This document shows positions 1 through 64,000 of a stretch of DNA of 64,000 nucleotides, in pieces. The position numbers and the translations under genes were made by a program. The DNA comes from Xylanibacter ruminicola (lineage in GTDB: Bacteria; Bacteroidota; Bacteroidia; Bacteroidales; Bacteroidaceae). The DNA is taken from assembly GCF_900142525.1 (NCBI RefSeq), contig NZ_FRBD01000004.1, positions 1-64,000 on the forward strand. Reading direction: 5' to 3'. Each line of letters starts with the position of its first letter. Position 1 is the stretch's first letter. Under the pieces are notes generated by a model that had not been told where the DNA came from, made no database searches, and saw only the letters and a list, made by a program, of their open reading frames with translations.

Positions 1-252
1 CGTCCACACATGTCGCTGAACAACATGACTCCACATCAGGCAGCCTCTTGTATGGGTAAAATACAGAAAAAATGGATCAGTTTTAGAGAAAAGTATCTAG
101 AAAATTTGGAAATTCAAGAAGGAGCATGTACCTTTGCACCGCAAACCCTGAATATGATTGAACGGCTTTCCGTGGAGCCTATTCAACAAAAACAAGGGTT
201 AAAAGAGAATTGTTCAACTTCTGTCAGGGATAAGAATTTAGGTACCCAATAG
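1..252 (+). mobile_element. IS3-type transposase (integrase core), C-terminal fragment cut by window edge
   Basis: The reading frame is open from base 1 to a stop at 252. The first residues, RPHMSLNNMTPHQAA, match the conserved end of the DDE integrase core in IS3-family OrfB transposases, which typically reads RPH-SL---TP--A. The first internal ATG at base 10 is therefore not the start; the catalytic part lies left of the window. The last 45 residues are divergent. A loose repeat of the end of the gene (around 211-235) recurs at 286-309 and may be the end of the element, but I could not define a terminal inverted repeat or a target duplication. The next gene leftward on the minus strand ends at 299, which suggests insertion next to or into it. 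Confidence 0.75.
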
Positions 253-298
253 GCATTCAACCAATGGCAGGGTTAAGTTAAAAACCATTCAACTTTTT

Positions 299-526
299 CT
301 AGGGAAGTACAATACTATCAATATTATCGTAATGTGATACCCCGATGTATAGTGTATCATTAGTACAATTCTTGAATACTGCCATAACTCTTGAATGCAT
401 TATTGGCAGACAGGATGTTAGAAGCAAAATAATAAGAGTAGCCCCCAAAATAACTTTTGAAATAAGTAGCAGAGTCCGCAAGTGACACCGCAAATCAATC
501 CCATCTTTCATCATCCATTTTACCAA
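299..526 (-). CDS. Small hypothetical lipoprotein, probably shortened by the neighbouring IS
   Basis: This 75-residue product has a basic N-terminus, a hydrophobic helix of about 20 residues and a lipobox-like LLTSC near residue 39, so it is predicted to be an exported lipoprotein. After the cysteine comes a short stretch containing KNCTNDTLYIGVSHY, a pattern seen at the start of many small Bacteroidetes surface or immunity-like proteins of unknown function. The mature part is only about 37 residues and the stop falls next to the IS remnant, so the C-terminus has probably been lost. Its start overlaps the end of the next upstream gene by 32 bases. I do not recognise a function. Confidence 0.4.
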   Translation of the reverse strand: MVKWMMKDGIDLRCHLRTLLLISKVILGATLIILLLTSCLPIMHSRVMAVFKNCTNDTLYIGVSHYDNIDSIVLP

Positions 527-920
527 TGTTGTTTTCTACTATTACGTTATCAAATTCGTTATAACCATTATATAAAGTACAGCCGTCTAAAAATATATTA
601 TCAGTCAAAACAAGATCTGCCCCAAAGATACAGTCAAGGAAGACAAACAAGCTCATAAAGATATTATTTTTAATAACTATCGGCATTTTATTATATCCTC
701 CCATTTCATATTGCACTTTATTTTTAATAATACAGTTTTGCAAACATAACCCACCTACAAAGTGTGCATTATGCAAAATCAATGTATCAATGATACAATT
801 TTCGACAACAACTTGCTGATCAAAAGTATCAAACCCAAAATCAAGAGTATCAACAATCTGATTAGAGATTACTCCTGAGAGATGATTTATATTTGATTTA
901 AAAATTCTGTTATTAATCAT
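495..920 (-). CDS. Hypothetical beta-helix-like protein
   Basis: A 141-residue protein without a signal peptide. It has an irregular repeat of short beta-forming segments separated by NCII, NNIF and similar turns (VVENCIIDTLIL, LCLQNCIIKN, IVIKNNIFMSL, LVLTDNIFLDG, VIVENNIGK). That pattern suggests a small right-handed beta-helix like pentapeptide-type proteins. The function is unknown. The end overlaps the start of the small lipoprotein gene by 32 bases, so the two were probably co-transcribed. Lengths and base composition fit the neighbouring orphan cargo rather than the PULs. Confidence 0.55.
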   Translation of the reverse strand: MINNRIFKSNINHLSGVISNQIVDTLDFGFDTFDQQVVVENCIIDTLILHNAHFVGGLCLQNCIIKNKVQYEMGGYNKMPIVIKNNIFMSLFVFLDCIFGADLVLTDNIFLDGCTLYNGYNEFDNVIVENNIGKMDDERWD

Positions 921-1026
921 AATTCACTTATTATAACTATGAAGAAATACAAACTGGGGATATTACCAATATTGTTCAGGTAAAATCTTACGGGATTTTT
1001 AGATCCTATTTGGTTTCCATTCCAGT

Positions 1027-1494
1027 TCACTTGGTTCTTAAAAACCGGGATTCGTATTTTTTATCCATTTTGATCAAAACATTAAGCTTCTTGCACATCC
1101 GATTAAAGTCAGACTCAGACATTGGGCCAAATACTTTGGCATCCTGTTTGCGGATTATCCAATAGCAATCCGGTACACTAAGCATTTTTTTCAAAAGTGT
1201 CTCCAGGCTATCTGTCATTTTTTGAGAACGTATAGTAGAATCTGAATTCTCCTTAAATGCGTTTATGTAATATTCGCGATAATATGCACTATCCGGTTTC
1301 TGATATGCTATAACATAATTATCATCAAATTCATAATTAAGGACTTGATCAGGTACTAATATCGTTATAGTACCTTTATCCATTAACTTGTTAATACGTC
1401 CGCTTTCATAAATGTAAGAGTCGCCTAATTCAAAATATGAGTCGTGACATCCGCATAACAACAATACAATATATATATATAATAACTTTCTCAT
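1027..1494 (-). CDS. Small hypothetical lipoprotein (DUF3997-like)
   Basis: I chose the ATG giving MRKLLYIYIVLLLCGC because it begins a clean lipoprotein signal with lipobox LLCGC. An upstream in-frame ATG at 1542 would add 16 residues with no signal character. The mature part is about 140 residues, with the order GDSYIYESG, then a hydrophobic strand, then YVIAYQKP. This resembles the DUF3997 group of small Bacteroidetes lipoproteins, but I could not check the match. Its role is unknown; similar proteins often sit in scattered immunity-like or surface cargo islands. Confidence 0.6.
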   Translation of the reverse strand: MRKLLYIYIVLLLCGCHDSYFELGDSYIYESGRINKLMDKGTITILVPDQVLNYEFDDNYVIAYQKPDSAYYREYYINAFKENSDSTIRSQKMTDSLETLLKKMLSVPDCYWIIRKQDAKVFGPMSESDFNRMCKKLNVLIKMDKKYESRFLRTK

Positions 1495-1565
1495 ATGCAT
1501 AAAAATATTTGTTAGAAATGACGTGACCATGAAAATGATCAAAAGACCCTACGATCCGCGTTTCT

Positions 1566-2108
1566 TCAGAAATACCCAAGCGTTGCTTCTAAATAGCCTG
1601 TCGATTCATACTTCATCAATGGCGTAGTAAAGCGGAACGAATTAATGGTATCAAAGATATTTAACAATTCTTTTGCCGTAAATAGCTCCAATAAAGGCGT
1701 TTTCGCTATAATCTTATAACAGATAACACTTCCATCATCGTCTATCAAAGCTTTATTGTAACAAAGAATTTCTTTTGGCTTCATGTTCTTCGCATTTTTG
1801 CTAAAGCAACTCAAGCATAATTGATCTAATTCATGAAACTCTTTTTTCATCAATTGCGGGTTGTTCCTTATTGGATATGGATACTCTGCTTTATAATTGA
1901 ATTCTATCTTTCGCTGTTTAAGAGCATTAACTCTGTTGGAAATGTCATTTACTGTATAATAGTAAAATAACTTTCCATCATTATTATTTGTCTCTTCTAC
2001 AATAGTTCTATTCCCTTCCTTAACCGTTCGAGAGGAGGTCTGTGCTGTAATGTTAGATGGCCAAAGCATAACACTTAACAGCCCTACAAAGTATTTACAA
2101 AACATCAT
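1566..2108 (-). CDS. Hypothetical secreted protein
   Basis: A 180-residue protein with a predicted signal peptide (hydrophobic residues 3-20, cleavage probably after ITAQ). The mature part has a charged region, a single CLSC pair near residue 100 and mixed alpha/beta composition. I recognise no catalytic motif. It lies just upstream of the DUF3997-like gene in the same direction, and 43 bases downstream of the YD-repeat remnant, so it may be residual cargo of an Rhs-type locus. Function unknown. Confidence 0.55.
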   Translation of the reverse strand: MMFCKYFVGLLSVMLWPSNITAQTSSRTVKEGNRTIVEETNNNDGKLFYYYTVNDISNRVNALKQRKIEFNYKAEYPYPIRNNPQLMKKEFHELDQLCLSCFSKNAKNMKPKEILCYNKALIDDDGSVICYKIIAKTPLLELFTAKELLNIFDTINSFRFTTPLMKYESTGYLEATLGYF

Positions 2109-2151
2109 CTTCTTTACAATTCTTTAACCTGGAATCATGGGGTTCTCCCGA

Positions 2152-2271
2152 TCACTCGATTTCACGTTTCACACGATTGCCGGCAGCATCGTAGCTGTAG
2201 CCAATCTTTGCCTGAGCAAAAGAAACCATTGGCAACAAAACCAAATAAAACAATAAGTTGTACTTTCTCAT
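2152..2271 (-). pseudogene. Rhs/YD-repeat secreted protein remnant (39 residues)
   Basis: From ATG at 2271 the frame reads a good signal peptide (MRKYNLLFYLVLLPMVSFAQ) followed by IGYSYDAAGNRVKREIE and a TGA stop. YDAAGNR is the core of the YD/Rhs repeat. Full Bacteroidetes proteins with this start run for hundreds of residues, so this looks like a decayed or truncated gene rather than a complete one, although a functional small exported peptide cannot be excluded. A TAccTTTG -7 box lies 32 bases upstream at 2304-2311. Confidence 0.55.
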
Positions 2272-2303
2272 TTATATCCTGATTAATTTAAACTTCTGAG
2301 GGG

Positions 2304-2311
2304 CAAAGGTA
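2304..2311 (-). promoter_or_regulatory. -7 box (TACCTTTG) for the YD remnant
   Basis: On the minus strand the octamer matches the Bacteroidetes -7 consensus TAnnTTTG and lies 32 bases upstream of the ATG at 2271. No good -33 TTTG is visible at the usual distance. Confidence 0.5.
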
Positions 2312-2413
2312 CACAAAATAACTGAGAATAAAGAGAATAATGGCATATTCTTATCAAAAGCGAGAAAAAATTAGGATCACGGGGGCAGTAGGATCACGGG
2401 GCAGTTCTCCCAA

Positions 2414-2668
2414 TCACTTTTTCACTGCAATATGATCATAAAAGAACTGTTTTATGATTTGTATGAAACCTAACATTTTTTTAGTCCCATCTTGTTGTTT
2501 TGTTGTTATCACGACCATTACTCTCTGATTGTCAGATAGTTGGAAATGATAACAACAAAACTTTTTATGGCAACAAAACGACTTTTTTCGCAGTTTTACC
2601 AGATATTCTTTACCTTTAGTGGTGAGTTTCCGCTCTTGCGGAGCATAGCCTCTTCGGCAGGGAAGCAC
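2414..2668 (-). other. Doubtful 84-codon open frame within a repeat-rich gap
   Basis: The frame is open from 2668 to 2414, but the product is basic, rich in Cys, Lys and Gln, has no signal peptide or family motif, and includes a 15-bp inverted repeat that would be translated. It begins exactly where the 22-bp repeat array ends. I regard it as probably non-coding. The gap between 2272 and 2886 otherwise holds only repeats and one promoter box. Confidence 0.2.
2497..2561. repeat. 15-bp perfect inverted repeat
   Basis: GTTTTGTTGTTATCA at 2497-2511 is matched exactly in reverse complement by TGATAACAACAAAAC at 2547-2561, with a 35-base spacer. There is no T-run directly after either arm, so it does not look like a simple intrinsic terminator. 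It may be part of a degenerate mobile element or a structured RNA. Confidence 0.6.
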
Positions 2669-2845
2669 TTACAAATAGTTTGTAATAGTTATTCGGATAA
2701 TATGTTGTAGTTGTTCCGAAGTCATCTACGAATCGTTCCGAAGTCACTTTACTACTATTACAACCTAGTTGTAAAACCGTTACAACGTAATTGTAATGCC
2801 GTTACAGTTAGTTTGTAATGGCATTACAAGTAGTTTGTAAATTGC
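2669..2845. repeat. Array of eight 22-23 bp tandem units
   Basis: Units start at 2669, 2692, 2714, 2736, 2758, 2780, 2802 and 2824. The first is 23 bases and the rest 22. Five units begin TTACA- and contain a small palindrome TTACAA...TTGTAA (for example the unit at 2780). The second begins TTCGG, and two (2714, 2736) share TTCCGAAGTCA. The array lies 42 bases downstream of the esterase stop at 2887. Confidence 0.75.
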
Positions 2846-2886
2846 AAGCTGAGGCTCTAATTATTCACGATTAAGTCATACCGTTA

Positions 2887-3831
2887 CTATTTGATAAGAG
2901 CCTCCAGAAAATTAACCATTTTCTGTAGGTTCTCTTCGGCATACATGCCCATGCCGTGGCCGCCTTCAGGCACGAAAGTAGCTTCGGTCTTAACACCAGC
3001 AGCCTTTAATACTTCAAAGAACTTCTTTCCTTGGCAGCATGGAACCACATTATCCTTCTCACCGTGGAAGATGATAACAGGAGGATCGTTCTTGTCGACA
3101 TAGGTTGTAGCACTCAGACTGAGGTACTTATCTGGCTCCTTGGCCAACTTAGAGTTGAGCAATACATCCTCAGGACTATTCTCACCCATCTTCATAGACT
3201 CACCACAATCCATAGCTGTGAGGTCGATAGGACCAGACCAGTCGCAAGCAGCATTAACGGCACTGCTCTCGTTGAGGCAGTTACCTACATTACCTTCAAG
3301 ATCGATATCAACAGTACCCACCTTGGTCTGCTTGGTACCGCTGGTAGTTGCAGCAGTAGAAGCCAGATGACCGCCTGATGAAAAACCGCTAGTAGCAATG
3401 AACTTGGTATCGAACTTATACTTCTTGGCCTCGCCACGCACAAAGCGTATCACCGCTCTGATGTCATGAATCTGTGCAGGCCATTTGGCATCCATACTTG
3501 AACGGTGGTTGGGGCAAACCACAGCAAATCCTGCATCAAGCAAGCTCTTGACGATGGTACCAAGGTCGGCAGCGCCTTTACTGCTATTGCTGAACCATGC
3601 ACTTCCGTAAATGTGGATAACAACTGGATAAGAAGCCTTTTGTTGTTTTGGCAGATAGATATCACAGGTGTGATAGGCCTGTTCGTCACCAGCATAGTTT
3701 ACATCCTTCCACTCCTGCGATGTCTCAAGTTTAACCTGAGGCACCTGGAATCCTCCAAATCCTCCTGCCGGCTGAGCCATAGCTACTGCCGACAAGCAAA
3801 GCATACATACTGAAAAAAGTGTTTTCTTCAT
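2887..3831 (-). CDS. Secreted alpha/beta-hydrolase esterase, BD-FAE-like (acetyl/feruloyl xylan esterase)
   Basis: This 314-residue protein has a signal peptide (cleavage after VAMAQ). It is an alpha/beta hydrolase: an oxyanion-region motif HIYGSAWF near residue 74, the nucleophile Ser151 in GFSSGG, an acidic residue in HGEKDNVVP and the catalytic His in GGHGMG. The YGSAW form of the HGGxW motif fits BD-FAE-type bifunctional carbohydrate esterases, which remove acetyl and feruloyl groups from arabinoxylan, but a CE10-like esterase is possible. It is the last gene of the five-gene xylan operon. Its ATG overlaps the stop of the CE15 gene by four bases (ATGA), so the two are probably translationally coupled. 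Confidence 0.75.
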   Translation of the reverse strand: MKKTLFSVCMLCLSAVAMAQPAGGFGGFQVPQVKLETSQEWKDVNYAGDEQAYHTCDIYLPKQQKASYPVVIHIYGSAWFSNSSKGAADLGTIVKSLLDAGFAVVCPNHRSSMDAKWPAQIHDIRAVIRFVRGEAKKYKFDTKFIATSGFSSGGHLASTAATTSGTKQTKVGTVDIDLEGNVGNCLNESSAVNAACDWSGPIDLTAMDCGESMKMGENSPEDVLLNSKLAKEPDKYLSLSATTYVDKNDPPVIIFHGEKDNVVPCCQGKKFFEVLKAAGVKTEATFVPEGGHGMGMYAEENLQKMVNFLEALIK

Positions 3832-5012
3832 TTTATCAATGTTTTAGAATATACATGTACATCATTTGTGTCGGTATCTCGTCCTAACAGGAACTTGTCG
3901 ATAAAAGCCAACACCTCTGGCCACTGACACTCTGGTAGCTGACAATGCCCGTGACCGCCTACAATACTCCATCCCATACGATCAGCGATACCAAATCGCG
4001 CCCAAACCTTTCTAGCTGCCTGAGCAGAAACCAACATGGCATCATCAGCCAACCACTTGTAATCTGGGTTGCCTAACAGCAACAGGGCACGTGGACAAAC
4101 CATTGCACAGAGTTCGTGCTGGTCGTAAGGCAACTGATAAACGCTGTCACCACGGAAATTCTCTAATTGACTCTCCAAGAACCAGTGATAATCTGTTTTA
4201 TCAATATTCTCCACATCGTTCTGTAAATGTGAGATTCGCCAAGCAGCAGCACCGCCGCCACCAGGTTCTTGGGCAATGGTAAGAGCGACGCGTTCATCGA
4301 AGGCACCACAATAAAGTGCCATCTTACCAGCATACGAACAACCGGTAACACCAATGTGCTTCATATCTATCTTGGTTACCTCTGGCCCTAAAAGTTCCAG
4401 TCCGTCAAGCAAACGGCTGAAGCCCCAAGCCCACTCGCTATAGGCACCATTATCCTTAAGATGTGGATAGAGACGATCGAAGTTATGCTCTCCCCTCTCG
4501 TGGTGCTTACCCCACTGACCATAGTCGTTCACCTGCTTCTCGTGGAAGTTCATCGTTGCGATAGGGCGGTCCTCGAACAGCTGTCGAGGCAGCGCTATCA
4601 TGCTCGATCCAATCATCAGCGGATAAGGAGCTTTGCCTGTCTTAGGATATTTAATCTCTGAACTCAATGTCAGTGTCTGTCCATTCACCGTCACGTCAAC
4701 AATCAGCGTGTCATCCGACATACGAGCTTTGATGCTCTCCTTGTTTACAACAGGCTTCTCGCCAATACCGTAATGCTGAATCATAGCCGCAATCTCACTG
4801 CGTTTGCGAGACCAGTCGCTAAAACCATCAACACCTTCGAGTGGATCGGGCAGGTTCTTGAGAACAGGTAGCTTGCTTGCCTCGGGCATAGCCGGTTTTG
4901 CAAAAGCAGCACCAGTATTTTCTACTTGGTAAAACAAAGGTAGTTGGCTACCCTCTTGAGCCTGAGCACAGAGGGTAGCACAACACAGTACAATAGTTGA
5001 TAAAAGTTTCAT
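3828..5012 (-). CDS. CE15 glucuronoyl methylesterase
   Basis: A 394-residue secreted protein (signal peptide to about residue 18). The nucleophile Ser226 lies in GVTGCSYAGK, the CE15 form of the GxSxG elbow. It is followed by the EPGGGGAAAWR block typical of bacterial CE15 enzymes and by the catalytic His region GGHGHCQ (His354/His356). Enzymes of this family cut the ester bond between 4-O-methyl-glucuronic acid on xylan and lignin alcohols. It lies between the CE1 and BD-FAE-like genes in one operon and acts in the periplasm or outside the cell. The canonical CE15 motif has Arg where this protein has Tyr (GCSR-GK), a difference worth noting but not obviously disabling. Confidence 0.88.
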   Translation of the reverse strand: MKLLSTIVLCCATLCAQAQEGSQLPLFYQVENTGAAFAKPAMPEASKLPVLKNLPDPLEGVDGFSDWSRKRSEIAAMIQHYGIGEKPVVNKESIKARMSDDTLIVDVTVNGQTLTLSSEIKYPKTGKAPYPLMIGSSMIALPRQLFEDRPIATMNFHEKQVNDYGQWGKHHERGEHNFDRLYPHLKDNGAYSEWAWGFSRLLDGLELLGPEVTKIDMKHIGVTGCSYAGKMALYCGAFDERVALTIAQEPGGGGAAAWRISHLQNDVENIDKTDYHWFLESQLENFRGDSVYQLPYDQHELCAMVCPRALLLLGNPDYKWLADDAMLVSAQAARKVWARFGIADRMGWSIVGGHGHCQLPECQWPEVLAFIDKFLLGRDTDTNDVHVYSKTLIK

Positions 5013-5035
5013 TAGTTATCCTCATTAATGATTGA

Positions 5036-6943
5036 TTAATTACCAAAGCCGCCGAAGCCACCACCAAAGCCACCGCCCATAGCGGGGAACTCAGGATCGG
5101 GTTGTTTCTTAATGTCAAGCAACAGCTTTACCAATGCTCTACGACGCTGGCTCCATGTGGGATAATCATTTGCATCGAGTTTATTCATTTTGAAGCCAGG
5201 CATCTGCATACCACCCTGCTGCTGACTGAAGTCTTGAGTAGTAACAGTAATCATACATGGTTTGGCATTTCCATCGGCAATCAGTCTGTCGGCAATAGCA
5301 TCAGCACCACCAACCTTAAACCAATCCTCAATTGATTCACCTTCAACTGGAATCAATTGTATAAAGGCAGGCATCACGCCCATTCGCATATTGCCAGATG
5401 TATAGAATGCGGTATTACGCTGAAGGTCATAGCTGACGCGTCCGTGGGCTATTTCTCCCTGCGAAGCAAAATTAAATGGCGACTTGGGATTGTCGGCAAT
5501 ACTGTACTTGAATCCCGCATCAGGCGAGATATACATATTGCTGGGATCGGTTACCTGCATACCATCAACTACGAAACAGTATTTGAAGGTTTCAAACAGA
5601 TTCTCACTCATCTTCACACTCCACACACCGTCGCTGTCGCGCTCCATTGCCACATTCTCAGGCAAAATCTCGCACTCCAACTCTACCTTCTGAGCATCAG
5701 GAGCCTTGAAGCGGAAGATGATGCCATCCTCGGTATACTCAGGCGAGATAATAGGACGGGGAAAGAGACGAGCCATCACGCTAGGAGTAAACTGCTGTTC
5801 CTTTCCTGTTGCAGCAGGAGCAGGTTCGCCATTCTTCATCGCTTCCTCAGAAGCCTTCTTATTGAAAAGCAAAGGAAGAGTCTTGCTCAAAAAGTACTTG
5901 GCATTCATCCATGTATGGCCGAACTTATCGTTGGTAAACTCCTTCACGCTACGGATTCCCTTCTTATCAAGGAACTCCATATAGTCGCGAGCATTACCAT
6001 ACAAAAAATCATCGGTACCCACACCCAGCCAGAACAAACGAATCTTCTTGTTTGTATCATCAGCATTGTCATAGACACCGGTAATATCTGTAGATGTGAA
6101 CGAACTATAGCTGCAAAGATATGAGAACTTATCGAGATTACTCAAACCATTGAACAACGCCTGATTACCACCACGCGAGAAGCCTCCGATAGCACGATGA
6201 TCCTTGTTATTGATAGTACGATAGTTCTTCTCGATATACGGCATCAAGTCGTTTATCAGGTCTTTGCTGAACACATCGCCACCGAATCGGGTCTGTGGAG
6301 CCCCGTTTGCTGCTGGGGCAGCCAATAGTTTAGTAGGATTACCATAAGGCAATACGATTATCATCTCCTTAGCTTGCTTCTGAGCCAACAGATTGTCGAG
6401 GATATAGTTTACACGACCTACCTTATAATAAACCTCTTCAGTATCTGTAGTACCACTTATCAAGTAGAATACAGGATACTTCTTATCAAAACTCATCATA
6501 TAGTTTGGTGGCAGATACACAATGGCATTATTGGTTCCACCAAGACTCTTTGAGTAATAGTGGATGTACTCGATAGTTCCATGGGGCACATCCTTAATGT
6601 CGTGAGCAAGTCCATCTTTCGACTTGATTTCCAACAGACTGTTCTTAAAGCCCTCGTTAGGGAAATACTGCGGATTATCGGGGTCCATGATGCTTACACC
6701 ATCAACCACAAAGCAATAAGGATACATGTCGGGGGCTGCGGGTCCAAGTGTTACTGTCCATAGTCCCGTCTTTGTATCTTTCTGCATAGGCTTTCGCCCT
6801 GCAAACTGTACATCTACCTGCACATCTTTGGCCTGATCGTTTTTGTACTGAAAAGTCACGGTACCATCGTCATGACAGATGGTCCCAGCATTTGCCTGCA
6901 TACAACAGGCAAGAAGAAACATTAGGATAGATTTGGTCTTCAT
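5036..6943 (-). CDS. CE1-family esterase flanked by two immunoglobulin-like (E-set) domains
   Basis: A 635-residue secreted protein with a signal peptide to about residue 19. Domain order: E-set/CBM48-like domain (about 22-110, ending in PYCFVVDGV), CE1 alpha/beta hydrolase (about 125-370; nucleophile Ser256 in GGFSRGG, His in FGHTWMNAK), then a second E-set domain (about 400-490, with the matching phrase YCFVVDGMQVTDP) and a tail rich in Gly and Phe (GGGFGGGFGGFG). CE1 enzymes of this layout remove feruloyl or acetyl groups from xylan. The tail begins like a second esterase domain (ISYDLQRN, VMPAFIQL, AIADRLIADG) but has no nucleophile elbow, so this may be a duplication whose second half is a remnant. 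Third gene of the operon. Confidence 0.85.
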   Translation of the reverse strand: MKTKSILMFLLACCMQANAGTICHDDGTVTFQYKNDQAKDVQVDVQFAGRKPMQKDTKTGLWTVTLGPAAPDMYPYCFVVDGVSIMDPDNPQYFPNEGFKNSLLEIKSKDGLAHDIKDVPHGTIEYIHYYSKSLGGTNNAIVYLPPNYMMSFDKKYPVFYLISGTTDTEEVYYKVGRVNYILDNLLAQKQAKEMIIVLPYGNPTKLLAAPAANGAPQTRFGGDVFSKDLINDLMPYIEKNYRTINNKDHRAIGGFSRGGNQALFNGLSNLDKFSYLCSYSSFTSTDITGVYDNADDTNKKIRLFWLGVGTDDFLYGNARDYMEFLDKKGIRSVKEFTNDKFGHTWMNAKYFLSKTLPLLFNKKASEEAMKNGEPAPAATGKEQQFTPSVMARLFPRPIISPEYTEDGIIFRFKAPDAQKVELECEILPENVAMERDSDGVWSVKMSENLFETFKYCFVVDGMQVTDPSNMYISPDAGFKYSIADNPKSPFNFASQGEIAHGRVSYDLQRNTAFYTSGNMRMGVMPAFIQLIPVEGESIEDWFKVGGADAIADRLIADGNAKPCMITVTTQDFSQQQGGMQMPGFKMNKLDANDYPTWSQRRRALVKLLLDIKKQPDPEFPAMGGGFGGGFGGFGN

Positions 6944-6962
6944 ACGCTTAAAGTTTATGTCG

Positions 6963-9116
6963 TTAGTAAATAGTATATCCAGCTCGAATAAATACAGGTA
7001 TATAGGCTTTAGTAACAGGTGTTGTTACATATTGTCCTCCATCGTAGTGCTTACCAGTATGATAATCGGTCCACCCACCAGAATTCTGAGGCAAGTAGGT
7101 TCGCCAAGAGGAAGCTCCAGGTTCAGTTACTGGACTGATCAGGAGTGCGGGACCAAACATATATTCATACTTTTGCTTCAAAGCCTCAACATCGTTTGTA
7201 AAGTCGAACACCAAGGGGCGCATCAATGTACCACCCTTTTCCGATACCTCCTTAGCACAGCGCTTGATATAAGGCATCAGACGGTAACGCTCTTTCAGAC
7301 ACTGTGCGATGATATTCTGCGCTTCCTTGCCATAATTCCATGGTTCGGTATTACTCATATAGCCATGGACACGCATCAGCGGCAAATAAACAGCAGTTTC
7401 AATCCAGCGCAACATGCGCTCAATATATGCACTGTCAGTATATTGGTTCTGTGGTCGGAAGAATCCGCCTGCATCGTAGGTCCACCAGGGGATACCTGCA
7501 GCCTGTATACCCAATCCCGCAGTAATCTGTCGGCGGAAGGTTTCCCAGTCGTTACCTACATCGCCGCTCCACAAAGCCGACCCATAGCGTTGGATTCCAG
7601 CAAAACCACAACGGGTCAGTATCATCGGTTCCTTGCCTGCTGCCACCAGACCTTCGTAAACGGTCTTGTTCACCAACAGCGGATATACATTCCGCACCTG
7701 CTCGCCTGCCCACTTGCCTGCGTTCACTCTGCGCCCCTCAAGGTCATCATTCTCTGGCTCAGTAGCGTCTTGCCACCAGGCGTCTATTCCTAACGGAACC
7801 AAGCGTTCCGAGAAATTCTTCCAGTAGGCAGCAGCGGCATCGGGATTAAAGAAGTCAATCCAATCGGTGCCAGGAATATAGTGCCCTCCAGCCACCATCT
7901 GCTTACCAACCTCAGAGTTCTTGTCAATCTTCGACCATACCGATACCATCAGTCTGATATCCATTTTGTGCAGACTATCAGTCAGCGCCTTGGGATCTGG
8001 ATAGAACTCTTCGTCGAAACGCATAGAGTTCCATCCGTACTTGCCCCAATACTGCCAGTCCTGCACAATCATGCTGATGGGCAACTGCTCGCTACGGAAG
8101 CGGTTTGCCGTCTGCAGGATCTCGTCCGACGAGTGGAAGCGCTCGCGACAGTGGATATAGCCCAATGCCCAGTCTGGCATCAACGGGCACTCGCCTGTCA
8201 ATTCGCGATAAGTGGCGATAATTTCATCGGGCGTACCAATAAATACGGTATAGTCGACAGCCTCAGCCACAGGCGAACGGAACGTAGTCTCGTCCTTCAC
8301 CTTATTATAATATAGCACAGGCTTATCGTCTTTGGTTAACTCGGCCAACAGCTTGTGACTACCTTTCGAAAGAGTTACGATCTTAGATGCCGTTGGCGGC
8401 AGCCAAAGGTTCTGCATCTCGATAACAGGCTTCCCGTCAATCAGCAGGTTATGGCGACGAGCCATCTTCTGCCCCACATCCAGCAGCAAGGCATAGTCGC
8501 CAGCCTCCTTAACATCGATAGTGGCTTCGAAGATATGGCGCTCGCGCACCTCTTTCTTTCCGCCTTCGGTAGAGGTAACATTCACCTCTTCACGTTCTCC
8601 GGCGCCAGCTCTCTTTATCAACTTCACGCTCTGCTTGCAGGGATTAAACTCGGTCAGGCCATAGTTATTCCACAGCACTCCATAGCCCTTGCTCGAAATG
8701 AGCATGGGTATGCTTATTTGCGTATTTACCTGCGTAAGTCGACGCGAAAGACCACGCACGTTACTATATCCGTCCTGAAACTGTCCAAGACCAAAGAGAA
8801 ACTCATCCTTTGGCGATTCGAATGTAAGTGTAGCCTCACCTTCTTTCAGCTGATGAGTGGTTGCACAAAAAACATTCTTTCCGGCCTTATCTTTTACCGT
8901 CACCACATTTCCCCTCACCGTAGCAGTGACATCAGCCTTCTTCAGTTCCTCGTGCTTCACATACAACCAATCGGGCAGTTCTGGCTTAACCTTTGGGTCG
9001 GAATATCTCACACGAACTGCATTCTTAGCAACATAAGTTACCATTAACTTCTGCTGAGCTCCAGCCGACAGAGTCACCAGCCACAATAGCGCAACCGATA
9101 ATAGTTTCTTCATCAT
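6963..9116 (-). CDS. GH31 alpha-glycosidase, probable alpha-xylosidase
   Basis: A 717-residue secreted enzyme. After the signal peptide and N-terminal beta domain there is a region around residues 170-260 that looks like a PA14 insert (FEATIDVKEAGDYALLLDVG, LLIDGKPV). The GH31 barrel follows, with nucleophile Asp450 in WWQDATEPEND and acid/base Asp519 in SGDVGNDW. PA14-containing GH31 enzymes include exo-alpha-xylosidases, but xylan-linked members could act on other alpha-linked side chains. It is the second gene of the operon, with 11 bases after the GH43 stop and 19 bases before the CE1 start. The substrate is inferred from context. Confidence 0.88.
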   Translation of the reverse strand: MMKKLLSVALLWLVTLSAGAQQKLMVTYVAKNAVRVRYSDPKVKPELPDWLYVKHEELKKADVTATVRGNVVTVKDKAGKNVFCATTHQLKEGEATLTFESPKDEFLFGLGQFQDGYSNVRGLSRRLTQVNTQISIPMLISSKGYGVLWNNYGLTEFNPCKQSVKLIKRAGAGEREEVNVTSTEGGKKEVRERHIFEATIDVKEAGDYALLLDVGQKMARRHNLLIDGKPVIEMQNLWLPPTASKIVTLSKGSHKLLAELTKDDKPVLYYNKVKDETTFRSPVAEAVDYTVFIGTPDEIIATYRELTGECPLMPDWALGYIHCRERFHSSDEILQTANRFRSEQLPISMIVQDWQYWGKYGWNSMRFDEEFYPDPKALTDSLHKMDIRLMVSVWSKIDKNSEVGKQMVAGGHYIPGTDWIDFFNPDAAAAYWKNFSERLVPLGIDAWWQDATEPENDDLEGRRVNAGKWAGEQVRNVYPLLVNKTVYEGLVAAGKEPMILTRCGFAGIQRYGSALWSGDVGNDWETFRRQITAGLGIQAAGIPWWTYDAGGFFRPQNQYTDSAYIERMLRWIETAVYLPLMRVHGYMSNTEPWNYGKEAQNIIAQCLKERYRLMPYIKRCAKEVSEKGGTLMRPLVFDFTNDVEALKQKYEYMFGPALLISPVTEPGASSWRTYLPQNSGGWTDYHTGKHYDGGQYVTTPVTKAYIPVFIRAGYTIY

Positions 9117-9127
9117 CCAAGCCTTTC

Positions 9128-11839
9128 TTACTTAAACTGCCACCAATCCAGACGAACATCGCCGCTGACCTTGTCAAAACAAATATAGAGGTCGTGAACG
9201 CCTGCAGCATTCTTCACCTTACCACCGAAAACACGATACTTCTCAACCGAACCGGTCTTACCGATTGTTACCGTACCAATCACGGGTCCCTTGTTGCTGT
9301 CTAATCGCAGATTCACGGTAACACGGCCTGTAGATGCAGCAGTTATATTAAACTGCTTAGCGCCTTTACCGAACTCAACGCCACGAAGTTTTATGTACTC
9401 ACCATCATTGATGTCGAAGATATACATATTCTTCTTGCCGGTAGATGTTGGCATATCTGCCACTACGCCCGTGTTCTCAATACCCATCTTGGCACTCTTC
9501 AGCCCATAGCCCCAGGCCATGGTCTCTGCCTCTACACGCTGATAAGGATTCAGCCAGTGCAACTGCTTCATAGGCTGCTGATCCAACCAGTAAGGAATGG
9601 TCTGGATGGTGCCATCGGCATTATAGGTGATCTCCTGTGCTGATACGCTACGACGCTCATGATGAACAAAAGTCTCCAGATGCATCAGGTCATAGTTCTG
9701 TCCGAACACATACGAGTGGCCTTTAAAATCCACGATACCAGGATGGTTTCCACGATCGCGCTGGGTAGGCTTCATGATGTAGCCCTTCCACTCCCATGGG
9801 CCTGTGGGACTGTCGCTCATGGCATAACCCAGGGCCTCAGGACAACAGGTCGATGCGAAACCAAGATAGTAGTGTCCATTCCGCTTATAGAACCATGGGC
9901 CCTCCTGGTAGTTGGGTATATGTGGCAACTTGTTCACTTCACTTGTCAGCGATGTCATATCATTGCCCAACTTTGCCCAGAAGGTATGCGGGTTACCCCA
10001 GTACATATAAGCCTGACCATCGTCGTCGGTATATACCGATGGGTCGATATCATACCAGTTATTCTGATCCCATACAAGTGGTTTACCCAGAGGATCTTTG
10101 AAAGGTCCATAAGGCGAATCGGCCTCCAGCACTCCAATGCCATGCCCGTGCAACGGAGCATAGAGGTAATATTTACCGTTACGCTCTACGGTCTGGATGG
10201 CCCAGGCACCGTTCTCACGACTGCGCCAAGGGAAATCCTTCAGCGATGCTACTGCACCATGTTCAGTCCAGTTCACCATATCGGTAGTGCTCCACAACAA
10301 CCAATCGTACATAAAGAACCCTGCAGAGCCTTTTTCATTTTCATCGGGGATATCTTCAGGCGAAGCATCGTGCGAGGTGTAGAGGAACAGGGTATCGCCT
10401 ACTACCAATGGCGAAGGGTCGGCAGTGTACTTAGTCTGGAACAGAGGCATGTTCACCTGCTCCAGTCCACGCATCTCCCACCAATCAAAATTAAACAACT
10501 TCGGACCTTTACGCCCTGTAAACACCAGATACAAGTCATGACGACCTTTTACCAACTCGGTAAAGTCGGCAGTCAGCGTCTGCCATTTCTCCCAACCACC
10601 GGTTGCAGGGACTTCAAGTTTACATAGTGTCTTACCATTCACGCTGTCCACGCGCACCTCGATATTTCCACCACGAAGGCCACTTGCTACACGGGCCGTA
10701 AACGTACGTGGCAACTTATTGCAGAAACAAACATTCTGCAGTTTGATATAATCGCCGTTATGAATATCGGTTACATAAACACCAATCTCATCGTTTTGTT
10801 CGGTTTTCACGCCCTTTGAGAAAGCCATGGTCTCAGCCTCAACCTTACGATAAGGATTAAACTTACCTATTGGCTTCACACCCTCATCGGTAGGCATAAT
10901 CTTTGGGAAGCTGCCATCGGCATTATACTTAAACTCCTCAACGGCCACACTACGACCGAAGCCACCACCCTGAGGCAGTTTACCAGTGTGGTAGAAGAAG
11001 TAGCTGTGCCCCTTGAAGTCGGCCACGCCACAGTGGTTGGTAAACGAGTTGGTATCGCACAGCGGCATAATCTCGCCAGCATACTTCCATGGACCAAGTG
11101 GTGATGGGGCCGTACTATACGAGATATGCTCAGGCACGCCACCAGCAGCATACAGCAGCTGATACACGCCATTGCGCTTAGTAAGCCATGGACCCTCTAC
11201 ATACGAGTCCTTATACTTCTTACCCTTCCCGCGCTCCTTCATCATCGGACCACCGAAAGCCTCTTCCGTCATAGGCAGCTTACCCAGCTCACCCTCGTAC
11301 GATATCATGTCGCGATTTAACTTCAAGTAATATACCTGTGGATTTCCCCACATCAGCCATGCCTGTCCGTCGTCATCTATCATCACTGTAGGATCGATAT
11401 GATCCCAAGAACCGTTTTCAAACAAAGGCTTACCCAAGGCATCTTTAAATGGTCCGATTGGCGAGTCTGCCACAGCTACACCAATAGCCATTCCACCAGA
11501 TATCCTTGAATGAGCACAGATATACCAGTAAAACTTACCGTCGCGCTCAATAGTCTGTGATGCCCAAGCACGATCGTCAGCCCAAGAGAAGCTCTCAAGT
11601 GCCAGAGGTGACCCGTGATCCTGCCAGTTTACCATGTCCTGAGTTGAGTAAACGCGCCACTCCTGCATCCAAAAGAAATCTGCGCCATCCTCATCATGGC
11701 CGGTATAAACATACATTGTTCCGTTGTGTACCATTGGAGCAGGGTCGCTTGTACACCATGTCTGCACGAAGGGATTCTGTGCCTTCGCACATGTAGCAAG
11801 CAACATCATAGCTGCTATCGCGGTAGTTTTCTTGATCAT
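9128..11839 (-). CDS. Tandem GH43-CBM6-GH43-CBM6 arabinofuranosidase/xylosidase
   Basis: I place the start at 11839, the ATG opening a normal signal peptide (MIKKTTAIAAMM...AKAQ). The frame is open 40 codons further upstream but has no signal there and runs over the promoter. The 903-residue protein holds two complete GH43 five-bladed propellers, each followed by a CBM6-like module (about 330-460 and 775-903, each starting with VEAETMA). Copy 1 shows Asp32 in SDPAPMV, DPTVMIDDDG and EGPWL. Copy 2 shows ADPSPLV, DPSVYTDDDG and EGPWF. Both keep all three GH43 acidic residues, so both sites should be active. It opens the operon GH43-GH31-CE1-CE15-esterase under the shared xylan operator. Confidence 0.9.
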   Translation of the reverse strand: MIKKTTAIAAMMLLATCAKAQNPFVQTWCTSDPAPMVHNGTMYVYTGHDEDGADFFWMQEWRVYSTQDMVNWQDHGSPLALESFSWADDRAWASQTIERDGKFYWYICAHSRISGGMAIGVAVADSPIGPFKDALGKPLFENGSWDHIDPTVMIDDDGQAWLMWGNPQVYYLKLNRDMISYEGELGKLPMTEEAFGGPMMKERGKGKKYKDSYVEGPWLTKRNGVYQLLYAAGGVPEHISYSTAPSPLGPWKYAGEIMPLCDTNSFTNHCGVADFKGHSYFFYHTGKLPQGGGFGRSVAVEEFKYNADGSFPKIMPTDEGVKPIGKFNPYRKVEAETMAFSKGVKTEQNDEIGVYVTDIHNGDYIKLQNVCFCNKLPRTFTARVASGLRGGNIEVRVDSVNGKTLCKLEVPATGGWEKWQTLTADFTELVKGRHDLYLVFTGRKGPKLFNFDWWEMRGLEQVNMPLFQTKYTADPSPLVVGDTLFLYTSHDASPEDIPDENEKGSAGFFMYDWLLWSTTDMVNWTEHGAVASLKDFPWRSRENGAWAIQTVERNGKYYLYAPLHGHGIGVLEADSPYGPFKDPLGKPLVWDQNNWYDIDPSVYTDDDGQAYMYWGNPHTFWAKLGNDMTSLTSEVNKLPHIPNYQEGPWFYKRNGHYYLGFASTCCPEALGYAMSDSPTGPWEWKGYIMKPTQRDRGNHPGIVDFKGHSYVFGQNYDLMHLETFVHHERRSVSAQEITYNADGTIQTIPYWLDQQPMKQLHWLNPYQRVEAETMAWGYGLKSAKMGIENTGVVADMPTSTGKKNMYIFDINDGEYIKLRGVEFGKGAKQFNITAASTGRVTVNLRLDSNKGPVIGTVTIGKTGSVEKYRVFGGKVKNAAGVHDLYICFDKVSGDVRLDWWQFK

Positions 11840-11867
11840 TCTATTATCGTTTATTAGTTTACGACTG

Positions 11868-11934
11868 CAAAGGTACATCAAAATTACGACATCGGATTTC
11901 CCAAATGTATCATTTACTTTATGAAACGTAACAC
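11868..11934 (-). promoter_or_regulatory. Xylan operator and promoter for the GH43-GH31-CE1-CE15-esterase operon
   Basis: Read on the minus strand: GTGTTAC, 14 bases, ATGATAC, 31 bases, then the -7 box TACCTTTG (11868-11875). The direct repeats occupy 11928-11934 and 11907-11913. The same repeat, 14-base gap and 31-base gap occur at four other promoters in the window. The start codon is 28 bases beyond the box. Binding by the AraC-type domain of the HTCS at 14670 is an inference. Confidence 0.75.
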
Positions 11935-11943
11935 ATACAAAAA

Positions 11944-11967
11944 GTCCGGGCCTTAACAAGCCCGGAC
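11944..11967 (-). terminator. Intrinsic terminator after GH115
   Basis: GTCCGGGC and GCCCGGAC form perfect 8-bp arms around an 8-base loop. On the minus strand the hairpin is followed by a T-run. It lies 25 bases past the GH115 stop and separates that gene from the downstream operon promoter. Confidence 0.85.
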
Positions 11968-11992
11968 ATCTAGAAGAACACGAAGTTCAAAA

Positions 11993-14488
11993 TTATTGCT
12001 TACCATAAACCTTTGGTGATTCCTTACCAAAAAGGAATTGCTTATGATACCCACCCAGATCAATGATAATCTTTTCAAAAACAATACCAGGATCTTGAGG
12101 ATGAATAGTCAAACTATGCACTCTCTGATTGATATCTAGCGGAAGTTCAACTACCTTCTCTACCACTCTACTTGCCACCGTTGGATAGTATTTTGTGTAG
12201 ATATTCTCAGGTTTCTCATTCAGATCTTTGTTGAAATTAACATCAACAGGAGAGTGACCGTCAATAGACAGATCGTAAACCAAACCACCTTTATCAAGGA
12301 AATCAAGCGTAGATTTTGTAATAACATGCACCTTTACGTTCTTTACATTTTCTGCTTCAAAACGATATACTAGATTTGCTTCTTCTGTTCTTGCCGTATA
12401 TGGCATTAGAGCAATACCACTAAGCGTACGTCCCATATATGGGATGACAGTCCACTTAGCTGTCGATGCATCCTGACGACTATATGTATGCTCAGCCTCA
12501 ATACTGATATAGCCATCACGTGGAGAGAACACCGGTCCATTTTCCGGTGTGGCAACAGCAATAAGCTTCGGGCACACATCTGCACGATAATTATCATTCC
12601 ATGTACGATAGCTGATATGTTTCTGTATCATCATACCATCCCATTTACCACCCGACATTACCTTATTATAATATAGGCAAAGCATAGAATCTCGCTTAAA
12701 AGCCTGATGACAACGCTCAGCCCAAATATTAGCATCAGGATCACCTACTGATGCCAGCCTCCGGTTCATGGCCTGAGCATAATACATCTCATAAATATTA
12801 CCCATTGCCTGTACTGGGAAAAGGATTATCTGACGATATGCATCCTGACACTCAGGTTTCAACTCCAAAAACAAGCGCAACGCACGAGCCTCTAAAGCAT
12901 GGTACTCACTTACCACCTGTTCAAACTCTTCACAAGTATACACATTGGCATCCAACATCTCGGAGGTTATGCGTCCATTATATTTGCATACCAGATTTAG
13001 AATAGAAGCTGCCTCATCGGCATTTTCCTCGCCAAAACTCTCTACACAGAACTCACGAGTATGATCTAAAAGATTTGACGTGTCATATTTTGACGGATTC
13101 CATGCCATATCCATAAATAACTGGATAGGATATTCCATCGGCTTAAGATCTCCTACGTTAAGAATCCAAAGCTTCTGAATACCACCATTATATGCCAGTT
13201 GTAACTGTTCCCACATATTTTGTATAGGGGTAACATTTATCCATTTAGAATTTCTTGGCGCCCCTACATAGTCTACATGGTAATACAATCCCCATCCGCC
13301 TTTGCGTTTCCTTTCCTCCGCGGTAGGTATTCTGCGCACATTACCCCAATTATCGTCACAAAGTAAGATTGTTACATCATCGGGCACACGCAGTCCTGCA
13401 TCGTAATAGTCCTGTACTTCTTTATACAGAGCCCATATCTGCGGTGTTTCTTTAGCTGGACGTTTAGTGACCTCTTTAATGATACGACGTTGGTTATTGA
13501 TAATATTCTCGAGTAATCGCGTATCAGTGCCTTTACCCATTGCTTCGTCACCATCACCACGCATACCTATCGTAACAATATCATCGGTATTCTTCATACG
13601 TTCAATACCTTCACGGAAGAAACGATCTAGGTTTTCTTTATTAACTGAATAATTCCATGCGCCCCATCCTTTACGGTTACGTGCATACTCCTGATGGTTT
13701 CGCGCCATAGGCTCGTGATGCGACGTTCCCATCATAACACCCATCTTATCGGCAGTCTTTAAATTCTCTGGGTCATCAGCATAGAAAGCCCAGCCCCACA
13801 TAGCTGGCCACAGATAGTTACCCTTCAATCTCAGTATCAGTTCAAAGACCTTTTCATAGAACTTATGACCACCATAATCGGTACCAAAAGTATTCTTTAC
13901 CCATGTTGTAAGGCATGGAGCTTCATCATTAAGGAACAAACCGCGATAACGTACTGCTGGCTCACCATCAGTAAACTCACCTTGTTTAATATATATATAG
14001 GTATGCTTCTCTATAGGAACGTCAGCCCAATAATACCAAGGAGAAACACCCATCTGCCTTGACAACTCATAAATACCATAAACCGTGCCACGTTTATCAC
14101 TACCAGCAATAACCAATTGATTACCGATTGTCTTAATGATATATTTCTCGGTTTTACCCTTCAAGTTACTCAATACTCCAGCTTTAACCCATTGATCTAT
14201 CTGCTTATTGACACCGACTGTGCCTATCAGGATTTCCATTCCTTCAGCAGTTTGTGAAGCAGGATGCCCTGTTACATTCTCTATGTCAGACATCAGATTA
14301 CTAGCAGCCAGAAGAACACAACTATGCTCATTCTGACTAACACCCACAGAAAAACGTTTCAACTGCCATACATCTGAAGAAGGTTGGAATGAAACAAACT
14401 GTTCAGCAGCCTTCACTTTCACACCAATCATGCAGACCGAGAACATTAAAAGCGCCAAGACTTTGGACCAAAAATGTTGTAGAATCAT
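11993..14488 (-). CDS. GH115 xylan alpha-1,2-glucuronidase
   Basis: An 831-residue secreted enzyme (signal peptide to about residue 27). The N-terminal domain ends at RGTVYGIYELSRQMGVSPWYYWADVP. The barrel contains NYLWPAMWGWAFYADDP, GTSHHEPMAR and TIGMRGDGDEAM, and the length and order are those of GH115. The C-terminal part after about residue 660 is beta-rich. GH115 enzymes release (4-O-methyl)glucuronic acid from internal and terminal xylose in glucuronoxylan. It is monocistronic: its own operator/promoter lies upstream and a terminator follows. It diverges from the HTCS gene, sharing a 181-base intergenic region. Confidence 0.93.
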   Translation of the reverse strand: MILQHFWSKVLALLMFSVCMIGVKVKAAEQFVSFQPSSDVWQLKRFSVGVSQNEHSCVLLAASNLMSDIENVTGHPASQTAEGMEILIGTVGVNKQIDQWVKAGVLSNLKGKTEKYIIKTIGNQLVIAGSDKRGTVYGIYELSRQMGVSPWYYWADVPIEKHTYIYIKQGEFTDGEPAVRYRGLFLNDEAPCLTTWVKNTFGTDYGGHKFYEKVFELILRLKGNYLWPAMWGWAFYADDPENLKTADKMGVMMGTSHHEPMARNHQEYARNRKGWGAWNYSVNKENLDRFFREGIERMKNTDDIVTIGMRGDGDEAMGKGTDTRLLENIINNQRRIIKEVTKRPAKETPQIWALYKEVQDYYDAGLRVPDDVTILLCDDNWGNVRRIPTAEERKRKGGWGLYYHVDYVGAPRNSKWINVTPIQNMWEQLQLAYNGGIQKLWILNVGDLKPMEYPIQLFMDMAWNPSKYDTSNLLDHTREFCVESFGEENADEAASILNLVCKYNGRITSEMLDANVYTCEEFEQVVSEYHALEARALRLFLELKPECQDAYRQIILFPVQAMGNIYEMYYAQAMNRRLASVGDPDANIWAERCHQAFKRDSMLCLYYNKVMSGGKWDGMMIQKHISYRTWNDNYRADVCPKLIAVATPENGPVFSPRDGYISIEAEHTYSRQDASTAKWTVIPYMGRTLSGIALMPYTARTEEANLVYRFEAENVKNVKVHVITKSTLDFLDKGGLVYDLSIDGHSPVDVNFNKDLNEKPENIYTKYYPTVASRVVEKVVELPLDINQRVHSLTIHPQDPGIVFEKIIIDLGGYHKQFLFGKESPKVYGKQ

Positions 14489-14522
14489 AATCTCTAATGT
14501 TACAAATCAAAATATAATGATG

Positions 14523-14589
14523 CAAAGATATGCCATTTTTAGCACTCTACCTATATTATTTGTATCAAAAAGTTTAATTTTTGTAACAT
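14523..14589 (-). promoter_or_regulatory. Xylan operator and promoter for GH115
   Basis: Minus strand: ATGTTAC (14583-14589), 14 bases, TTGATAC (14562-14568), 31 bases, -7 box TATCTTTG (14523-14530). The arrangement matches the other xylan operators exactly. The distal half-site overlaps the upstream part of the divergent HTCS promoter, so regulator bound here could also affect its own transcription. Confidence 0.75.
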
Positions 14590-14624
14590 TCCTTTGTTAC
14601 ATTTCAAAAAATGCATTATCTTTG
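14582..14624 (+). promoter_or_regulatory. HTCS promoter with overlapping inverted repeat
   Basis: A -33 element TTTG at 14593-14596 and a -7 box TATCTTTG at 14617-14624 are 20 bases apart, a near-consensus constitutive promoter. The -33 element lies inside an inverted repeat TGTAAC (14582-14587) / GTTACA (14596-14601) whose halves resemble the operator half-site, suggesting autoregulation (inference). Confidence 0.65.
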
Positions 14625-14669
14625 CAACAAATAAACAACTAACGCAACCATTTAATTACTAACAAAACA

Positions 14670-17600
14670 ATGCGAGTTAAGTTCATACTGACACTAGCTT
14701 CAATATTCATCTCAACGAATACTTTCGCCCAAAGGGGAAAGTTCTTCAGTACTGACAATCAACTATTGTCGAGTAGCTTTGTTACTCAGGTGTACCTTGA
14801 TAACGAAGGATTCATATGGGCAACCACACGTAATGGTATAAACCGTTATGATGGCTATCAGTTCCGTGTATTTAAGAAAGAAAACGAGCATGACAGTTCG
14901 CTGGCCAGCAATTATGTTAACAGCATGATGCAGGATCGAAACGGTCTGTTCTACTTTGGCATGTACGGTGCATTACAGACATGGGACGGCAACAAGTTCA
15001 ATAATGTAACCATGCTCGACAAAGACGGTAACATTGGGCACAGCTTCCCAAACTGTTTCCTTGAACGCTCAAACGGTGATGTCCTGGTAGGTACATCTGG
15101 TCTGGGTCTGCTTAAATTTAAGAACAAGAAGACTGCTTATCAGGAAAAAGGGCCTTTGGCTTCTATACATACTGTGAATAGTATGATTGAAGACAGAATG
15201 GGAGCCCTTTGGATTGTTACCGACAATATGGGCATTATATCCTACGATGGAAAAAAAGTAAAACGCCACCTTCTAGACAACCCTGACATAGTCTTCGCAT
15301 GTCTGTGCGAAGGAACAGATGGTATCATATATGCAGGAACCGCCAACAATGGTGTATATCGTATGCAGAATGGAACTTTTGTTCATATAGACGAAACAGG
15401 AAACAACTCTGTTTCAGCACTATTCTGCGATCACGACGGCATGATTGTCATTGGCTATGACGGTAAAGGAGTTGCCATCTACAATCCTAGAACCAAGGAG
15501 TTTGTCAATAATCCATTCTTCTCACTCGAAGTTGACCTATCAATCAGTAAGGTATACTCTATTACCGAGGACAAGAGTGGCAATCTGTGGTTAGGACTGC
15601 TTCAGAAAGGAATCTTCATGCAGCCCATCACATTCAAAGGTTTTAACTACATGGGCCACAAGTTAGGTGCTCGTAATATTATTGGTTCCGCATGCGTAGC
15701 AAGTGTTGTACTCGATAGCAAACAGCGTATTTGGGTGGGAACAGATAAAGACGGACTATATGTCTACGACTATAACACAAAAGCCGCAAAGCATCTGAAA
15801 GAACATTTCCCATCTGTTATCATGACACTTGCCGAAGATCTTAAAGGACGTATCTGGGTAGGCTCATATCGCGACGGCATGGGATGGATAGACCCAATAA
15901 GTTTCCAATATCATAAAATACCATTCCCTAAAGATCCTCACCTTATAGTCATGGATATTGCCATAGCAGGCGATGGCAGCCTTTGGCTTGCCACAATGAA
16001 ACATGGTCTGATTAGGATGGACGCGTCCGACGGGCATATCATCGCACAATATAAGATCAAACCTGGTGCAGAGAAAGACAGAAAGATAAACTGTATTACC
16101 AACGACTACATCTCGCAAGTTCATCTTTCGCCCGATGGGAAACGTGTATATGCCTCTACATCCATGGGACTTTGTTGTTTGGACATTGCAGAGAATAGTT
16201 GGATTAAGACATTCGGAAAGAACTGCCTTAACTATAGCACTCCTGTAAGAATAACCCGCGAGTACGACGGAAAACTCTGGTATGGCACGAACGAAGGATT
16301 ATATTGTTACGATCTTCAATCACACGAGACAAAGCAATATACCCGCGAAAACGGACTAGCCGACAATGGTATCGCCACTATTGAACGAGATCCACAGGGC
16401 AGACTATGGATTGGAACCGACCATGGATTAAGCTGTTTCACCCCAAAGAACAATATATGGCAAAACTACTTCGCTGATGACGGATTGCAGAGTAACGAGT
16501 TTAGCGATGGCGCCTCATTTATCACCTCAAGTGGCATGTTGGCCATGGGTGGAACAGCTGGTGTATCATGGTTCGATTCACAGCATATCTCTCCAAGTAA
16601 ATGGGAGGCAGAAGTAAAACTCACCTCATTCTCTATCAATGGTCAGCAAGTAAACAAAGCCACCCGATCGGGTAGCTATCTGATAACAGACACTGCCATT
16701 ATAGCCAGCGATCGCTTTGAACTTTGCTATAACGACAACACATTCTCTATCCAGTTCTCTACACTTACCTACGAGAACCCAGAACACATATCATATTTGT
16801 ACAGCATCAATGGCGAGCCGTTCAACCGTCTCCAGCCAGGAATGAACATACTTACGCTCTCTCACCTACCCCAAGGCACCTATCGATTTAGGGTAAAAGC
16901 AGAAAGAAACAACGTAGAAACCCCTATCAAAGAATTTACCGTTGTGATACACAGTCCCTGGTATCGTTCTGCATGGGCCTATTTCTTCTACGCTATTATT
17001 ATCGGATTGTTTGCATGGCAATACCTGGCCTATCGTCGTCATAAAGAACAAGACAAGCTCCGCCTTCAGGCTCATATTCACGCCGAAGAGATGGGCGAGG
17101 CAAAACTACGATTCTTTATGAACATGAGTCATGAGATTCGTACTCCTATGACTTTAATTCTCACACCATTGCTTTCACTTATCAAGAACGATACAGACCC
17201 ACACAGAAAAGGTGTTTACGAAACTATCAGACGTAATGCAGAGCGAATTCTCAGCCTTATCAACCAGATGATGGACCTCCGAAAGATTGATAAGGGACAG
17301 ATGCAGATGCGTATGCGCGAAACCAACCTCGTTGGATTTGCCAGAGATATTTACAATCTCTTTGACAATCAAGCCAAGTCAAAACAAATCAATTTCCTAT
17401 TCAATCACGATAGCGAGGAGATACCCGTATGGATTGACCGTCAGAACTTTGACAAGGTATTTATGAACGTCCTTTCGAATGCCTTCAAATACACCCCAAC
17501 AGGGGGCGAAATCGGTATCCGTCTCACTCACAACACCGAGTCAGCTACAATAGCGATATACGATAATGGAGAAGGAATTCCGGAAGATAAGATTAATAGA

Positions 17601-18668
17601 ATCTTCGATCGTTTCTATCAGACACCGACCTCAATCAACGACCGCTATGTAGGTACAGGCATCGGTCTAGACCTTACACGTTCACTTGTAGAGCTTCATC
17701 ATGGAACCATTACTGTACATAATCTTGAGAAGGGCTGCGAGTTCGTTATCACTATCCCAATGGGTAATAGTCATCTGAATCCAGACGAAATGCTTCTTGA
17801 CGACGACTCCACTGAAGCCATAACACCTGAGCTGATTTTAGAGGAAGAATCAGACTCAGAACTTATCACCCCAATGGCAGAGATGATGCCACAGAACCGC
17901 AGGACTACTTTGGTTATAGCCGAGGATGACGAAGAGATCCGTAACTATCTCGAGAGCGAACTCTCTAACGACTACGACGTTCATACCTGTACGAATGGTC
18001 GTGAGGCATTAGGCGAGATCATACGTACCAAGCCCGACTTGGTTTTAAGTGACATCATGATGCCCGAGATGGATGGTAACACACTGTGTACCAAACTCAA
18101 GACCAATCCGAACACAAATTCTATTCCAGTTGTTCTGCTTACCGCCAAGAGTCGCGACGAGGATAAGCTCGAAGGACTGGAAACAGGCGCCGACGCATAC
18201 ATCGTTAAACCATTTAACATGGATATCCTGCGCCGCACAATCATCAACCTTATCAATAAGCACCGACTGTTGCGACTCAAATACGAGCGCAATGACAATC
18301 TGGAAGAGCAGGTTGACGAAATTCGCCTTAAGTCGCCCGATGAGAAGTTGCTGGAGCGCATCATGGAGTGCATCAACAAGAATTTGAACAATTCCGACCT
18401 GAGTGTCGATATGATCGCCGACACTGTTGGTATTAGCCGAGTACACCTACACCGCAAGATGAAAGATCTTACAGGTCAGACACCTCACGACTTCATCCGT
18501 AACATTCGCTTGAAGAAAGCAGCACAACTACTGGCCAACCAGGGCATGAACGTTACCGAAGTGATGTACGCCTGCGGATTTGCGAACTCAGCTTCATTCT
18601 CTACTGTATTCAAAAAATTCTACGGAATGTCGCCACGCGACTATATGCGAGAACACGAGGAAAGATAA
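14670..18668 (+). CDS. Hybrid two-component sensor-regulator (HTCS) for xylan
   Basis: A 1332-residue single-chain regulator. Order: signal peptide (about 1-20), two seven-bladed sensor propellers built from repeats of the type DGLWIGT/GNLWLG (about 30-690), Y_Y_Y domain (about 700-765), one membrane helix (about 768-790), histidine kinase with His821 in MNMSHEIRTP and N/G boxes (LSNAFKYTP, DNGEGIP, GTGIGL), receiver with Asp1128 in SDIMMPEMDG, and a C-terminal AraC-type DNA-binding domain (about 1235-1330). The periplasmic domain is expected to bind xylo-oligosaccharides. Its position among xylan genes and the shared operator make it the likely activator, equivalent to XynR of Prevotella bryantii. 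A PotD-like gene follows 24 bases later. Confidence 0.93.
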   Translation: MRVKFILTLASIFISTNTFAQRGKFFSTDNQLLSSSFVTQVYLDNEGFIWATTRNGINRYDGYQFRVFKKENEHDSSLASNYVNSMMQDRNGLFYFGMYGALQTWDGNKFNNVTMLDKDGNIGHSFPNCFLERSNGDVLVGTSGLGLLKFKNKKTAYQEKGPLASIHTVNSMIEDRMGALWIVTDNMGIISYDGKKVKRHLLDNPDIVFACLCEGTDGIIYAGTANNGVYRMQNGTFVHIDETGNNSVSALFCDHDGMIVIGYDGKGVAIYNPRTKEFVNNPFFSLEVDLSISKVYSITEDKSGNLWLGLLQKGIFMQPITFKGFNYMGHKLGARNIIGSACVASVVLDSKQRIWVGTDKDGLYVYDYNTKAAKHLKEHFPSVIMTLAEDLKGRIWVGSYRDGMGWIDPISFQYHKIPFPKDPHLIVMDIAIAGDGSLWLATMKHGLIRMDASDGHIIAQYKIKPGAEKDRKINCITNDYISQVHLSPDGKRVYASTSMGLCCLDIAENSWIKTFGKNCLNYSTPVRITREYDGKLWYGTNEGLYCYDLQSHETKQYTRENGLADNGIATIERDPQGRLWIGTDHGLSCFTPKNNIWQNYFADDGLQSNEFSDGASFITSSGMLAMGGTAGVSWFDSQHISPSKWEAEVKLTSFSINGQQVNKATRSGSYLITDTAIIASDRFELCYNDNTFSIQFSTLTYENPEHISYLYSINGEPFNRLQPGMNILTLSHLPQGTYRFRVKAERNNVETPIKEFTVVIHSPWYRSAWAYFFYAIIIGLFAWQYLAYRRHKEQDKLRLQAHIHAEEMGEAKLRFFMNMSHEIRTPMTLILTPLLSLIKNDTDPHRKGVYETIRRNAERILSLINQMMDLRKIDKGQMQMRMRETNLVGFARDIYNLFDNQAKSKQINFLFNHDSEEIPVWIDRQNFDKVFMNVLSNAFKYTPTGGEIGIRLTHNTESATIAIYDNGEGIPEDKINRIFDRFYQTPTSINDRYVGTGIGLDLTRSLVELHHGTITVHNLEKGCEFVITIPMGNSHLNPDEMLLDDDSTEAITPELILEEESDSELITPMAEMMPQNRRTTLVIAEDDEEIRNYLESELSNDYDVHTCTNGREALGEIIRTKPDLVLSDIMMPEMDGNTLCTKLKTNPNTNSIPVVLLTAKSRDEDKLEGLETGADAYIVKPFNMDILRRTIINLINKHRLLRLKYERNDNLEEQVDEIRLKSPDEKLLERIMECINKNLNNSDLSVDMIADTVGISRVHLHRKMKDLTGQTPHDFIRNIRLKKAAQLLANQGMNVTEVMYACGFANSASFSTVFKKFYGMSPRDYMREHEER

Positions 18669-18692
18669 TAATGTTAATAAAGGAAGGAACGT

Positions 18693-19979
18693 ATGAAACG
18701 ATTGGCTACCATTCTGATTGCCATATTCTGCACACTTGGCACACAAGCGCAATATGACCGTCAAAAAATTTTGAAAGTCTATAACTGGGATGAGTATATT
18801 GGAAAAGGTGTTATTGAGAAATTCGAGAAATGGTATAAGGAAGTAACTGGTAATACCATAAAAGTCGAGTACGTAACCTATGACTACCCAGAAGACTGTT
18901 TCGCACAGATGCAAAGCGGACAGATAGACGCTGATGTATTCTGTCCGCCCGAATACCTGTTCGAACGTATGATGAAAAATGGGTTTCTTCATCCTATCGA
19001 CACCAGTTTTGTCGAAAAAGGTATTCCGAATTGGATGAAAGGAACTTCGCCATTTATCGACAATCTTCTTCAACTCATTGGCGAAACACAAGGCATTAGA
19101 GCAAAGGACTATACCGTTGGATATCTTTGGGGAAATACTGGCGTACTTATCAATACCAAATACGTTAAGCCCGAAGAGGTTTATAGTTGGGAGTTTCTGT
19201 TTGATTCCAAGTTCCGCGGCAAGGTGATTATGAAGGATTCGTTTAGCGATCTGTATAATCTGCTCATCAATTACGCCTTCTACGAAGAAATTAAGGCAGG
19301 CGTTACTAACCGTAACCTATTAGCGACATATCTTACAAACCGTAATATTGCCATTGTAGAAGATCTGCTGGAAAAAGCGCGCCCACAGATGAAGAGCTTT
19401 GATGTGGATGATGACAAACGACTAATGGCCGATGGAAGCAATTGGATGAGTGTGACCTGGAACGGCGATGCCAAATGGGCCATCGACGAGGCTAGCAAAG
19501 ATGTAAACCTACAATATATTGTACCCAAGGAAGGCAGTGATTGCTGGATGGACTGCTGGGTTATCCCCGCATGTACAAAAAACGCTGAAGCAGCCAGTTA
19601 TTGGATAAACTTCATTTGCCGTCCAGATATAGCCCTTCTCTGTATGGACGAAACAGGTTACAGCTCTGCCATTGCCACGCCCGACATTTTGAGAACAGTA
19701 ACCAATGACAAGATCAAGGAGACTATCGATCTCAGCTATTTCTTTGGTCCTAAAGCTACTGCTGTTCATGTCGACAGTGTCATGTACCCCGACATAAATA
19801 CAATAAATCGATGCAGTTTCCTTCGCGATAGCGGCGATCGCCAGGAGGTTATTCGTGAAATCTGGGATAAGATAAAGAATAAATCTGTCATCAACTATTG
19901 GCATATTGCCATTGCAGGATGCATTCTCTTGGCAATCATCCTCACATGTATTATCATCTTGCGCAGATTACGTAAATAA
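18693..19979 (+). CDS. PotD-like periplasmic binding protein with a C-terminal membrane helix
   Basis: A 428-residue protein with a signal peptide (cleavage near TQAQ) and a spermidine/putrescine-type binding fold: LKVYNWDEYIGKGVIEKFEKW at the start, then DADVFCPPEYLFERM, VGYLWGNTGVLINTKYV and SWEFLFDSKFRGKV. Family members end at about 340-350 residues. This one continues to a hydrophobic helix (about 403-424, WHIAIAGCILLAIILTCIIIL) and a basic RRLRK tail, placing it as a periplasmic domain anchored in the inner membrane. No ABC permease or ATPase gene is adjacent. It starts 24 bases after the HTCS stop and is probably co-transcribed, so a signalling or accessory role rather than uptake is possible (inference). 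Confidence 0.8.
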   Translation: MKRLATILIAIFCTLGTQAQYDRQKILKVYNWDEYIGKGVIEKFEKWYKEVTGNTIKVEYVTYDYPEDCFAQMQSGQIDADVFCPPEYLFERMMKNGFLHPIDTSFVEKGIPNWMKGTSPFIDNLLQLIGETQGIRAKDYTVGYLWGNTGVLINTKYVKPEEVYSWEFLFDSKFRGKVIMKDSFSDLYNLLINYAFYEEIKAGVTNRNLLATYLTNRNIAIVEDLLEKARPQMKSFDVDDDKRLMADGSNWMSVTWNGDAKWAIDEASKDVNLQYIVPKEGSDCWMDCWVIPACTKNAEAASYWINFICRPDIALLCMDETGYSSAIATPDILRTVTNDKIKETIDLSYFFGPKATAVHVDSVMYPDINTINRCSFLRDSGDRQEVIREIWDKIKNKSVINYWHIAIAGCILLAIILTCIIILRRLRK

Positions 19980-19980
19980 A

Positions 19981-20016
19981 AAAATGACCACCACTAAAGG
20001 GTGATGGTCATTTTCT
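19981..20016. terminator. Bidirectional terminator between the PotD-like gene and GH3
   Basis: ATGACCA pairs with TGGTCAT in a hairpin of about 28 bases with one internal mismatch, flanked by an A-run on the left and a T-run on the right. It serves the two convergent genes. The last codons of GH3 lie within it. Confidence 0.65.
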
Positions 20017-22561
20017 TCAGGTCTTTATCCATCGAACTGTTTCCGTAGAGTATCTCATACTTTCCGGGCTTTGTTCGCATGGTATTTGTTTCCGAATCCC
20101 AGAATTCAAATGCTTTTGCATCCAGTTTCAGAGTAGCCTTAACCGTCTCACCAGCCTTTACATCCACACGCTGAAAAGCACGGAGCGACTTCAACGGTCC
20201 CTCAGCATCGCCCAAATTGCGAATATACACCTGAACAGTCTCTGTACCATTGCGTTTTCCTGTATTAGTTACGGGAATGGTAACAGACTCTTTACCCTGC
20301 AACGTAGCCTCACCAATTACGAAGTTAGTATAGCTCAGGCCGTAACCAAAAGCGAAGAGAGGATCATTGAAATAACGGTATGTACGTCCTTTCATTGAGT
20401 AATCCTCATAATCAGGCAACTGAGAATCGTTTTTATAAAATGTTACAGGCAGTTTACCGCTTGGATTACAATCACCAAAAAGGACCTCAGCTACGGCTGT
20501 ACCGCCTTCCTGACCAGCATACCAAGCCTGAACAATAGCTTCGCAAGTTTCGGTTTCTGGAGTCAAAGCGATAGCAGAACCAGAACAGTTTACGAATATA
20601 ACCTGCTTACCAGCCTCTTTCAGAGCCTTCAGGAAATCTCGCTGAACCTTTGGCAGTTCTATGCTAGTACGGTCGCCACCCTTGAATCCTTCTATCTGCA
20701 CCGGCATCTCCTCACCTTCTAAGGCTGCAGAAATACCACCACAGAAGATAACCTTGTCAATGCCCTTCAGCTTGTCAATCATCTGCTGATAGTCAATAGG
20801 CAACTCCTTGGCAATGTTAATCTTCAGGTTTGCATTATAGGTATGGATATGCGAGAAACGAACCTCTATGTTATAACTCTTGCCCTTCTCTGCCTGTATA
20901 GCAACACGGTTAGGAGTTGTACGCCAGATATGGTGCATAAACTTGCGTTCACCATTGATATAGAGTTCAAAATGCCCACAACCATCCACGTTTACAACAT
21001 ATTCGCCTGCCTCTTTTGGCGTAAACACTGTCTCATACTTTGCCGAGAAATCTTCAAGCTGTACCCCAGGAGCGAAATTGTGCATACCTGCAGTAGTAAC
21101 AGCAAGAGGAGTAGTATAATACTGTGTAGTAACAGGTTTACCTTCCATCTTTCGGTTATTCCAGAAAGTTCCCTTCAAGCCCTTCTTACCACCAAAGCTA
21201 CACTGCGAAGCCATCAAACAATCCATAACCTTGTCGTAGGTCAGGTCACATCCAGCATGATAGTATAGTTTCTTCTGCTTTGCCTTGATACCATCCAGAA
21301 TTGTTACCGTGTGGTTTGGCATACCATTATAGTTTCCCCACATCATGGGAGCATTGTCGGCATTTGGTCCTATAACAGCAATTTTCTCTGCATTCTTTTT
21401 CAATGGCAGAATATTATTCTTGTTTTGTAGCAAGACAATAGTCTGGCGAGCCATATTTAGAGCTGTTTGTGCATGCTCTTTGCAAGACATCTTTGAATAT
21501 GGTATCTTTGCCCATTCTACGAGCGAAGGATCATCCATTTCACCCAAGTCAAAACGACCTTCCAACAAGCGTATCACATGCTTGTCAACCTCAGCCTCAG
21601 TAATAAGCCCGCGCTTCACTGCCTCTGGAATACTACGATAAGCATAGCCATAGCCACATTCCACATCAGTACCGGCAATAGTAGCCTTAGCTGTAGCGTG
21701 AACAGGATCAGATGAGGACTTGTGCGACTCATAGAAATCACTTACAGCACCACAGTCGCTCACTACAAGATATTTAAATCCCCATTCATCACGCAAGATT
21801 GTCTGAAGAAGTCGCTGCGAGCCGCAACATGGGTCATCGTCCAGTCTTTGATAAGCACACATCACCTCACGAACTTTACTCTCCTCCACCAGTTTCTTGA
21901 ATGCTGGCATATAGGTTTCCCAGAAGTCGCGTGGTGACACATTTGTGAGATTAGCACTATGACGAGTGTACTCTGGACCACTATGTACTGCATAATGCTT
22001 GGCACAAGCCCACAATTTACGATACTTTGCAGACTCAGGACCTTGCAAACCACGAACCACCTGGTCGCCCATAACACTTGTCAGATATGGATCCTCACCA
22101 TATGTCTCTTGTCCTCTACCCCAACGTGGATCACGGAAAATGTTCACATTTGGAGTCCACACACTCAGGCTATGGAATTTCTCATCCTCGCCCGACCCGC
22201 GCTGCATACGTTCATTATACTGTGCACGAAACTCTGTCGAGGCAATATCAAACACATTGTATAATAATGAAGGATTAAACGATGCAGCCATAGCTACCGG
22301 CTCTGGAAATACCGTTACATGATCCATATTGGCGGCTCCATGCAGAGCCTCACTCCACCAGAAAAACTTCTTGATACCAAGACGTGGAATAGCCGGACTC
22401 TCGTCAAGCATCAGCATGGCTTTCTCTTCCAATGTCAGTCTTCCACAGAGATCTACGGCTCTCTCCTTAGCCGATAGATTAGGATTTTGATAAGGATACG
22501 TCTGTGCCGATGCCGATAGACATGCACAGAATGCAATTGTTAGGAATAGTTGATACTTCAT
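19994..22561 (-). CDS. GH3 beta-xylosidase with PA14 insert
   Basis: An 855-residue secreted enzyme (signal peptide to about residue 19). The N-terminal barrel has WWSEALHG, the metal/substrate region DPRWGRGQETYGEDP, KHYAVHSGPE and nucleophile Asp269 in VVSDCGAVSDF. The second sheet domain contains an inserted PA14 module (about 455-600, FTPKEAGEYVVNVDG, FELYINGERKFMHH), and a fibronectin III-like domain ends the protein. This layout matches the xylan-linked GH3 enzymes of Prevotella that cut xylo-oligosaccharides to xylose. It starts 35 bases after the GH95 stop and is probably in the same transcript. Confidence 0.9.
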   Translation of the reverse strand: MKYQLFLTIAFCACLSASAQTYPYQNPNLSAKERAVDLCGRLTLEEKAMLMLDESPAIPRLGIKKFFWWSEALHGAANMDHVTVFPEPVAMAASFNPSLLYNVFDIASTEFRAQYNERMQRGSGEDEKFHSLSVWTPNVNIFRDPRWGRGQETYGEDPYLTSVMGDQVVRGLQGPESAKYRKLWACAKHYAVHSGPEYTRHSANLTNVSPRDFWETYMPAFKKLVEESKVREVMCAYQRLDDDPCCGSQRLLQTILRDEWGFKYLVVSDCGAVSDFYESHKSSSDPVHATAKATIAGTDVECGYGYAYRSIPEAVKRGLITEAEVDKHVIRLLEGRFDLGEMDDPSLVEWAKIPYSKMSCKEHAQTALNMARQTIVLLQNKNNILPLKKNAEKIAVIGPNADNAPMMWGNYNGMPNHTVTILDGIKAKQKKLYYHAGCDLTYDKVMDCLMASQCSFGGKKGLKGTFWNNRKMEGKPVTTQYYTTPLAVTTAGMHNFAPGVQLEDFSAKYETVFTPKEAGEYVVNVDGCGHFELYINGERKFMHHIWRTTPNRVAIQAEKGKSYNIEVRFSHIHTYNANLKINIAKELPIDYQQMIDKLKGIDKVIFCGGISAALEGEEMPVQIEGFKGGDRTSIELPKVQRDFLKALKEAGKQVIFVNCSGSAIALTPETETCEAIVQAWYAGQEGGTAVAEVLFGDCNPSGKLPVTFYKNDSQLPDYEDYSMKGRTYRYFNDPLFAFGYGLSYTNFVIGEATLQGKESVTIPVTNTGKRNGTETVQVYIRNLGDAEGPLKSLRAFQRVDVKAGETVKATLKLDAKAFEFWDSETNTMRTKPGKYEILYGNSSMDKDLKKMTITL

Positions 22562-22596
22562 GAAATCTTAATATTAAATTTTTAATGTTTTAATCT

Positions 22597-25089
22597 TTAA
22601 AGCCTTGTCACCTTATAAGTTCTGCCAGGAATTGTTTCCACATCGTACTCATAGACTTTTCTGACTGGCAACAGCTTAAACTCACTCAACTCTGCCGACT
22701 TCAATGGTTCTCGAATAACAGCAGATTTCAGCAACTCGTTTTCACACTCTCCTATAGCAGCAGAAAGGCCTTCGCCTTTCAGAGGCACATACGAACGTAG
22801 ACGCAACTTTCCACCTATCTTCGAGAAAATGTCTGCCTCAGACAATTCTCCTTTGTTCCATTTCATATCAACAACAAAGGCACCTCTTGCTCGCAGACCT
22901 TTAACCTCGCCCTCCGACCACGCATCAGGCAGAGCTGGCAACAGGTGTACAGCTCCATCATGACTCTGCAATAACATCTCACATATACCAGCCGAACAGC
23001 CAAAGTTGCCGTCAATCTGGAAAGGCGGATGAGCATCGAACAGGTTAGGATAAGTTCCACCACGCGGTCCCCACTCTGTCGTATATGGTATCGGGGTTAG
23101 CATATTACTAATGATACGGAAGGCATGATTGCCATCAAGCATACGAGCCCAGAAATTTATCTTCCATCCCAGACTCCATCCTGTTGCCATATCACCACGC
23201 TGATTCAAAGTGTTAGCAGCAGCGGTAAACAGTTCGGGATGAGAGTATGGAGAAATCTGGTTTGACGGATACAATCCGTACAGATGCGATATATGCCGAT
23301 GCTCATCCTTGGGGTCGTCACCATCTATCAGCCACTCCTGCAATTGTCCGTATCTACCTATCTGCATAGGGGGCAACTGGGCTATGGCATTACTCAACAT
23401 CGTGGTATAAACGACATTGTCATAACCCAATATCTGATGAGCCTTAAGAGTACTTGTCAGCACATCAAACACGATTTGGTTATCCATGGTCGAACCTGCC
23501 GTTACAGTAGTATTCTTGCCTACAGGTCCATGTTCGGGCGACACTGTAGGTACGGTAACAAGCCATCCGGCAGCCTGTTTCACCTCTCCATTCTTAGGAT
23601 ACTCCTGCATATACGACAACAGGAAATCAGAAGCCCCCTTCAGTATAGGATAACATCGCTTCAGGAAGTCCTTATCGCCTGTATACAGATAGTGTTGCCA
23701 CAGATGCGTTGTAAGCCAAGCGCCACCTGTTGGGAACATACCCCATGTGGTACCGTCAACAGGACCGGCAATACGCCAAAGGTCTGTATTATGGTGAGCC
23801 ACCCAACCTGGACAGTCATACATCTGTCGTGCAGTCTTTTTTCCAGTCTCACTCAAATCGCGTATCATCATAAACAACGGTTCTTGGGTTTCTGCCAGAT
23901 TACCCACCAGTGCAGGCCAATAGTTCATCTCTGCATTGATATTGATAGTATATTTCGAATCCCATGGAGCATCTTTTTTATTGTTCCATACGCCTTGCAG
24001 ATTTGCAGGCTGACCACCTGGCTGAGACGATGAAATGAGCAGATATCTACCATACTGCATCATCAACGAGATAAAGTCAAGATCGGTGCCATCAAACTTT
24101 GCCAATCGCTCATCGGTAGGCAGGCTAGACTTACTAGCCTGATTAACATTACTAGCCCCACTAGATAAATTGAGCGAAACACGATTGTATTGCTCCTGAT
24201 ATTTCTGCAGATGTCGCTTCAATAGTGTCTTGTAACTCTTACCCTGCAGCGATGCCATAGTATAGCTGTTCTTAAGCTCCGGATTACCGCTTATATCCTT
24301 ATAGTTCACATAGTTAGTGGCAGCAGTAATGAGTATTGTAGCTGCAGTAGCATTCTTAACGTTCATGCTACCTGCATCATCTTGTACAGCTCCGTCGGCT
24401 ACGACTTTCACACGAACCTCAGCTTTGAGTTTGCCCGGAATTCCCTCGTGTTCCACATTATTAATATAATAGGCCATTTCGTGCTTATCCAGCAGCTCTC
24501 CGTGTTGTGCCTGTTCATTCTGCAGGTACGACACAGTAAAATTTAGCATCTTTTTCTTGCTGGCTGTGATTTGCACAACTATGGCGTTATCAGCCTGTGA
24601 TGCAAACACAATTCGCTCGTATTTCACGCCATCAATTTCAAAACTGGTTGTGTTAAGTGCATCAGCCAGACTCAGTTCACGGCGATAATTAGTAGGTTTC
24701 GAATGACTCTGATAGTCGAATTTCATGTTCAAATCACCCAATGGCATATACTTTTGGCCATGCGGGCCCTTAAAGAAATATCGGTCTATCAGACCTTGCG
24801 CCTCTTGTTCCTTTCCTTCAAATATCAGTTTGCGCACTTCACTGATAACGCTTTTTGCACTAGGATTATTGTTATCGTGGGGCGAACCGCTCCAGAATGT
24901 TTCCTCGTTCAACTGTATTTGCTCGTTGTTTGTACCGCCATATACCATCGCTCCTAGGTGCGAGTTTCCTATAGGTAGTGCTTCTAACCAATGGTTTGCT
25001 GGTTGATGATACCACAGTTTATGTTGTTGTGCGTTAACAGCGATTACTGTGCACGCACAAATCAGCATGGTTGTAATGATTCGTTTCAT
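22597..25089 (-). CDS. GH95 alpha-L-fucosidase/alpha-L-galactosidase
   Basis: I use the ATG at 25089, which opens a signal peptide ([21 protein letters not shown]). An in-frame ATG 16 codons upstream lies between this start and the promoter. The 830-residue protein has the GH95 layout: N-terminal [19 protein letters not shown], then WNGSP-type [11 protein letters not shown], barrel motifs [16 protein letters not shown] and [16 protein letters not shown], and [19 protein letters not shown]95 covers alpha-1,2-L-fucosidases and alpha-L-galactosidases. A Bacteroides ovatus xylan-locus member is an alpha-L-galactosidase acting on corn glucuronoarabinoxylan, so that activity is favoured here by context. 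Confidence 0.88.
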
Positions 25090-25114
25090 AAATGCTATTG
25101 GTTTAATTTTGCGG

Positions 25115-25122
25115 CAAAGGTA
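25115..25122 (-). promoter_or_regulatory. -7 box (TACCTTTG) for GH95-GH3
   Basis: On the minus strand TACCTTTG lies 25 bases upstream of the GH95 ATG. A TTTG is found 22 bases further upstream, slightly beyond usual -33 spacing. The paired xylan operator is absent in front of this box; the sequence there is A/T-rich and follows directly on a terminator. Confidence 0.6.
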
Positions 25123-25149
25123 CAAAAAAAATTTCAAAACAATACAAAT

Positions 25150-25196
25150 AAAAAAGAAAAACCCTGGGACAAGAAACGCTTTTCTATGTCCCAGGG
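25150..25196 (-). terminator. Strong intrinsic terminator upstream of GH95
   Basis: Arms CCCTGGGACA (25162-25171) and TGTCCCAGGG (25187-25196) are perfectly complementary over 10 bp. The 15-base loop can pair further (AGAAA/TTTCT). On the minus strand it is followed by TTTTTCTTTTTT. No coding region feeds into it from the nearest upstream promoter, only about 60 bases of leader. Confidence 0.85.
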
Positions 25197-25258
25197 AAGG
25201 AAAAACTACTAACTACTAATATAACTAAAACAATTTTAACCGATTCTTTATCTTATCT
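25160..25258 (-). ncRNA. Candidate xylan-controlled small RNA or attenuated leader
   Basis: A promoter with the complete xylan operator (box 25264-25271) would start a transcript near 25258, and a strong terminator stops it near 25150. The roughly 100-nt product has no ATG-initiated frame. Beyond the terminator lies GH95, which has no operator of its own, so the segment could be a free small RNA or a leader whose terminator is bypassed under some condition. Neither function nor transcription is proven. Confidence 0.4.
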
Positions 25259-25263
25259 GGGTG

Positions 25264-25330
25264 CAAAGTTAGTGCATTTTTTCGAAAGTGGCTTACTCTT
25301 ATGTTACATTTACTTTTTAATTTGTTTCAA
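25264..25330 (-). promoter_or_regulatory. Xylan operator and promoter between GH10-CE1 and GH95
   Basis: Minus strand: TTGAAAC (25324-25330), 14 bases, ATGTAAC (25303-25309), 31 bases, -7 box TAACTTTG (25264-25271). Spacing is identical to the other copies. The downstream unit is a short non-coding stretch ending in a terminator. Confidence 0.7.
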
Positions 25331-25365
25331 AGCCTAAAAAAACACACTTTTTTCGCACTTTTTAT

Positions 25366-27750
<2,385 letters not shown>

Positions 27751-27823
27751 CTACGCGACACATCCTAATAGAGAGATAGGACATTATATGTTAAAGCAGT
27801 TGTAAACACCCTCTAAAGGTAGG

Positions 27824-27853
27824 GCTTCTATGCATCCTGCGATGCATAGAAGC
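27824..27853. repeat. 13-bp perfect hairpin without a T-run
   Basis: GCTTCTATGCATC (27824-27836) and GATGCATAGAAGC (27841-27853) are exact inverted copies around a 4-base loop. Neither side is followed by a T-run. It lies in the long 3' region of the DUF3244-like transcript and may stabilise the RNA, form part of a small RNA or be a binding site. Confidence 0.6.
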
Positions 27854-27963
27854 AGGATGATTAATAATGATCCAAGACCTCCATGACAGCACGTCTAATG
27901 CAAGTCATCGGCTCATCGAGATTCATAGAATCTACTAAGTTTTTTAAGATGAGAGAGTTACTT

Positions 27964-28371
27964 TCATAGATAAAACAATCCAGAAACTGTGGTACTACCA
28001 CTCTGCATTACCAAATAATATTCTCCTTTTGGGAGATGGTTGATATCAATATACAATGTATTACCTGCACTGAATGCCAGAAGCCCCTGTGAATATACGG
28101 TTCCATTCTCATCACAGACATAATAGCTGTAAATGGCGTTTGCAGTGTTAGTAACAGCCAGCTGTCCAGCAGCCTCATCAAGGAAAGCGGTAATCGTTCT
28201 TTTTACGTTCTGTCTTGCTGGAGCTCTTGTTGGACCTACAGTACCATTAAGTTTAGGTGTAGTTCTGTACTCCAGACAGATTTCGTCATTTTCAGTCCCC
28301 TGGGCCAGCATCATTGTACTTTGTGCCATAAACACAAATAGAAATACTAGTAATTTTAAGTTCTTTGTCAT
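27964..28371 (-). CDS. DUF3244-like small secreted protein
   Basis: A 135-residue protein with a signal peptide (cleavage near MMLAQ). The C-terminal half forms a short beta-sandwich-like pattern: ITAFLDEAAGQLAVTNT, IYSYYVCDENGTVYSQG and LPKGEYYLVMQSG, the last resembling the end of type IX-sorting-like or DUF3244 domains. There are no catalytic residues. The gene diverges from the TPR/HTH membrane regulator, a pairing that recurs in Bacteroidetes, so the regulator may control it (inference). Its -7 box TATTTTTG is at 28408-28415. Confidence 0.65.
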   Translation of the reverse strand: MTKNLKLLVFLFVFMAQSTMMLAQGTENDEICLEYRTTPKLNGTVGPTRAPARQNVKRTITAFLDEAAGQLAVTNTANAIYSYYVCDENGTVYSQGLLAFSAGNTLYIDINHLPKGEYYLVMQSGSTTVSGLFYL

Positions 28372-28407
28372 AATCCATTTAATTTTTTAGTTTTAAAATC
28401 GACAGTG

Positions 28408-28415
28408 CAAAAATA
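28408..28415 (-). promoter_or_regulatory. -7 box (TATTTTTG) for the DUF3244-like gene
   Basis: The minus-strand octamer fits TAnnTTTG and lies 36 bases upstream of the ATG. It occupies the 182-base divergent region shared with the TPR regulator. Confidence 0.5.
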
Positions 28416-28519
28416 GTCACTATTATGAATTTAGCGAAATTTTTCTTGTTTCATTTTGTTTCTGGAAACAATTAGAAACAAAATATTGCCTAAAACTAGC
28501 GGTTTCTATTTGTTTTTTG

Positions 28520-28527
28520 TATCTTTG
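28520..28527 (+). promoter_or_regulatory. -7 box (TATCTTTG) for the TPR/HTH regulator
   Basis: A plus-strand match to TAnnTTTG 26 bases before the ATG at 28554. No clean -33 TTTG at standard distance. Confidence 0.55.
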
Positions 28528-28553
28528 CACACGATTATTTAATAAAACTGAAT

Positions 28554-30290
28554 ATGAGTTATTTATTTTCTCGTTGTGTTCTCGCAACCATAATCTTATG
28601 CGTAGCATCCTGTTCCAACCACCATTTCCTTGACAAATTGGAACAAATAAAGGCTGTTGGAGACTATGATCCTAACAAAGCCATCGTTATGCTTGATTCG
28701 CTCGAAATCAGCATTCGAAACGAGAGCGATTATGTCCGTCATAAATATGACCTGTTGCGAATTCGCCTGAATGACAAAGCTTACAAGACGCCTACCTCAG
28801 ACATTATGATTAAGCAGCTGGTCGATTATTTCGAGAGCGAAGAATCTGCCATGGAGAAACAGGAGGTAAACTACTATGCCGGCAGTACCTACCGCGATTT
28901 ACAAGACACGCCACGAGCTTTAGAATACTTCTTTAAATCACTCGAGTTTGCTGATGGTTCAGAAGTATTTGATTCTATCATGTTACGTAACACATATTCT
29001 AATATACATTTCCTTCAATATAGGGTGCAAGATTATAACAATGCAGTTATAACGGCACTTAAGGAGCTGGAAATAAGCAAGAAAACAAAGAGTAATCTCA
29101 TTGTTTCATATATGCATATTGGTGCATCTTGGTTAGCTTTAGATAGTGCAACACAAGCTGAAGCCGCATTGGATTCAGCATTTTCACTTATTGTGAAGTC
29201 GAATAATATTTCTTCACACCAAAATCTTCTCATTCATCTGTTGAATAACTATTCTGAGTTAAAATGCTTATCAAAAGCAAAAGAATGTCTGTCCTTAATC
29301 GATATCGACCCCAAGGATGATTTATCATCATTCACATCATTAGCCTTGGCACAATATTACAAATCGTTAGGCATTAACGATTCTACTATAGTATATTGTA
29401 AACGTATTCTTGATGGTAGTACTGATGTTGATGATATGTTCGATGCAGCAAAGATCCTATATCGTATTTATGGTAATACTGGTGATATCAGTAATGCATG
29501 CAAATATGCCGATATATATATGCAGCTAAGCGATTCCATTGACTTTGGAAAACGTCAGGAGTTAGCAGCTACGGTTAATAACGAATATCAGTACCATCTG
29601 GATCAGAAAAAAGAGCGCGATTTGTATGAAGAGAAGAAGAAATTCAGAAATGCTCTTATTATTGTTTCATTCATAACGCTTCTCTCTGCCAGTATCGCCT
29701 ACATCTTCTATGTTCGTAGACGTAACAAGCATCTGCAAGTCGTTGTAGCCCTTTCGTCTGAACTACAGCGTATCTCTGATGACGACAAGCAACTGCGTGA
29801 AGATATCAAAGCCAAGGAAAAGGAGCTCGACAATTCTACAAGCGAGCTTGATAGTATCAAGAGTGAACTGCAACACGTGAACATAGAACTTTTAGAGTTC
29901 GACAAAACCCTGAAGGAGAAAGAGCAGCAACTGGCAGATAAGATAGAACAGAACAAGGCTGTGATGAGTATGATGCATCAATCTGAGCTTGAAGATAATG
30001 CAGAAGATGTGATTTATAACATCCGCCAGTCGTCAATCGGCCGAAAGAAAATGACGTCAGCCGATTGGAAGAAGCTCTATCAGGCCGTAGACCAACTATA
30101 TCCCACATTTAAAGATCGGTTATTAAAAGAGCTTGGATCCTTCACCGATCAGCAAATGCAGGTATGTTATCTCATGAGGATAGGACTCTCTAAGCCCCAG
30201 ATTCAAAACATTACCAACCTATCGCGAGTCACCGTCTGGCGCTGGGTTAAGAAATACGAATGGGTTCTCGATTCCGACGATAAGTTATAA
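28554..30290 (+). CDS. Membrane-anchored TPR regulator with C-terminal helix-turn-helix
   Basis: A 578-residue protein. An N-terminal lipoprotein-like signal (LCVASCSN) is followed by an alpha-helical TPR region (about 25-350), one membrane helix (about 366-388), a long charged coiled coil (about 395-470) and a C-terminal domain (about 490-578). The end of that domain, TDQQMQVCYLMRIGLSKPQIQNITNLSRVTVWRW, reads as a helix-turn-helix of the NarL or sigma region 4 type. The layout suggests a periplasmic TPR sensor linked through the membrane to a cytoplasmic DNA-binding domain. The target genes are unknown; the divergent DUF3244-like gene is the first candidate. Confidence 0.75.
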   Translation: MSYLFSRCVLATIILCVASCSNHHFLDKLEQIKAVGDYDPNKAIVMLDSLEISIRNESDYVRHKYDLLRIRLNDKAYKTPTSDIMIKQLVDYFESEESAMEKQEVNYYAGSTYRDLQDTPRALEYFFKSLEFADGSEVFDSIMLRNTYSNIHFLQYRVQDYNNAVITALKELEISKKTKSNLIVSYMHIGASWLALDSATQAEAALDSAFSLIVKSNNISSHQNLLIHLLNNYSELKCLSKAKECLSLIDIDPKDDLSSFTSLALAQYYKSLGINDSTIVYCKRILDGSTDVDDMFDAAKILYRIYGNTGDISNACKYADIYMQLSDSIDFGKRQELAATVNNEYQYHLDQKKERDLYEEKKKFRNALIIVSFITLLSASIAYIFYVRRRNKHLQVVVALSSELQRISDDDKQLREDIKAKEKELDNSTSELDSIKSELQHVNIELLEFDKTLKEKEQQLADKIEQNKAVMSMMHQSELEDNAEDVIYNIRQSSIGRKKMTSADWKKLYQAVDQLYPTFKDRLLKELGSFTDQQMQVCYLMRIGLSKPQIQNITNLSRVTVWRWVKKYEWVLDSDDKL

Positions 30291-30316
30291 TTCCGATTAT
30301 TACGGTACAGATAACC

Positions 30317-30352
30317 TCCCCAAGAAAATCATTTTTTGATTTTCTTGAGGAG
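30317..30352. terminator. Bidirectional terminator between the TPR regulator and GH125
   Basis: CAAGAAAATCA (30321-30331) and TGATTTTCTTG (30337-30347) form perfect 11-bp arms with a T5 loop, extended by CTCC/GGAG pairing outside. It lies between convergent genes and includes the last GH125 codons. It is A/T-rich, so efficiency is uncertain. Confidence 0.6.
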
Positions 30353-31786
30353 ATCTATCTTGCCATCATCAATGAGTTTCAGGATGAGCTCGCCAAAGAG
30401 GGTGTTCTGCCAAGCGAACCAATGACGGCTGTATTTCGAGGCGTTGTTCTTGTTGAACGACTCGTGCATAAAACCAGTGCCAGCATCAGTATCGACGAGC
30501 ATTTGGATGCACTGCTGAATCTCCTTGTCGTCAGTGCTGGTAAAGGCTCGCATCATGATTGACATGGGCCAGACCATATCGTAACCTACGTGAGGACCGC
30601 CGATACCCTCGCCTGCCTTGCCACGGAAGAAGTATGGGTTATCCTCACTCCAAACAAAACGACGAGTATTCTGATAGATAGGATCGTTAACGTCGACATC
30701 GCCAAGATAGGCCATAGCCAGCAGGCTGGGCACGTTTGCATCATCCATAAGGTGCTGATTGCCGAAACCATCAACCTCGAAAGCATATATCTTACCATAT
30801 TTAGGATGGTTGTATATGGCGTACTGCTGCAGGGCGTCGCTCACTTCATTAGCTAATGCTGTACACTCATCGGCAGTCTTGGCATCTTTATTCACTTTTG
30901 TCAGGATGTCGGCAGCCTTGCGGAGCGATGTAACAGCAAAGAAGTTAGACGGAATGAGGAATGGGAACACGGTAGCATCGTCACTGGGACGGAAAATCGA
31001 GGCGATAAGACCTACTGGCTTGATGGGATTGCCGTAACCACCGTGGCTTACCGTGTCGTACTGCTGGGCGGTAGTGCGCTGGAAGTGGTACGGGCCAAGT
31101 CCGTCCTTGCGTTGCTGCTCGCGGAAGGTCTTAAGTATCTTGGCGATAGCCTCCTGCCAGAGCGGACCGAAGATAGAATCATCGCCTGTTACCTGCCAGT
31201 AGTAATAAGCTAAGCGCAGGGGGTAGCAGAGTGAATCAATCTCGTACTTGCGCTCGTGCAGGTTAGGATTCATATCGGTATGATCACTCTCCCATTCACT
31301 GCCGGTAGGTCCCATGTTAAAGGCGTTGGCATATGGATCGATACAGATACACTTGAGTTGGCGCAGGATGGTGCCACGCACCATCTTGCGGATTTTCTTG
31401 TCTTTCTTGGCAAACTGCACGTAGGGCCATACCTGGGCTCCTGAGTCGCGGAGCCACATAGCATGAATGTCGCCTGTATATACAAAGGTGTCGTCATCGC
31501 CTTCGGCATCAGAGTAGTGAACGGTGGTGTCGAGGGTGTTTGGGAAACAGTTCTCGAACATCCATGCCAGATAAGGTGCATCCATGAGCAACTTCTTGAC
31601 TTCGGCAATCTTCTTCTCGATAGTGTCTGACTTAAAAAGACGCTCTTCGACGGCTGGTCTGCGTGATACATTTGTGTTGTCTGCTGGAGCGGCAATACCC
31701 TTGCTCCAGTCTTCAATCCCATCGGCTAGCATAGGTAATGAAAGCCCTGCCAATAGGATAGTAGTGAGCAGTCTACGTTTATTCAT
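30329..31786 (-). CDS. GH125 exo-alpha-1,6-mannosidase
   Basis: A 485-residue secreted protein (signal peptide to about residue 21) that matches GH125 throughout: YLAWMFENCFPNTLDTTV, YTGDIHAMWLRDSGAQVWPY, NMGPTGSEWESDHTDM and GGPHVGYDMVWPMSIMMRA. Length is typical. GH125 enzymes remove terminal alpha-1,6-linked mannose from N-glycans and yeast mannan. It diverges from the GH92-SusC-SusD-SusE-GH76 operon, sharing a 175-base regulatory region, and belongs to the same alpha-mannan locus. Confidence 0.93.
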   Translation of the reverse strand: MNKRRLLTTILLAGLSLPMLADGIEDWSKGIAAPADNTNVSRRPAVEERLFKSDTIEKKIAEVKKLLMDAPYLAWMFENCFPNTLDTTVHYSDAEGDDDTFVYTGDIHAMWLRDSGAQVWPYVQFAKKDKKIRKMVRGTILRQLKCICIDPYANAFNMGPTGSEWESDHTDMNPNLHERKYEIDSLCYPLRLAYYYWQVTGDDSIFGPLWQEAIAKILKTFREQQRKDGLGPYHFQRTTAQQYDTVSHGGYGNPIKPVGLIASIFRPSDDATVFPFLIPSNFFAVTSLRKAADILTKVNKDAKTADECTALANEVSDALQQYAIYNHPKYGKIYAFEVDGFGNQHLMDDANVPSLLAMAYLGDVDVNDPIYQNTRRFVWSEDNPYFFRGKAGEGIGGPHVGYDMVWPMSIMMRAFTSTDDKEIQQCIQMLVDTDAGTGFMHESFNKNNASKYSRHWFAWQNTLFGELILKLIDDGKIDLLKKIKK

Positions 31787-31823
31787 ATCTTTATATTATT
31801 ATTGTTTTTTATTTCTTCGAGTG

Positions 31824-31831
31824 CAAAGATA
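31824..31831 (-). promoter_or_regulatory. -7 box (TATCTTTG) for GH125
   Basis: A minus-strand TAnnTTTG match 37 bases upstream of the ATG. The paired xylan operator is absent at 31 bases, consistent with control by a different regulator. Confidence 0.6.
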
Positions 31832-31850
31832 CAAATTGTTTCCCATGTTC

Positions 31851-31886
31851 TTGTCTTATTACCTGCCAAATCTGTATTTAAGACAA
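31851..31886. promoter_or_regulatory. Candidate mannan operator (inverted repeat)
   Basis: TTGTCTTA (31851-31858) and TAAGACAA (31879-31886) are exact inverted copies with a 20-base spacer, between the divergent GH125 and GH92 promoters. This is the only clear symmetric element in the region and is a candidate site for the mannan HTCS. Assignment is inference. Confidence 0.4.
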
Positions 31887-31906
31887 AAATTGCAGAAACG
31901 AGGACA

Positions 31907-31934
31907 TTGTTTTATTCTGATATGTATACCTTTG
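31907..31934 (+). promoter_or_regulatory. Promoter of the GH92-SusC-SusD-SusE-GH76 operon
   Basis: A -33-like TTG at 31907-31909 and a -7 box TACCTTTG at 31927-31934, 17 bases apart. The GH92 ATG is 27 bases beyond the box. Confidence 0.65.
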
Positions 31935-31961
31935 CGACACCAATAGATTAATTAACGAAAT

Positions 31962-34112
31962 ATGAACAAAAAAACTCTAACGTTACTGATTGCACTGCTA
32001 ACTACTGTACACATTGTTGAAGCAGGCAATTTAACAACAAAGGTGAACCCGTTTGTGGGAACCACCACTTTATGGCACCCAAAGGATTTGGGGTATACCC
32101 GCACTGAGACGAAACGTGCCTGGGGAGCCGAGGCTTTCCCTGGTGCCGCACTGCCCAATGCCATGGTACAGCTCACACCTGTGACGATGTATCCGTCGGG
32201 TTCGGGCTATCAGTATGAAGATCACCAGATATATGGTTTCGCACACACGTGTAAGGGGCACTGGAACCTGCTGCATCTGCCCATCATGCCCGCCACGGGT
32301 AGGTTCTACCCCGATAATTTCTGTTCATGGTTCAGTCATGATAACGAGTCGGCCCATCCTGGCTACTATCAGGTGTATCTGGACCGTTATCATGTAAATG
32401 CAGAGCTTACGACCACCTTGCGCTGTGGTTTCCACCGTTACACCTTCCGTCCTGAGGACGAGAAGAGGCTGATTGTTGACATTACCAGAAGCAACAACCG
32501 TCCACGCCAGTGGGAGATTAAGAAGGCTGGTGCCAACAGTTTTGAGGGATTCCAGGATGGCGAAGGCCGCATCTATTTCTATGCCGTAGCCAATCACAAC
32601 GTGAGTGAGGTGACGATACAGAAGGACCACCGCCACCAGATAGCAGTGGTAGACTTCCTTAATAATAAAGGTTCGCGCGCGTTAGAACTTAAAATCGGTT
32701 TCTCGTTTGTGAGTGTAGCCAACGCAAAGCAGAACCTCGAGGCCGAGATGTTGAACAAGCGCTTTGAGGAAGTACGTCAGGATGCAGACGATATCTGGGA
32801 TAAGCAGTTAAGTCATATTCAGGTGGAGGGCGGCACCGAGAAGCAGCAGAACATGTTCTACTCTACTCTCTACCGTGCTTTCCTGTGGCCTGCACTGCGT
32901 AGCGATGTTAACGGCGAGTATACCGACGAGCAAGGCAGAGTGGTAAAGGCTGATTACCGCTACTACACCAATCCCTCATTCTGGGACACCTACCGTAATA
33001 AGCTCATTCTGCTAGGTATGATAAACCCCGACGTGGCATCGGACATCATCAAGTCGATTATCGACAAAGGTGAGAAAGCCGGTGGCTATATGCCCACTTT
33101 CTTCCATGGCGATCACGCCTCAACCTTTGTGGCAGGCTCTTGGCTGCGTGGCATTAAGAATTTTGATTTGCAACGTGCCTATAAGCTCTTGCTGAAGAAC
33201 GCCACAGTGCCCGGACGCGGCGGTCGCCCCTGGCTGGAGGAATACCTGAAGCAGGGATGGATAGCCGAGAAGGATACCACCAATGTGCCCACATGGGATG
33301 AGTACAAGGCATCGGTCACCAAAACCTTAGAATATGCTTACGATGACTATGCAATAGCCCTCGTAGCCCGAGAGCTGAAAGATAAGAAGAACTACCAGCT
33401 GCTCATGCAGCACTCGCAGAACTACAAGAACCTCTTCGACGCGTCGACAGGATTCTGGCGCGGCAAGATTGCCGATGGCTCTTGGATTAAGGATTTTGAC
33501 CCATGGTATCCGTACTATGCCTACATGTACCGCGAGGCTGATGCCTGGAACTCACTGTTCTTTGCACCTCACGATCCAGAAGGAATGGTAGCCCTCTATC
33601 CATCGAAGAAGGCTGTTGAGCAGAAGTTAGACTCGCTCTTCTATCTGCCTAACCACGGCTACGAGGCCTGGAACCTCACCGGATTCCTCGGCACTTACTG
33701 CCATGGCAACCAGCCCGGACACAGCATTCCCTATGCCTACTACTTTGCCGATAAACAGGAGAAGGCACAAGTCGTTATCGACTCACTACTGAAACATTAC
33801 TATGGTATGGGCGAAGAGGGTCTGGCCTACGCAGGTATGGACGATGCCGGCGAGATGTCGTCGTGGTTTGTGCTTAACGCCATCGGCATCTACACCTATT
33901 CGCCTGCCGACCCGCAGTATATCGTAACGGTGCCCCTCTTTAACAAGATAAGCTTCACACTTGGCACAACAGGCAACACCTTTACCATTCGCCGTGAAGG
34001 AACGGGCCGCAAGATAAGTAAGGTCACTATAGGCGGCAAGCAGCTAAAGGGTTGGTTCGTGCCCCACAGTCAGCTGGCGCGAGGTACTGAAATGATAATC
34101 AAAACCGAATAA
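31962..34112 (+). CDS. GH92 alpha-mannosidase
   Basis: A 716-residue secreted enzyme (signal peptide to about residue 21). GH92 marks: KVNPFVGT at the start, RAWGAEAFPGAALPNAMVQLTP, GYQYEDHQIYGFAHTCKG, and near the end GNQPGHSIPYAYYF and DDAGEMSSWFVLNAIG. GH92 enzymes are calcium-dependent exo-alpha-mannosidases, mostly alpha-1,2 or alpha-1,3. This one is the first gene of the mannan operon and probably trims side chains in the periplasm. The linkage cannot be told from sequence by eye. Confidence 0.92.
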   Translation: MNKKTLTLLIALLTTVHIVEAGNLTTKVNPFVGTTTLWHPKDLGYTRTETKRAWGAEAFPGAALPNAMVQLTPVTMYPSGSGYQYEDHQIYGFAHTCKGHWNLLHLPIMPATGRFYPDNFCSWFSHDNESAHPGYYQVYLDRYHVNAELTTTLRCGFHRYTFRPEDEKRLIVDITRSNNRPRQWEIKKAGANSFEGFQDGEGRIYFYAVANHNVSEVTIQKDHRHQIAVVDFLNNKGSRALELKIGFSFVSVANAKQNLEAEMLNKRFEEVRQDADDIWDKQLSHIQVEGGTEKQQNMFYSTLYRAFLWPALRSDVNGEYTDEQGRVVKADYRYYTNPSFWDTYRNKLILLGMINPDVASDIIKSIIDKGEKAGGYMPTFFHGDHASTFVAGSWLRGIKNFDLQRAYKLLLKNATVPGRGGRPWLEEYLKQGWIAEKDTTNVPTWDEYKASVTKTLEYAYDDYAIALVARELKDKKNYQLLMQHSQNYKNLFDASTGFWRGKIADGSWIKDFDPWYPYYAYMYREADAWNSLFFAPHDPEGMVALYPSKKAVEQKLDSLFYLPNHGYEAWNLTGFLGTYCHGNQPGHSIPYAYYFADKQEKAQVVIDSLLKHYYGMGEEGLAYAGMDDAGEMSSWFVLNAIGIYTYSPADPQYIVTVPLFNKISFTLGTTGNTFTIRREGTGRKISKVTIGGKQLKGWFVPHSQLARGTEMIIKTE

Positions 34113-34163
34113 TTAACAGTTCATTATAACTAAAATAACATTCAATCTAAAACGTTTTTCTAA

Positions 34164-37100
34164 ATGAAAAAAAATTCTTTCAACTATTCCAGATTCATCT
34201 GGCAAGGTTTTATGGGAATGGTCCTTTGGGTAGGTAGCCCGTCCCCTACATTTGCCAATGGTGTCTCGACAGCTGAGGCTAACAACGTTCAGCAGACAAC
34301 CGTCAGAGGCACAGTTGTTGATGCATCGGGAGAGCCAATGATCGGTGTTACTGTAGCAGTAAAGGGTTCGTCCTCAGGTACTGTCACTGGTCTTGATGGT
34401 GGATTCTCTCTTAACTGTAAACCAAGCGATGTATTGGTGTTCTCGTATGTTGGCTATATCAGCCAGGAACTTCGCGCCTCCAGCAATCTGAACCGTGTGG
34501 TACTGAAGGAAGACAACGCCATTCTCGACGAGGTGGTTGTTATCGGTTACGGTACAACAACCCGTAAAAGTGCCGTAGGTGCTGTAGACCAAGTACGTTC
34601 CGACCTGTTAGAGAACCGTCCTGTAGCCAATGTGACACAGGCTTTGCAGGGTGTAGCACCAAACGTTATCATACAGCGTAGAAATTACAACCCTAACTCA
34701 CAGAATAACAACTTTAACATCCGCGGTATCAGTACACTCAATGACAACAGTCCGCTGTTTGTTATAGACGGACTGGTTACCGATTACGACAACTTCAACC
34801 GTCTGAACCCGAACGATATCGATAACATCTCTATCCTGAAGGACGCTGGTACTGCTGCCATCTACGGTTCGCGTTCGGCTAACGGTGTCGTACTTGTTAC
34901 CACTAAGAAAGGTAAGAAGAACGAGCGTACAAGCGTTCGCCTGAACGGTATGGTAGGCTGGGAGAATCCGAATATCCTGTTCACACCGGTTACAGGCTAC
35001 CAGAATGCTGTGCTGCGTAACATGGCTGAGACCAATGTTGGCAATGCACCCGTTTACACCCAGGACCAGATCCTTGATTACTATGCTCATCAGAACGAAG
35101 AGAGTTGGGCGCTGAATGAGATATTCAAGACTGCCATGCAGCAGAACTACAATATCAGCATCAGCGGCGGTAGCGATAAGACAACCTACATGGTTTCTGC
35201 AGGTTACTTCGACCAGGGTAGCAACTATGTAAGCAACCAGCGGTTCGGCATGCAGCGCTATAACTTCCGTACCAATCTTGTTACCGAGCTGGGCCGACTG
35301 AAGTTGACAGCCATCCTTTCGTACACACGTACCGACAGCAAGAATACCAATGGCAGCAGTTTGGAGATTGATGCCAGCCGCGTGCCAAGCAGCTACATCT
35401 ATAAGATGAAATCACCTGATGGTCGTTATCTGCTGAACGATGTATGGGGTGAGTTCAACCCACTCGGACAGTTGGAGTCAGGCGGATTCGACCGCTATCG
35501 CAATAACGCCATTACAGCCAGCGTTACTGGTGAGTTCAAGATCTTTGACGGTTTGAAACTTCGTGGTGTGTTTGGTGCCGATGTAGTTGGCAACAGCCGT
35601 TACTCACGCAACATGCCTCAGTACTATTATGCCGGCGAGGATGCCACCGAGCCACGTCCACGTAAGGAGTCAGACTTCAAGACCAGCAACTGGAATGCCG
35701 ACAATTACCGTCTGAACACCCAGATTCTGCTTGACTATAACAAGACTTTCGGACTCCACACCGTTAGTGCCCTGTTTGGTGCCACCAACGAGTCGTACAC
35801 ATGGGCAAACAACGAGATTTGGAAGAAGTACGTTGATCCCGACCTGGGTACAGCTACCAGCATCACCACCGGTGAGGTAGGAAACATAGGCGGAAACACA
35901 ACTGTCGACAGCTCTGGTCAAACCAGTATCACCTCTTTCCTCGGTCGTATCGGATATAACTTCAATGAGCGCTACTATGCCGAGTTCGACTTCCGTTACG
36001 ATGGTAGCTCTAAGTTCCACAAGGACTATCGCTGGGGTTTCTTCCCCTCTGTCTCTGCAGGCTGGCGCATCAGCGAAGAGCCATTCATGGAGAAGTACCG
36101 TGAAAACGTAGGCGACCTTAAGATTCGTGGTTCGTACGGTATCCTGGGTAGTCAGGCTGTTGGCGACTACGACCGCTATACACGCTACAGTGTGAGCTCT
36201 ACCACCTATGCTTACAACAACCAGGCTGTGGCTGGAGCAGGCTTCAACCTCGGTCTGAAAGACTTGACCTGGGAGCGCACCAACACATTCAACATAGGTT
36301 TTGATGCCTCGTTCCTGCATAACACGCTGAACGTGACCTTCGATTACTATACCAAGCGCACTAAGGATATCCTGATGAAGCCCCTGCAGCCCAGTGTGTT
36401 CGGCACCGAGATGCCAAGTACCAACATCGGCGAGATGTCGAACGATGGTTGGGAGCTCTCTATCAACTATCGTCTGACTACAGGTCCTGTGAAGCATAAC
36501 TTCTACTTCAACATCGGCGACACCAAGAACAAGGTGACCAAATTCCCCGGTAACGAACAGATAAGCGGTGTCGACGAGATCTACAAGATTATCCGTGTGG
36601 GCGAGCCTCTGAACTCGTACTATGCTTGGCAGGTTGAAGGCATCTTCCAGAGCTATGACGAGATTAAGAACTCGGCTCTGCCTCTTGGCGCTGAGGTCGC
36701 TCCTGGCGACCTGAAGTTCAAAGATCAGAATGATGATGGCGTGATTGACTCTAACGACCGTGTGATAGTAGGTAACGCCTTCCCACGCTATACCTTCGGC
36801 TTTACCTATAGCTTCGAGTGGAAGGGCTTCGACTTCAGTATGTTCTGGCAGGGCGTAGGCAAGCGTTCGCAGATGCTGCGCGGCGAGCTGCTCGAGCCAT
36901 ACCACTCTAACTATTCTTATGTCATGTATAAGCATCAGCTTGACTTCTGGACGCCAACCCATACAGATGCCAAATATCCCCGCTTAGCTGCACAGGGCTC
37001 TGCTTCTGATACCAACAACTGGGGCCGTCCATCGGATATCTTCGTGCTCGATGCCAAGTATGCCCGACTGAAGAATCTCGCTATCGGCTACACCCTCCCC

Positions 37101-37301
37101 AAAAAGTGGATTGAGCCTCTGGGACTGCAGAAACTGCGCGTTTATGCTAACGGACAGGACTTGCTTACTTTGACTAAGAACTCGTTCATAGATCCTGAAT
37201 CTTCAGAGTTTGGCTCTAACATGAATTCTGGTGGCGGTAACAGTGGTCGTAACTATCCTATGCTGCAATACTATGGATTCGGATTCGATGTGGAATTTTA
37301 A
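34164..37301 (+). CDS. SusC-type TonB-dependent outer membrane transporter (mannan locus)
   Basis: A 1045-residue protein. An N-terminal export signal is followed by a carboxypeptidase-regulatory-like domain (about 45-120, VRGTVVDASGEPMIGVTV), a TonB box/linker with DEVVVIGYGT, a plug domain (about 125-245, QALQGVAPNVI, GSRSANGVVLVTTKKG) and a 22-strand barrel ending in YGFGFDVEF with a terminal aromatic residue. It imports oligosaccharides together with the SusD-like protein encoded 10 bases downstream. Substrate is inferred from GH92, GH125 and GH76 to be manno-oligosaccharide. Confidence 0.95.
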   Translation: MKKNSFNYSRFIWQGFMGMVLWVGSPSPTFANGVSTAEANNVQQTTVRGTVVDASGEPMIGVTVAVKGSSSGTVTGLDGGFSLNCKPSDVLVFSYVGYISQELRASSNLNRVVLKEDNAILDEVVVIGYGTTTRKSAVGAVDQVRSDLLENRPVANVTQALQGVAPNVIIQRRNYNPNSQNNNFNIRGISTLNDNSPLFVIDGLVTDYDNFNRLNPNDIDNISILKDAGTAAIYGSRSANGVVLVTTKKGKKNERTSVRLNGMVGWENPNILFTPVTGYQNAVLRNMAETNVGNAPVYTQDQILDYYAHQNEESWALNEIFKTAMQQNYNISISGGSDKTTYMVSAGYFDQGSNYVSNQRFGMQRYNFRTNLVTELGRLKLTAILSYTRTDSKNTNGSSLEIDASRVPSSYIYKMKSPDGRYLLNDVWGEFNPLGQLESGGFDRYRNNAITASVTGEFKIFDGLKLRGVFGADVVGNSRYSRNMPQYYYAGEDATEPRPRKESDFKTSNWNADNYRLNTQILLDYNKTFGLHTVSALFGATNESYTWANNEIWKKYVDPDLGTATSITTGEVGNIGGNTTVDSSGQTSITSFLGRIGYNFNERYYAEFDFRYDGSSKFHKDYRWGFFPSVSAGWRISEEPFMEKYRENVGDLKIRGSYGILGSQAVGDYDRYTRYSVSSTTYAYNNQAVAGAGFNLGLKDLTWERTNTFNIGFDASFLHNTLNVTFDYYTKRTKDILMKPLQPSVFGTEMPSTNIGEMSNDGWELSINYRLTTGPVKHNFYFNIGDTKNKVTKFPGNEQISGVDEIYKIIRVGEPLNSYYAWQVEGIFQSYDEIKNSALPLGAEVAPGDLKFKDQNDDGVIDSNDRVIVGNAFPRYTFGFTYSFEWKGFDFSMFWQGVGKRSQMLRGELLEPYHSNYSYVMYKHQLDFWTPTHTDAKYPRLAAQGSASDTNNWGRPSDIFVLDAKYARLKNLAIGYTLPKKWIEPLGLQKLRVYANGQDLLTLTKNSFIDPESSEFGSNMNSGGGNSGRNYPMLQYYGFGFDVEF

Positions 37302-37311
37302 TAAATAACCT

Positions 37312-38931
37312 ATGAATATGAAAATCAAGAAATATCTGTATCTGTTTGCTGCCATGGGCGCAATAACGCTTACTTCATGCAATGGCATGGAGAATGCTCC
37401 TGGCAACGAGTTTACCGATGCTAACTTCTGGAAGTCGCCAGATAGAGCACAGTACATTGTGAACATGGCCTATTCCCAGATGTATAATTCAGACCGCATG
37501 TGGAAGGACGAGTCGCTGAGCGATAACATGATCGACGGTCGCTCGGCTACCGACCAGCGTCTGATGCGTATGGGGCAGGCCACTCCCACAACAGGCATCT
37601 TCAGCAGTGAGTGGAAGAGTCTGTATGGTGGTATCAAAACCTGCCACGTGTTCCTCGAAAATATCGATGAAATCACCATCGATGCAGCCAAGAAGGCACG
37701 TATGATTGCCGAGATCCGTTTCATCCGCGCCTATATCTTCTTCCGTCTTACCAATCTGTATGGCGATATTCCTTTCTTCACGAAGGATATCACTGTCGAA
37801 GAGTCGAACACCATCGGTCGCACATCGCATGCCGAGGTGATGGCGTTCATCCATCAGGAGCTGAACGACATTATCAACGACCTGCCCTCGCGCAATGAGT
37901 TGCCCGAGAGCGAGAACGGAAAGATTACCAAAGGTGCTGTTATTGCCTTCCAGGCCCGTGCCTACCTGATGGATAGCGATTGGAGTAACGTACAGCGCTA
38001 TTGTGAGATGCTTATCAATCAGCCCGAGACTTACGGCACTTATGCACTGTTCCCAAGCTATCGCGGACTGTTTGAGGAAGATAACGAGTATAACCAGGAG
38101 GTGATTCTCGACCGTGCCTACGTGCGTAACCTGCTGACATGGGGCGAGATTCTCGACATGGTGCCTCTGAGCCGTGGTGGTCGTGTGGCCGACCGCGTGC
38201 CACAGCAGTCGCTGATCGACAACTATCTTACTGCTACCGGTTATACGATTGATGAGGCTGGCACCGACTACGATCCAAACCACCCTTACGATAACCGCGA
38301 CCCACGCCTCACAGCAACCATCATCTATGATAACTACGACTGGAGTGCAAATGTAAACGATGGCTCGAAAGGCGAGGTTATCCACATTGACCCTGCTGGC
38401 GACAATACCGTTGACACCTACATTGGTACAGGTAGCAACACCACAGCCACCGGTTATTACGTACGTAAGTGGTTTGCCCCACAGGCTACTGGCGACATGA
38501 ACTCAGGACTGAACATCATCATGTTCCGCTATGCCGACATCCTGTTGATGGAGGCTGAGGCCAAGCTTGAGCAGAACCAGCTGACCGCCGATGTATGGAA
38601 CCACACCATACGTTCTATCCGTGAGCGTGCTGGCTTCAAGACCGCTAAGGCACTTGACTTCCCCGAAGGTAAGTCGCAGGCCGAGCTCCGCCAGATTCTG
38701 CGTAACGAGCGTCGCAGCGAGTTGGCTCTCGAGGGCCTGCGCTGGTACGATATCAAGCGCTGGAAGGCAGGTACTGAGTACCTCACACAGCAGGTAAGAG
38801 GCGCTAGCTTCACCCACGACATTCCCTGGAAGTTCTCGTTCAACGAGAATCGCGACTACCTCTGGGCTGTTCCACAGAGTCAGATTGACCTCAATCCTAA
38901 CTTAGGTCAGAACCCAGGCTATGGCAATTAA
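37312..38931 (+). CDS. SusD/RagB-type surface glycan-binding lipoprotein (mannan locus)
   Basis: A 539-residue protein with lipobox LTSCNG near residue 24 and a SusD-like TPR fold: AEIRFIRAYIFFRLTNLYGDIPFF, KGAVIAFQARAYLMD and the C-terminal ELALEGLRWYDIKRWK motif. It caps the SusC barrel at the cell surface and binds the incoming glycan. Either of two close ATG codons (37312, 37318) gives a good signal. It lies 10 bases after SusC. Confidence 0.95.
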   Translation: MNMKIKKYLYLFAAMGAITLTSCNGMENAPGNEFTDANFWKSPDRAQYIVNMAYSQMYNSDRMWKDESLSDNMIDGRSATDQRLMRMGQATPTTGIFSSEWKSLYGGIKTCHVFLENIDEITIDAAKKARMIAEIRFIRAYIFFRLTNLYGDIPFFTKDITVEESNTIGRTSHAEVMAFIHQELNDIINDLPSRNELPESENGKITKGAVIAFQARAYLMDSDWSNVQRYCEMLINQPETYGTYALFPSYRGLFEEDNEYNQEVILDRAYVRNLLTWGEILDMVPLSRGGRVADRVPQQSLIDNYLTATGYTIDEAGTDYDPNHPYDNRDPRLTATIIYDNYDWSANVNDGSKGEVIHIDPAGDNTVDTYIGTGSNTTATGYYVRKWFAPQATGDMNSGLNIIMFRYADILLMEAEAKLEQNQLTADVWNHTIRSIRERAGFKTAKALDFPEGKSQAELRQILRNERRSELALEGLRWYDIKRWKAGTEYLTQQVRGASFTHDIPWKFSFNENRDYLWAVPQSQIDLNPNLGQNPGYGN

Positions 38932-38969
38932 TCAATAAGTAATCATAAAACAAAAAAGCAATAATAACT

Positions 38970-40094
38970 ATGAATAAGAATTATATCAAGGCATTTGCCC
39001 TGTTTGGCGCATTGCTAACCATTTCATCCTGCACATCCGACATGGAGTTCAAGGATACTCAAGTATCAGCTATCACTCAGCTCTACGAGCCAGCCGATGG
39101 CAAGAGTGTAACCCTTCAGGCCTCATCTACCGCCTCAACCTACTTTGAATGGGAGGCAGCCAAGGCCGAAGACAGCGGCTCGCCTCTATACGAGGTAGCC
39201 TTCTACAAGGAGGGCGAGAGCACACCTATCTACAAGGTGCTTTCGGATAAGAACGGTATGATGAACAGCGCTACCATCACCCACAAGACACTGAATAAGG
39301 TGGCTGCTGCTGCCGGATTCAAGGGCGGTGCCAGCGGTAAGGTAAGCTGGTCGATCATTGCCTCACGCGGTTTGAACCAGGCCGAGTCAACCGTAAAGCA
39401 TCAGCTGAATATCACCTCACTCGAAGGCTTCGACGAGATTCCTTCTGCTTTGTATATCATCGGCGACGGTGCCGAGAGTGGCAGTGCTTTCTCTTCACCC
39501 GAGCAGGGCGTTTACGAGATATTCACCAAACTTGAGGGTGGCAAGAGCTATCAGTTCTGCAGTACCAGCAACGGTGAGGGCACCATCTTCTCACTCGATG
39601 GATTGAAGCTGCGTGAGGGGGGCTCAACTACCGCTCCTGCTACTGGTGTTTACCGTCTAGTACTCGATTTCAACGTTGCTTCGGCTACTATCCGCGAAAT
39701 CAAGAGCATCGGTCTGTTCTTCTGTCCAAACAATAACATCATGTTCGACCTGCCATACGCTGGCAACGGCGAGTTCTCAGGCGTTGGTGTCGTTGCCTTC
39801 AAGCAGGAGGGCTGGGGACGTGATGAGCGTTATAAGTTCTTGATGGAGTATGCCGATGGCACCACACAGTACTGGGGTACTAAGAATGGTACCGACTCTC
39901 GTCCTGGCGGTCTGGCCCCCGAGGATCCTTACTATTATATGATGGAGACCGGCAATAACCAGTGGGATGACAAGTGGAAGTTCGATGGCGATTTCGATGG
40001 TGGTGAAGATGGTCCTCATCCTGGTGTAAAGACCCGTATCACAGTTATCTTCCATGGTGCAAACTATACCCACCATGTGGAACTGGCCAATTAA
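38970..40094 (+). CDS. SusE/SusF-type surface glycan-binding lipoprotein (mannan locus)
   Basis: A 374-residue protein with lipobox ISSCTS (cysteine near residue 22). The N-terminal SusE domain (about 30-150) has LYEPADGKSVTLQASSTASTYFEWEAA. It is followed by two beta-sandwich modules with IPSALYIIGDGAESG and YRLVLDFNVASATI. SusE/F-like proteins bind glycans on the cell surface but have no catalytic role. Position in the operon between SusD and GH76 supports this. Confidence 0.85.
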   Translation: MNKNYIKAFALFGALLTISSCTSDMEFKDTQVSAITQLYEPADGKSVTLQASSTASTYFEWEAAKAEDSGSPLYEVAFYKEGESTPIYKVLSDKNGMMNSATITHKTLNKVAAAAGFKGGASGKVSWSIIASRGLNQAESTVKHQLNITSLEGFDEIPSALYIIGDGAESGSAFSSPEQGVYEIFTKLEGGKSYQFCSTSNGEGTIFSLDGLKLREGGSTTAPATGVYRLVLDFNVASATIREIKSIGLFFCPNNNIMFDLPYAGNGEFSGVGVVAFKQEGWGRDERYKFLMEYADGTTQYWGTKNGTDSRPGGLAPEDPYYYMMETGNNQWDDKWKFDGDFDGGEDGPHPGVKTRITVIFHGANYTHHVELAN

Positions 40095-40109
40095 TAGCTT
40101 TTTCTCCTT

Positions 40110-41249
40110 ATGCGAAAGATCATTTTGGTTTTATTACCGCTTCTCTGCAGCTCTATGCTGCAGAGTTGCGGTCATTCTGATGAGAACGAGCCAGCCCCTG
40201 CGCCAACTCCCGAAAAGGTGGCTTGGAACCAGGTGGCCGAAGACGCTACACAGGCACTCATCACCCATTTCTGGAATAATCGTGAAGGGTACTTCAACAC
40301 CATGCCAGACCTGTCCGACACAGAAAACAATCAATATTGGCCCCAGGCCCATGCCATGGATGTGGTTATCGATGCCTATCTGCGTACGGGCAATGCCGGT
40401 TACCGCAACCTGTTCGACAAGTGGCTTGAAGGCATCAAAAAGAAGGCAGGCAACAGTTATTTCAACGATTTCTACGACGATGAGGAGTGGATTTGTCTGA
40501 CCATGCTGCGCCTATACGACTGCACGAAAGAGCAGAAGTATCTGGACACAGCACAGAGTCTTTGGAGCGATATCCAGCAGGCTTGGAACACCAAGTACTG
40601 CGGCGGCGGTATGGCTTGGCGCAAAAGTCAGCCATGGAGCAAGAACGCCTGTAGCAACGGCCCTGCCGGCATCATTGCGGCACGTATGTACAACATACAG
40701 CACAAGGAGGCCGACCTGCAGTTGGCCAAGAACATCTACAACTGGGAGCGCGACAACCTCTATGCAGCCGGCACAGGTGCTGTCTACGACAGTATGAACG
40801 GTCAGAACGGCAATAGCGTTACCACGTGGGTGTTTACCTATAACCAGGGTACGTTCGTTGGTATGTGCCACGAGTTGTATAAGATTACCGGCGAGAAGCT
40901 TTACCTGCGCGATGCCGTCAAGGCTGCGTCGTACACGCTGTCGAGTCTTTCTGACTTGTCGGAGAGTGTTCTCAAGGATGAGGGCACAGGCGATGGCGGC
41001 CTGTTTAAGGGCATCTTTGTGCGTTATTTCGCCCTGCTCATCCAAGATCCTAATATCGATACTACCGATAAAACGCGCTTTGTGGCTTTCCTGAACCACA
41101 ATGCCAACACATTAAAAGATAAAGGAACCAGTGCGCTGAATCTCTTTGGCTGCAACTGGGCCCGCAAGGACTCGGGTACCGATTTGGGTACTCATGTTAG
41201 CGGGTGCGTACTGCTTGAGGCAGCAGCAACCATCAATGGTGCCAATTAG
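40110..41249 (+). CDS. GH76 endo-alpha-1,6-mannanase, lipoprotein
   Basis: A 379-residue protein with lipobox LQSCGH (cysteine near residue 20) and an acidic, proline-rich linker that fits export to the cell surface. The (alpha/alpha)6 barrel carries the catalytic pair Asp123-Asp124 in NDFYDDEEW, the family's hallmark, plus YCGGGMAWRK and NGPAGIIAARMY. GH76 enzymes cut the alpha-1,6 backbone of yeast mannan outside the cell and feed SusC/SusD. Last gene of the operon; it ends 3 bases from the convergent HTCS stop with no visible terminator between. Confidence 0.93.
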   Translation: MRKIILVLLPLLCSSMLQSCGHSDENEPAPAPTPEKVAWNQVAEDATQALITHFWNNREGYFNTMPDLSDTENNQYWPQAHAMDVVIDAYLRTGNAGYRNLFDKWLEGIKKKAGNSYFNDFYDDEEWICLTMLRLYDCTKEQKYLDTAQSLWSDIQQAWNTKYCGGGMAWRKSQPWSKNACSNGPAGIIAARMYNIQHKEADLQLAKNIYNWERDNLYAAGTGAVYDSMNGQNGNSVTTWVFTYNQGTFVGMCHELYKITGEKLYLRDAVKAASYTLSSLSDLSESVLKDEGTGDGGLFKGIFVRYFALLIQDPNIDTTDKTRFVAFLNHNANTLKDKGTSALNLFGCNWARKDSGTDLGTHVSGCVLLEAAATINGAN

Positions 41250-41252
41250 GCA

Positions 41253-44200
41253 TCAGATGGTTTGCTGCTGCTCGCGGTATTCCTTGGGCGTCATACCAAA
41301 CTGTTTTCGGAATTCGGTGTAGAACTGCGAACGCGTGTTGAAACCCGTCTTGTAGATAATCTCCTGTATGGTTATTCCTGTTGTGGTGAGCAGTCGCGCT
41401 GCCACGTGAATACGATAACTCTTGATGTAATCCTTAGGTGTAGGAAGATTGGCATCGCTGAACTTCCTATAGAGATTACGCGGACTCATGCTCATCAGTT
41501 CTGCCAGCGCCTCTGGCGTGAGGTCTGAGTCGGCAAGATGCTCGTCAATCATCTGTGTCACCTCGTCGGCAAATCCACGACACTCCTTCGAGATGAGTTC
41601 GCCCGACGAGTAGATGTAGGCCGAGGCTGCCGAATTATAGTACTCGCGCAGCACGTTCCTGTTCTCTAACAGTCGGGTCACGGTGGCCTGCAGCAGGCTC
41701 AAACTGAAAGGCTTGCTGATGTAGACGTCGGCACCGCTCTCCAATCCCTCGATACGCTCCTCGTCGGAGGTCTTGGCCGACAGGATGATAAGCGGAATAT
41801 GCATGGTGTGCTTGTTGTTCTTTACCTGTTGGGTAAAGTCCAGTCCGTCGGTACCAGGCATCATAATATCGGTAATAATCAGGTCGGGCGTCTCTTCTTT
41901 CAGGTATGCCATGCCCTGTTCGGCATTGAGGGCCGTTAGCAGACGGTAGTCTGAAAGGCTGTCGGTAAGCAGGTCGAGTATATCCTGATTATCGTCGATG
42001 GCAAGAATAGTAGGTGTTCTGTCGCCAGCCATCTTCGGGTGCTGGTACGGCATGCGGGGCGCAGTGCTTGTCGTCGACGGAATGCTGATGGCCATGTCGG
42101 CATCCTGTTTGTCGGATGTCACCACCTCTTCGCTCACACCTGCTGGCAGCGGTTGTTCGGGCAGGAACACATTAAACTGGGCGTACTCGCCCACCTGGCT
42201 GTCAATCTCTATGCGACCGCCAAACAGCAGCGTCATATTATGGCAGATGGCCATACCAAGACCGTTGCGCGAGGTCTGGCCCATGTTCGGACTCTCTTCT
42301 ACACTGTCAAACACGGTATAGTAGTCGAAAATCCGCTGTCTGTCTTCGGGCGCAATGCCACGACCGGAGTTGTAGACCGAGAACAACAGGCCGTCGGCCT
42401 GTCGGGCCAGTCTTACCTTGATGGTGCCGGCACTCTTGGTGTATTTGAAGGCGTTCGAGATGAGATTACCCACAATACTCTTCAGCGCCTTATCATCGGA
42501 TGTCCATACGATACCCGGCTCAATGTCCTGCTGATAGATGATGTTGTTGCGCTCAGCCATCTCAGTGAAAGCATTCGAATAGTCGCTGATGACACCTGAC
42601 ACATCTACACGGCGCCAGCTGATGACGTGATGCCCCGAGGTCACACGACGGAAATCGATAATTTCCTGTATCAGACTGTTCAGTCGACTCAGGTTCTGTA
42701 TCACCTTGCCCACGTATTTCTTGACGAACGCATCGGCACCACTGTAGGCTAATATACGTTCGCAGGGACCGTAAATCAGCGTTAGTGGCGTGTTCAGCTC
42801 GTGCACCACGTTAGTCAGGAACTTCAGTTTCTCCTCGTAGAGCTCATCCTGATGTTGCTGGTCAAGTCGGGCCAATTCCATCTGCTGGTGCAACTTCTGG
42901 TTCTCGTACCAGTGGCGCGCTATGGCTATTATCAACGCTAAGCCTAACAGGGTGTAAAGCAGATAGGCCCACACGGTGCGGTAATAGGGCGGCTCTATGT
43001 CGATGTGCAGCTGCGAAACAGCTGTCTCCCTACCATCGAGCATATTTTTGGCCTTGACATAGAGTGTATGACTGCCTTCCGCCATCTGTGTAAACGAGAT
43101 AACGTTGCTCGAACCGTTGTCTATCCACTCGCCGCTATCGGTAAGTCGGTAGAGGTAATGGTAATATGGCTCTTCCAGATAGTTGAATGTGGCCAGACTG
43201 ATGGCAAACGTGTTCTGCGTGTGGTCGAGTGTCAAGATGGGGGCATCGCCGTCGCCATCCATAAACTCATTGATATTCTGCAGCTTTCCAAGAATGTCGA
43301 GCGCCGTAAAATCTATTTTCGACTCGTGCACCTGCTGACGTACCGTGGTGTCGCTCTTGATGGCCGTTAAGCCGTTTATTCCGCCAAAGAACAGCTCTGC
43401 CCCCTTGGCAAAAGCGGCTCCATCGCAGTATTCTGTCACGTCGAGCCCGCTGTTCATGCCGTACACTTTCATCACGGTACCGGTATTCGACAGTTGTACC
43501 AGTCCGCTGTTGGTTGTTGCCCAGACCTCGCCACTCAGACCTTTCGTAAAGGCATGTATGGTGTTGTTAGGCAGTCCGTCAGCGGTGCTCAACCGACGGG
43601 TTCGCCCGTGCTTATCTCGTATAAGAATGCCCATGCCTGTGCCTATCCACAGGTTATCGCCCACTGCGAGTAGCGCAAACACATCGTTCACACTAGGGTC
43701 TTGGGTCTGTAAAGTTGGAGGCACAGGTTTCAACTGGTTGTTATCAAACGTATAGAGTCCCTTTCCACGGTTGCCAAACCACCAACGGCCTTGCTCGTCG
43801 TGGGTCAGACAGAAGAAATAGTTAGATGACCCCTTACCACCGTCAACCACGTATCGACGCATGTTGGTAAGTCGCGGCTGTCCGTTTTCCACAGTGATGT
43901 CAGCCCGATAGATACCCGAGCCAAGCGTGGCCATCCACAGCTCGTTGCCCACCTCATGTATGTCAATAATCTGTTGAGGACGCGGATCTGATGGCACCGG
44001 ACTAATCGTTTTCGAGACATACGAGTAGTAGCAGATGCCATCGGCTCCACTTATCCAGAACCATGGATATTTGCTCTCAACCAGGCGATAGAGCACGTTG
44101 CTGGTCAGTCCGCTGTTCTGTTCTCTGAAAACTGTCTCGCCCAACTGACGTGGATTCTGATAGATACTGAATTGTGGCAAACGTATCAGTCCGTCGCCTT

Positions 44201-45257
44201 TTGTACCTATCCAGAGGTTGCCCTCACCATCCTTCAACAGCGTACGTATGGGGCACGACTTACCGGCACGTACTGATGTACTACGGAATGAGCGCATGGT
44301 GAGCGGCTCATCGCTATACATCAGCACGCCGCCACCATCGGAGCCAATCCATACGATATCGCCCAGACGGTCTTTGTGCAGGCAGAACACACCCGTCTCT
44401 ACCCCGAGGTCGATCATCTCAGCAGGCTTACCGGCCTTGCGGTTCACCTTCACCACACCACCTTCGGCAAATCCTATCATAAGCGATCCCTTGTATTGCA
44501 ACACATCGTTCACGTAGCCTCTACGCACCATCTCTGCAGCAAGTGTCATCTCATAGTGCATCGCCCGTGTGGTCAGGCTGTAACTGTATAGCTGTCCCTG
44601 GTCGGTCACCAAGTATTCGATATCGCCGTCGGGCACAGCTGTTATCAGCTGCATCTGCTGCAGCTTCTTAGGTTTGCCTATGGCATAAAGTCCTTTCTCT
44701 GTGCGTAGTGGATAAGCCACGATGCCATCGCTACAGAACAGCAGGAGCTCATTGTTAGTAACGGCAAAGTCGCATACATTCGTAATTTTCACGCCTTTCA
44801 ATGGCAGGGCATGCATGCTGCCATCGCGCTTGTCGATAAAGTTCAGTTTGTCGTCAGTCAGAATAAAACCATCGTTCTGTGGGTTCTTGCGTATTCTTCT
44901 GATACCTTGGAATTGCGGATAGAAGCGCACCGTCCGTCCCTTCTCAGTAACGATGTTCAGTCCATAGTTGGTAAGCACCCACGTTTTGTTTTCCTCTACG
45001 GTCAGCACATGTTCTATCAGGTTGCCATATAGGCGTTGACCAACGTTAAATGTGGTTAGCCATACGTTATGTCCATCGTAACTATTCAGTCCGTCGACAG
45101 TTCCAAAAAGCATCGTGCCGTTGGGTTGTTGTTCTATGGTCAATACAGAACTTGACGACAGCCCGTCGCCACTTGAAATATGCCTGATATTATATGCCTG
45201 TATATGCAGGATTCCAATACACAGCAACAGAAATCCAAAGAGAGATAATCTTTTCAT
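41253..45257 (-). CDS. Hybrid two-component sensor-regulator (HTCS) for alpha-mannan
   Basis: A 1334-residue regulator with signal peptide, propeller sensor (repeats of the type NLWIGT, about 25-690), Y_Y_Y domain (about 695-765), membrane helix (about 775-795), kinase with His819 in VVHELNTP and N box VGNLISNAFKYT, receiver with Asp1130 in TDIMMPGTDG, and a C-terminal AraC-type domain ending with SQFYTEFRKQFGMTPKEYREQ. It faces the GH76 gene tail to tail and is the likely sensor of manno-oligosaccharides. Its DNA-binding domain differs from that of the xylan HTCS, as expected for different operators. Promoter at 45294. Confidence 0.93.
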   Translation of the reverse strand: MKRLSLFGFLLLCIGILHIQAYNIRHISSGDGLSSSSVLTIEQQPNGTMLFGTVDGLNSYDGHNVWLTTFNVGQRLYGNLIEHVLTVEENKTWVLTNYGLNIVTEKGRTVRFYPQFQGIRRIRKNPQNDGFILTDDKLNFIDKRDGSMHALPLKGVKITNVCDFAVTNNELLLFCSDGIVAYPLRTEKGLYAIGKPKKLQQMQLITAVPDGDIEYLVTDQGQLYSYSLTTRAMHYEMTLAAEMVRRGYVNDVLQYKGSLMIGFAEGGVVKVNRKAGKPAEMIDLGVETGVFCLHKDRLGDIVWIGSDGGGVLMYSDEPLTMRSFRSTSVRAGKSCPIRTLLKDGEGNLWIGTKGDGLIRLPQFSIYQNPRQLGETVFREQNSGLTSNVLYRLVESKYPWFWISGADGICYYSYVSKTISPVPSDPRPQQIIDIHEVGNELWMATLGSGIYRADITVENGQPRLTNMRRYVVDGGKGSSNYFFCLTHDEQGRWWFGNRGKGLYTFDNNQLKPVPPTLQTQDPSVNDVFALLAVGDNLWIGTGMGILIRDKHGRTRRLSTADGLPNNTIHAFTKGLSGEVWATTNSGLVQLSNTGTVMKVYGMNSGLDVTEYCDGAAFAKGAELFFGGINGLTAIKSDTTVRQQVHESKIDFTALDILGKLQNINEFMDGDGDAPILTLDHTQNTFAISLATFNYLEEPYYHYLYRLTDSGEWIDNGSSNVISFTQMAEGSHTLYVKAKNMLDGRETAVSQLHIDIEPPYYRTVWAYLLYTLLGLALIIAIARHWYENQKLHQQMELARLDQQHQDELYEEKLKFLTNVVHELNTPLTLIYGPCERILAYSGADAFVKKYVGKVIQNLSRLNSLIQEIIDFRRVTSGHHVISWRRVDVSGVISDYSNAFTEMAERNNIIYQQDIEPGIVWTSDDKALKSIVGNLISNAFKYTKSAGTIKVRLARQADGLLFSVYNSGRGIAPEDRQRIFDYYTVFDSVEESPNMGQTSRNGLGMAICHNMTLLFGGRIEIDSQVGEYAQFNVFLPEQPLPAGVSEEVVTSDKQDADMAISIPSTTSTAPRMPYQHPKMAGDRTPTILAIDDNQDILDLLTDSLSDYRLLTALNAEQGMAYLKEETPDLIITDIMMPGTDGLDFTQQVKNNKHTMHIPLIILSAKTSDEERIEGLESGADVYISKPFSLSLLQATVTRLLENRNVLREYYNSAASAYIYSSGELISKECRGFADEVTQMIDEHLADSDLTPEALAELMSMSPRNLYRKFSDANLPTPKDYIKSYRIHVAARLLTTTGITIQEIIYKTGFNTRSQFYTEFRKQFGMTPKEYREQQQTI

Positions 45258-45293
45258 TTAGTTTATTAGTAATGCTAAATCTTTTTTCCGCCG

Positions 45294-45324
45294 CAAAGGT
45301 AGTGTAAATCATGCAAAATACAAA
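45294..45324 (-). promoter_or_regulatory. Promoter of the mannan HTCS
   Basis: Minus strand: -33 TTTG (45321-45324), 19 bases, -7 TACCTTTG (45294-45301). This near-consensus arrangement suggests constitutive expression of the sensor. The start codon is 36 bases beyond the box. Confidence 0.65.
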
Positions 45325-45365
45325 ATATTTTTCACTAAGAAATCATAATTATTGTACCAACAACT

Positions 45366-45399
45366 AGCGCCCCTGCCAGCTTAAGCTGAACAGGGGCGC
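45366..45399 (-). terminator. Hairpin downstream of the CE6-CE1 gene
   Basis: GCGCCCCTG (45367-45375) and CAGGGGCGC (45391-45399) are perfect 9-bp arms enclosing a second palindrome CAGCTTAAGCTG. It lies 26 bases past the stop of the CE6-CE1 gene. There is no real T-run, so termination is likely but not certain. Confidence 0.55.
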
Positions 45400-45425
45400 A
45401 TTAATTAAGGCATATAGAGATTGAT

Positions 45426-47569
<2,144 letters not shown>

Positions 47570-47600
47570 CTTGACTATATATGCACTTTTTTATCCGGTT

Positions 47601-47633
47601 TTTGAGTTTTTTTAAAATACTTTTGTATCTTTG
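47601..47633 (+). promoter_or_regulatory. Promoter of the TPR/PP2C gene
   Basis: -33 TTTG at 47601-47604 and -7 TATCTTTG at 47626-47633 with 21 bases between. The ATG at 47666 follows 32 bases later. No xylan operator on this strand. Confidence 0.65.
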
Positions 47634-47665
47634 CATCCGGAAACATCAATGACTTGAAACGATAT

Positions 47666-49975
47666 ATGAAACAGACAAAGCTTTGGATTCTGCTGGTAGT
47701 ATTGACCAGTGTACTGATAGTAGCATGTAACGATGATGAAAAGAAATCCCGGATCAGCGAGGTTGACAAGCTGATTGAGGCATCGCAGAAAAACAGAAAT
47801 TACAACGAGCTGATGAAGGTTGTAGACAGTCTGGAGACGAATGGGATTATCTCTTCTACCAAAGCCTGCTATTGGCGAGGCTATGCCTGCGACAAGATGA
47901 AACGCCAGAGACTGGCAGAATATTATTGGAAAGCCTCTATCGATGCCGCCAAAGAGTCGACCGACGGCGATGAGATGACATATTATGCCAAGTCAGCTAG
48001 CCGATTGGCCAACATGCTATCGGTAAGAGGCGACTACGAGGAAGGCCTGAACATAGCCATCCCTGTTGCCAGCAAACTGGAATCGCTTGACTGCGACAGC
48101 ACCAGCGACTATCTGAACATACTTATATATATAGGTTGCTGCCAGGAAGGCATGGGCACAGCCGATGGTAATGCCGACGGATTTACCAAGGCTTACCAGC
48201 GACACATGGAAAACATCGAGACCTATCATAACGATGTGGTTTATAAGGATGGTATCACAGGTATTATCAACATTGCCTATGATTACATTTGGGCCAAGAA
48301 ATGGCAAGAGGCTCTGGTATGGACCACCCGCTTCGGACAGATATTGAGCGAATACGAGCAGCGCCCCGATGCCGATGCCGAGTACATTGACCGCCAGTTG
48401 GCACGTCACGACATCTATCAGGCCATTGCACTTGAAGGACTTCACAAATCAGACGAAGCAGCCAAGGCCTACGACAAATTCCTGACTACCCAGTTCAGCA
48501 AGACGCCAAAGGGACGCATTGATGCCAACGACTATCTGACTGCCGCCCATCGATGGGACGAGGCCTCAGAGAATTACAACAGTCTTGACGCCATGATGGG
48601 TGAGAATGTGAAGAACTACTCGATTGAGAATATCGAGAACCTGGTTCTGAAGAAGTATCGCACCAACGTGCTGGCAGGCCGTCGTGATTCAGCCATGAAG
48701 ATAGCAATGGACATCAGCAACTCACTAGGCCAGGCTATTGCAAAATCCAGAAAGATTGAGAAAGAGGAACAGGCCGTCATCGTGAAGAATGTAGAGAAGA
48801 CAACGGAGTTACAAGCCAAGAAAAACAGGAAATATCAGATTCTGATTGTAGCAGGCTTCGTTTTCCTGATTCTCTGCATGACAGCCTTTGTCGTTATACG
48901 CCATCGTCTAGCCAAACGTATGGAGGCCGAATTCGAAGATCTGAAATACGACTACGACCGTCTGGAGGCCGACACCATTGTGAAAGAGCGTGAGGCTTCA
49001 GAACTTCGCATCGCGCAGAACATACAAAAGGTAATCGCCCCAAGTCAACTGCCACAGCATAAGTTCTTCGACATCTGGAGCTCAACAACCGTTGGATTGA
49101 TGGAAGGCGGCGGAATCCTGGATTACGCCATGCGCAACGGAAAGCTGTTCTTCTGTGTAGGCGAAGCAACCGTCGAGGGTGTTAAAGCTTCACTCCTTAC
49201 CACCGTTGTCAAGGCACAGTTCCGTACAGCGATCGCTTTCGAGGATAAGCCAGACCATATTGTGTCATCCATCAACAATGCCATAGCCAAGGAAGGCGAG
49301 AAAGGTCAGGCAGTAAGACTGTTTGTAGGTATTCTCGACATCAGCACCGGCGCCCTACATTTCTGTAATGCCAACCATGATGCACCATTGTTGGTAAGCA
49401 ACGAGCTGCATCACCTGCCGGTAGAGCAAAATATAGCTATAGGCGAAAAGCCAAACTTTAAGTACGAAGCTCAGGAAATACTGATGACACCAGGAACCAT
49501 GATCTTCCTGAACACCGACGGACTGACAAAGGTAAAGAATGCCGAACACAGAGTCTTCAACGAGAAACGCATGCTGGGTTGCGCCCTGCAAGCCATGAAA
49601 CTGGATCCACGCCCCAAACCGTTTATCGAGAATATGCTTGATGCCGTAAACCGTTTCGCAGGCGACTTTGAGCAGAGAGACGACATCGCATTGCTGACTA
49701 TCAGGTACAAGGGCGGCAGAAAGATGCTCCAAAATAATAGTGAAACAGAACAAGAGCCAGAGGTTGAGCCAGTAGCACAGCCAACAGTAGAGCCCGCACA
49801 GGCACCGGAGTCAGAGCCAGAGCCAGTGATGACTGAAGCTCCCAGGGTTATTGAAGAACCTGAGGTATTTATCGAGCCTGAAGTTATTGAGGAACCCGAA
49901 GTTATTGATGAGCCCGAGATCATCAAAGAACCCGAGATTATCATCGAAGATGCGGAGGCTACTGAAATTTCGTAG
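47666..49975 (+). CDS. TPR membrane protein with degenerate SpoIIE/PP2C phosphatase domain
   Basis: Start set at the ATG at 47666 (MKQTKLW); an earlier in-frame TTG is less likely. The roughly 769-residue protein has a lipobox-like signal (VLIVACND), a TPR region (about 25-370), a membrane helix (about 391-411), a coiled coil and a C-terminal SpoIIE-like PP2C domain (about 455-690). That domain keeps LNTDGLTKV and QRDDIALLTI, but the usual GGD-YD and GDVxGHG metal motifs read GGGILDY and VGEATVEG, so two metal-binding aspartates appear lost. A tail of about 70 residues repeats EPEVI/DEPEII. Its 3' end overlaps the convergent PD40 gene by 17 bases. Confidence 0.75.
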   Translation: MKQTKLWILLVVLTSVLIVACNDDEKKSRISEVDKLIEASQKNRNYNELMKVVDSLETNGIISSTKACYWRGYACDKMKRQRLAEYYWKASIDAAKESTDGDEMTYYAKSASRLANMLSVRGDYEEGLNIAIPVASKLESLDCDSTSDYLNILIYIGCCQEGMGTADGNADGFTKAYQRHMENIETYHNDVVYKDGITGIINIAYDYIWAKKWQEALVWTTRFGQILSEYEQRPDADAEYIDRQLARHDIYQAIALEGLHKSDEAAKAYDKFLTTQFSKTPKGRIDANDYLTAAHRWDEASENYNSLDAMMGENVKNYSIENIENLVLKKYRTNVLAGRRDSAMKIAMDISNSLGQAIAKSRKIEKEEQAVIVKNVEKTTELQAKKNRKYQILIVAGFVFLILCMTAFVVIRHRLAKRMEAEFEDLKYDYDRLEADTIVKEREASELRIAQNIQKVIAPSQLPQHKFFDIWSSTTVGLMEGGGILDYAMRNGKLFFCVGEATVEGVKASLLTTVVKAQFRTAIAFEDKPDHIVSSINNAIAKEGEKGQAVRLFVGILDISTGALHFCNANHDAPLLVSNELHHLPVEQNIAIGEKPNFKYEAQEILMTPGTMIFLNTDGLTKVKNAEHRVFNEKRMLGCALQAMKLDPRPKPFIENMLDAVNRFAGDFEQRDDIALLTIRYKGGRKMLQNNSETEQEPEVEPVAQPTVEPAQAPESEPEPVMTEAPRVIEEPEVFIEPEVIEEPEVIDEPEIIKEPEIIIEDAEATEIS

Positions 49976-51446
49976 CCACCCGCTCTTTTCCACTTAGTTT
50001 CATAGCAGTCTGATAGCTATCATAGTCTACAGGCTTCGACGTAAAGTCGGGCGTATTAAACGAGTATAGCAACTCTCTGTAATAACGTTTAGGATCACGC
50101 TGTGGCAACAGGAAAGGCTTGGTTGCCTGGCCCTGCTTGTCTAGCATCGACAGGTAAATCTGTGTGTAAAGTCCATTCTCACGGCGACTGGTAAACAAGA
50201 ACCAGCGACTGTTTACATTCCAGTTATGCCAACTCTCCGTTCTTTCGCTGTTTACCTCGGTCATCGGTCTGGTCTCACCTGTCTGCAAATCCAGTAACCA
50301 CAAATCTGCTTCCGGATGCCAGATAGAGAAGTAGCCAAAATCAGTCTGAGTATACATCAGGTATCTGCCATCGTACGACGGACGAGGCCAGGTATAGCTC
50401 TTCCCAGTAGACTCAGCACTCTGCAATGTATCAACCTGCTCACCTAGTTTCCCGGTTTTCTCATCGAAACTGATACGACACAAACTATATTTCTCCTTAT
50501 CATAGTCTGTGGGATATATCTGACGCTTGGCAGTAGTAAAATAGAGCCATTTGCCATCAGGCGAGAAAGCTGGCGTATTCTCTGCCCAGTATTTTTTCAT
50601 AATAATGGTGTCGCCAAGCACGGTATGAGTCTCGGTATCATATACAAACACATCCGACGATGAGTCGTACACCTCAATTCGTTTGTTCTTCATATTGGTG
50701 TGGAACATTTGCGATGTCTTGTTGGTAGAGAAAGCACAATATCGCCCACCTGGATGCCAATAGGGATAAACCATCGAACCACCCAGCGAGTCGTTCTTCG
50801 CCTTCAACAGCTCTATGCCGTTTTTACCAATGGCGGTAGCACCATGATTTCCACGCACATGAAACACAAACTGATCGGGATTCGTGCGATTAGCCGTATG
50901 ACAGTTCAGACATTGGTTCGGTGTTTGGGTATTTACAAGCAGCGCTTCCTCGTCGAAGTTACTCAGATTACGCTGGTAAAGTCCCATTTTGCTATACATC
51001 TCATAGCTGGGTGGTATACGACGATAGGTGATACCCCATGCCTCCAGAGGCTCATCGCTCACATTTACTGTAAACTCCTGATATCCAGTCCATTGTCCGT
51101 CTTTTTTGGCACAAACGGCAAATGTGAGTGCTCCGCCTTTGTTCTGCTTCAGCAGCTGATGCCATTCGTCAACATCAAAGTCGGCATAATCACCATTAGC
51201 ATGAATACTTCCTCCTTTTGTTCCTTTCACCTCTACATCAATCGTAGCAAAAGCATCATCGGCCATAGCAAAGTTAAGCGGTGCTATATCCACAGGAATA
51301 GTAACACCCACATAATCAGGGTATATCTCGGGTGTTTGGTTCACTTTTGTCACATTGGTGGGAGTCGGGCTACAAGCCACCAACGCCCAGCACCCTATAC
51401 TTAAAACTATATTTCTAATAGAAGAATACATCTTTGCCATTGTCAT
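49959..51446 (-). CDS. PD40/TolB-like propeller lipoprotein with a haem c motif
   Basis: A 495-residue protein with lipobox LVACSP. After an N-terminal beta domain (about 40-150) it has a single CLNCH (CXXCH) c-type haem attachment site near residue 180, followed by PD40/TolB-like propeller repeats (AFSPDGKWLYFTT, RPSYDGRYLMYTQTD, NSRWFLFTSRREN). The combination suggests a periplasmic or surface haem protein of unknown substrate. Three possible ATG starts lie within 15 bases; the shortest gives a more usual signal length. It overlaps the end of the upstream DUF6057-like gene, so the two are likely translationally coupled. Confidence 0.7.
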   Translation of the reverse strand: MTMAKMYSSIRNIVLSIGCWALVACSPTPTNVTKVNQTPEIYPDYVGVTIPVDIAPLNFAMADDAFATIDVEVKGTKGGSIHANGDYADFDVDEWHQLLKQNKGGALTFAVCAKKDGQWTGYQEFTVNVSDEPLEAWGITYRRIPPSYEMYSKMGLYQRNLSNFDEEALLVNTQTPNQCLNCHTANRTNPDQFVFHVRGNHGATAIGKNGIELLKAKNDSLGGSMVYPYWHPGGRYCAFSTNKTSQMFHTNMKNKRIEVYDSSSDVFVYDTETHTVLGDTIIMKKYWAENTPAFSPDGKWLYFTTAKRQIYPTDYDKEKYSLCRISFDEKTGKLGEQVDTLQSAESTGKSYTWPRPSYDGRYLMYTQTDFGYFSIWHPEADLWLLDLQTGETRPMTEVNSERTESWHNWNVNSRWFLFTSRRENGLYTQIYLSMLDKQGQATKPFLLPQRDPKRYYRELLYSFNTPDFTSKPVDYDSYQTAMKLSGKERVATKFQ

Positions 51447-52527
51447 AAATCTCTTTCAAACGATGATAATATTGATGTTTGTTCAACAACTCTGGCTGTT
51501 CAGCCATCTGTTTCATTCTTTCAGCCCAACCGCGATAGAAGGTTGTCTGCTCGAGTATAGCAATATACTTCAGCGCCACCTCAGTCTGTCCTGTAATAAG
51601 GTTCGTTTCTACCAGTCGGCGCAAGGCTCTGCCGCTCTTATTATAATTTGGTGCAGCCTCCATCGCCTCAAAGGCAGCGCGCTGGGCAATATTCACCATA
51701 CCTATTTGCATTGCAATGTCGCTCACGGAAAATGCTGTTGAGATACTGCGAAGCGCCTCTGTTGAAGGCGAGAAGTTATTTAGCATCTCTTGCTGACTGG
51801 CCTGATTCCTACGAATCCTCATGTCAAATGCCATCTCTTCATAACTGCCCAGTTTCTTGTCGTCCCAATAATAGTCTACGCCTCGCGTCAACTGTGCCAG
51901 TGGATATGGAGCAAGCCTTGCGCTTAAAACTACACAACCCACCAGCAGCACAACAAGTCCTGCCACAAACGGAATATGCTTCTTATTATATAAATAAGGT
52001 ATGATAGCCAGAATGATGGCAGGACCTATCAGCCAGTAGCCAACAGGCATCAGGAATATCAGCAAAGCTAGCTGCGCCTTGTCATTTAATACACTAACCA
52101 GATTTGCCAAGGCCAAAGCCAATATGATGGCAACTGTCAATGTCATAGGGAAATGGATGATGGTCCACAGATATACAAGCACCACCGATGGCACCAGACT
52201 GAGCAGCCAGAAATACCATTTCTGCGGTTTACCAAATGCGCCATAAGTCAGCATCTGCACGATTACAAACAATACGCCATACCATAAAGCACCATAAAGA
52301 GGGTTAAGATAGAATTGAATAATCATCTCGCCCAGATACTGTGCCAACCCACCAGGAATGATAAGTCGTTCCACCAGATAGTCGGTATTCCACAAAAACA
52401 GTTGCGACTGTTCGCGAGCCAGCATCAAGAAGGGCAATTTAAACAGGAAGTAGCAAAACACTGCCACTCCAAGAGCCGCTACCAGCAGCCAACGCCCATT
52501 ATTCTGTATATATTCCTTTACGTTCAT
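51415..52527 (-). CDS. DUF6057-like integral membrane protein
   Basis: A 370-residue protein. Residues 12 to about 210 contain about seven hydrophobic helices (for example VAALGVAVFCYFLF, ALIFLMPVGYWLIGPAII, FVAGLVVLLVGCVVLS). The C-terminal 150 residues are soluble and helical, reminiscent of TPR repeats (DIAMQIGMVNIAQRAAFEAMEAAPN). It resembles the DUF6057 group of Bacteroidetes; the function is unknown. Overlap with the PD40/haem gene by up to 32 bases suggests they work together. Confidence 0.65.
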   Translation of the reverse strand: MNVKEYIQNNGRWLLVAALGVAVFCYFLFKLPFLMLAREQSQLFLWNTDYLVERLIIPGGLAQYLGEMIIQFYLNPLYGALWYGVLFVIVQMLTYGAFGKPQKWYFWLLSLVPSVVLVYLWTIIHFPMTLTVAIILALALANLVSVLNDKAQLALLIFLMPVGYWLIGPAIILAIIPYLYNKKHIPFVAGLVVLLVGCVVLSARLAPYPLAQLTRGVDYYWDDKKLGSYEEMAFDMRIRRNQASQQEMLNNFSPSTEALRSISTAFSVSDIAMQIGMVNIAQRAAFEAMEAAPNYNKSGRALRRLVETNLITGQTEVALKYIAILEQTTFYRGWAERMKQMAEQPELLNKHQYYHRLKEIYDNGKDVFFY

Positions 52528-52549
52528 AATTAGTTAGAAAAAGATGCCG

Positions 52550-52557
52550 CAAAGATA
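52550..52557 (-). promoter_or_regulatory. -7 box (TATCTTTG) for the DUF6057/PD40 pair
   Basis: A TAnnTTTG match 22 bases upstream of the ATG at 52527, located directly after the terminator of the SusC/SusD operon. Confidence 0.55.
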
Positions 52558-52582
52558 CAACATAATTATAATATTACCAAAA

Positions 52583-52627
52583 AAAATAATCAAAAAAAGA
52601 TGCCGCGTCATCGCGACGCAGCATCTT
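52583..52627 (-). terminator. Intrinsic terminator after SusC/SusD (second pair)
   Basis: AAGATGCCGCGTC (52597-52609) and GACGCAGCATCTT (52615-52627) pair over 13 positions with one mismatch around a 5-base loop. On the minus strand a T-rich stretch follows. It lies about 60 bases past the SusD stop. Confidence 0.85.
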
Positions 52628-52687
52628 CTAAATACCAAAACAATGTGTCTAATACTAACTACTATAACTAACTTAAAATATAGTCAA

Positions 52688-54625
52688 TTAATTATTACCC
52701 AGGTAAGCAGGGTTCTGATCACAAGCTGGATTCTTAATAAGCTCATCCTGTGGGATAGGCATATCCATCTTCAAATCGTTGTAGTCGTAATCACGGTTGG
52801 TCCAGGGCACATCCTTCAGATTCTCAACGCTCTGCTTAGGATAGTTGGTAGACACGTGGTCAGCCATGAAGTTAGACTTCTGCATATCTGGACGGAGACA
52901 CCACTCACAGTTGAACTCCTTACGGCGCTCAGTGTTAACAGCAACCTGCCAAACAGGAGACTTGAAGCCCTTCTTTGCAGCATAAGCTGTGTAGTATGTC
53001 TTTGCATCCTCACGGAGAGCGTCATTGCTTCCGAATGGAATAGGATACTCTGTACGAGTTTTGTGGAAAACACCACCAGCGGCTTCTGAACCATCCTCAC
53101 GACCTACCCAATCAGCGAAGCTGTTGTAGTATGGCAGATACTTATCAGTAAGAGCCTGCTCTTTACCAGCCTCGAGCTTACCAAATGCACGCTCACGGAG
53201 CTCGTCAATCTGTGCCCAAGCTGTAGCATCGTCACCACCGTTCAAGCGGAACAAGCACTCAGCATAGTCGAGCATCACGTTAGGCAGACGCTTCCAGTAG
53301 ATAGGAGTTGGGCTCCAGTGACCATCACCCCAAGACTTATAGTCGGCAGAAGCGGTACGCCACATCTTAGAACTCCAGATAGAAGGTGCCCACTCACCGT
53401 TGTTAAAGTGGAACTGCTTGGTAGCCGTACCAGATTTACCCTTACCAAGAACCTCCTGCAGATATGGGTTTACACCGTAGATAGCGGGCTCGTACCAACC
53501 CTCGTACTTAGAATCGTATGCAGCGTTGTTAGGATCGATCTGGGGAACAGCACCAGTGTAGCAAGAACCGGCACGACGCTTGTCACCCTTTTCGTAGCAA
53601 GAGTACCACTCCCAAGAGAGGTAAAGTGAACCCCAACCACCGTTTTCAGGACATGCAGTATACCACTTCAGCATCAGCTTAGAAGTCAGGTTACCCCACT
53701 GTCCCCAGTTGGTACCCTCATCAAGCTGCTCACACCAGATAGCCTCAGGTCCCCATGCAGATGCGGGATCCCACAGAGTGGTGAACGACTCATTCAGTTT
53801 GTAAGTCTTGCTGTCAAGAATCTGCTTGAAGCAGTCAGCAGCGAGCTCATAGCACTTAGCAGCAGTTGTAGGATCAGCACCAGTATCAGTAATACCGTTT
53901 GCACCATCTGTCAGACGATAAGCCTTCCACATATAGGCATCACCCAGGTAAGCCAGAGCCATACCCTTTGTTGCGCGGCCATACTGTCCATCTAGAGGCG
54001 CCCAGTCCAAAAGATCTGCTGCAGTCTTAAAGTCTGAAATAATGAAGTCCCACATCTCTGCATAAGTCTGTGCGCGTGCCTTTGTAGGAGTGTTGTTGTA
54101 TGTCTCACCAGTTTCCAGCATAGGTACACGACCGAATGTGGTAGCCAGCCAATGATAGAAGAATCCACGCAAAGCATGAGCTTCACCCTTCAGGTGAGTC
54201 TTGTACTTCTCTGTGAACTCCAGGTTAGTCTCTGCAGCATCAAGACCTGCAATATAGTCGTTAGCACGGCAGATTCCTGCATATACATGCTTCCAACCAC
54301 TTAGCAACTCAGATGAGTTGGCATTCCAAGCCTGTGAGTTCCAGTTCTTATCCCAACCTGTAGCCTGTGTGTCGATGGTAGGGTGACAACCTGTGAACAG
54401 GTTTGGCTTAAATCCCCAGTCGCCATCGAAATCATCGTTAGGATACATCATATCATAGACACCATTCAAACCTTTAATGGCGTTAGAATTCTTCTCAAAC
54501 AATCCAGAAGGATCAATTGAGTCGTATTTATCTACTGCAAGGAACTCATCGTTGTTGCATGATGTAAGGCCTAACGCCATCATACCGCAAACGGCAGCTC
54601 CGAAAAGAAAATATCTATTTTTCAT
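52688..54625 (-). CDS. SusD/RagB-type surface glycan-binding lipoprotein (second pair)
   Basis: A 645-residue lipoprotein (lipobox LTSCNN, cysteine near residue 23) with SusD features: NGVYDMMYPN, CRANDYIAGLD, LKGEAHALRGFFYHWLATTFGRVPML and KGMALAYLGDAYMWKAY. It is about 100 residues longer than the mannan SusD and rich in Trp in the binding half. It follows the SusC gene by 50 bases. Xylan or arabinoxylan is the likely ligand because the operon is preceded by the same paired operator as the xylan genes (inference). Confidence 0.94.
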   Translation of the reverse strand: MKNRYFLFGAAVCGMMALGLTSCNNDEFLAVDKYDSIDPSGLFEKNSNAIKGLNGVYDMMYPNDDFDGDWGFKPNLFTGCHPTIDTQATGWDKNWNSQAWNANSSELLSGWKHVYAGICRANDYIAGLDAAETNLEFTEKYKTHLKGEAHALRGFFYHWLATTFGRVPMLETGETYNNTPTKARAQTYAEMWDFIISDFKTAADLLDWAPLDGQYGRATKGMALAYLGDAYMWKAYRLTDGANGITDTGADPTTAAKCYELAADCFKQILDSKTYKLNESFTTLWDPASAWGPEAIWCEQLDEGTNWGQWGNLTSKLMLKWYTACPENGGWGSLYLSWEWYSCYEKGDKRRAGSCYTGAVPQIDPNNAAYDSKYEGWYEPAIYGVNPYLQEVLGKGKSGTATKQFHFNNGEWAPSIWSSKMWRTASADYKSWGDGHWSPTPIYWKRLPNVMLDYAECLFRLNGGDDATAWAQIDELRERAFGKLEAGKEQALTDKYLPYYNSFADWVGREDGSEAAGGVFHKTRTEYPIPFGSNDALREDAKTYYTAYAAKKGFKSPVWQVAVNTERRKEFNCEWCLRPDMQKSNFMADHVSTNYPKQSVENLKDVPWTNRDYDYNDLKMDMPIPQDELIKNPACDQNPAYLGNN

Positions 54626-54675
54626 ATTTGTATTCTTATTTATATTTTACTATTTCATTAATGACCGTTAAACCA

Positions 54676-57600
54676 TTAGAAAGTTACGTTGATACCACCC
54701 ATGAAGGTACGTGGCTGTGGGTAACGACCAGTGTCAAGACCCTGATAGAGTACAGAACCGCTACCACACTCAGGATCACCGTACTTGTTGTAACCAGAGA
54801 TGGTGAGCAGGTTGTTAACACCCAAGTATACACGAGCCTTCTGAATTGACAGCATATTGCTGATATTCTTTGGCAGGGTGTAACCTACCTGGAGGTTGCC
54901 GATACGGAGGAAGTCACCGTTCTTAACCCACAAGCTGCTAACACGTGTGTTACGAGCGTAGTCACCGATTGACAGACGAGGCAGTGAACCGCTACCATTA
55001 CGGAATGCCTGGTTATATGCTTCTGTCAGAATATTTGGAGTAGTCTGGTCGTCGAGCTGTGTCATGCTGCTCAGCTTCATTGCAGAGTATGACAGGATGT
55101 CCTGACCAAATACACCATACATATAAAGGCTGAAGTCCCAATCCTTATAGTTTGCACCTACAGTGATACCATAGTTCAGAGCGGGGAATCCATTACCCAG
55201 GATAGTACGGTCGTTCTGATCGATAACGTGGTCACCATTCAAATCCTTAAATTTAGCGTCTCCAACTGCCAAAGGATGACCCTGACTAGCATCAATCTTA
55301 GTTTCAGCATCCTGGAATTTACCTGTAGCATCAGTATAGTAAGCAAGATATTCTTTCAGATCAGCCTCATCCTTGATGATACCATCAAATACATAACCAT
55401 AGAATGAACCTACTGCCTCACCTTCCATACAGATAGAGTGGTTGTTCCAGTGACCGTTACCATCGACAGCACCAACCTGAGAACCGTCGTAAGCACCTGC
55501 ACCACTATTTCCAGAAGCAGTATTGTACAGAGGATCACCCATCTTCTTAACCTTATTCTTAATAGTAGAGCCAGTCAGACGAGCATTGATACCGAAGTCC
55601 TTGTTAATCTGCTTGTGATAACCAATAGCGAACTCAAATCCCTTGTTCTGGATCTCACCGTAGTTGGTGTAAACCTGAGTATTACCAGCTGTTGGACGGA
55701 ACTGCTGATACAGAAGCAAATCCTTAGTGGTCTTTACGAAGTAATCCAAAGTGATATCCCAATCGTTCAGGAATGCAAAGTCGATACCGAAGTTCAGCAT
55801 CTCGTTGGTCTCCCACTTCAGGTTTGTATCAACCAGAGGAGCAAACCAACCAGTCTGACGGTCACGATTTCCACCAAATGCACCAGAGATACCATTGGTA
55901 CCATAGAAGTTATAAGCAGCATCAGCACTCAGAGCATAAACAGCTTTGCCTGCCATGTTACCAGCATTACCGGTCTGACCCCAACCGAAACGGAGCTTCA
56001 AGTTATTAACGAACTTAATGTCCTTCATGAATGGCTCCTCAGAGATACGCCATGCACCGGCTACTGATGGGAAGGTACCCCAACGGTTACCAGAACCGAA
56101 GTTAGAGCTACCATCCTTACGGATAGTGGCAGTCAGGATGTAGCGGTCCATCAGGCTATAAGAAGCACGAGCGAAGTAAGAGATTGAACGAGAATCGCCA
56201 TTATAAGCTCCATTACCCTGAATATCATCTGGTTTTTCAGTCAGACTGATAGCACGGTTCAGTACAGATGGGAAGTTACGAGCACTTGCACTTACCCACT
56301 GTCCCCATGACTTGCCAACCTCATTACCAACCATCAGAGTCAGGTTGTGGATATCGTATGTCAAGTTGTAAGTCAGATAAGTCTGCAGACCGAGGCTGTA
56401 ACCATGACTGTTATTCAGAGAGAAAGCATAGGATTGATCAGACTGCATAGGAATTTCTGTCCATTCACCATTGATACGATTGTAACGATGGCGTCCACCT
56501 GTATAGTCTGAACTATTATTTCCCCAATATGTATAGGTACCCTGAGAACGGAGATCAAGCTTGTGGTGCTTAAGATCCAGGAATGTCAGGTCGATGAAAG
56601 CAGTTGTCTGGATACGATCGAAACCGTTGCGGGCACGATCACCATTCTCCATCTGAGAAGCATATGGGTTAGCACCAATAGTGGTATTACCCTCCCAACC
56701 GTTTGTACTCTGCTGAGTACCAGTACCATATGTACCATCAGGGTTTACAAGGTTTACATTAACAAGCTGCTTATTTGGATCGTTGTCAAGGAAATAGTCC
56801 AAAGTAGGAGTCATAGAAGCAAAGTCACGAAGTGAAGACATGTTCTGGTTGTTACCCAGGCTCATATTAGAACCATAGCTCTCACTGTGAGTGTAGTTGA
56901 TATCACCACCAACTTCCAAATACTTATTTACTTTGGTATTAACGTTTGCACGAGCAGTAAAACGCTGATAGTTGGTATTGATAACCAAACCATCAATCTT
57001 GTTATAACCGAATGAGAGGTTATACTGTGTCTTTTCGTTACCACCGTTCAGAGAAGCACCGTACTGCTGCTTGAGAGCGGCACGAGTCATTTCCTTCTGC
57101 CAGTTAATCTCCTTAACCTTACTGAAATCGCTGAGAGTCCAGAGCTTATTGATAAACATACCGTTATCATTAGCTTTAGCCTCCTTAATAGCGGTTGCAT
57201 AAGTGTTCAGGTTCATTACGTCGAGGGTATAAGGCAGAGTCTGAAGACCGAAGTCAGCAGTAATAGTAATATTAGTACGTCCCTTCTGACCATGCTTGGT
57301 TGTAATCATGATAACACCGTTAGCACCTGCAGAACCATAGATAGCAGTTGCAGAAGCATCTTTCAGAACCTCGATACGCTCAATATCAGCAGGGTTAATG
57401 AAATCAGCACTTGTACCAACCTGTACACCATCTACTACATAAAGAGGTGAAGCATCACCATTGATGGTTCCGATACCACGGATACGGATGGCAGCCTTAC
57501 CATCAGGAGATCCGTCCTGCTGAGAAACCATTACACCGGCAGCAGCACCCTGCAGGGCCTGAGCTACGTTAGTTGGAACGCGCTTCATTACAGCCTCCTG

Positions 57601-57987
57601 GTCAACGGTAGCAACTGATCCAGAGATATCACTCTTCTTCATTGTACCATAACCTACAACGACTACGTCGTTCAGCATCTGTGCGTCTTCCTTCAGCACA
57701 ACAGTAATGTTAGTCTTACCAGCAACCTTGATTGACTGTGGTACGTAACCAACATAAGAGATGTTCAGAGTAGCGTTTGAAGCTGCCTGAATTTGGAAAT
57801 TACCATTGAAGTCGGTAATTGCACCAATATTAGTACCCTGTACTTTTACAGTAGCACCGATAACTGGTTCACCAGCTTCATCATTCACCGTTCCCTTAAC
57901 CAAGCTCTGAGCCAGCGCTCCCATTGGGAACAAACAGAGCAGGAACAGTGCCATTAACGGCTTTTGCAGTGATTTAAAATTCCACAT
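54676..57987 (-). CDS. SusC-type TonB-dependent transporter (second pair, probable xylan)
   Basis: A 1103-residue protein with signal peptide (cleavage after GALAQ), carboxypeptidase-regulatory-like domain (about 28-105, VKGTVNDEAGEPVIGATVKVQG), TonB box NDVVVVGYGT, plug domain (about 115-230, VAQALQGAAAGVMVSQQDG, GSAGANGVIMITTK) and a barrel ending in GGINVTF. It is the only other SusC in the window; the xylan enzyme cluster itself has none. A 16-base direct repeat at 58172 and 58193 matching the xylan operator lies upstream, linking it to the xylan HTCS. Confidence 0.95.
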   Translation of the reverse strand: MWNFKSLQKPLMALFLLCLFPMGALAQSLVKGTVNDEAGEPVIGATVKVQGTNIGAITDFNGNFQIQAASNATLNISYVGYVPQSIKVAGKTNITVVLKEDAQMLNDVVVVGYGTMKKSDISGSVATVDQEAVMKRVPTNVAQALQGAAAGVMVSQQDGSPDGKAAIRIRGIGTINGDASPLYVVDGVQVGTSADFINPADIERIEVLKDASATAIYGSAGANGVIMITTKHGQKGRTNITITADFGLQTLPYTLDVMNLNTYATAIKEAKANDNGMFINKLWTLSDFSKVKEINWQKEMTRAALKQQYGASLNGGNEKTQYNLSFGYNKIDGLVINTNYQRFTARANVNTKVNKYLEVGGDINYTHSESYGSNMSLGNNQNMSSLRDFASMTPTLDYFLDNDPNKQLVNVNLVNPDGTYGTGTQQSTNGWEGNTTIGANPYASQMENGDRARNGFDRIQTTAFIDLTFLDLKHHKLDLRSQGTYTYWGNNSSDYTGGRHRYNRINGEWTEIPMQSDQSYAFSLNNSHGYSLGLQTYLTYNLTYDIHNLTLMVGNEVGKSWGQWVSASARNFPSVLNRAISLTEKPDDIQGNGAYNGDSRSISYFARASYSLMDRYILTATIRKDGSSNFGSGNRWGTFPSVAGAWRISEEPFMKDIKFVNNLKLRFGWGQTGNAGNMAGKAVYALSADAAYNFYGTNGISGAFGGNRDRQTGWFAPLVDTNLKWETNEMLNFGIDFAFLNDWDITLDYFVKTTKDLLLYQQFRPTAGNTQVYTNYGEIQNKGFEFAIGYHKQINKDFGINARLTGSTIKNKVKKMGDPLYNTASGNSGAGAYDGSQVGAVDGNGHWNNHSICMEGEAVGSFYGYVFDGIIKDEADLKEYLAYYTDATGKFQDAETKIDASQGHPLAVGDAKFKDLNGDHVIDQNDRTILGNGFPALNYGITVGANYKDWDFSLYMYGVFGQDILSYSAMKLSSMTQLDDQTTPNILTEAYNQAFRNGSGSLPRLSIGDYARNTRVSSLWVKNGDFLRIGNLQVGYTLPKNISNMLSIQKARVYLGVNNLLTISGYNKYGDPECGSGSVLYQGLDTGRYPQPRTFMGGINVTF

Positions 57988-58092
57988 AATTAATTTAATT
58001 AGTTAGATAATTGTAATATATTTGGCTGAAATTTATCATATTTAAGCGTTAAGTTTCCACAAACTTGCGCGTTATTGGTTCGAAATCGGTTG

Positions 58093-58100
58093 CAAATATA
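58093..58100 (-). promoter_or_regulatory. Possible -7 box (TATATTTG) for SusC
   Basis: Fits TAnnTTTG, 105 bases upstream of the SusC ATG, which would give a long leader. It lies 71 bases from the operator, not 31. A weaker candidate TACGTTAC (58132-58139) sits at 32 bases. Which is used cannot be told by eye. Confidence 0.4.
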
Positions 58101-58171
58101 TTATAATTTTAACTTAAATACTTTATTTTTTGTAACGTAGAGTTTACCAAATCACCAAAAAGCCTTAAAAT

Positions 58172-58208
58172 GTTACATATCGCAAACTCCTGGTTACATT
58201 TCGTAAAC
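58172..58208 (-). promoter_or_regulatory. Paired xylan-type operator upstream of SusC
   Basis: Minus strand: ATGTAAC (58193-58199), 14 bases, ATGTAAC (58172-58178), two identical half-sites with the same 21-base period as the xylan operators. The identity extends to a 16-base repeat with three mismatches (GTTACATATCGCAAAC and GTTACATTTCGTAAAC on the plus strand). Confidence 0.65.
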
Positions 58209-58409
58209 AATATTCTCTGAACGATTTATCTTTTTTTTAACTATGCTATGGTTTTACGCTCTATAACAACTACAACGTGGCGAAGGCATAACTTCTTTTT
58301 TTCATAAAATTATATTTCCCGATTAAACGTTTTGCAAATTAATCACTCTAATAAATGATATGTATGTACGAACTGACAGTATTACTATATTTATAATAAA
58401 CCATCGCCA

Positions 58410-60506
58410 ATGAAGAAGATTTATCTTTCATTACTCATGTCTGTGCCTCTGATATCGATGGCACAGAATCCGGTCATCCGCGATCAATTCTCGGCCGACC
58501 CGACAGCACGCGTTTTTAACGACCGTGTGTATCTCTACCCATCGCACGACATCGTACCTCCTGCCGGACAACGCCAGGACTGGTTCTGCATGGAAGACTA
58601 TCATGTGTTCTCATCAGAGAATCTGACCGACTGGACAGACCACGGTGTCATCATTACCCAGAACAAAGTGCCCTGGGTGAGACCTAACTCCTACTCTATG
58701 TGGGCGCCCGACTGCGTTTACAGAAACGGAAAGTACTACTTCTATTTCCCATCTACTCCTGATGGACCAATGCGCGGCTTCGGAATCGGCGTTGCCATTG
58801 CCGACAGCCCAACAGGCCCCTTCATTCCAGAATCAGAACCTATCAAAGGCATCAACGGCATCGACCCATGCGTGCTTCAAGCATCCGACGGCAACGCATA
58901 CATCTTCTGGGGTGCCGGCCGTTGTGCTAAACTCAAGCCCAACATGAAAGAGCTGGCCGACGACACACCAAAAGAAAAGGTGAAATGGGGCGACCGCGAA
59001 TTTGAGATGTATGGCGTGAACTGTCTGAAAGACCTGCCTAACCGCCAAGCTGAAGGCCCATTCGCCTTCGAATACAACGGCAACTACTACCTTACTTATC
59101 CTTACGTACGTGAGAACACCGAAGTTCTGGGATACGCTATGAGTAAGAACCCTATGGGCCCCTACGAATACAAGGGTCTCATCATGGCCGAGCATGCTAA
59201 CGGCTGCTGGACTAATCATCACAGCATCGTCAACTACAAGGGTCAGTGGTATCTGTTCTATCATCACAACGACTTCTCGCCACGCGATGACAAACGCCGC
59301 TCGGTATGCATCGAGAAGTTATACTTCAATGCCGACGGTACCATCAAAGAGGTGAAGCCCACCATGCGTGGCGTAGGTATCAACAAAGCTACAGAGCGCA
59401 TTGAAATCGACCGCTACAGTGCAGCCAGCAACGATGTTACCACATCACTGATTGACACGGTTAACACCTTCCGCAGCTTCCAGGCCACACTGCCAGTGAA
59501 AGGCAGCTGGATTAAATACAACGACGTAGACTTCAACTGTCTGACAGAAGGTTACCTCATTGTAAATGCAAAAGCTACAGGAAATACCAAACTCTACATA
59601 CGCGAGAAGAACGCCAAGGGAAAGATTCTGGCCAAGGTGGATATGACCGTTAAGCCAGAGACACCTGCAGGCATGCCGGCCATGTTCCGTCGCGACTTCA
59701 GCAACCAGTGGCTCACACTGACAGCGCCACTGGAGTACGCACTAAAGGGCGTTACCGATCTGGTTATCACCTGCGAGGGTGATGCAGGCGTTAGCGTAGA
59801 CTGGATTCAGTTCAAGAACCGTCCTAAGTACTTCTCACCTGCCACAGCCACTCCTGCCAAGCCCGACGAGGAAGGATTTATCCGCCGCTGGATGCTGCTG
59901 GAGCCTATCGACAAGCCTAACAGCGGTAACACCGTATTTACCGACTCTTATCTGCGCGAGCACTTCAACATGCAGTACTTCAAGGGTCAGCAGACCATTC
60001 TGCCTAAGGACGGCCAGAAAGTAAAGGTATCATTCCAGCGCGAAGAGGTACCTGCCGGTTTCGGACGTAGCTTCGGTCAGCCTCAGGAGCCAGCTAAACC
60101 CAAAATAGTTACTGTAAATCAGACACTTACCTGGCATGCACTCGACAGCGAGAACATGAACGTCAAGCTGTTCCGCTTTGCCGAGAAATGGGGCCAGCAG
60201 GTTTATGGTGTGCTCTTCTGGGCAGTCACCATCATCGACTGCGACGAAGATATCGAGAACGTACGTCTGGCAGTAGGCTCTAACTCTGCCTCTATGTGGT
60301 GGCTCAATGGCCAGGAGGCACTTCTGCTCTCAGGCGACCGCCGTATGGTAAAGGATGATGCCATGTCACCACGTCTCACACTGAAGAAGGGACGTAACAT
60401 CCTGCGTGGCGCCATCATCAACGGCCCAGGCATGAGCGACTTCTGCGTACGCTTCCTCGACGAGAACGGAAACCCTGTTACTAATTACAAAGTAGTCAAG
60501 AATTGA
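58410..60506 (+). CDS. GH43-CBM6 glycosidase with extra C-terminal domain
   Basis: A 698-residue secreted protein (signal peptide to about residue 19). The GH43 propeller (about 20-320) has Asp30 in SADPTARV, GIDPCVLQASDG and AEGPFAFEYNG. A CBM6-like module follows (about 345-475, ending VSVDWIQFKNRP). The last 210 residues form a separate beta-rich domain (RRWMLLEPIDKP, SASMWWLNGQEALLLSGDRR) seen at the end of some GH43 and related enzymes, perhaps substrate-binding. Substrate is likely an arabinoxylan or arabinan side chain; subfamily not determined. The next GH43 gene follows directly. Confidence 0.85.
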   Translation: MKKIYLSLLMSVPLISMAQNPVIRDQFSADPTARVFNDRVYLYPSHDIVPPAGQRQDWFCMEDYHVFSSENLTDWTDHGVIITQNKVPWVRPNSYSMWAPDCVYRNGKYYFYFPSTPDGPMRGFGIGVAIADSPTGPFIPESEPIKGINGIDPCVLQASDGNAYIFWGAGRCAKLKPNMKELADDTPKEKVKWGDREFEMYGVNCLKDLPNRQAEGPFAFEYNGNYYLTYPYVRENTEVLGYAMSKNPMGPYEYKGLIMAEHANGCWTNHHSIVNYKGQWYLFYHHNDFSPRDDKRRSVCIEKLYFNADGTIKEVKPTMRGVGINKATERIEIDRYSAASNDVTTSLIDTVNTFRSFQATLPVKGSWIKYNDVDFNCLTEGYLIVNAKATGNTKLYIREKNAKGKILAKVDMTVKPETPAGMPAMFRRDFSNQWLTLTAPLEYALKGVTDLVITCEGDAGVSVDWIQFKNRPKYFSPATATPAKPDEEGFIRRWMLLEPIDKPNSGNTVFTDSYLREHFNMQYFKGQQTILPKDGQKVKVSFQREEVPAGFGRSFGQPQEPAKPKIVTVNQTLTWHALDSENMNVKLFRFAEKWGQQVYGVLFWAVTIIDCDEDIENVRLAVGSNSASMWWLNGQEALLLSGDRRMVKDDAMSPRLTLKKGRNILRGAIINGPGMSDFCVRFLDENGNPVTNYKVVKN

Positions 60507-60511
60507 TAATT

Positions 60512-61963
60512 ATGAAAAAACTTCATACAATACTGGCGGCGCTTGCTGTTTCTGCAGCCGCTAACGCGCAGATTGGCGCACCATACATCCACGATCCCTC
60601 GACCATCGCCGAGTGTGATGGCAAATACTACACCTTCGGCACTGGTAGCGGAGGTCTTATCTCGGCAGACGGCTGGAGCTGGAACAGCGGTGCCGACCGT
60701 CCTGGTGGCGGTGCTGCCCCCGATGTTCTCAAGATAGGCGATCGCTACCTCTGTATCTATGGCGCCACGGGTGGTGGACTGGGCGGCGGACATGCTGGCC
60801 GCATCCTCACCATGTGGAACAAGACACTCGACCCTAAGTCGCCCGACTTCAAGTGGAGCGAGGCAGTAGAGGTTTGCGCATCCGACGGTATGGAAGACCA
60901 GGACGCCATCGACCCAGGTCTCTTGTTAGACCCGACAACAGGACGACTGTGGGTAAGCTACGGCACCTATTTCGGTACTATCCGCCTGATTGAGCTCGAC
61001 CCCAAGACCGGATTCCGCAAGAAGGGCAACAAAGAGAAGGACATCGCCATCGACTGTGAGGCCAGCGACCTGATGTACCGCGATGGCTGGTACTATCTGC
61101 TGGGCACACACGGCACATGCTGCGATGGTGTGAACTCTACCTATAACATCGTGGTAGGCCGTTCACGTAGCGTAGAAGGCCCCTATCTCGACAATGTGGG
61201 ACGCGACATGTTCCATGGCGGCGGAAAGATGGTTGTAGCCGCTGAAAAGCGCGCCTGCGGAGCCGGACACTTCGGACGCTTCATCATCGACGAGGGCGTA
61301 GAAGTGATGTCATTCCACTGGGAGGCTGACTTCGAGAAGAGCGGTCGCTCTGTATTGGCAGTACGTCCTATCGTTTGGAAGAACGGCTGGCCCGTAGCTG
61401 GCGACGACTTCAAGGGCGGCAACTTCGCTATTGAGTCAGAGCGCCGTGGCTATGCCTTGGAGCTCACCGTTGACTTTGTTCGCATGCAGCAGGAGCGCCA
61501 GGGATGGTTCAACCGCGAGCAGATGCAGCAGCCAGTAAAGCCTGTTGCCAACCAGACACTGGCCGAGGTTATCGACACATGGCCAAAGGGCAATATCCCA
61601 GCCCGTATCGGCGACTACATGTATCGTCCTCACCAGCGCTGGACCATCACACCTGTCGATGCAGCTGGCGGCTATCTCAGCAATCCGTACTTCAAGATTA
61701 CCATCGAGGGTACTGAGCGCGCACTCGCTGCCACAGCCGACAAGGAGGTAACCACTGTTCCTGCCTACACCGGCGCCGACGAGCAGCTCTGGCGTATTGA
61801 GCAGCTGACAGACGGCACCTACCGTATCATGCCTAAGGCCATCCCTGGTCAGCAGGGTGTCAACAAGGAGCTGTGCCTCTATTCTGCAGGCGACTCTACC
61901 CCCACCCTCGCCAAATACGACTTCAACAGCGACAATTCCAAGTGGAATTTCAAAAAGCACTAA
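60512..61963 (+). CDS. GH43 arabinanase/arabinosidase-like enzyme with ricin-type lectin tail
   Basis: The ATG at 60512 is the start; an in-frame TTG at 60503 overlaps the upstream stop. The 483-residue protein has a signal peptide (cleavage near ANAQ) and a GH43 propeller of about 310 residues: Asp28 in IHDPSTI, DAIDPGLLLDPTTG and DCEASDLMYRDG with the candidate acid Glu. The C-terminal region (about 345-483) reads as a ricin B-like trefoil (QRWTITPVD, EQLWRIEQLTDGTYRI, SKWNF). It is probably in one transcript with the upstream GH43. The lectin may hold the enzyme on polysaccharide. Confidence 0.82.
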   Translation: MKKLHTILAALAVSAAANAQIGAPYIHDPSTIAECDGKYYTFGTGSGGLISADGWSWNSGADRPGGGAAPDVLKIGDRYLCIYGATGGGLGGGHAGRILTMWNKTLDPKSPDFKWSEAVEVCASDGMEDQDAIDPGLLLDPTTGRLWVSYGTYFGTIRLIELDPKTGFRKKGNKEKDIAIDCEASDLMYRDGWYYLLGTHGTCCDGVNSTYNIVVGRSRSVEGPYLDNVGRDMFHGGGKMVVAAEKRACGAGHFGRFIIDEGVEVMSFHWEADFEKSGRSVLAVRPIVWKNGWPVAGDDFKGGNFAIESERRGYALELTVDFVRMQQERQGWFNREQMQQPVKPVANQTLAEVIDTWPKGNIPARIGDYMYRPHQRWTITPVDAAGGYLSNPYFKITIEGTERALAATADKEVTTVPAYTGADEQLWRIEQLTDGTYRIMPKAIPGQQGVNKELCLYSAGDSTPTLAKYDFNSDNSKWNFKKH

Positions 61964-61970
61964 AATATCA

Positions 61971-62006
61971 AATCCCTGCCGCTTTTGGCAGGGATTATTT
62001 TTTTTT
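61971..62006 (+). terminator. Intrinsic terminator after the GH43 pair
   Basis: AATCCCTGCC (61971-61980) and GGCAGGGATT (61987-61996) are perfect 10-bp arms with a 6-base loop, followed by a run of nine T. The convergent VirE-type gene ends inside the T-run, so it may act in both directions. Confidence 0.92.
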
Positions 62007-64000
62007 ACCTTTCCTTCACCCAGTAAACCCAACCGCGGGTTTTGCGCTCGCTCTCGAAGCGGTATTCGGGACGGCTCAGGAACTGACCAATCTTTACCAG
62101 AGTGCCTTCGTCGGGCTGGTAGGCGCCTTTGAAGCTCTGCTTCAGGCGGTCGGAGATTTCCTTGACTGATAGCCATGTGCCGTTCTCCGGATTTTCCTTG
62201 GGATGGCCAAGTGGCTTCTCAAATAGCGATAGCAACATCTCGCCAAGTCCGTTCATCTTCTGATAGCGCTGGTTGTGACGCATCAGGGCAGCCTCTTCTT
62301 CCTTGGTCAGGAAATAGCGCTCGCGAAGCTGTTCCACCTCGTATTTCAGCTGGGCATACAGCTGATTGTAGTCGATAGGTGTCTCAAAGTCGATGTCGCC
62401 ATCTACCATCACACAGATAAAACGTCGCGAACCCGTTGGGTCAACCAGTGGCATCAGCTCGTTGGTAGTACCGATAAACGACGCATAGCGGCGATGGCTG
62501 GAGTAGGCGGTGCCATAAGGCGGACGATACTTCAGTTCGCTCGTCGACACCAGGTATTTTAGCAGAATCTGCTGGCGCTGGGTAATCTTATCAAACTCGT
62601 CGAGGTTGATAAGGGCAAACGAGGTGAGACCCAGGTTCAGGTCGTGCTCGTTCTTGAAGTTGATGCGGTCGTTATAGTACTCACGCTGCTCCCTCGGTAG
62701 CAGGATGCGACAGAAGCTGGATTTGCCACAGCCCTGTCGGCCTATCAATAGCGGTACGAGCGCATTACCCGTCAACTGACCCTTTCCTTTCCACATGGCC
62801 ACCATCGACCGCATCCAGATATGGAACAGATGAGGCCACTCCTCATAATCGGTCTTGATTCTACGAGCCAGCGCCTCTACGCGATCCTTGCCGTCCCAAC
62901 GGGGCAGATGCTCCAGAAAATCGTCCATAGGGTCGTAGAGTGTGATGTCGTTGGAGTTGACATACCGCATGATGTCCTTGTCCCAACACTTGATACCTTG
63001 CGACAGAGCGTTGATGGTGATAGAGTTACGCGCTTCGGTAGTCAGATCCTGGAACGAGAATCCCAGTCCCGTCTTCATGCGATACTCAGCCACACCTCGC
63101 ATCACATTCTTACGCAGTTCGTAATTGGTATTCAGGAAGATGTCTATCTTCATCATCAGTAACGTCTCCTGTGGGATGTTCTTCAGCGGACGGACCATGT
63201 TCTTGCGCTTGTAGTACTGTCGCTCGTGCTCCTCGCGATAGGCATTCTCAAAGATTTTCTTCACCACGTCGGGCTGTTTACCAAGCGACAGAGAGTACAG
63301 CGCCTGCCTCTGTGCGAAGGCCATATCCAGGCCCGACTCGCGGCAATAGCCTGCCAATCGCGTTAGTATCAGTTCATGGCGCCCTTCTTCTTCGGTTATT
63401 CCTTCTACGTCATCGTAGGCTTTGGATAGATTGTACTCGTAAATCAAGCACATCGAGTGGTAACGGTTGCGCCCTGGAACAATCTCGTCGGGCAACTCGT
63501 CCTTGGGTTGCAAGGGCTTCAATGCCTGCTCCACGCTGGTGGTATCGGTATAGAATGGCTGAGCAGCGGGATTATAAAACAGACCTGCATCGGCACCCAG
63601 ATAGCAGGTACGCTCCAAGTGGGGCTCCAGCTTGTCGATGGTCACACCTAGTTGGGCGTTATACACCAGTCGGGCCTTTTCATATAGATTAAGGTGGAAG
63701 CGCTTGATGTCATCTTCGCCTTCAGGTAGGCCGCCGCCAAACAATTCCCCTCTACACACTATCTTCACACTCCGCCCACTGGCCCCGACAAAAGCCAGCA
63801 ATGTCTGTGGCATCAATGCCGCACCCTGACGGATGGCCACTGCTTCGTCATAGCTCACCAGATTGTTGACTTCGAGTAGTACCATGCCGGTATACGACTT
63901 ACGTATACGCTGATGATTGCGGTTCTCAAGTTCTGAGGCAAAGCACACACGTGGCAGCTTGTCGGTAAAGTTGTTGGCACCGTCTACACTGCCGTCGTCA
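62005..64000 (-). CDS. VirE/primase-helicase-type protein, 5' end outside the window
   Basis: The frame stays open to base 64000, so the N-terminus is missing; the GTG at 63948 is not the true start. From N- to C-terminus the fragment has a BT4734-like replication-type region (ASELENRNHQRIRKSYTGMVLLEVNNL), an alpha-helical middle and a VirE/D5-like superfamily 3 ATPase with Walker A IGRQGCGKSS, Walker B-like ALINLDEFDK and sensor IGTTNE. The C-terminal DUF3874-type winged-helix region ends the protein. Such proteins are common in Bacteroidetes mobile elements and chromosomes; the role here is unknown. Confidence 0.8.
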   Translation of the reverse strand, partial: DDGSVDGANNFTDKLPRVCFASELENRNHQRIRKSYTGMVLLEVNNLVSYDEAVAIRQGAALMPQTLLAFVGASGRSVKIVCRGELFGGGLPEGEDDIKRFHLNLYEKARLVYNAQLGVTIDKLEPHLERTCYLGADAGLFYNPAAQPFYTDTTSVEQALKPLQPKDELPDEIVPGRNRYHSMCLIYEYNLSKAYDDVEGITEEEGRHELILTRLAGYCRESGLDMAFAQRQALYSLSLGKQPDVVKKIFENAYREEHERQYYKRKNMVRPLKNIPQETLLMMKIDIFLNTNYELRKNVMRGVAEYRMKTGLGFSFQDLTTEARNSITINALSQGIKCWDKDIMRYVNSNDITLYDPMDDFLEHLPRWDGKDRVEALARRIKTDYEEWPHLFHIWMRSMVAMWKGKGQLTGNALVPLLIGRQGCGKSSFCRILLPREQREYYNDRINFKNEHDLNLGLTSFALINLDEFDKITQRQQILLKYLVSTSELKYRPPYGTAYSSHRRYASFIGTTNELMPLVDPTGSRRFICVMVDGDIDFETPIDYNQLYAQLKYEVEQLRERYFLTKEEEAALMRHNQRYQKMNGLGEMLLSLFEKPLGHPKENPENGTWLSVKEISDRLKQSFKGAYQPDEGTLVKIGQFLSRPEYRFESERKTRGWVYWVKER

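Follow-up and report, generated by a model that had tools for sequence, protein, structure and literature searches.

Five promoters in the window (the whole 64,000-nucleotide stretch of DNA analysed) carry a tandem operator at a fixed distance from the -7 box. Judging from sequence comparisons, this element is very probably the operator of the AraC-type regulator HTCS1, which would serve as one regulator for scattered promoters of glucuronoarabinoxylan enzymes.

Tandem operators in the window

The original prediction had placed the pattern DTGNWAC-N14-DTGNWAC-N31-TANNTTTG at five loci, and all five were recovered at exactly those coordinates on the minus strand, with 0 expected. Operator-promoter 1 (11868..11934; profile R2, E 8.7e-11, in the R2 training set) precedes the GH43-CBM6 ORF (9128..11959, minus strand; probable start 11839), which is followed by closely spaced GH31, CE1-type, CE15-like and BD-FAE genes. 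Operator-promoter 2 (14523..14589) lies before the GH115 gene (11993..14488, minus strand), in the divergent region common to GH115 and HTCS1. Operator-promoter 3 (25264..25330; R2 E 1.9e-13, also in the training set) precedes a leader RNA and the GH95 ORF (22597..25137, minus strand; probable start 25089); GH3 (19994..22561, minus strand) follows GH95 after 35 bp, and the two probably form one operon. The remaining two, matched by both the pattern and R2, precede the GH10-CE1 xylanase-esterase ORF (operator-promoter 4, 27602..27668; ORF 25366..27687, minus strand, probable start 27561) and the SASA-CE1 esterase gene (operator-promoter 5, 47503..47569; gene 45426..47471, minus strand).

The paired half-sites DTGNWAC-N14-DTGNWAC occurred seven times in the window, whereas the expectation over 100 dinucleotide shuffles was 0.32. 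Among gaps of 0 to 112 in the window, 14 was an outlier (seven pairs; mean 0.67, next highest three), so the choice of this gap was not arbitrary. That chance would not readily account for the unvarying 14 and 31 bp spacing, as had been argued, was borne out by the five matches to the full pattern against 0 expected in the window. All six pairs listed earlier were real, but a seventh, at 826-853, had been overlooked. This pair was rejected as an operator: it has no box at 31 bp and lies inside an ORF of 141 amino acids (495-920, minus strand), and is therefore probably coding sequence.

The sixth pair, predicted before SusC (ATGTAAC-N14-ATGTAAC, 58172..58199, minus strand), does exist, but its distance to the TATATTTG box is 71 bp instead of 31 bp, and it is located upstream of the SusC promoter, out of the standard register. 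The promoter itself (58091..58152, minus strand; R2 E 1.4e-4) is only a partial match to the operator. Its TATATTTG box is at 58093-58100. Exactly 31 bp before this box comes a lone half-site, ACGTTAC, distinct from the pair; AAAG is present in the -33 slot, and the distal half is weak.

Repeat unit and promoter register

The geometry was analysed in an independent set of loci, taken from the best 40 of 87 other genomes with a match to the HTCS1 sensor (E <=1e-120; identities 34-65%); genome G006, with an in-frame stop within the sensor match and without an R1 match, was skipped. The predicted 21-bp period recurred in these 40 loci both as a gap of 14 (40 pairs; other gaps mean 4.4, maximum 15) and as a peak at lag 21 in a scan that presupposed no half-site (31 of 535 boxes against a map mean of 2.2, sd 2.2). 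The distances from half-site to box that predominated were 52 (40 times) and 31 (36 times), the next reaching 6. A -7 box was placed exactly 31 bp from 20 of the 40 independent pairs (runner-up 32 bp, n=2), the other 20 having no box at 31. Six of the 40 loci contained no operator at up to one mismatch, one of them (L227) being cut off at the HTCS1 start.

The DTGNWAC half-site was present as predicted, but it turned out to be only part of the repeat unit, a longer TGWWACA-N6-AAAG that recurs every 21 bp. This was seen in an alignment of 53 sites, 48 of them from other genomes (three of these from the R1-found loci L282 and L283), where two blocks 21 bp apart appeared in unselected columns: AAA at 20-22 (84/98/96%) and AAAG at 41-44 (73/67/60/66%). 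The second AAAG occupies the -33 slot. The -7 box TAnnTTTG, demanded by the pattern, was present at the 53 sites, the next two bases being C (98%) and A (92%). The operators thus contain two like half-sites about 21 bp apart, the direct repeat of HTCS operators. A -33 box TTTG was found 17-23 bp before the -7 box in only 7 of 50 target operators; for the HTCS1 promoters having their -7 box 25-28 bp away from the operator, it occupied that position in 17 of 17.

A geometry general to HTCSs across Bacteroidota was considered and found no support. Distant Bacteroidota HTCS loci (570 boxes) gave only a weak excess at lag 21 (9 at best; other lags up to 8), a non-Bacteroidota control gave lag-21 values of 7 as well, and no peak at the operator geometry was observed at 29 other HTH-gene loci of the same genome.

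Occurrence in the genome and target genes

Whether the pattern was scattered at random through the genome, a question raised with the original prediction, was addressed with a sequence profile. The pattern was rare: in 3.96 Mb, only two matches at E of about 0.001 or better were found besides the five sites, both at carbohydrate genes. The promoter of a distant MFS transporter-GH43 operon, outside the R2 training set, matched R2 with an E of 3e-8. A site on contig 13, considered as an HTCS1 target, was re-assigned to the paralogue HTCS3, since SusC promoters linked to HTCS3 at other loci resemble it.

The profile searches also returned many generic promoters at weak scores, and the -7 box with its following CA is general. 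Both would be expected if the pattern were a common feature of AT-rich Bacteroidales promoters with no specific regulator. We consider that explanation highly improbable, since exactly spaced paired repeats are rare in the 3.96 Mb, an R1 match was present in only 16 of 79 genus genomes with neither HTCS1 nor HTCS3 (phylogeny ignored), and neither the distant Bacteroidota loci nor the other HTH loci of this genome had a clear peak at the geometry.

The 40 independent loci contained 45 operators. For 24 of them the downstream ORF matched a compared protein, some at only 24-33% identity; targets at least 60% identical to window proteins were GH115 (three) and SASA-CE1, GH3, CE1-CBM48, GH95, GH10-CE1 and GH43-CBM6 (one each). 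For the other 21, 16 ORFs covering 18 operators were submitted to Pfam (L215, L218 and L223 being left out), which identified GH43 with a beta-xylosidase C-domain (three), GH98 (three), arabinofuranosidase, GH5, SASA-CE1 and SusC; five of the 16 had no Pfam match. One independent target was a DPPIV-type peptidase, and the ORF at L228 starts 961 bp from its operator. The operator was found before genes of one glycan pathway and in linkage with an HTCS gene.

HTCS1 as the candidate regulator

HTCS1 (14670..18668, plus strand) comprises a Reg_prop/Y_Y_Y sensor, HisKA, HATPase, a receiver and an AraC-type HTH (PF07494, PF07495 below its cut-off, PF00512, PF02518, PF00072 and PF12833), the composition that defines an HTCS. 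Its own -7 box (14617..14624, plus strand) is on the other strand from the operator pair, 27 bp past it. An operator was located divergently upstream of 25 of the 40 HTCS1 genes, and in 17 of these 25 divergent regions a -7 box of HTCS1 was found 25-28 bp from it (8 without); 29 of the 45 operators were at most 700 bp upstream of HTCS1, a space amounting to 4% of the bases. Across 200 genus genomes, 127 of which contained the operator by R1, a match was present in 86 of the 88 that have the HTCS1 sensor and in 41 of the 112 that lack it (phylogeny ignored). Co-occurrence and gene linkage thus point to the HTCS at 14670, already named as the likely regulator, as the best candidate. At the family level (171 genomes) the association was weak, with the operator in 11 of 21 genomes with HTCS1 and 42 of 150 others (p 0.04; phylogeny ignored). 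Given this and the 41 genomes with operators and no HTCS1 sensor, other HTCSs must read similar sites.

One of these could be HTCS3, encoded on contig 13, and the operators might belong mainly to it or to a joint HTCS1/HTCS3 xylan regulon. Its HTH domain is the nearest to that of HTCS1 (44 of 79 residues identical, next 37, with 12 compared of 32 other HTH_18 matches), its contig-13 operator resembles that of HTCS1, and R1 matched 25 of 33 genomes with HTCS3 and no HTCS1. HTCS3-linked SusC promoters have the 14/31 layout too, with half-sites TGARAC/YGAAAC, in rows selected at that layout (21 rows in 18 loci, chosen at >=7/12 from 59 boxes in 39 loci; several loci had been picked for an R1 match, and the contig-13 site is not among the rows). 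The consensus of the operators before the leader RNA is mixed, TTGAAAC distal and ATGTAAC proximal. We nevertheless regard this alternative as unlikely: the operator was present in 33 of 34 genomes with HTCS1 and without HTCS3, operators gather at the HTCS1 gene, and in sites 1, 2, 4 and 5 the half-sites read TGNTAC or TGTAAC instead of TGARAC. A further HTCS within the window, HTCS2 (41253-45257), follows the operator-controlled SASA-CE1 gene of site 5 on the same strand, which might make it the regulator. Its sensor, however, was detected in 2 of 200 genus genomes, including this one, against 127 for the operator, and its HTH domain is just 28/79 identical to that of HTCS1; HTCS2 was therefore set aside as a highly improbable candidate.

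A conserved leader RNA at site 3

The operator search led to an apparently undescribed conserved leader RNA (25149..25236, minus strand; R3 match), with a predicted transcript from about 25257 to 25149. It combines a near-invariant 5' part with a hairpin that covaries and resembles a terminator. Across 11 aligned copies the 5' part was unchanged (ATTGTTTTAGTTA and TATTAGTAGTTAGTAGTTTTTCCT), the hairpin tip was GAAARGCGTTTC, and 7 of 14 pairs had changed on both sides in an unfitted alignment; a separate pair count relied on an alignment that had been adjusted to the structure. Rfam gave 0 matches in the window at gathering score and four across the leader, each scoring far under its gathering score. 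Of 398 genus genomes, 33 contained the leader. Its core was readable in 30 of 31 loci (L325 being the exception), and the operator preceded it in 30 of these 30. No recognisable core was detected in the G022, G138 and G215 regions, and one was present in G389. The 27-mer search also hit L295, which was discounted as a chance match. In G389 (L345) the GH3 reading frame runs through the leader region, which there encodes the N-terminus of the protein. A small ORF was discarded as an explanation of the leader, as an in-frame ATG was present in 2 of 31 loci and 24 had no in-frame start codon.

A second -7 box (25115..25122, minus strand) separates the hairpin of the leader from the GH95 start, and such a box follows the leader in 11 of 30 loci; in genome G020 the leader forms a unit of its own, flanked by GH10-CE1 and a convergent gene. 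From these observations we tentatively suggest, as less probable than not, that the leader may be a small RNA of about 100 nt that is induced by the HTCS and tunes the xylan programme in trans, and not only an attenuating leader of GH95/GH3. Target prediction in the DNA compared gave nothing above the level of shuffled sequences: away from the leader's own locus the best predicted duplexes reached -27.0, against -27.4 to -30.5 for three controls. Through this RNA, xylan use in the genus would gain a further layer at the RNA level.

Proposed mechanism

In the mechanism we infer, the periplasmic sensor of HTCS1 would detect a xylan breakdown product, and phosphorylation of the fused receiver would release the DNA-binding domain. 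Two monomers would then bind head-to-tail, 21 bp apart on one DNA face, each reading successive major grooves through two HTH motifs, first TGWWAC and then AAAG about 12 bp on. The promoter-proximal AAAG is 20 bp from the -7 box, the normal place of a -33 box, and the bound activator may substitute for the -33 contact, which would explain the fixed 31 bp to TAnnTTTG. HTCS1 would in this way co-ordinate GH10-CE1, the GH43-CBM6 operon, GH115, GH95-GH3, SASA-CE1 and the distant MFS transporter-GH43 operon. This suggests a mode of activation for HTCSs in which the protein replaces the -33 contact while keeping one helical register. The arrangement also provides a compact, searchable rule (a 21-bp tandem unit and 31 bp to the -7 box) that ties a sensor to scattered targets in rumen-type Prevotella. 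Regulated genes of these bacteria are spread over separate promoters, and neighbourhood alone cannot group them.

Comparison with known systems

The I1-I2 site of E. coli AraC is likewise composed of tandem half-sites in direct repeat with a period of about 21 bp beside the promoter, with two HTH contacts per monomer. AraC differs from HTCS1 in being a soluble sugar-binding regulator that acts at a sigma-70 promoter, with another half-site and register. Within rumen Prevotella, XynR of P. bryantii, reportedly described by Miyazaki and colleagues in 2003, would be a similar case, as a multidomain regulator of xylanase genes.

The arrangement fits a tandem AraC-type HTCS activator, a kind already known from Bacteroides thetaiotaomicron (Ravcheev et al., 2013; PMC3878776). 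According to that article, HTCS operators there are direct repeats with a mean of 21 bp between tandem sites, interpreted as sites for dimers that bind one face of the DNA at a distance of two turns; HTCS paralogues whose DNA-binding domains are alike have common motifs, and regulons include unlinked genes. Our operators share the repeats of about 21 bp and the likeness between paralogues, and would likewise join unlinked genes. They differ in their half-site, TGWWACA-N6-AAAG. The passages on those Bacteroides operators that were compared here include no xylan HTCS motif, and no register to the -7 box was seen in the main text, where "tanntttg" and "transcription start" occur 0 times. As part of another report describes, the HTCS BXY_29350 of Bacteroides xylanisolvens XB1A controls xylan genes of two unlinked loci (Despres et al., 2016; PMC4855328). 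HTCS1 would resemble it as one HTCS serving unlinked xylan loci, the role of BXY_29350 being shown in the part described by a mutant and with no operator sequence, whereas that of HTCS1 is suggested by operator sequence.

Operators in the Window and Their Genes

According to the original prediction, direct DTGNWAC half-sites with a 14-bp gap, followed after 31 bp by a TAnnTTTG box, unite scattered xylan genes. All five operators were found at the claimed coordinates, every one on the minus strand. Within the window, DTGNWAC-N14-DTGNWAC matched seven times (0.32 expected) and the pair with N31-TANNTTTG five times (0 expected), and a half-site gap of 14 was the only outlier among gaps 0–112. Operator 1 (11868–11934) precedes GH43-CBM6 (start 11839), closely behind which lie genes for GH31, a CE1-type esterase, a glucuronoyl esterase (CE15-like), and BD-FAE; operator 2 (14523–14589) precedes GH115; operator 3 (25264–25330) precedes GH95 (start 25089), with a leader of about 170 nt between them and GH3 following 35 bp after GH95; operator 4 (27602–27668) precedes GH10-CE1 (start 27561); and operator 5 (47503–47569) precedes SASA-CE1. 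From the known roles of these gene families, we take this set to suit glucuronoarabinoxylan breakdown. Strong terminator-like hairpins occur on the minus strand immediately upstream of operators 1 and 4 (11944–11967 and 27672–27697), and perhaps insulate both from preceding transcription. SpoIIE-type phosphatase genes adjoin two operator-linked loci, one (47654–49975) divergent from operator 5 and the other (L032:13778–15841) close to a site at 209 kb.

A check for random occurrence across the 3.96-Mb genome was run with a profile of the five window operators (R1), and few further matches were obtained: C13:47674 (E 5e-5) and C30:209173 (E 1e-3; C30 is the contig bearing the window), then only matches with E ≥0.019. 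E-values of R1 and of a 53-site operator profile (R2) are rough. C30:209173, upstream of genes for an MFS_2 sugar transporter and GH43, was lifted by R2 to E 3e-8 while absent from its training set, and is the predicted sixth member. C13:47674 (R2 E 4e-5) lies between SusC and the hybrid two-component system (HTCS) gene HTCS3. In the window's SusC promoter (C30:58091–58152; R2 E 1.4e-4), AAAG is in place and one half-site lies at a distance of exactly 31 bp from TATATTTG; the distal half is weak. The pair originally claimed for this promoter is present, but 71 bp from the box, upstream of the 31-bp half-site and out of the 31-bp register; SusC is therefore only a probable partial member. From E 4e-4 on, R2 matches were mostly partial, to the promoter half.

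Spacing, Repeat Unit, and Targets in Other Genomes

Spacing was assessed independently in 40 loci of the same genus (≤20 kb each, 750,568 bp in total) around relatives of HTCS1, the HTCS at 14670–18668. Of 87 other genomes matching the sensor, 40 supplied these loci, taken by descending score with G006 skipped, and the pattern had been made without any of them. A gap of 14 occurred 40 times, the remaining gaps 0–100 averaging 4.4 (maximum 15), and TAnnTTTG lay exactly 31 bp from the pair in 20 of 40 pairs (32 bp in two, 29 in one, 30 in one). A half-site-free self-similarity map upstream of 535 boxes peaked at a lag of 21 bp (31 boxes; mean 2.2, sd 2.2). These peaks indicated that both predicted spacings, 14 and 31, are real.

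Gapless alignment of 53 operators (five from the window and 48 from other genomes, three of these from profile-found loci) revealed conserved columns not selected by the pattern: A at 13, AAA(G) at 20–23, T at 24, and AAAG at 41–44. Since the AAAG blocks are 21 bp apart, the same period as the TGWWAC blocks, the repeat unit is longer than first described: TGWWACA-N6-AAAG, present twice. With a pair of blocks spaced by about 12 bp, each unit would suit an AraC-type monomer making contacts through two HTH motifs. The second AAAG lies 20 bp from the -7 box, equal to the -33 box spacing.

For 24 of the 45 operators in the 40 loci, the downstream ORF matched a protein of the comparison set. Targets with ≥60% identity were GH115 (three) and SASA-CE1, GH3, CE1-CBM48, GH95, GH10-CE1, and GH43-CBM6 (one each); at lower identity there were eight SusC (25–33%), one HTCS1 (59%), and one GH3 (44%), and at 24–32% two SASA-CE1, one GH10-CE1, and two other GH43. 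A Pfam search of 16 ORFs, covering 18 of the remaining 21 operators, identified GH43 with a beta-xylosidase C-domain (three), GH98 (three), and one each of arabinofuranosidase, GH5, SASA-CE1 (961 bp away), SusC, and DPPIV peptidase; five of the 16 had no match.

HTCS1 as the Likely Regulator

Among 200 genus genomes, the HTCS1 sensor (E ≤1e-120) was found in 88 and the R1 operator (E ≤1e-3) in 127; sensor matches were 34–100% identical, hence strict orthology need not hold for all. The operator occurred in 86 of 88 genomes with HTCS1 versus 41 of 112 without it (Fisher p 7e-22; counts ignore phylogeny). By HTCS content, again ignoring phylogeny, it was present in 33/34 genomes with HTCS1 only, 25/33 with HTCS3 only, 53/54 with both, and 16/79 with neither, so HTCS3 explains part of the operators in genomes lacking HTCS1. 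In the 40 loci, 29 of 45 operators lay ≤700 bp upstream of HTCS1, a region comprising 4% of the bases; 26 of the 40 HTCS1 genes had one there, 25 facing away from HTCS1 and one towards it. This co-occurrence and clustering favour the HTCS at 14670, as had been proposed. HTCS2 (41253–45257) was discarded as general regulator because it was present in only 2/200 genus genomes.

In 17 of 25 divergent regions the -7 box of HTCS1 itself lies 25–28 bp beyond the pair (27 bp in the window; box 14617–14624, pair 14562–14589), so operator and HTCS1 promoter are often kept together and autoregulation from the common operator may occur. Each of these 17 promoters has a TTTG -33 box, 17–23 bp ahead of the -7 box, as against only 7 of 50 target operators; target promoters thus look activator-dependent and the HTCS1 promoter basal. 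The closest named HTCS1 relative is from uncultured Prevotella bin RUG126 (92% identical over residues 1–1047). A solute-binding-protein-like gene (18693–19979) lies directly 3' of HTCS1 on the same strand.

Of the genome's 32 other HTH_18 matches, 12 were compared with the HTCS1 HTH domain, and that of the paralogue HTCS3 was nearest (44/79 identical; next 37, HTCS2 28). Next to HTCS3 relatives, SusC promoters have half-sites TGARAC/YGAAAC in the 14/31 arrangement (21 rows selected for it out of 59 boxes from 39 loci, of which some had been chosen for an R1 match). The geometry may thus be common to both, with half-site sequence telling the paralogues apart. The geometry could not be generalised to all HTCSs: neither 29 further HTH loci of the genome nor loci from distant Bacteroidota had a clear peak.

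At family level, R2 (E ≤1e-4) matched 53/171 genomes in 13/30 genera, 11/21 with HTCS1 versus 42/150 without it (p 0.04). HTCS1 presence explains little of this occurrence, and there is no simple one-to-one link; we infer that across the family related DNA-binding domains with different sensors must read the motif.

A Structured Leader RNA After Operator 3

The interval between operator 3 and GH95 contains a stretch nearly identical across genomes and then a strong hairpin with a T-run, which was absent from the output of a simple terminator scan. This conserved structured leader RNA spans 25149–25236 (minus strand). Its 27-mer (≤3 mismatches) occurred in single copy in 12/200 genus genomes, one likely a chance match; the reversed control gave no match. 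Eleven aligned copies showed 55 invariant columns and a variable stem, 7 of whose 14 pairs are changed on both sides yet kept in at least one sequence. A covariance model (R3), built without the operator, matched once per genome in 33/398 genus genomes, and in 1/30 genera at family level (draw of 251 genomes).

A recognisable core was present in 30 of 31 loci read. In 30/30 of these the operator lies upstream with a gap of exactly 31 (29–33 and up to one half-site mismatch being permitted), and the core lies 31–48 nt past the -7 box. The next gene is GH95 in 20/30 and GH3 in 7/30; in one locus each, a GH31-like gene or a gene without match in the comparison set precedes GH95 and GH3. In G020 a convergent gene abuts the hairpin and no same-strand ORF is listed for about 3 kb; this stand-alone copy (L339, G020:C47:64000-75000; core at 4114 of the reversed locus) follows GH10-CE1. 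In L345 (G389:C37:15000-22000) the frame of a GH3 gene runs through the leader region, which makes up its N-terminus. No start codon is conserved in the leaders read, and Rfam gave no match.

A role as attenuator acting in cis on the GH95/GH3 operon fits 29 of 30 leader positions and has about an even chance of being right. More tentatively, it could be a trans small RNA, which the stand-alone copy and a second -7 box ≤400 nt past the core in 11/30 loci would fit; no convincing targets were found in the DNA examined.

Comparison With Known Systems

By title or abstract opening, a search of open-licence literature yielded no description of a fixed distance between HTCS operator and -7 box, nor of a similar RNA in Prevotella. 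Receiver-DBD inhibition is reported to operate via a conserved S/CHIP motif found in most Bacteroides HTCSs (mBio 2024, PMC11253607), whereas HTCS1 has NSIP at the presumed equivalent place (located by eye), a difference that might relax the block on DNA binding in the unphosphorylated state. One xylan HTCS was shown to govern two unlinked loci (Despres et al., 2016; PMC4855328). Ravcheev et al. (2013; PMC3878776) predicted operators for 16 of the 36 HTCSs of B. thetaiotaomicron: direct repeats lying on average 21 bp apart, to which dimers would bind at a distance of two helical turns. The xylan operator is of the same kind, with a precise promoter register.
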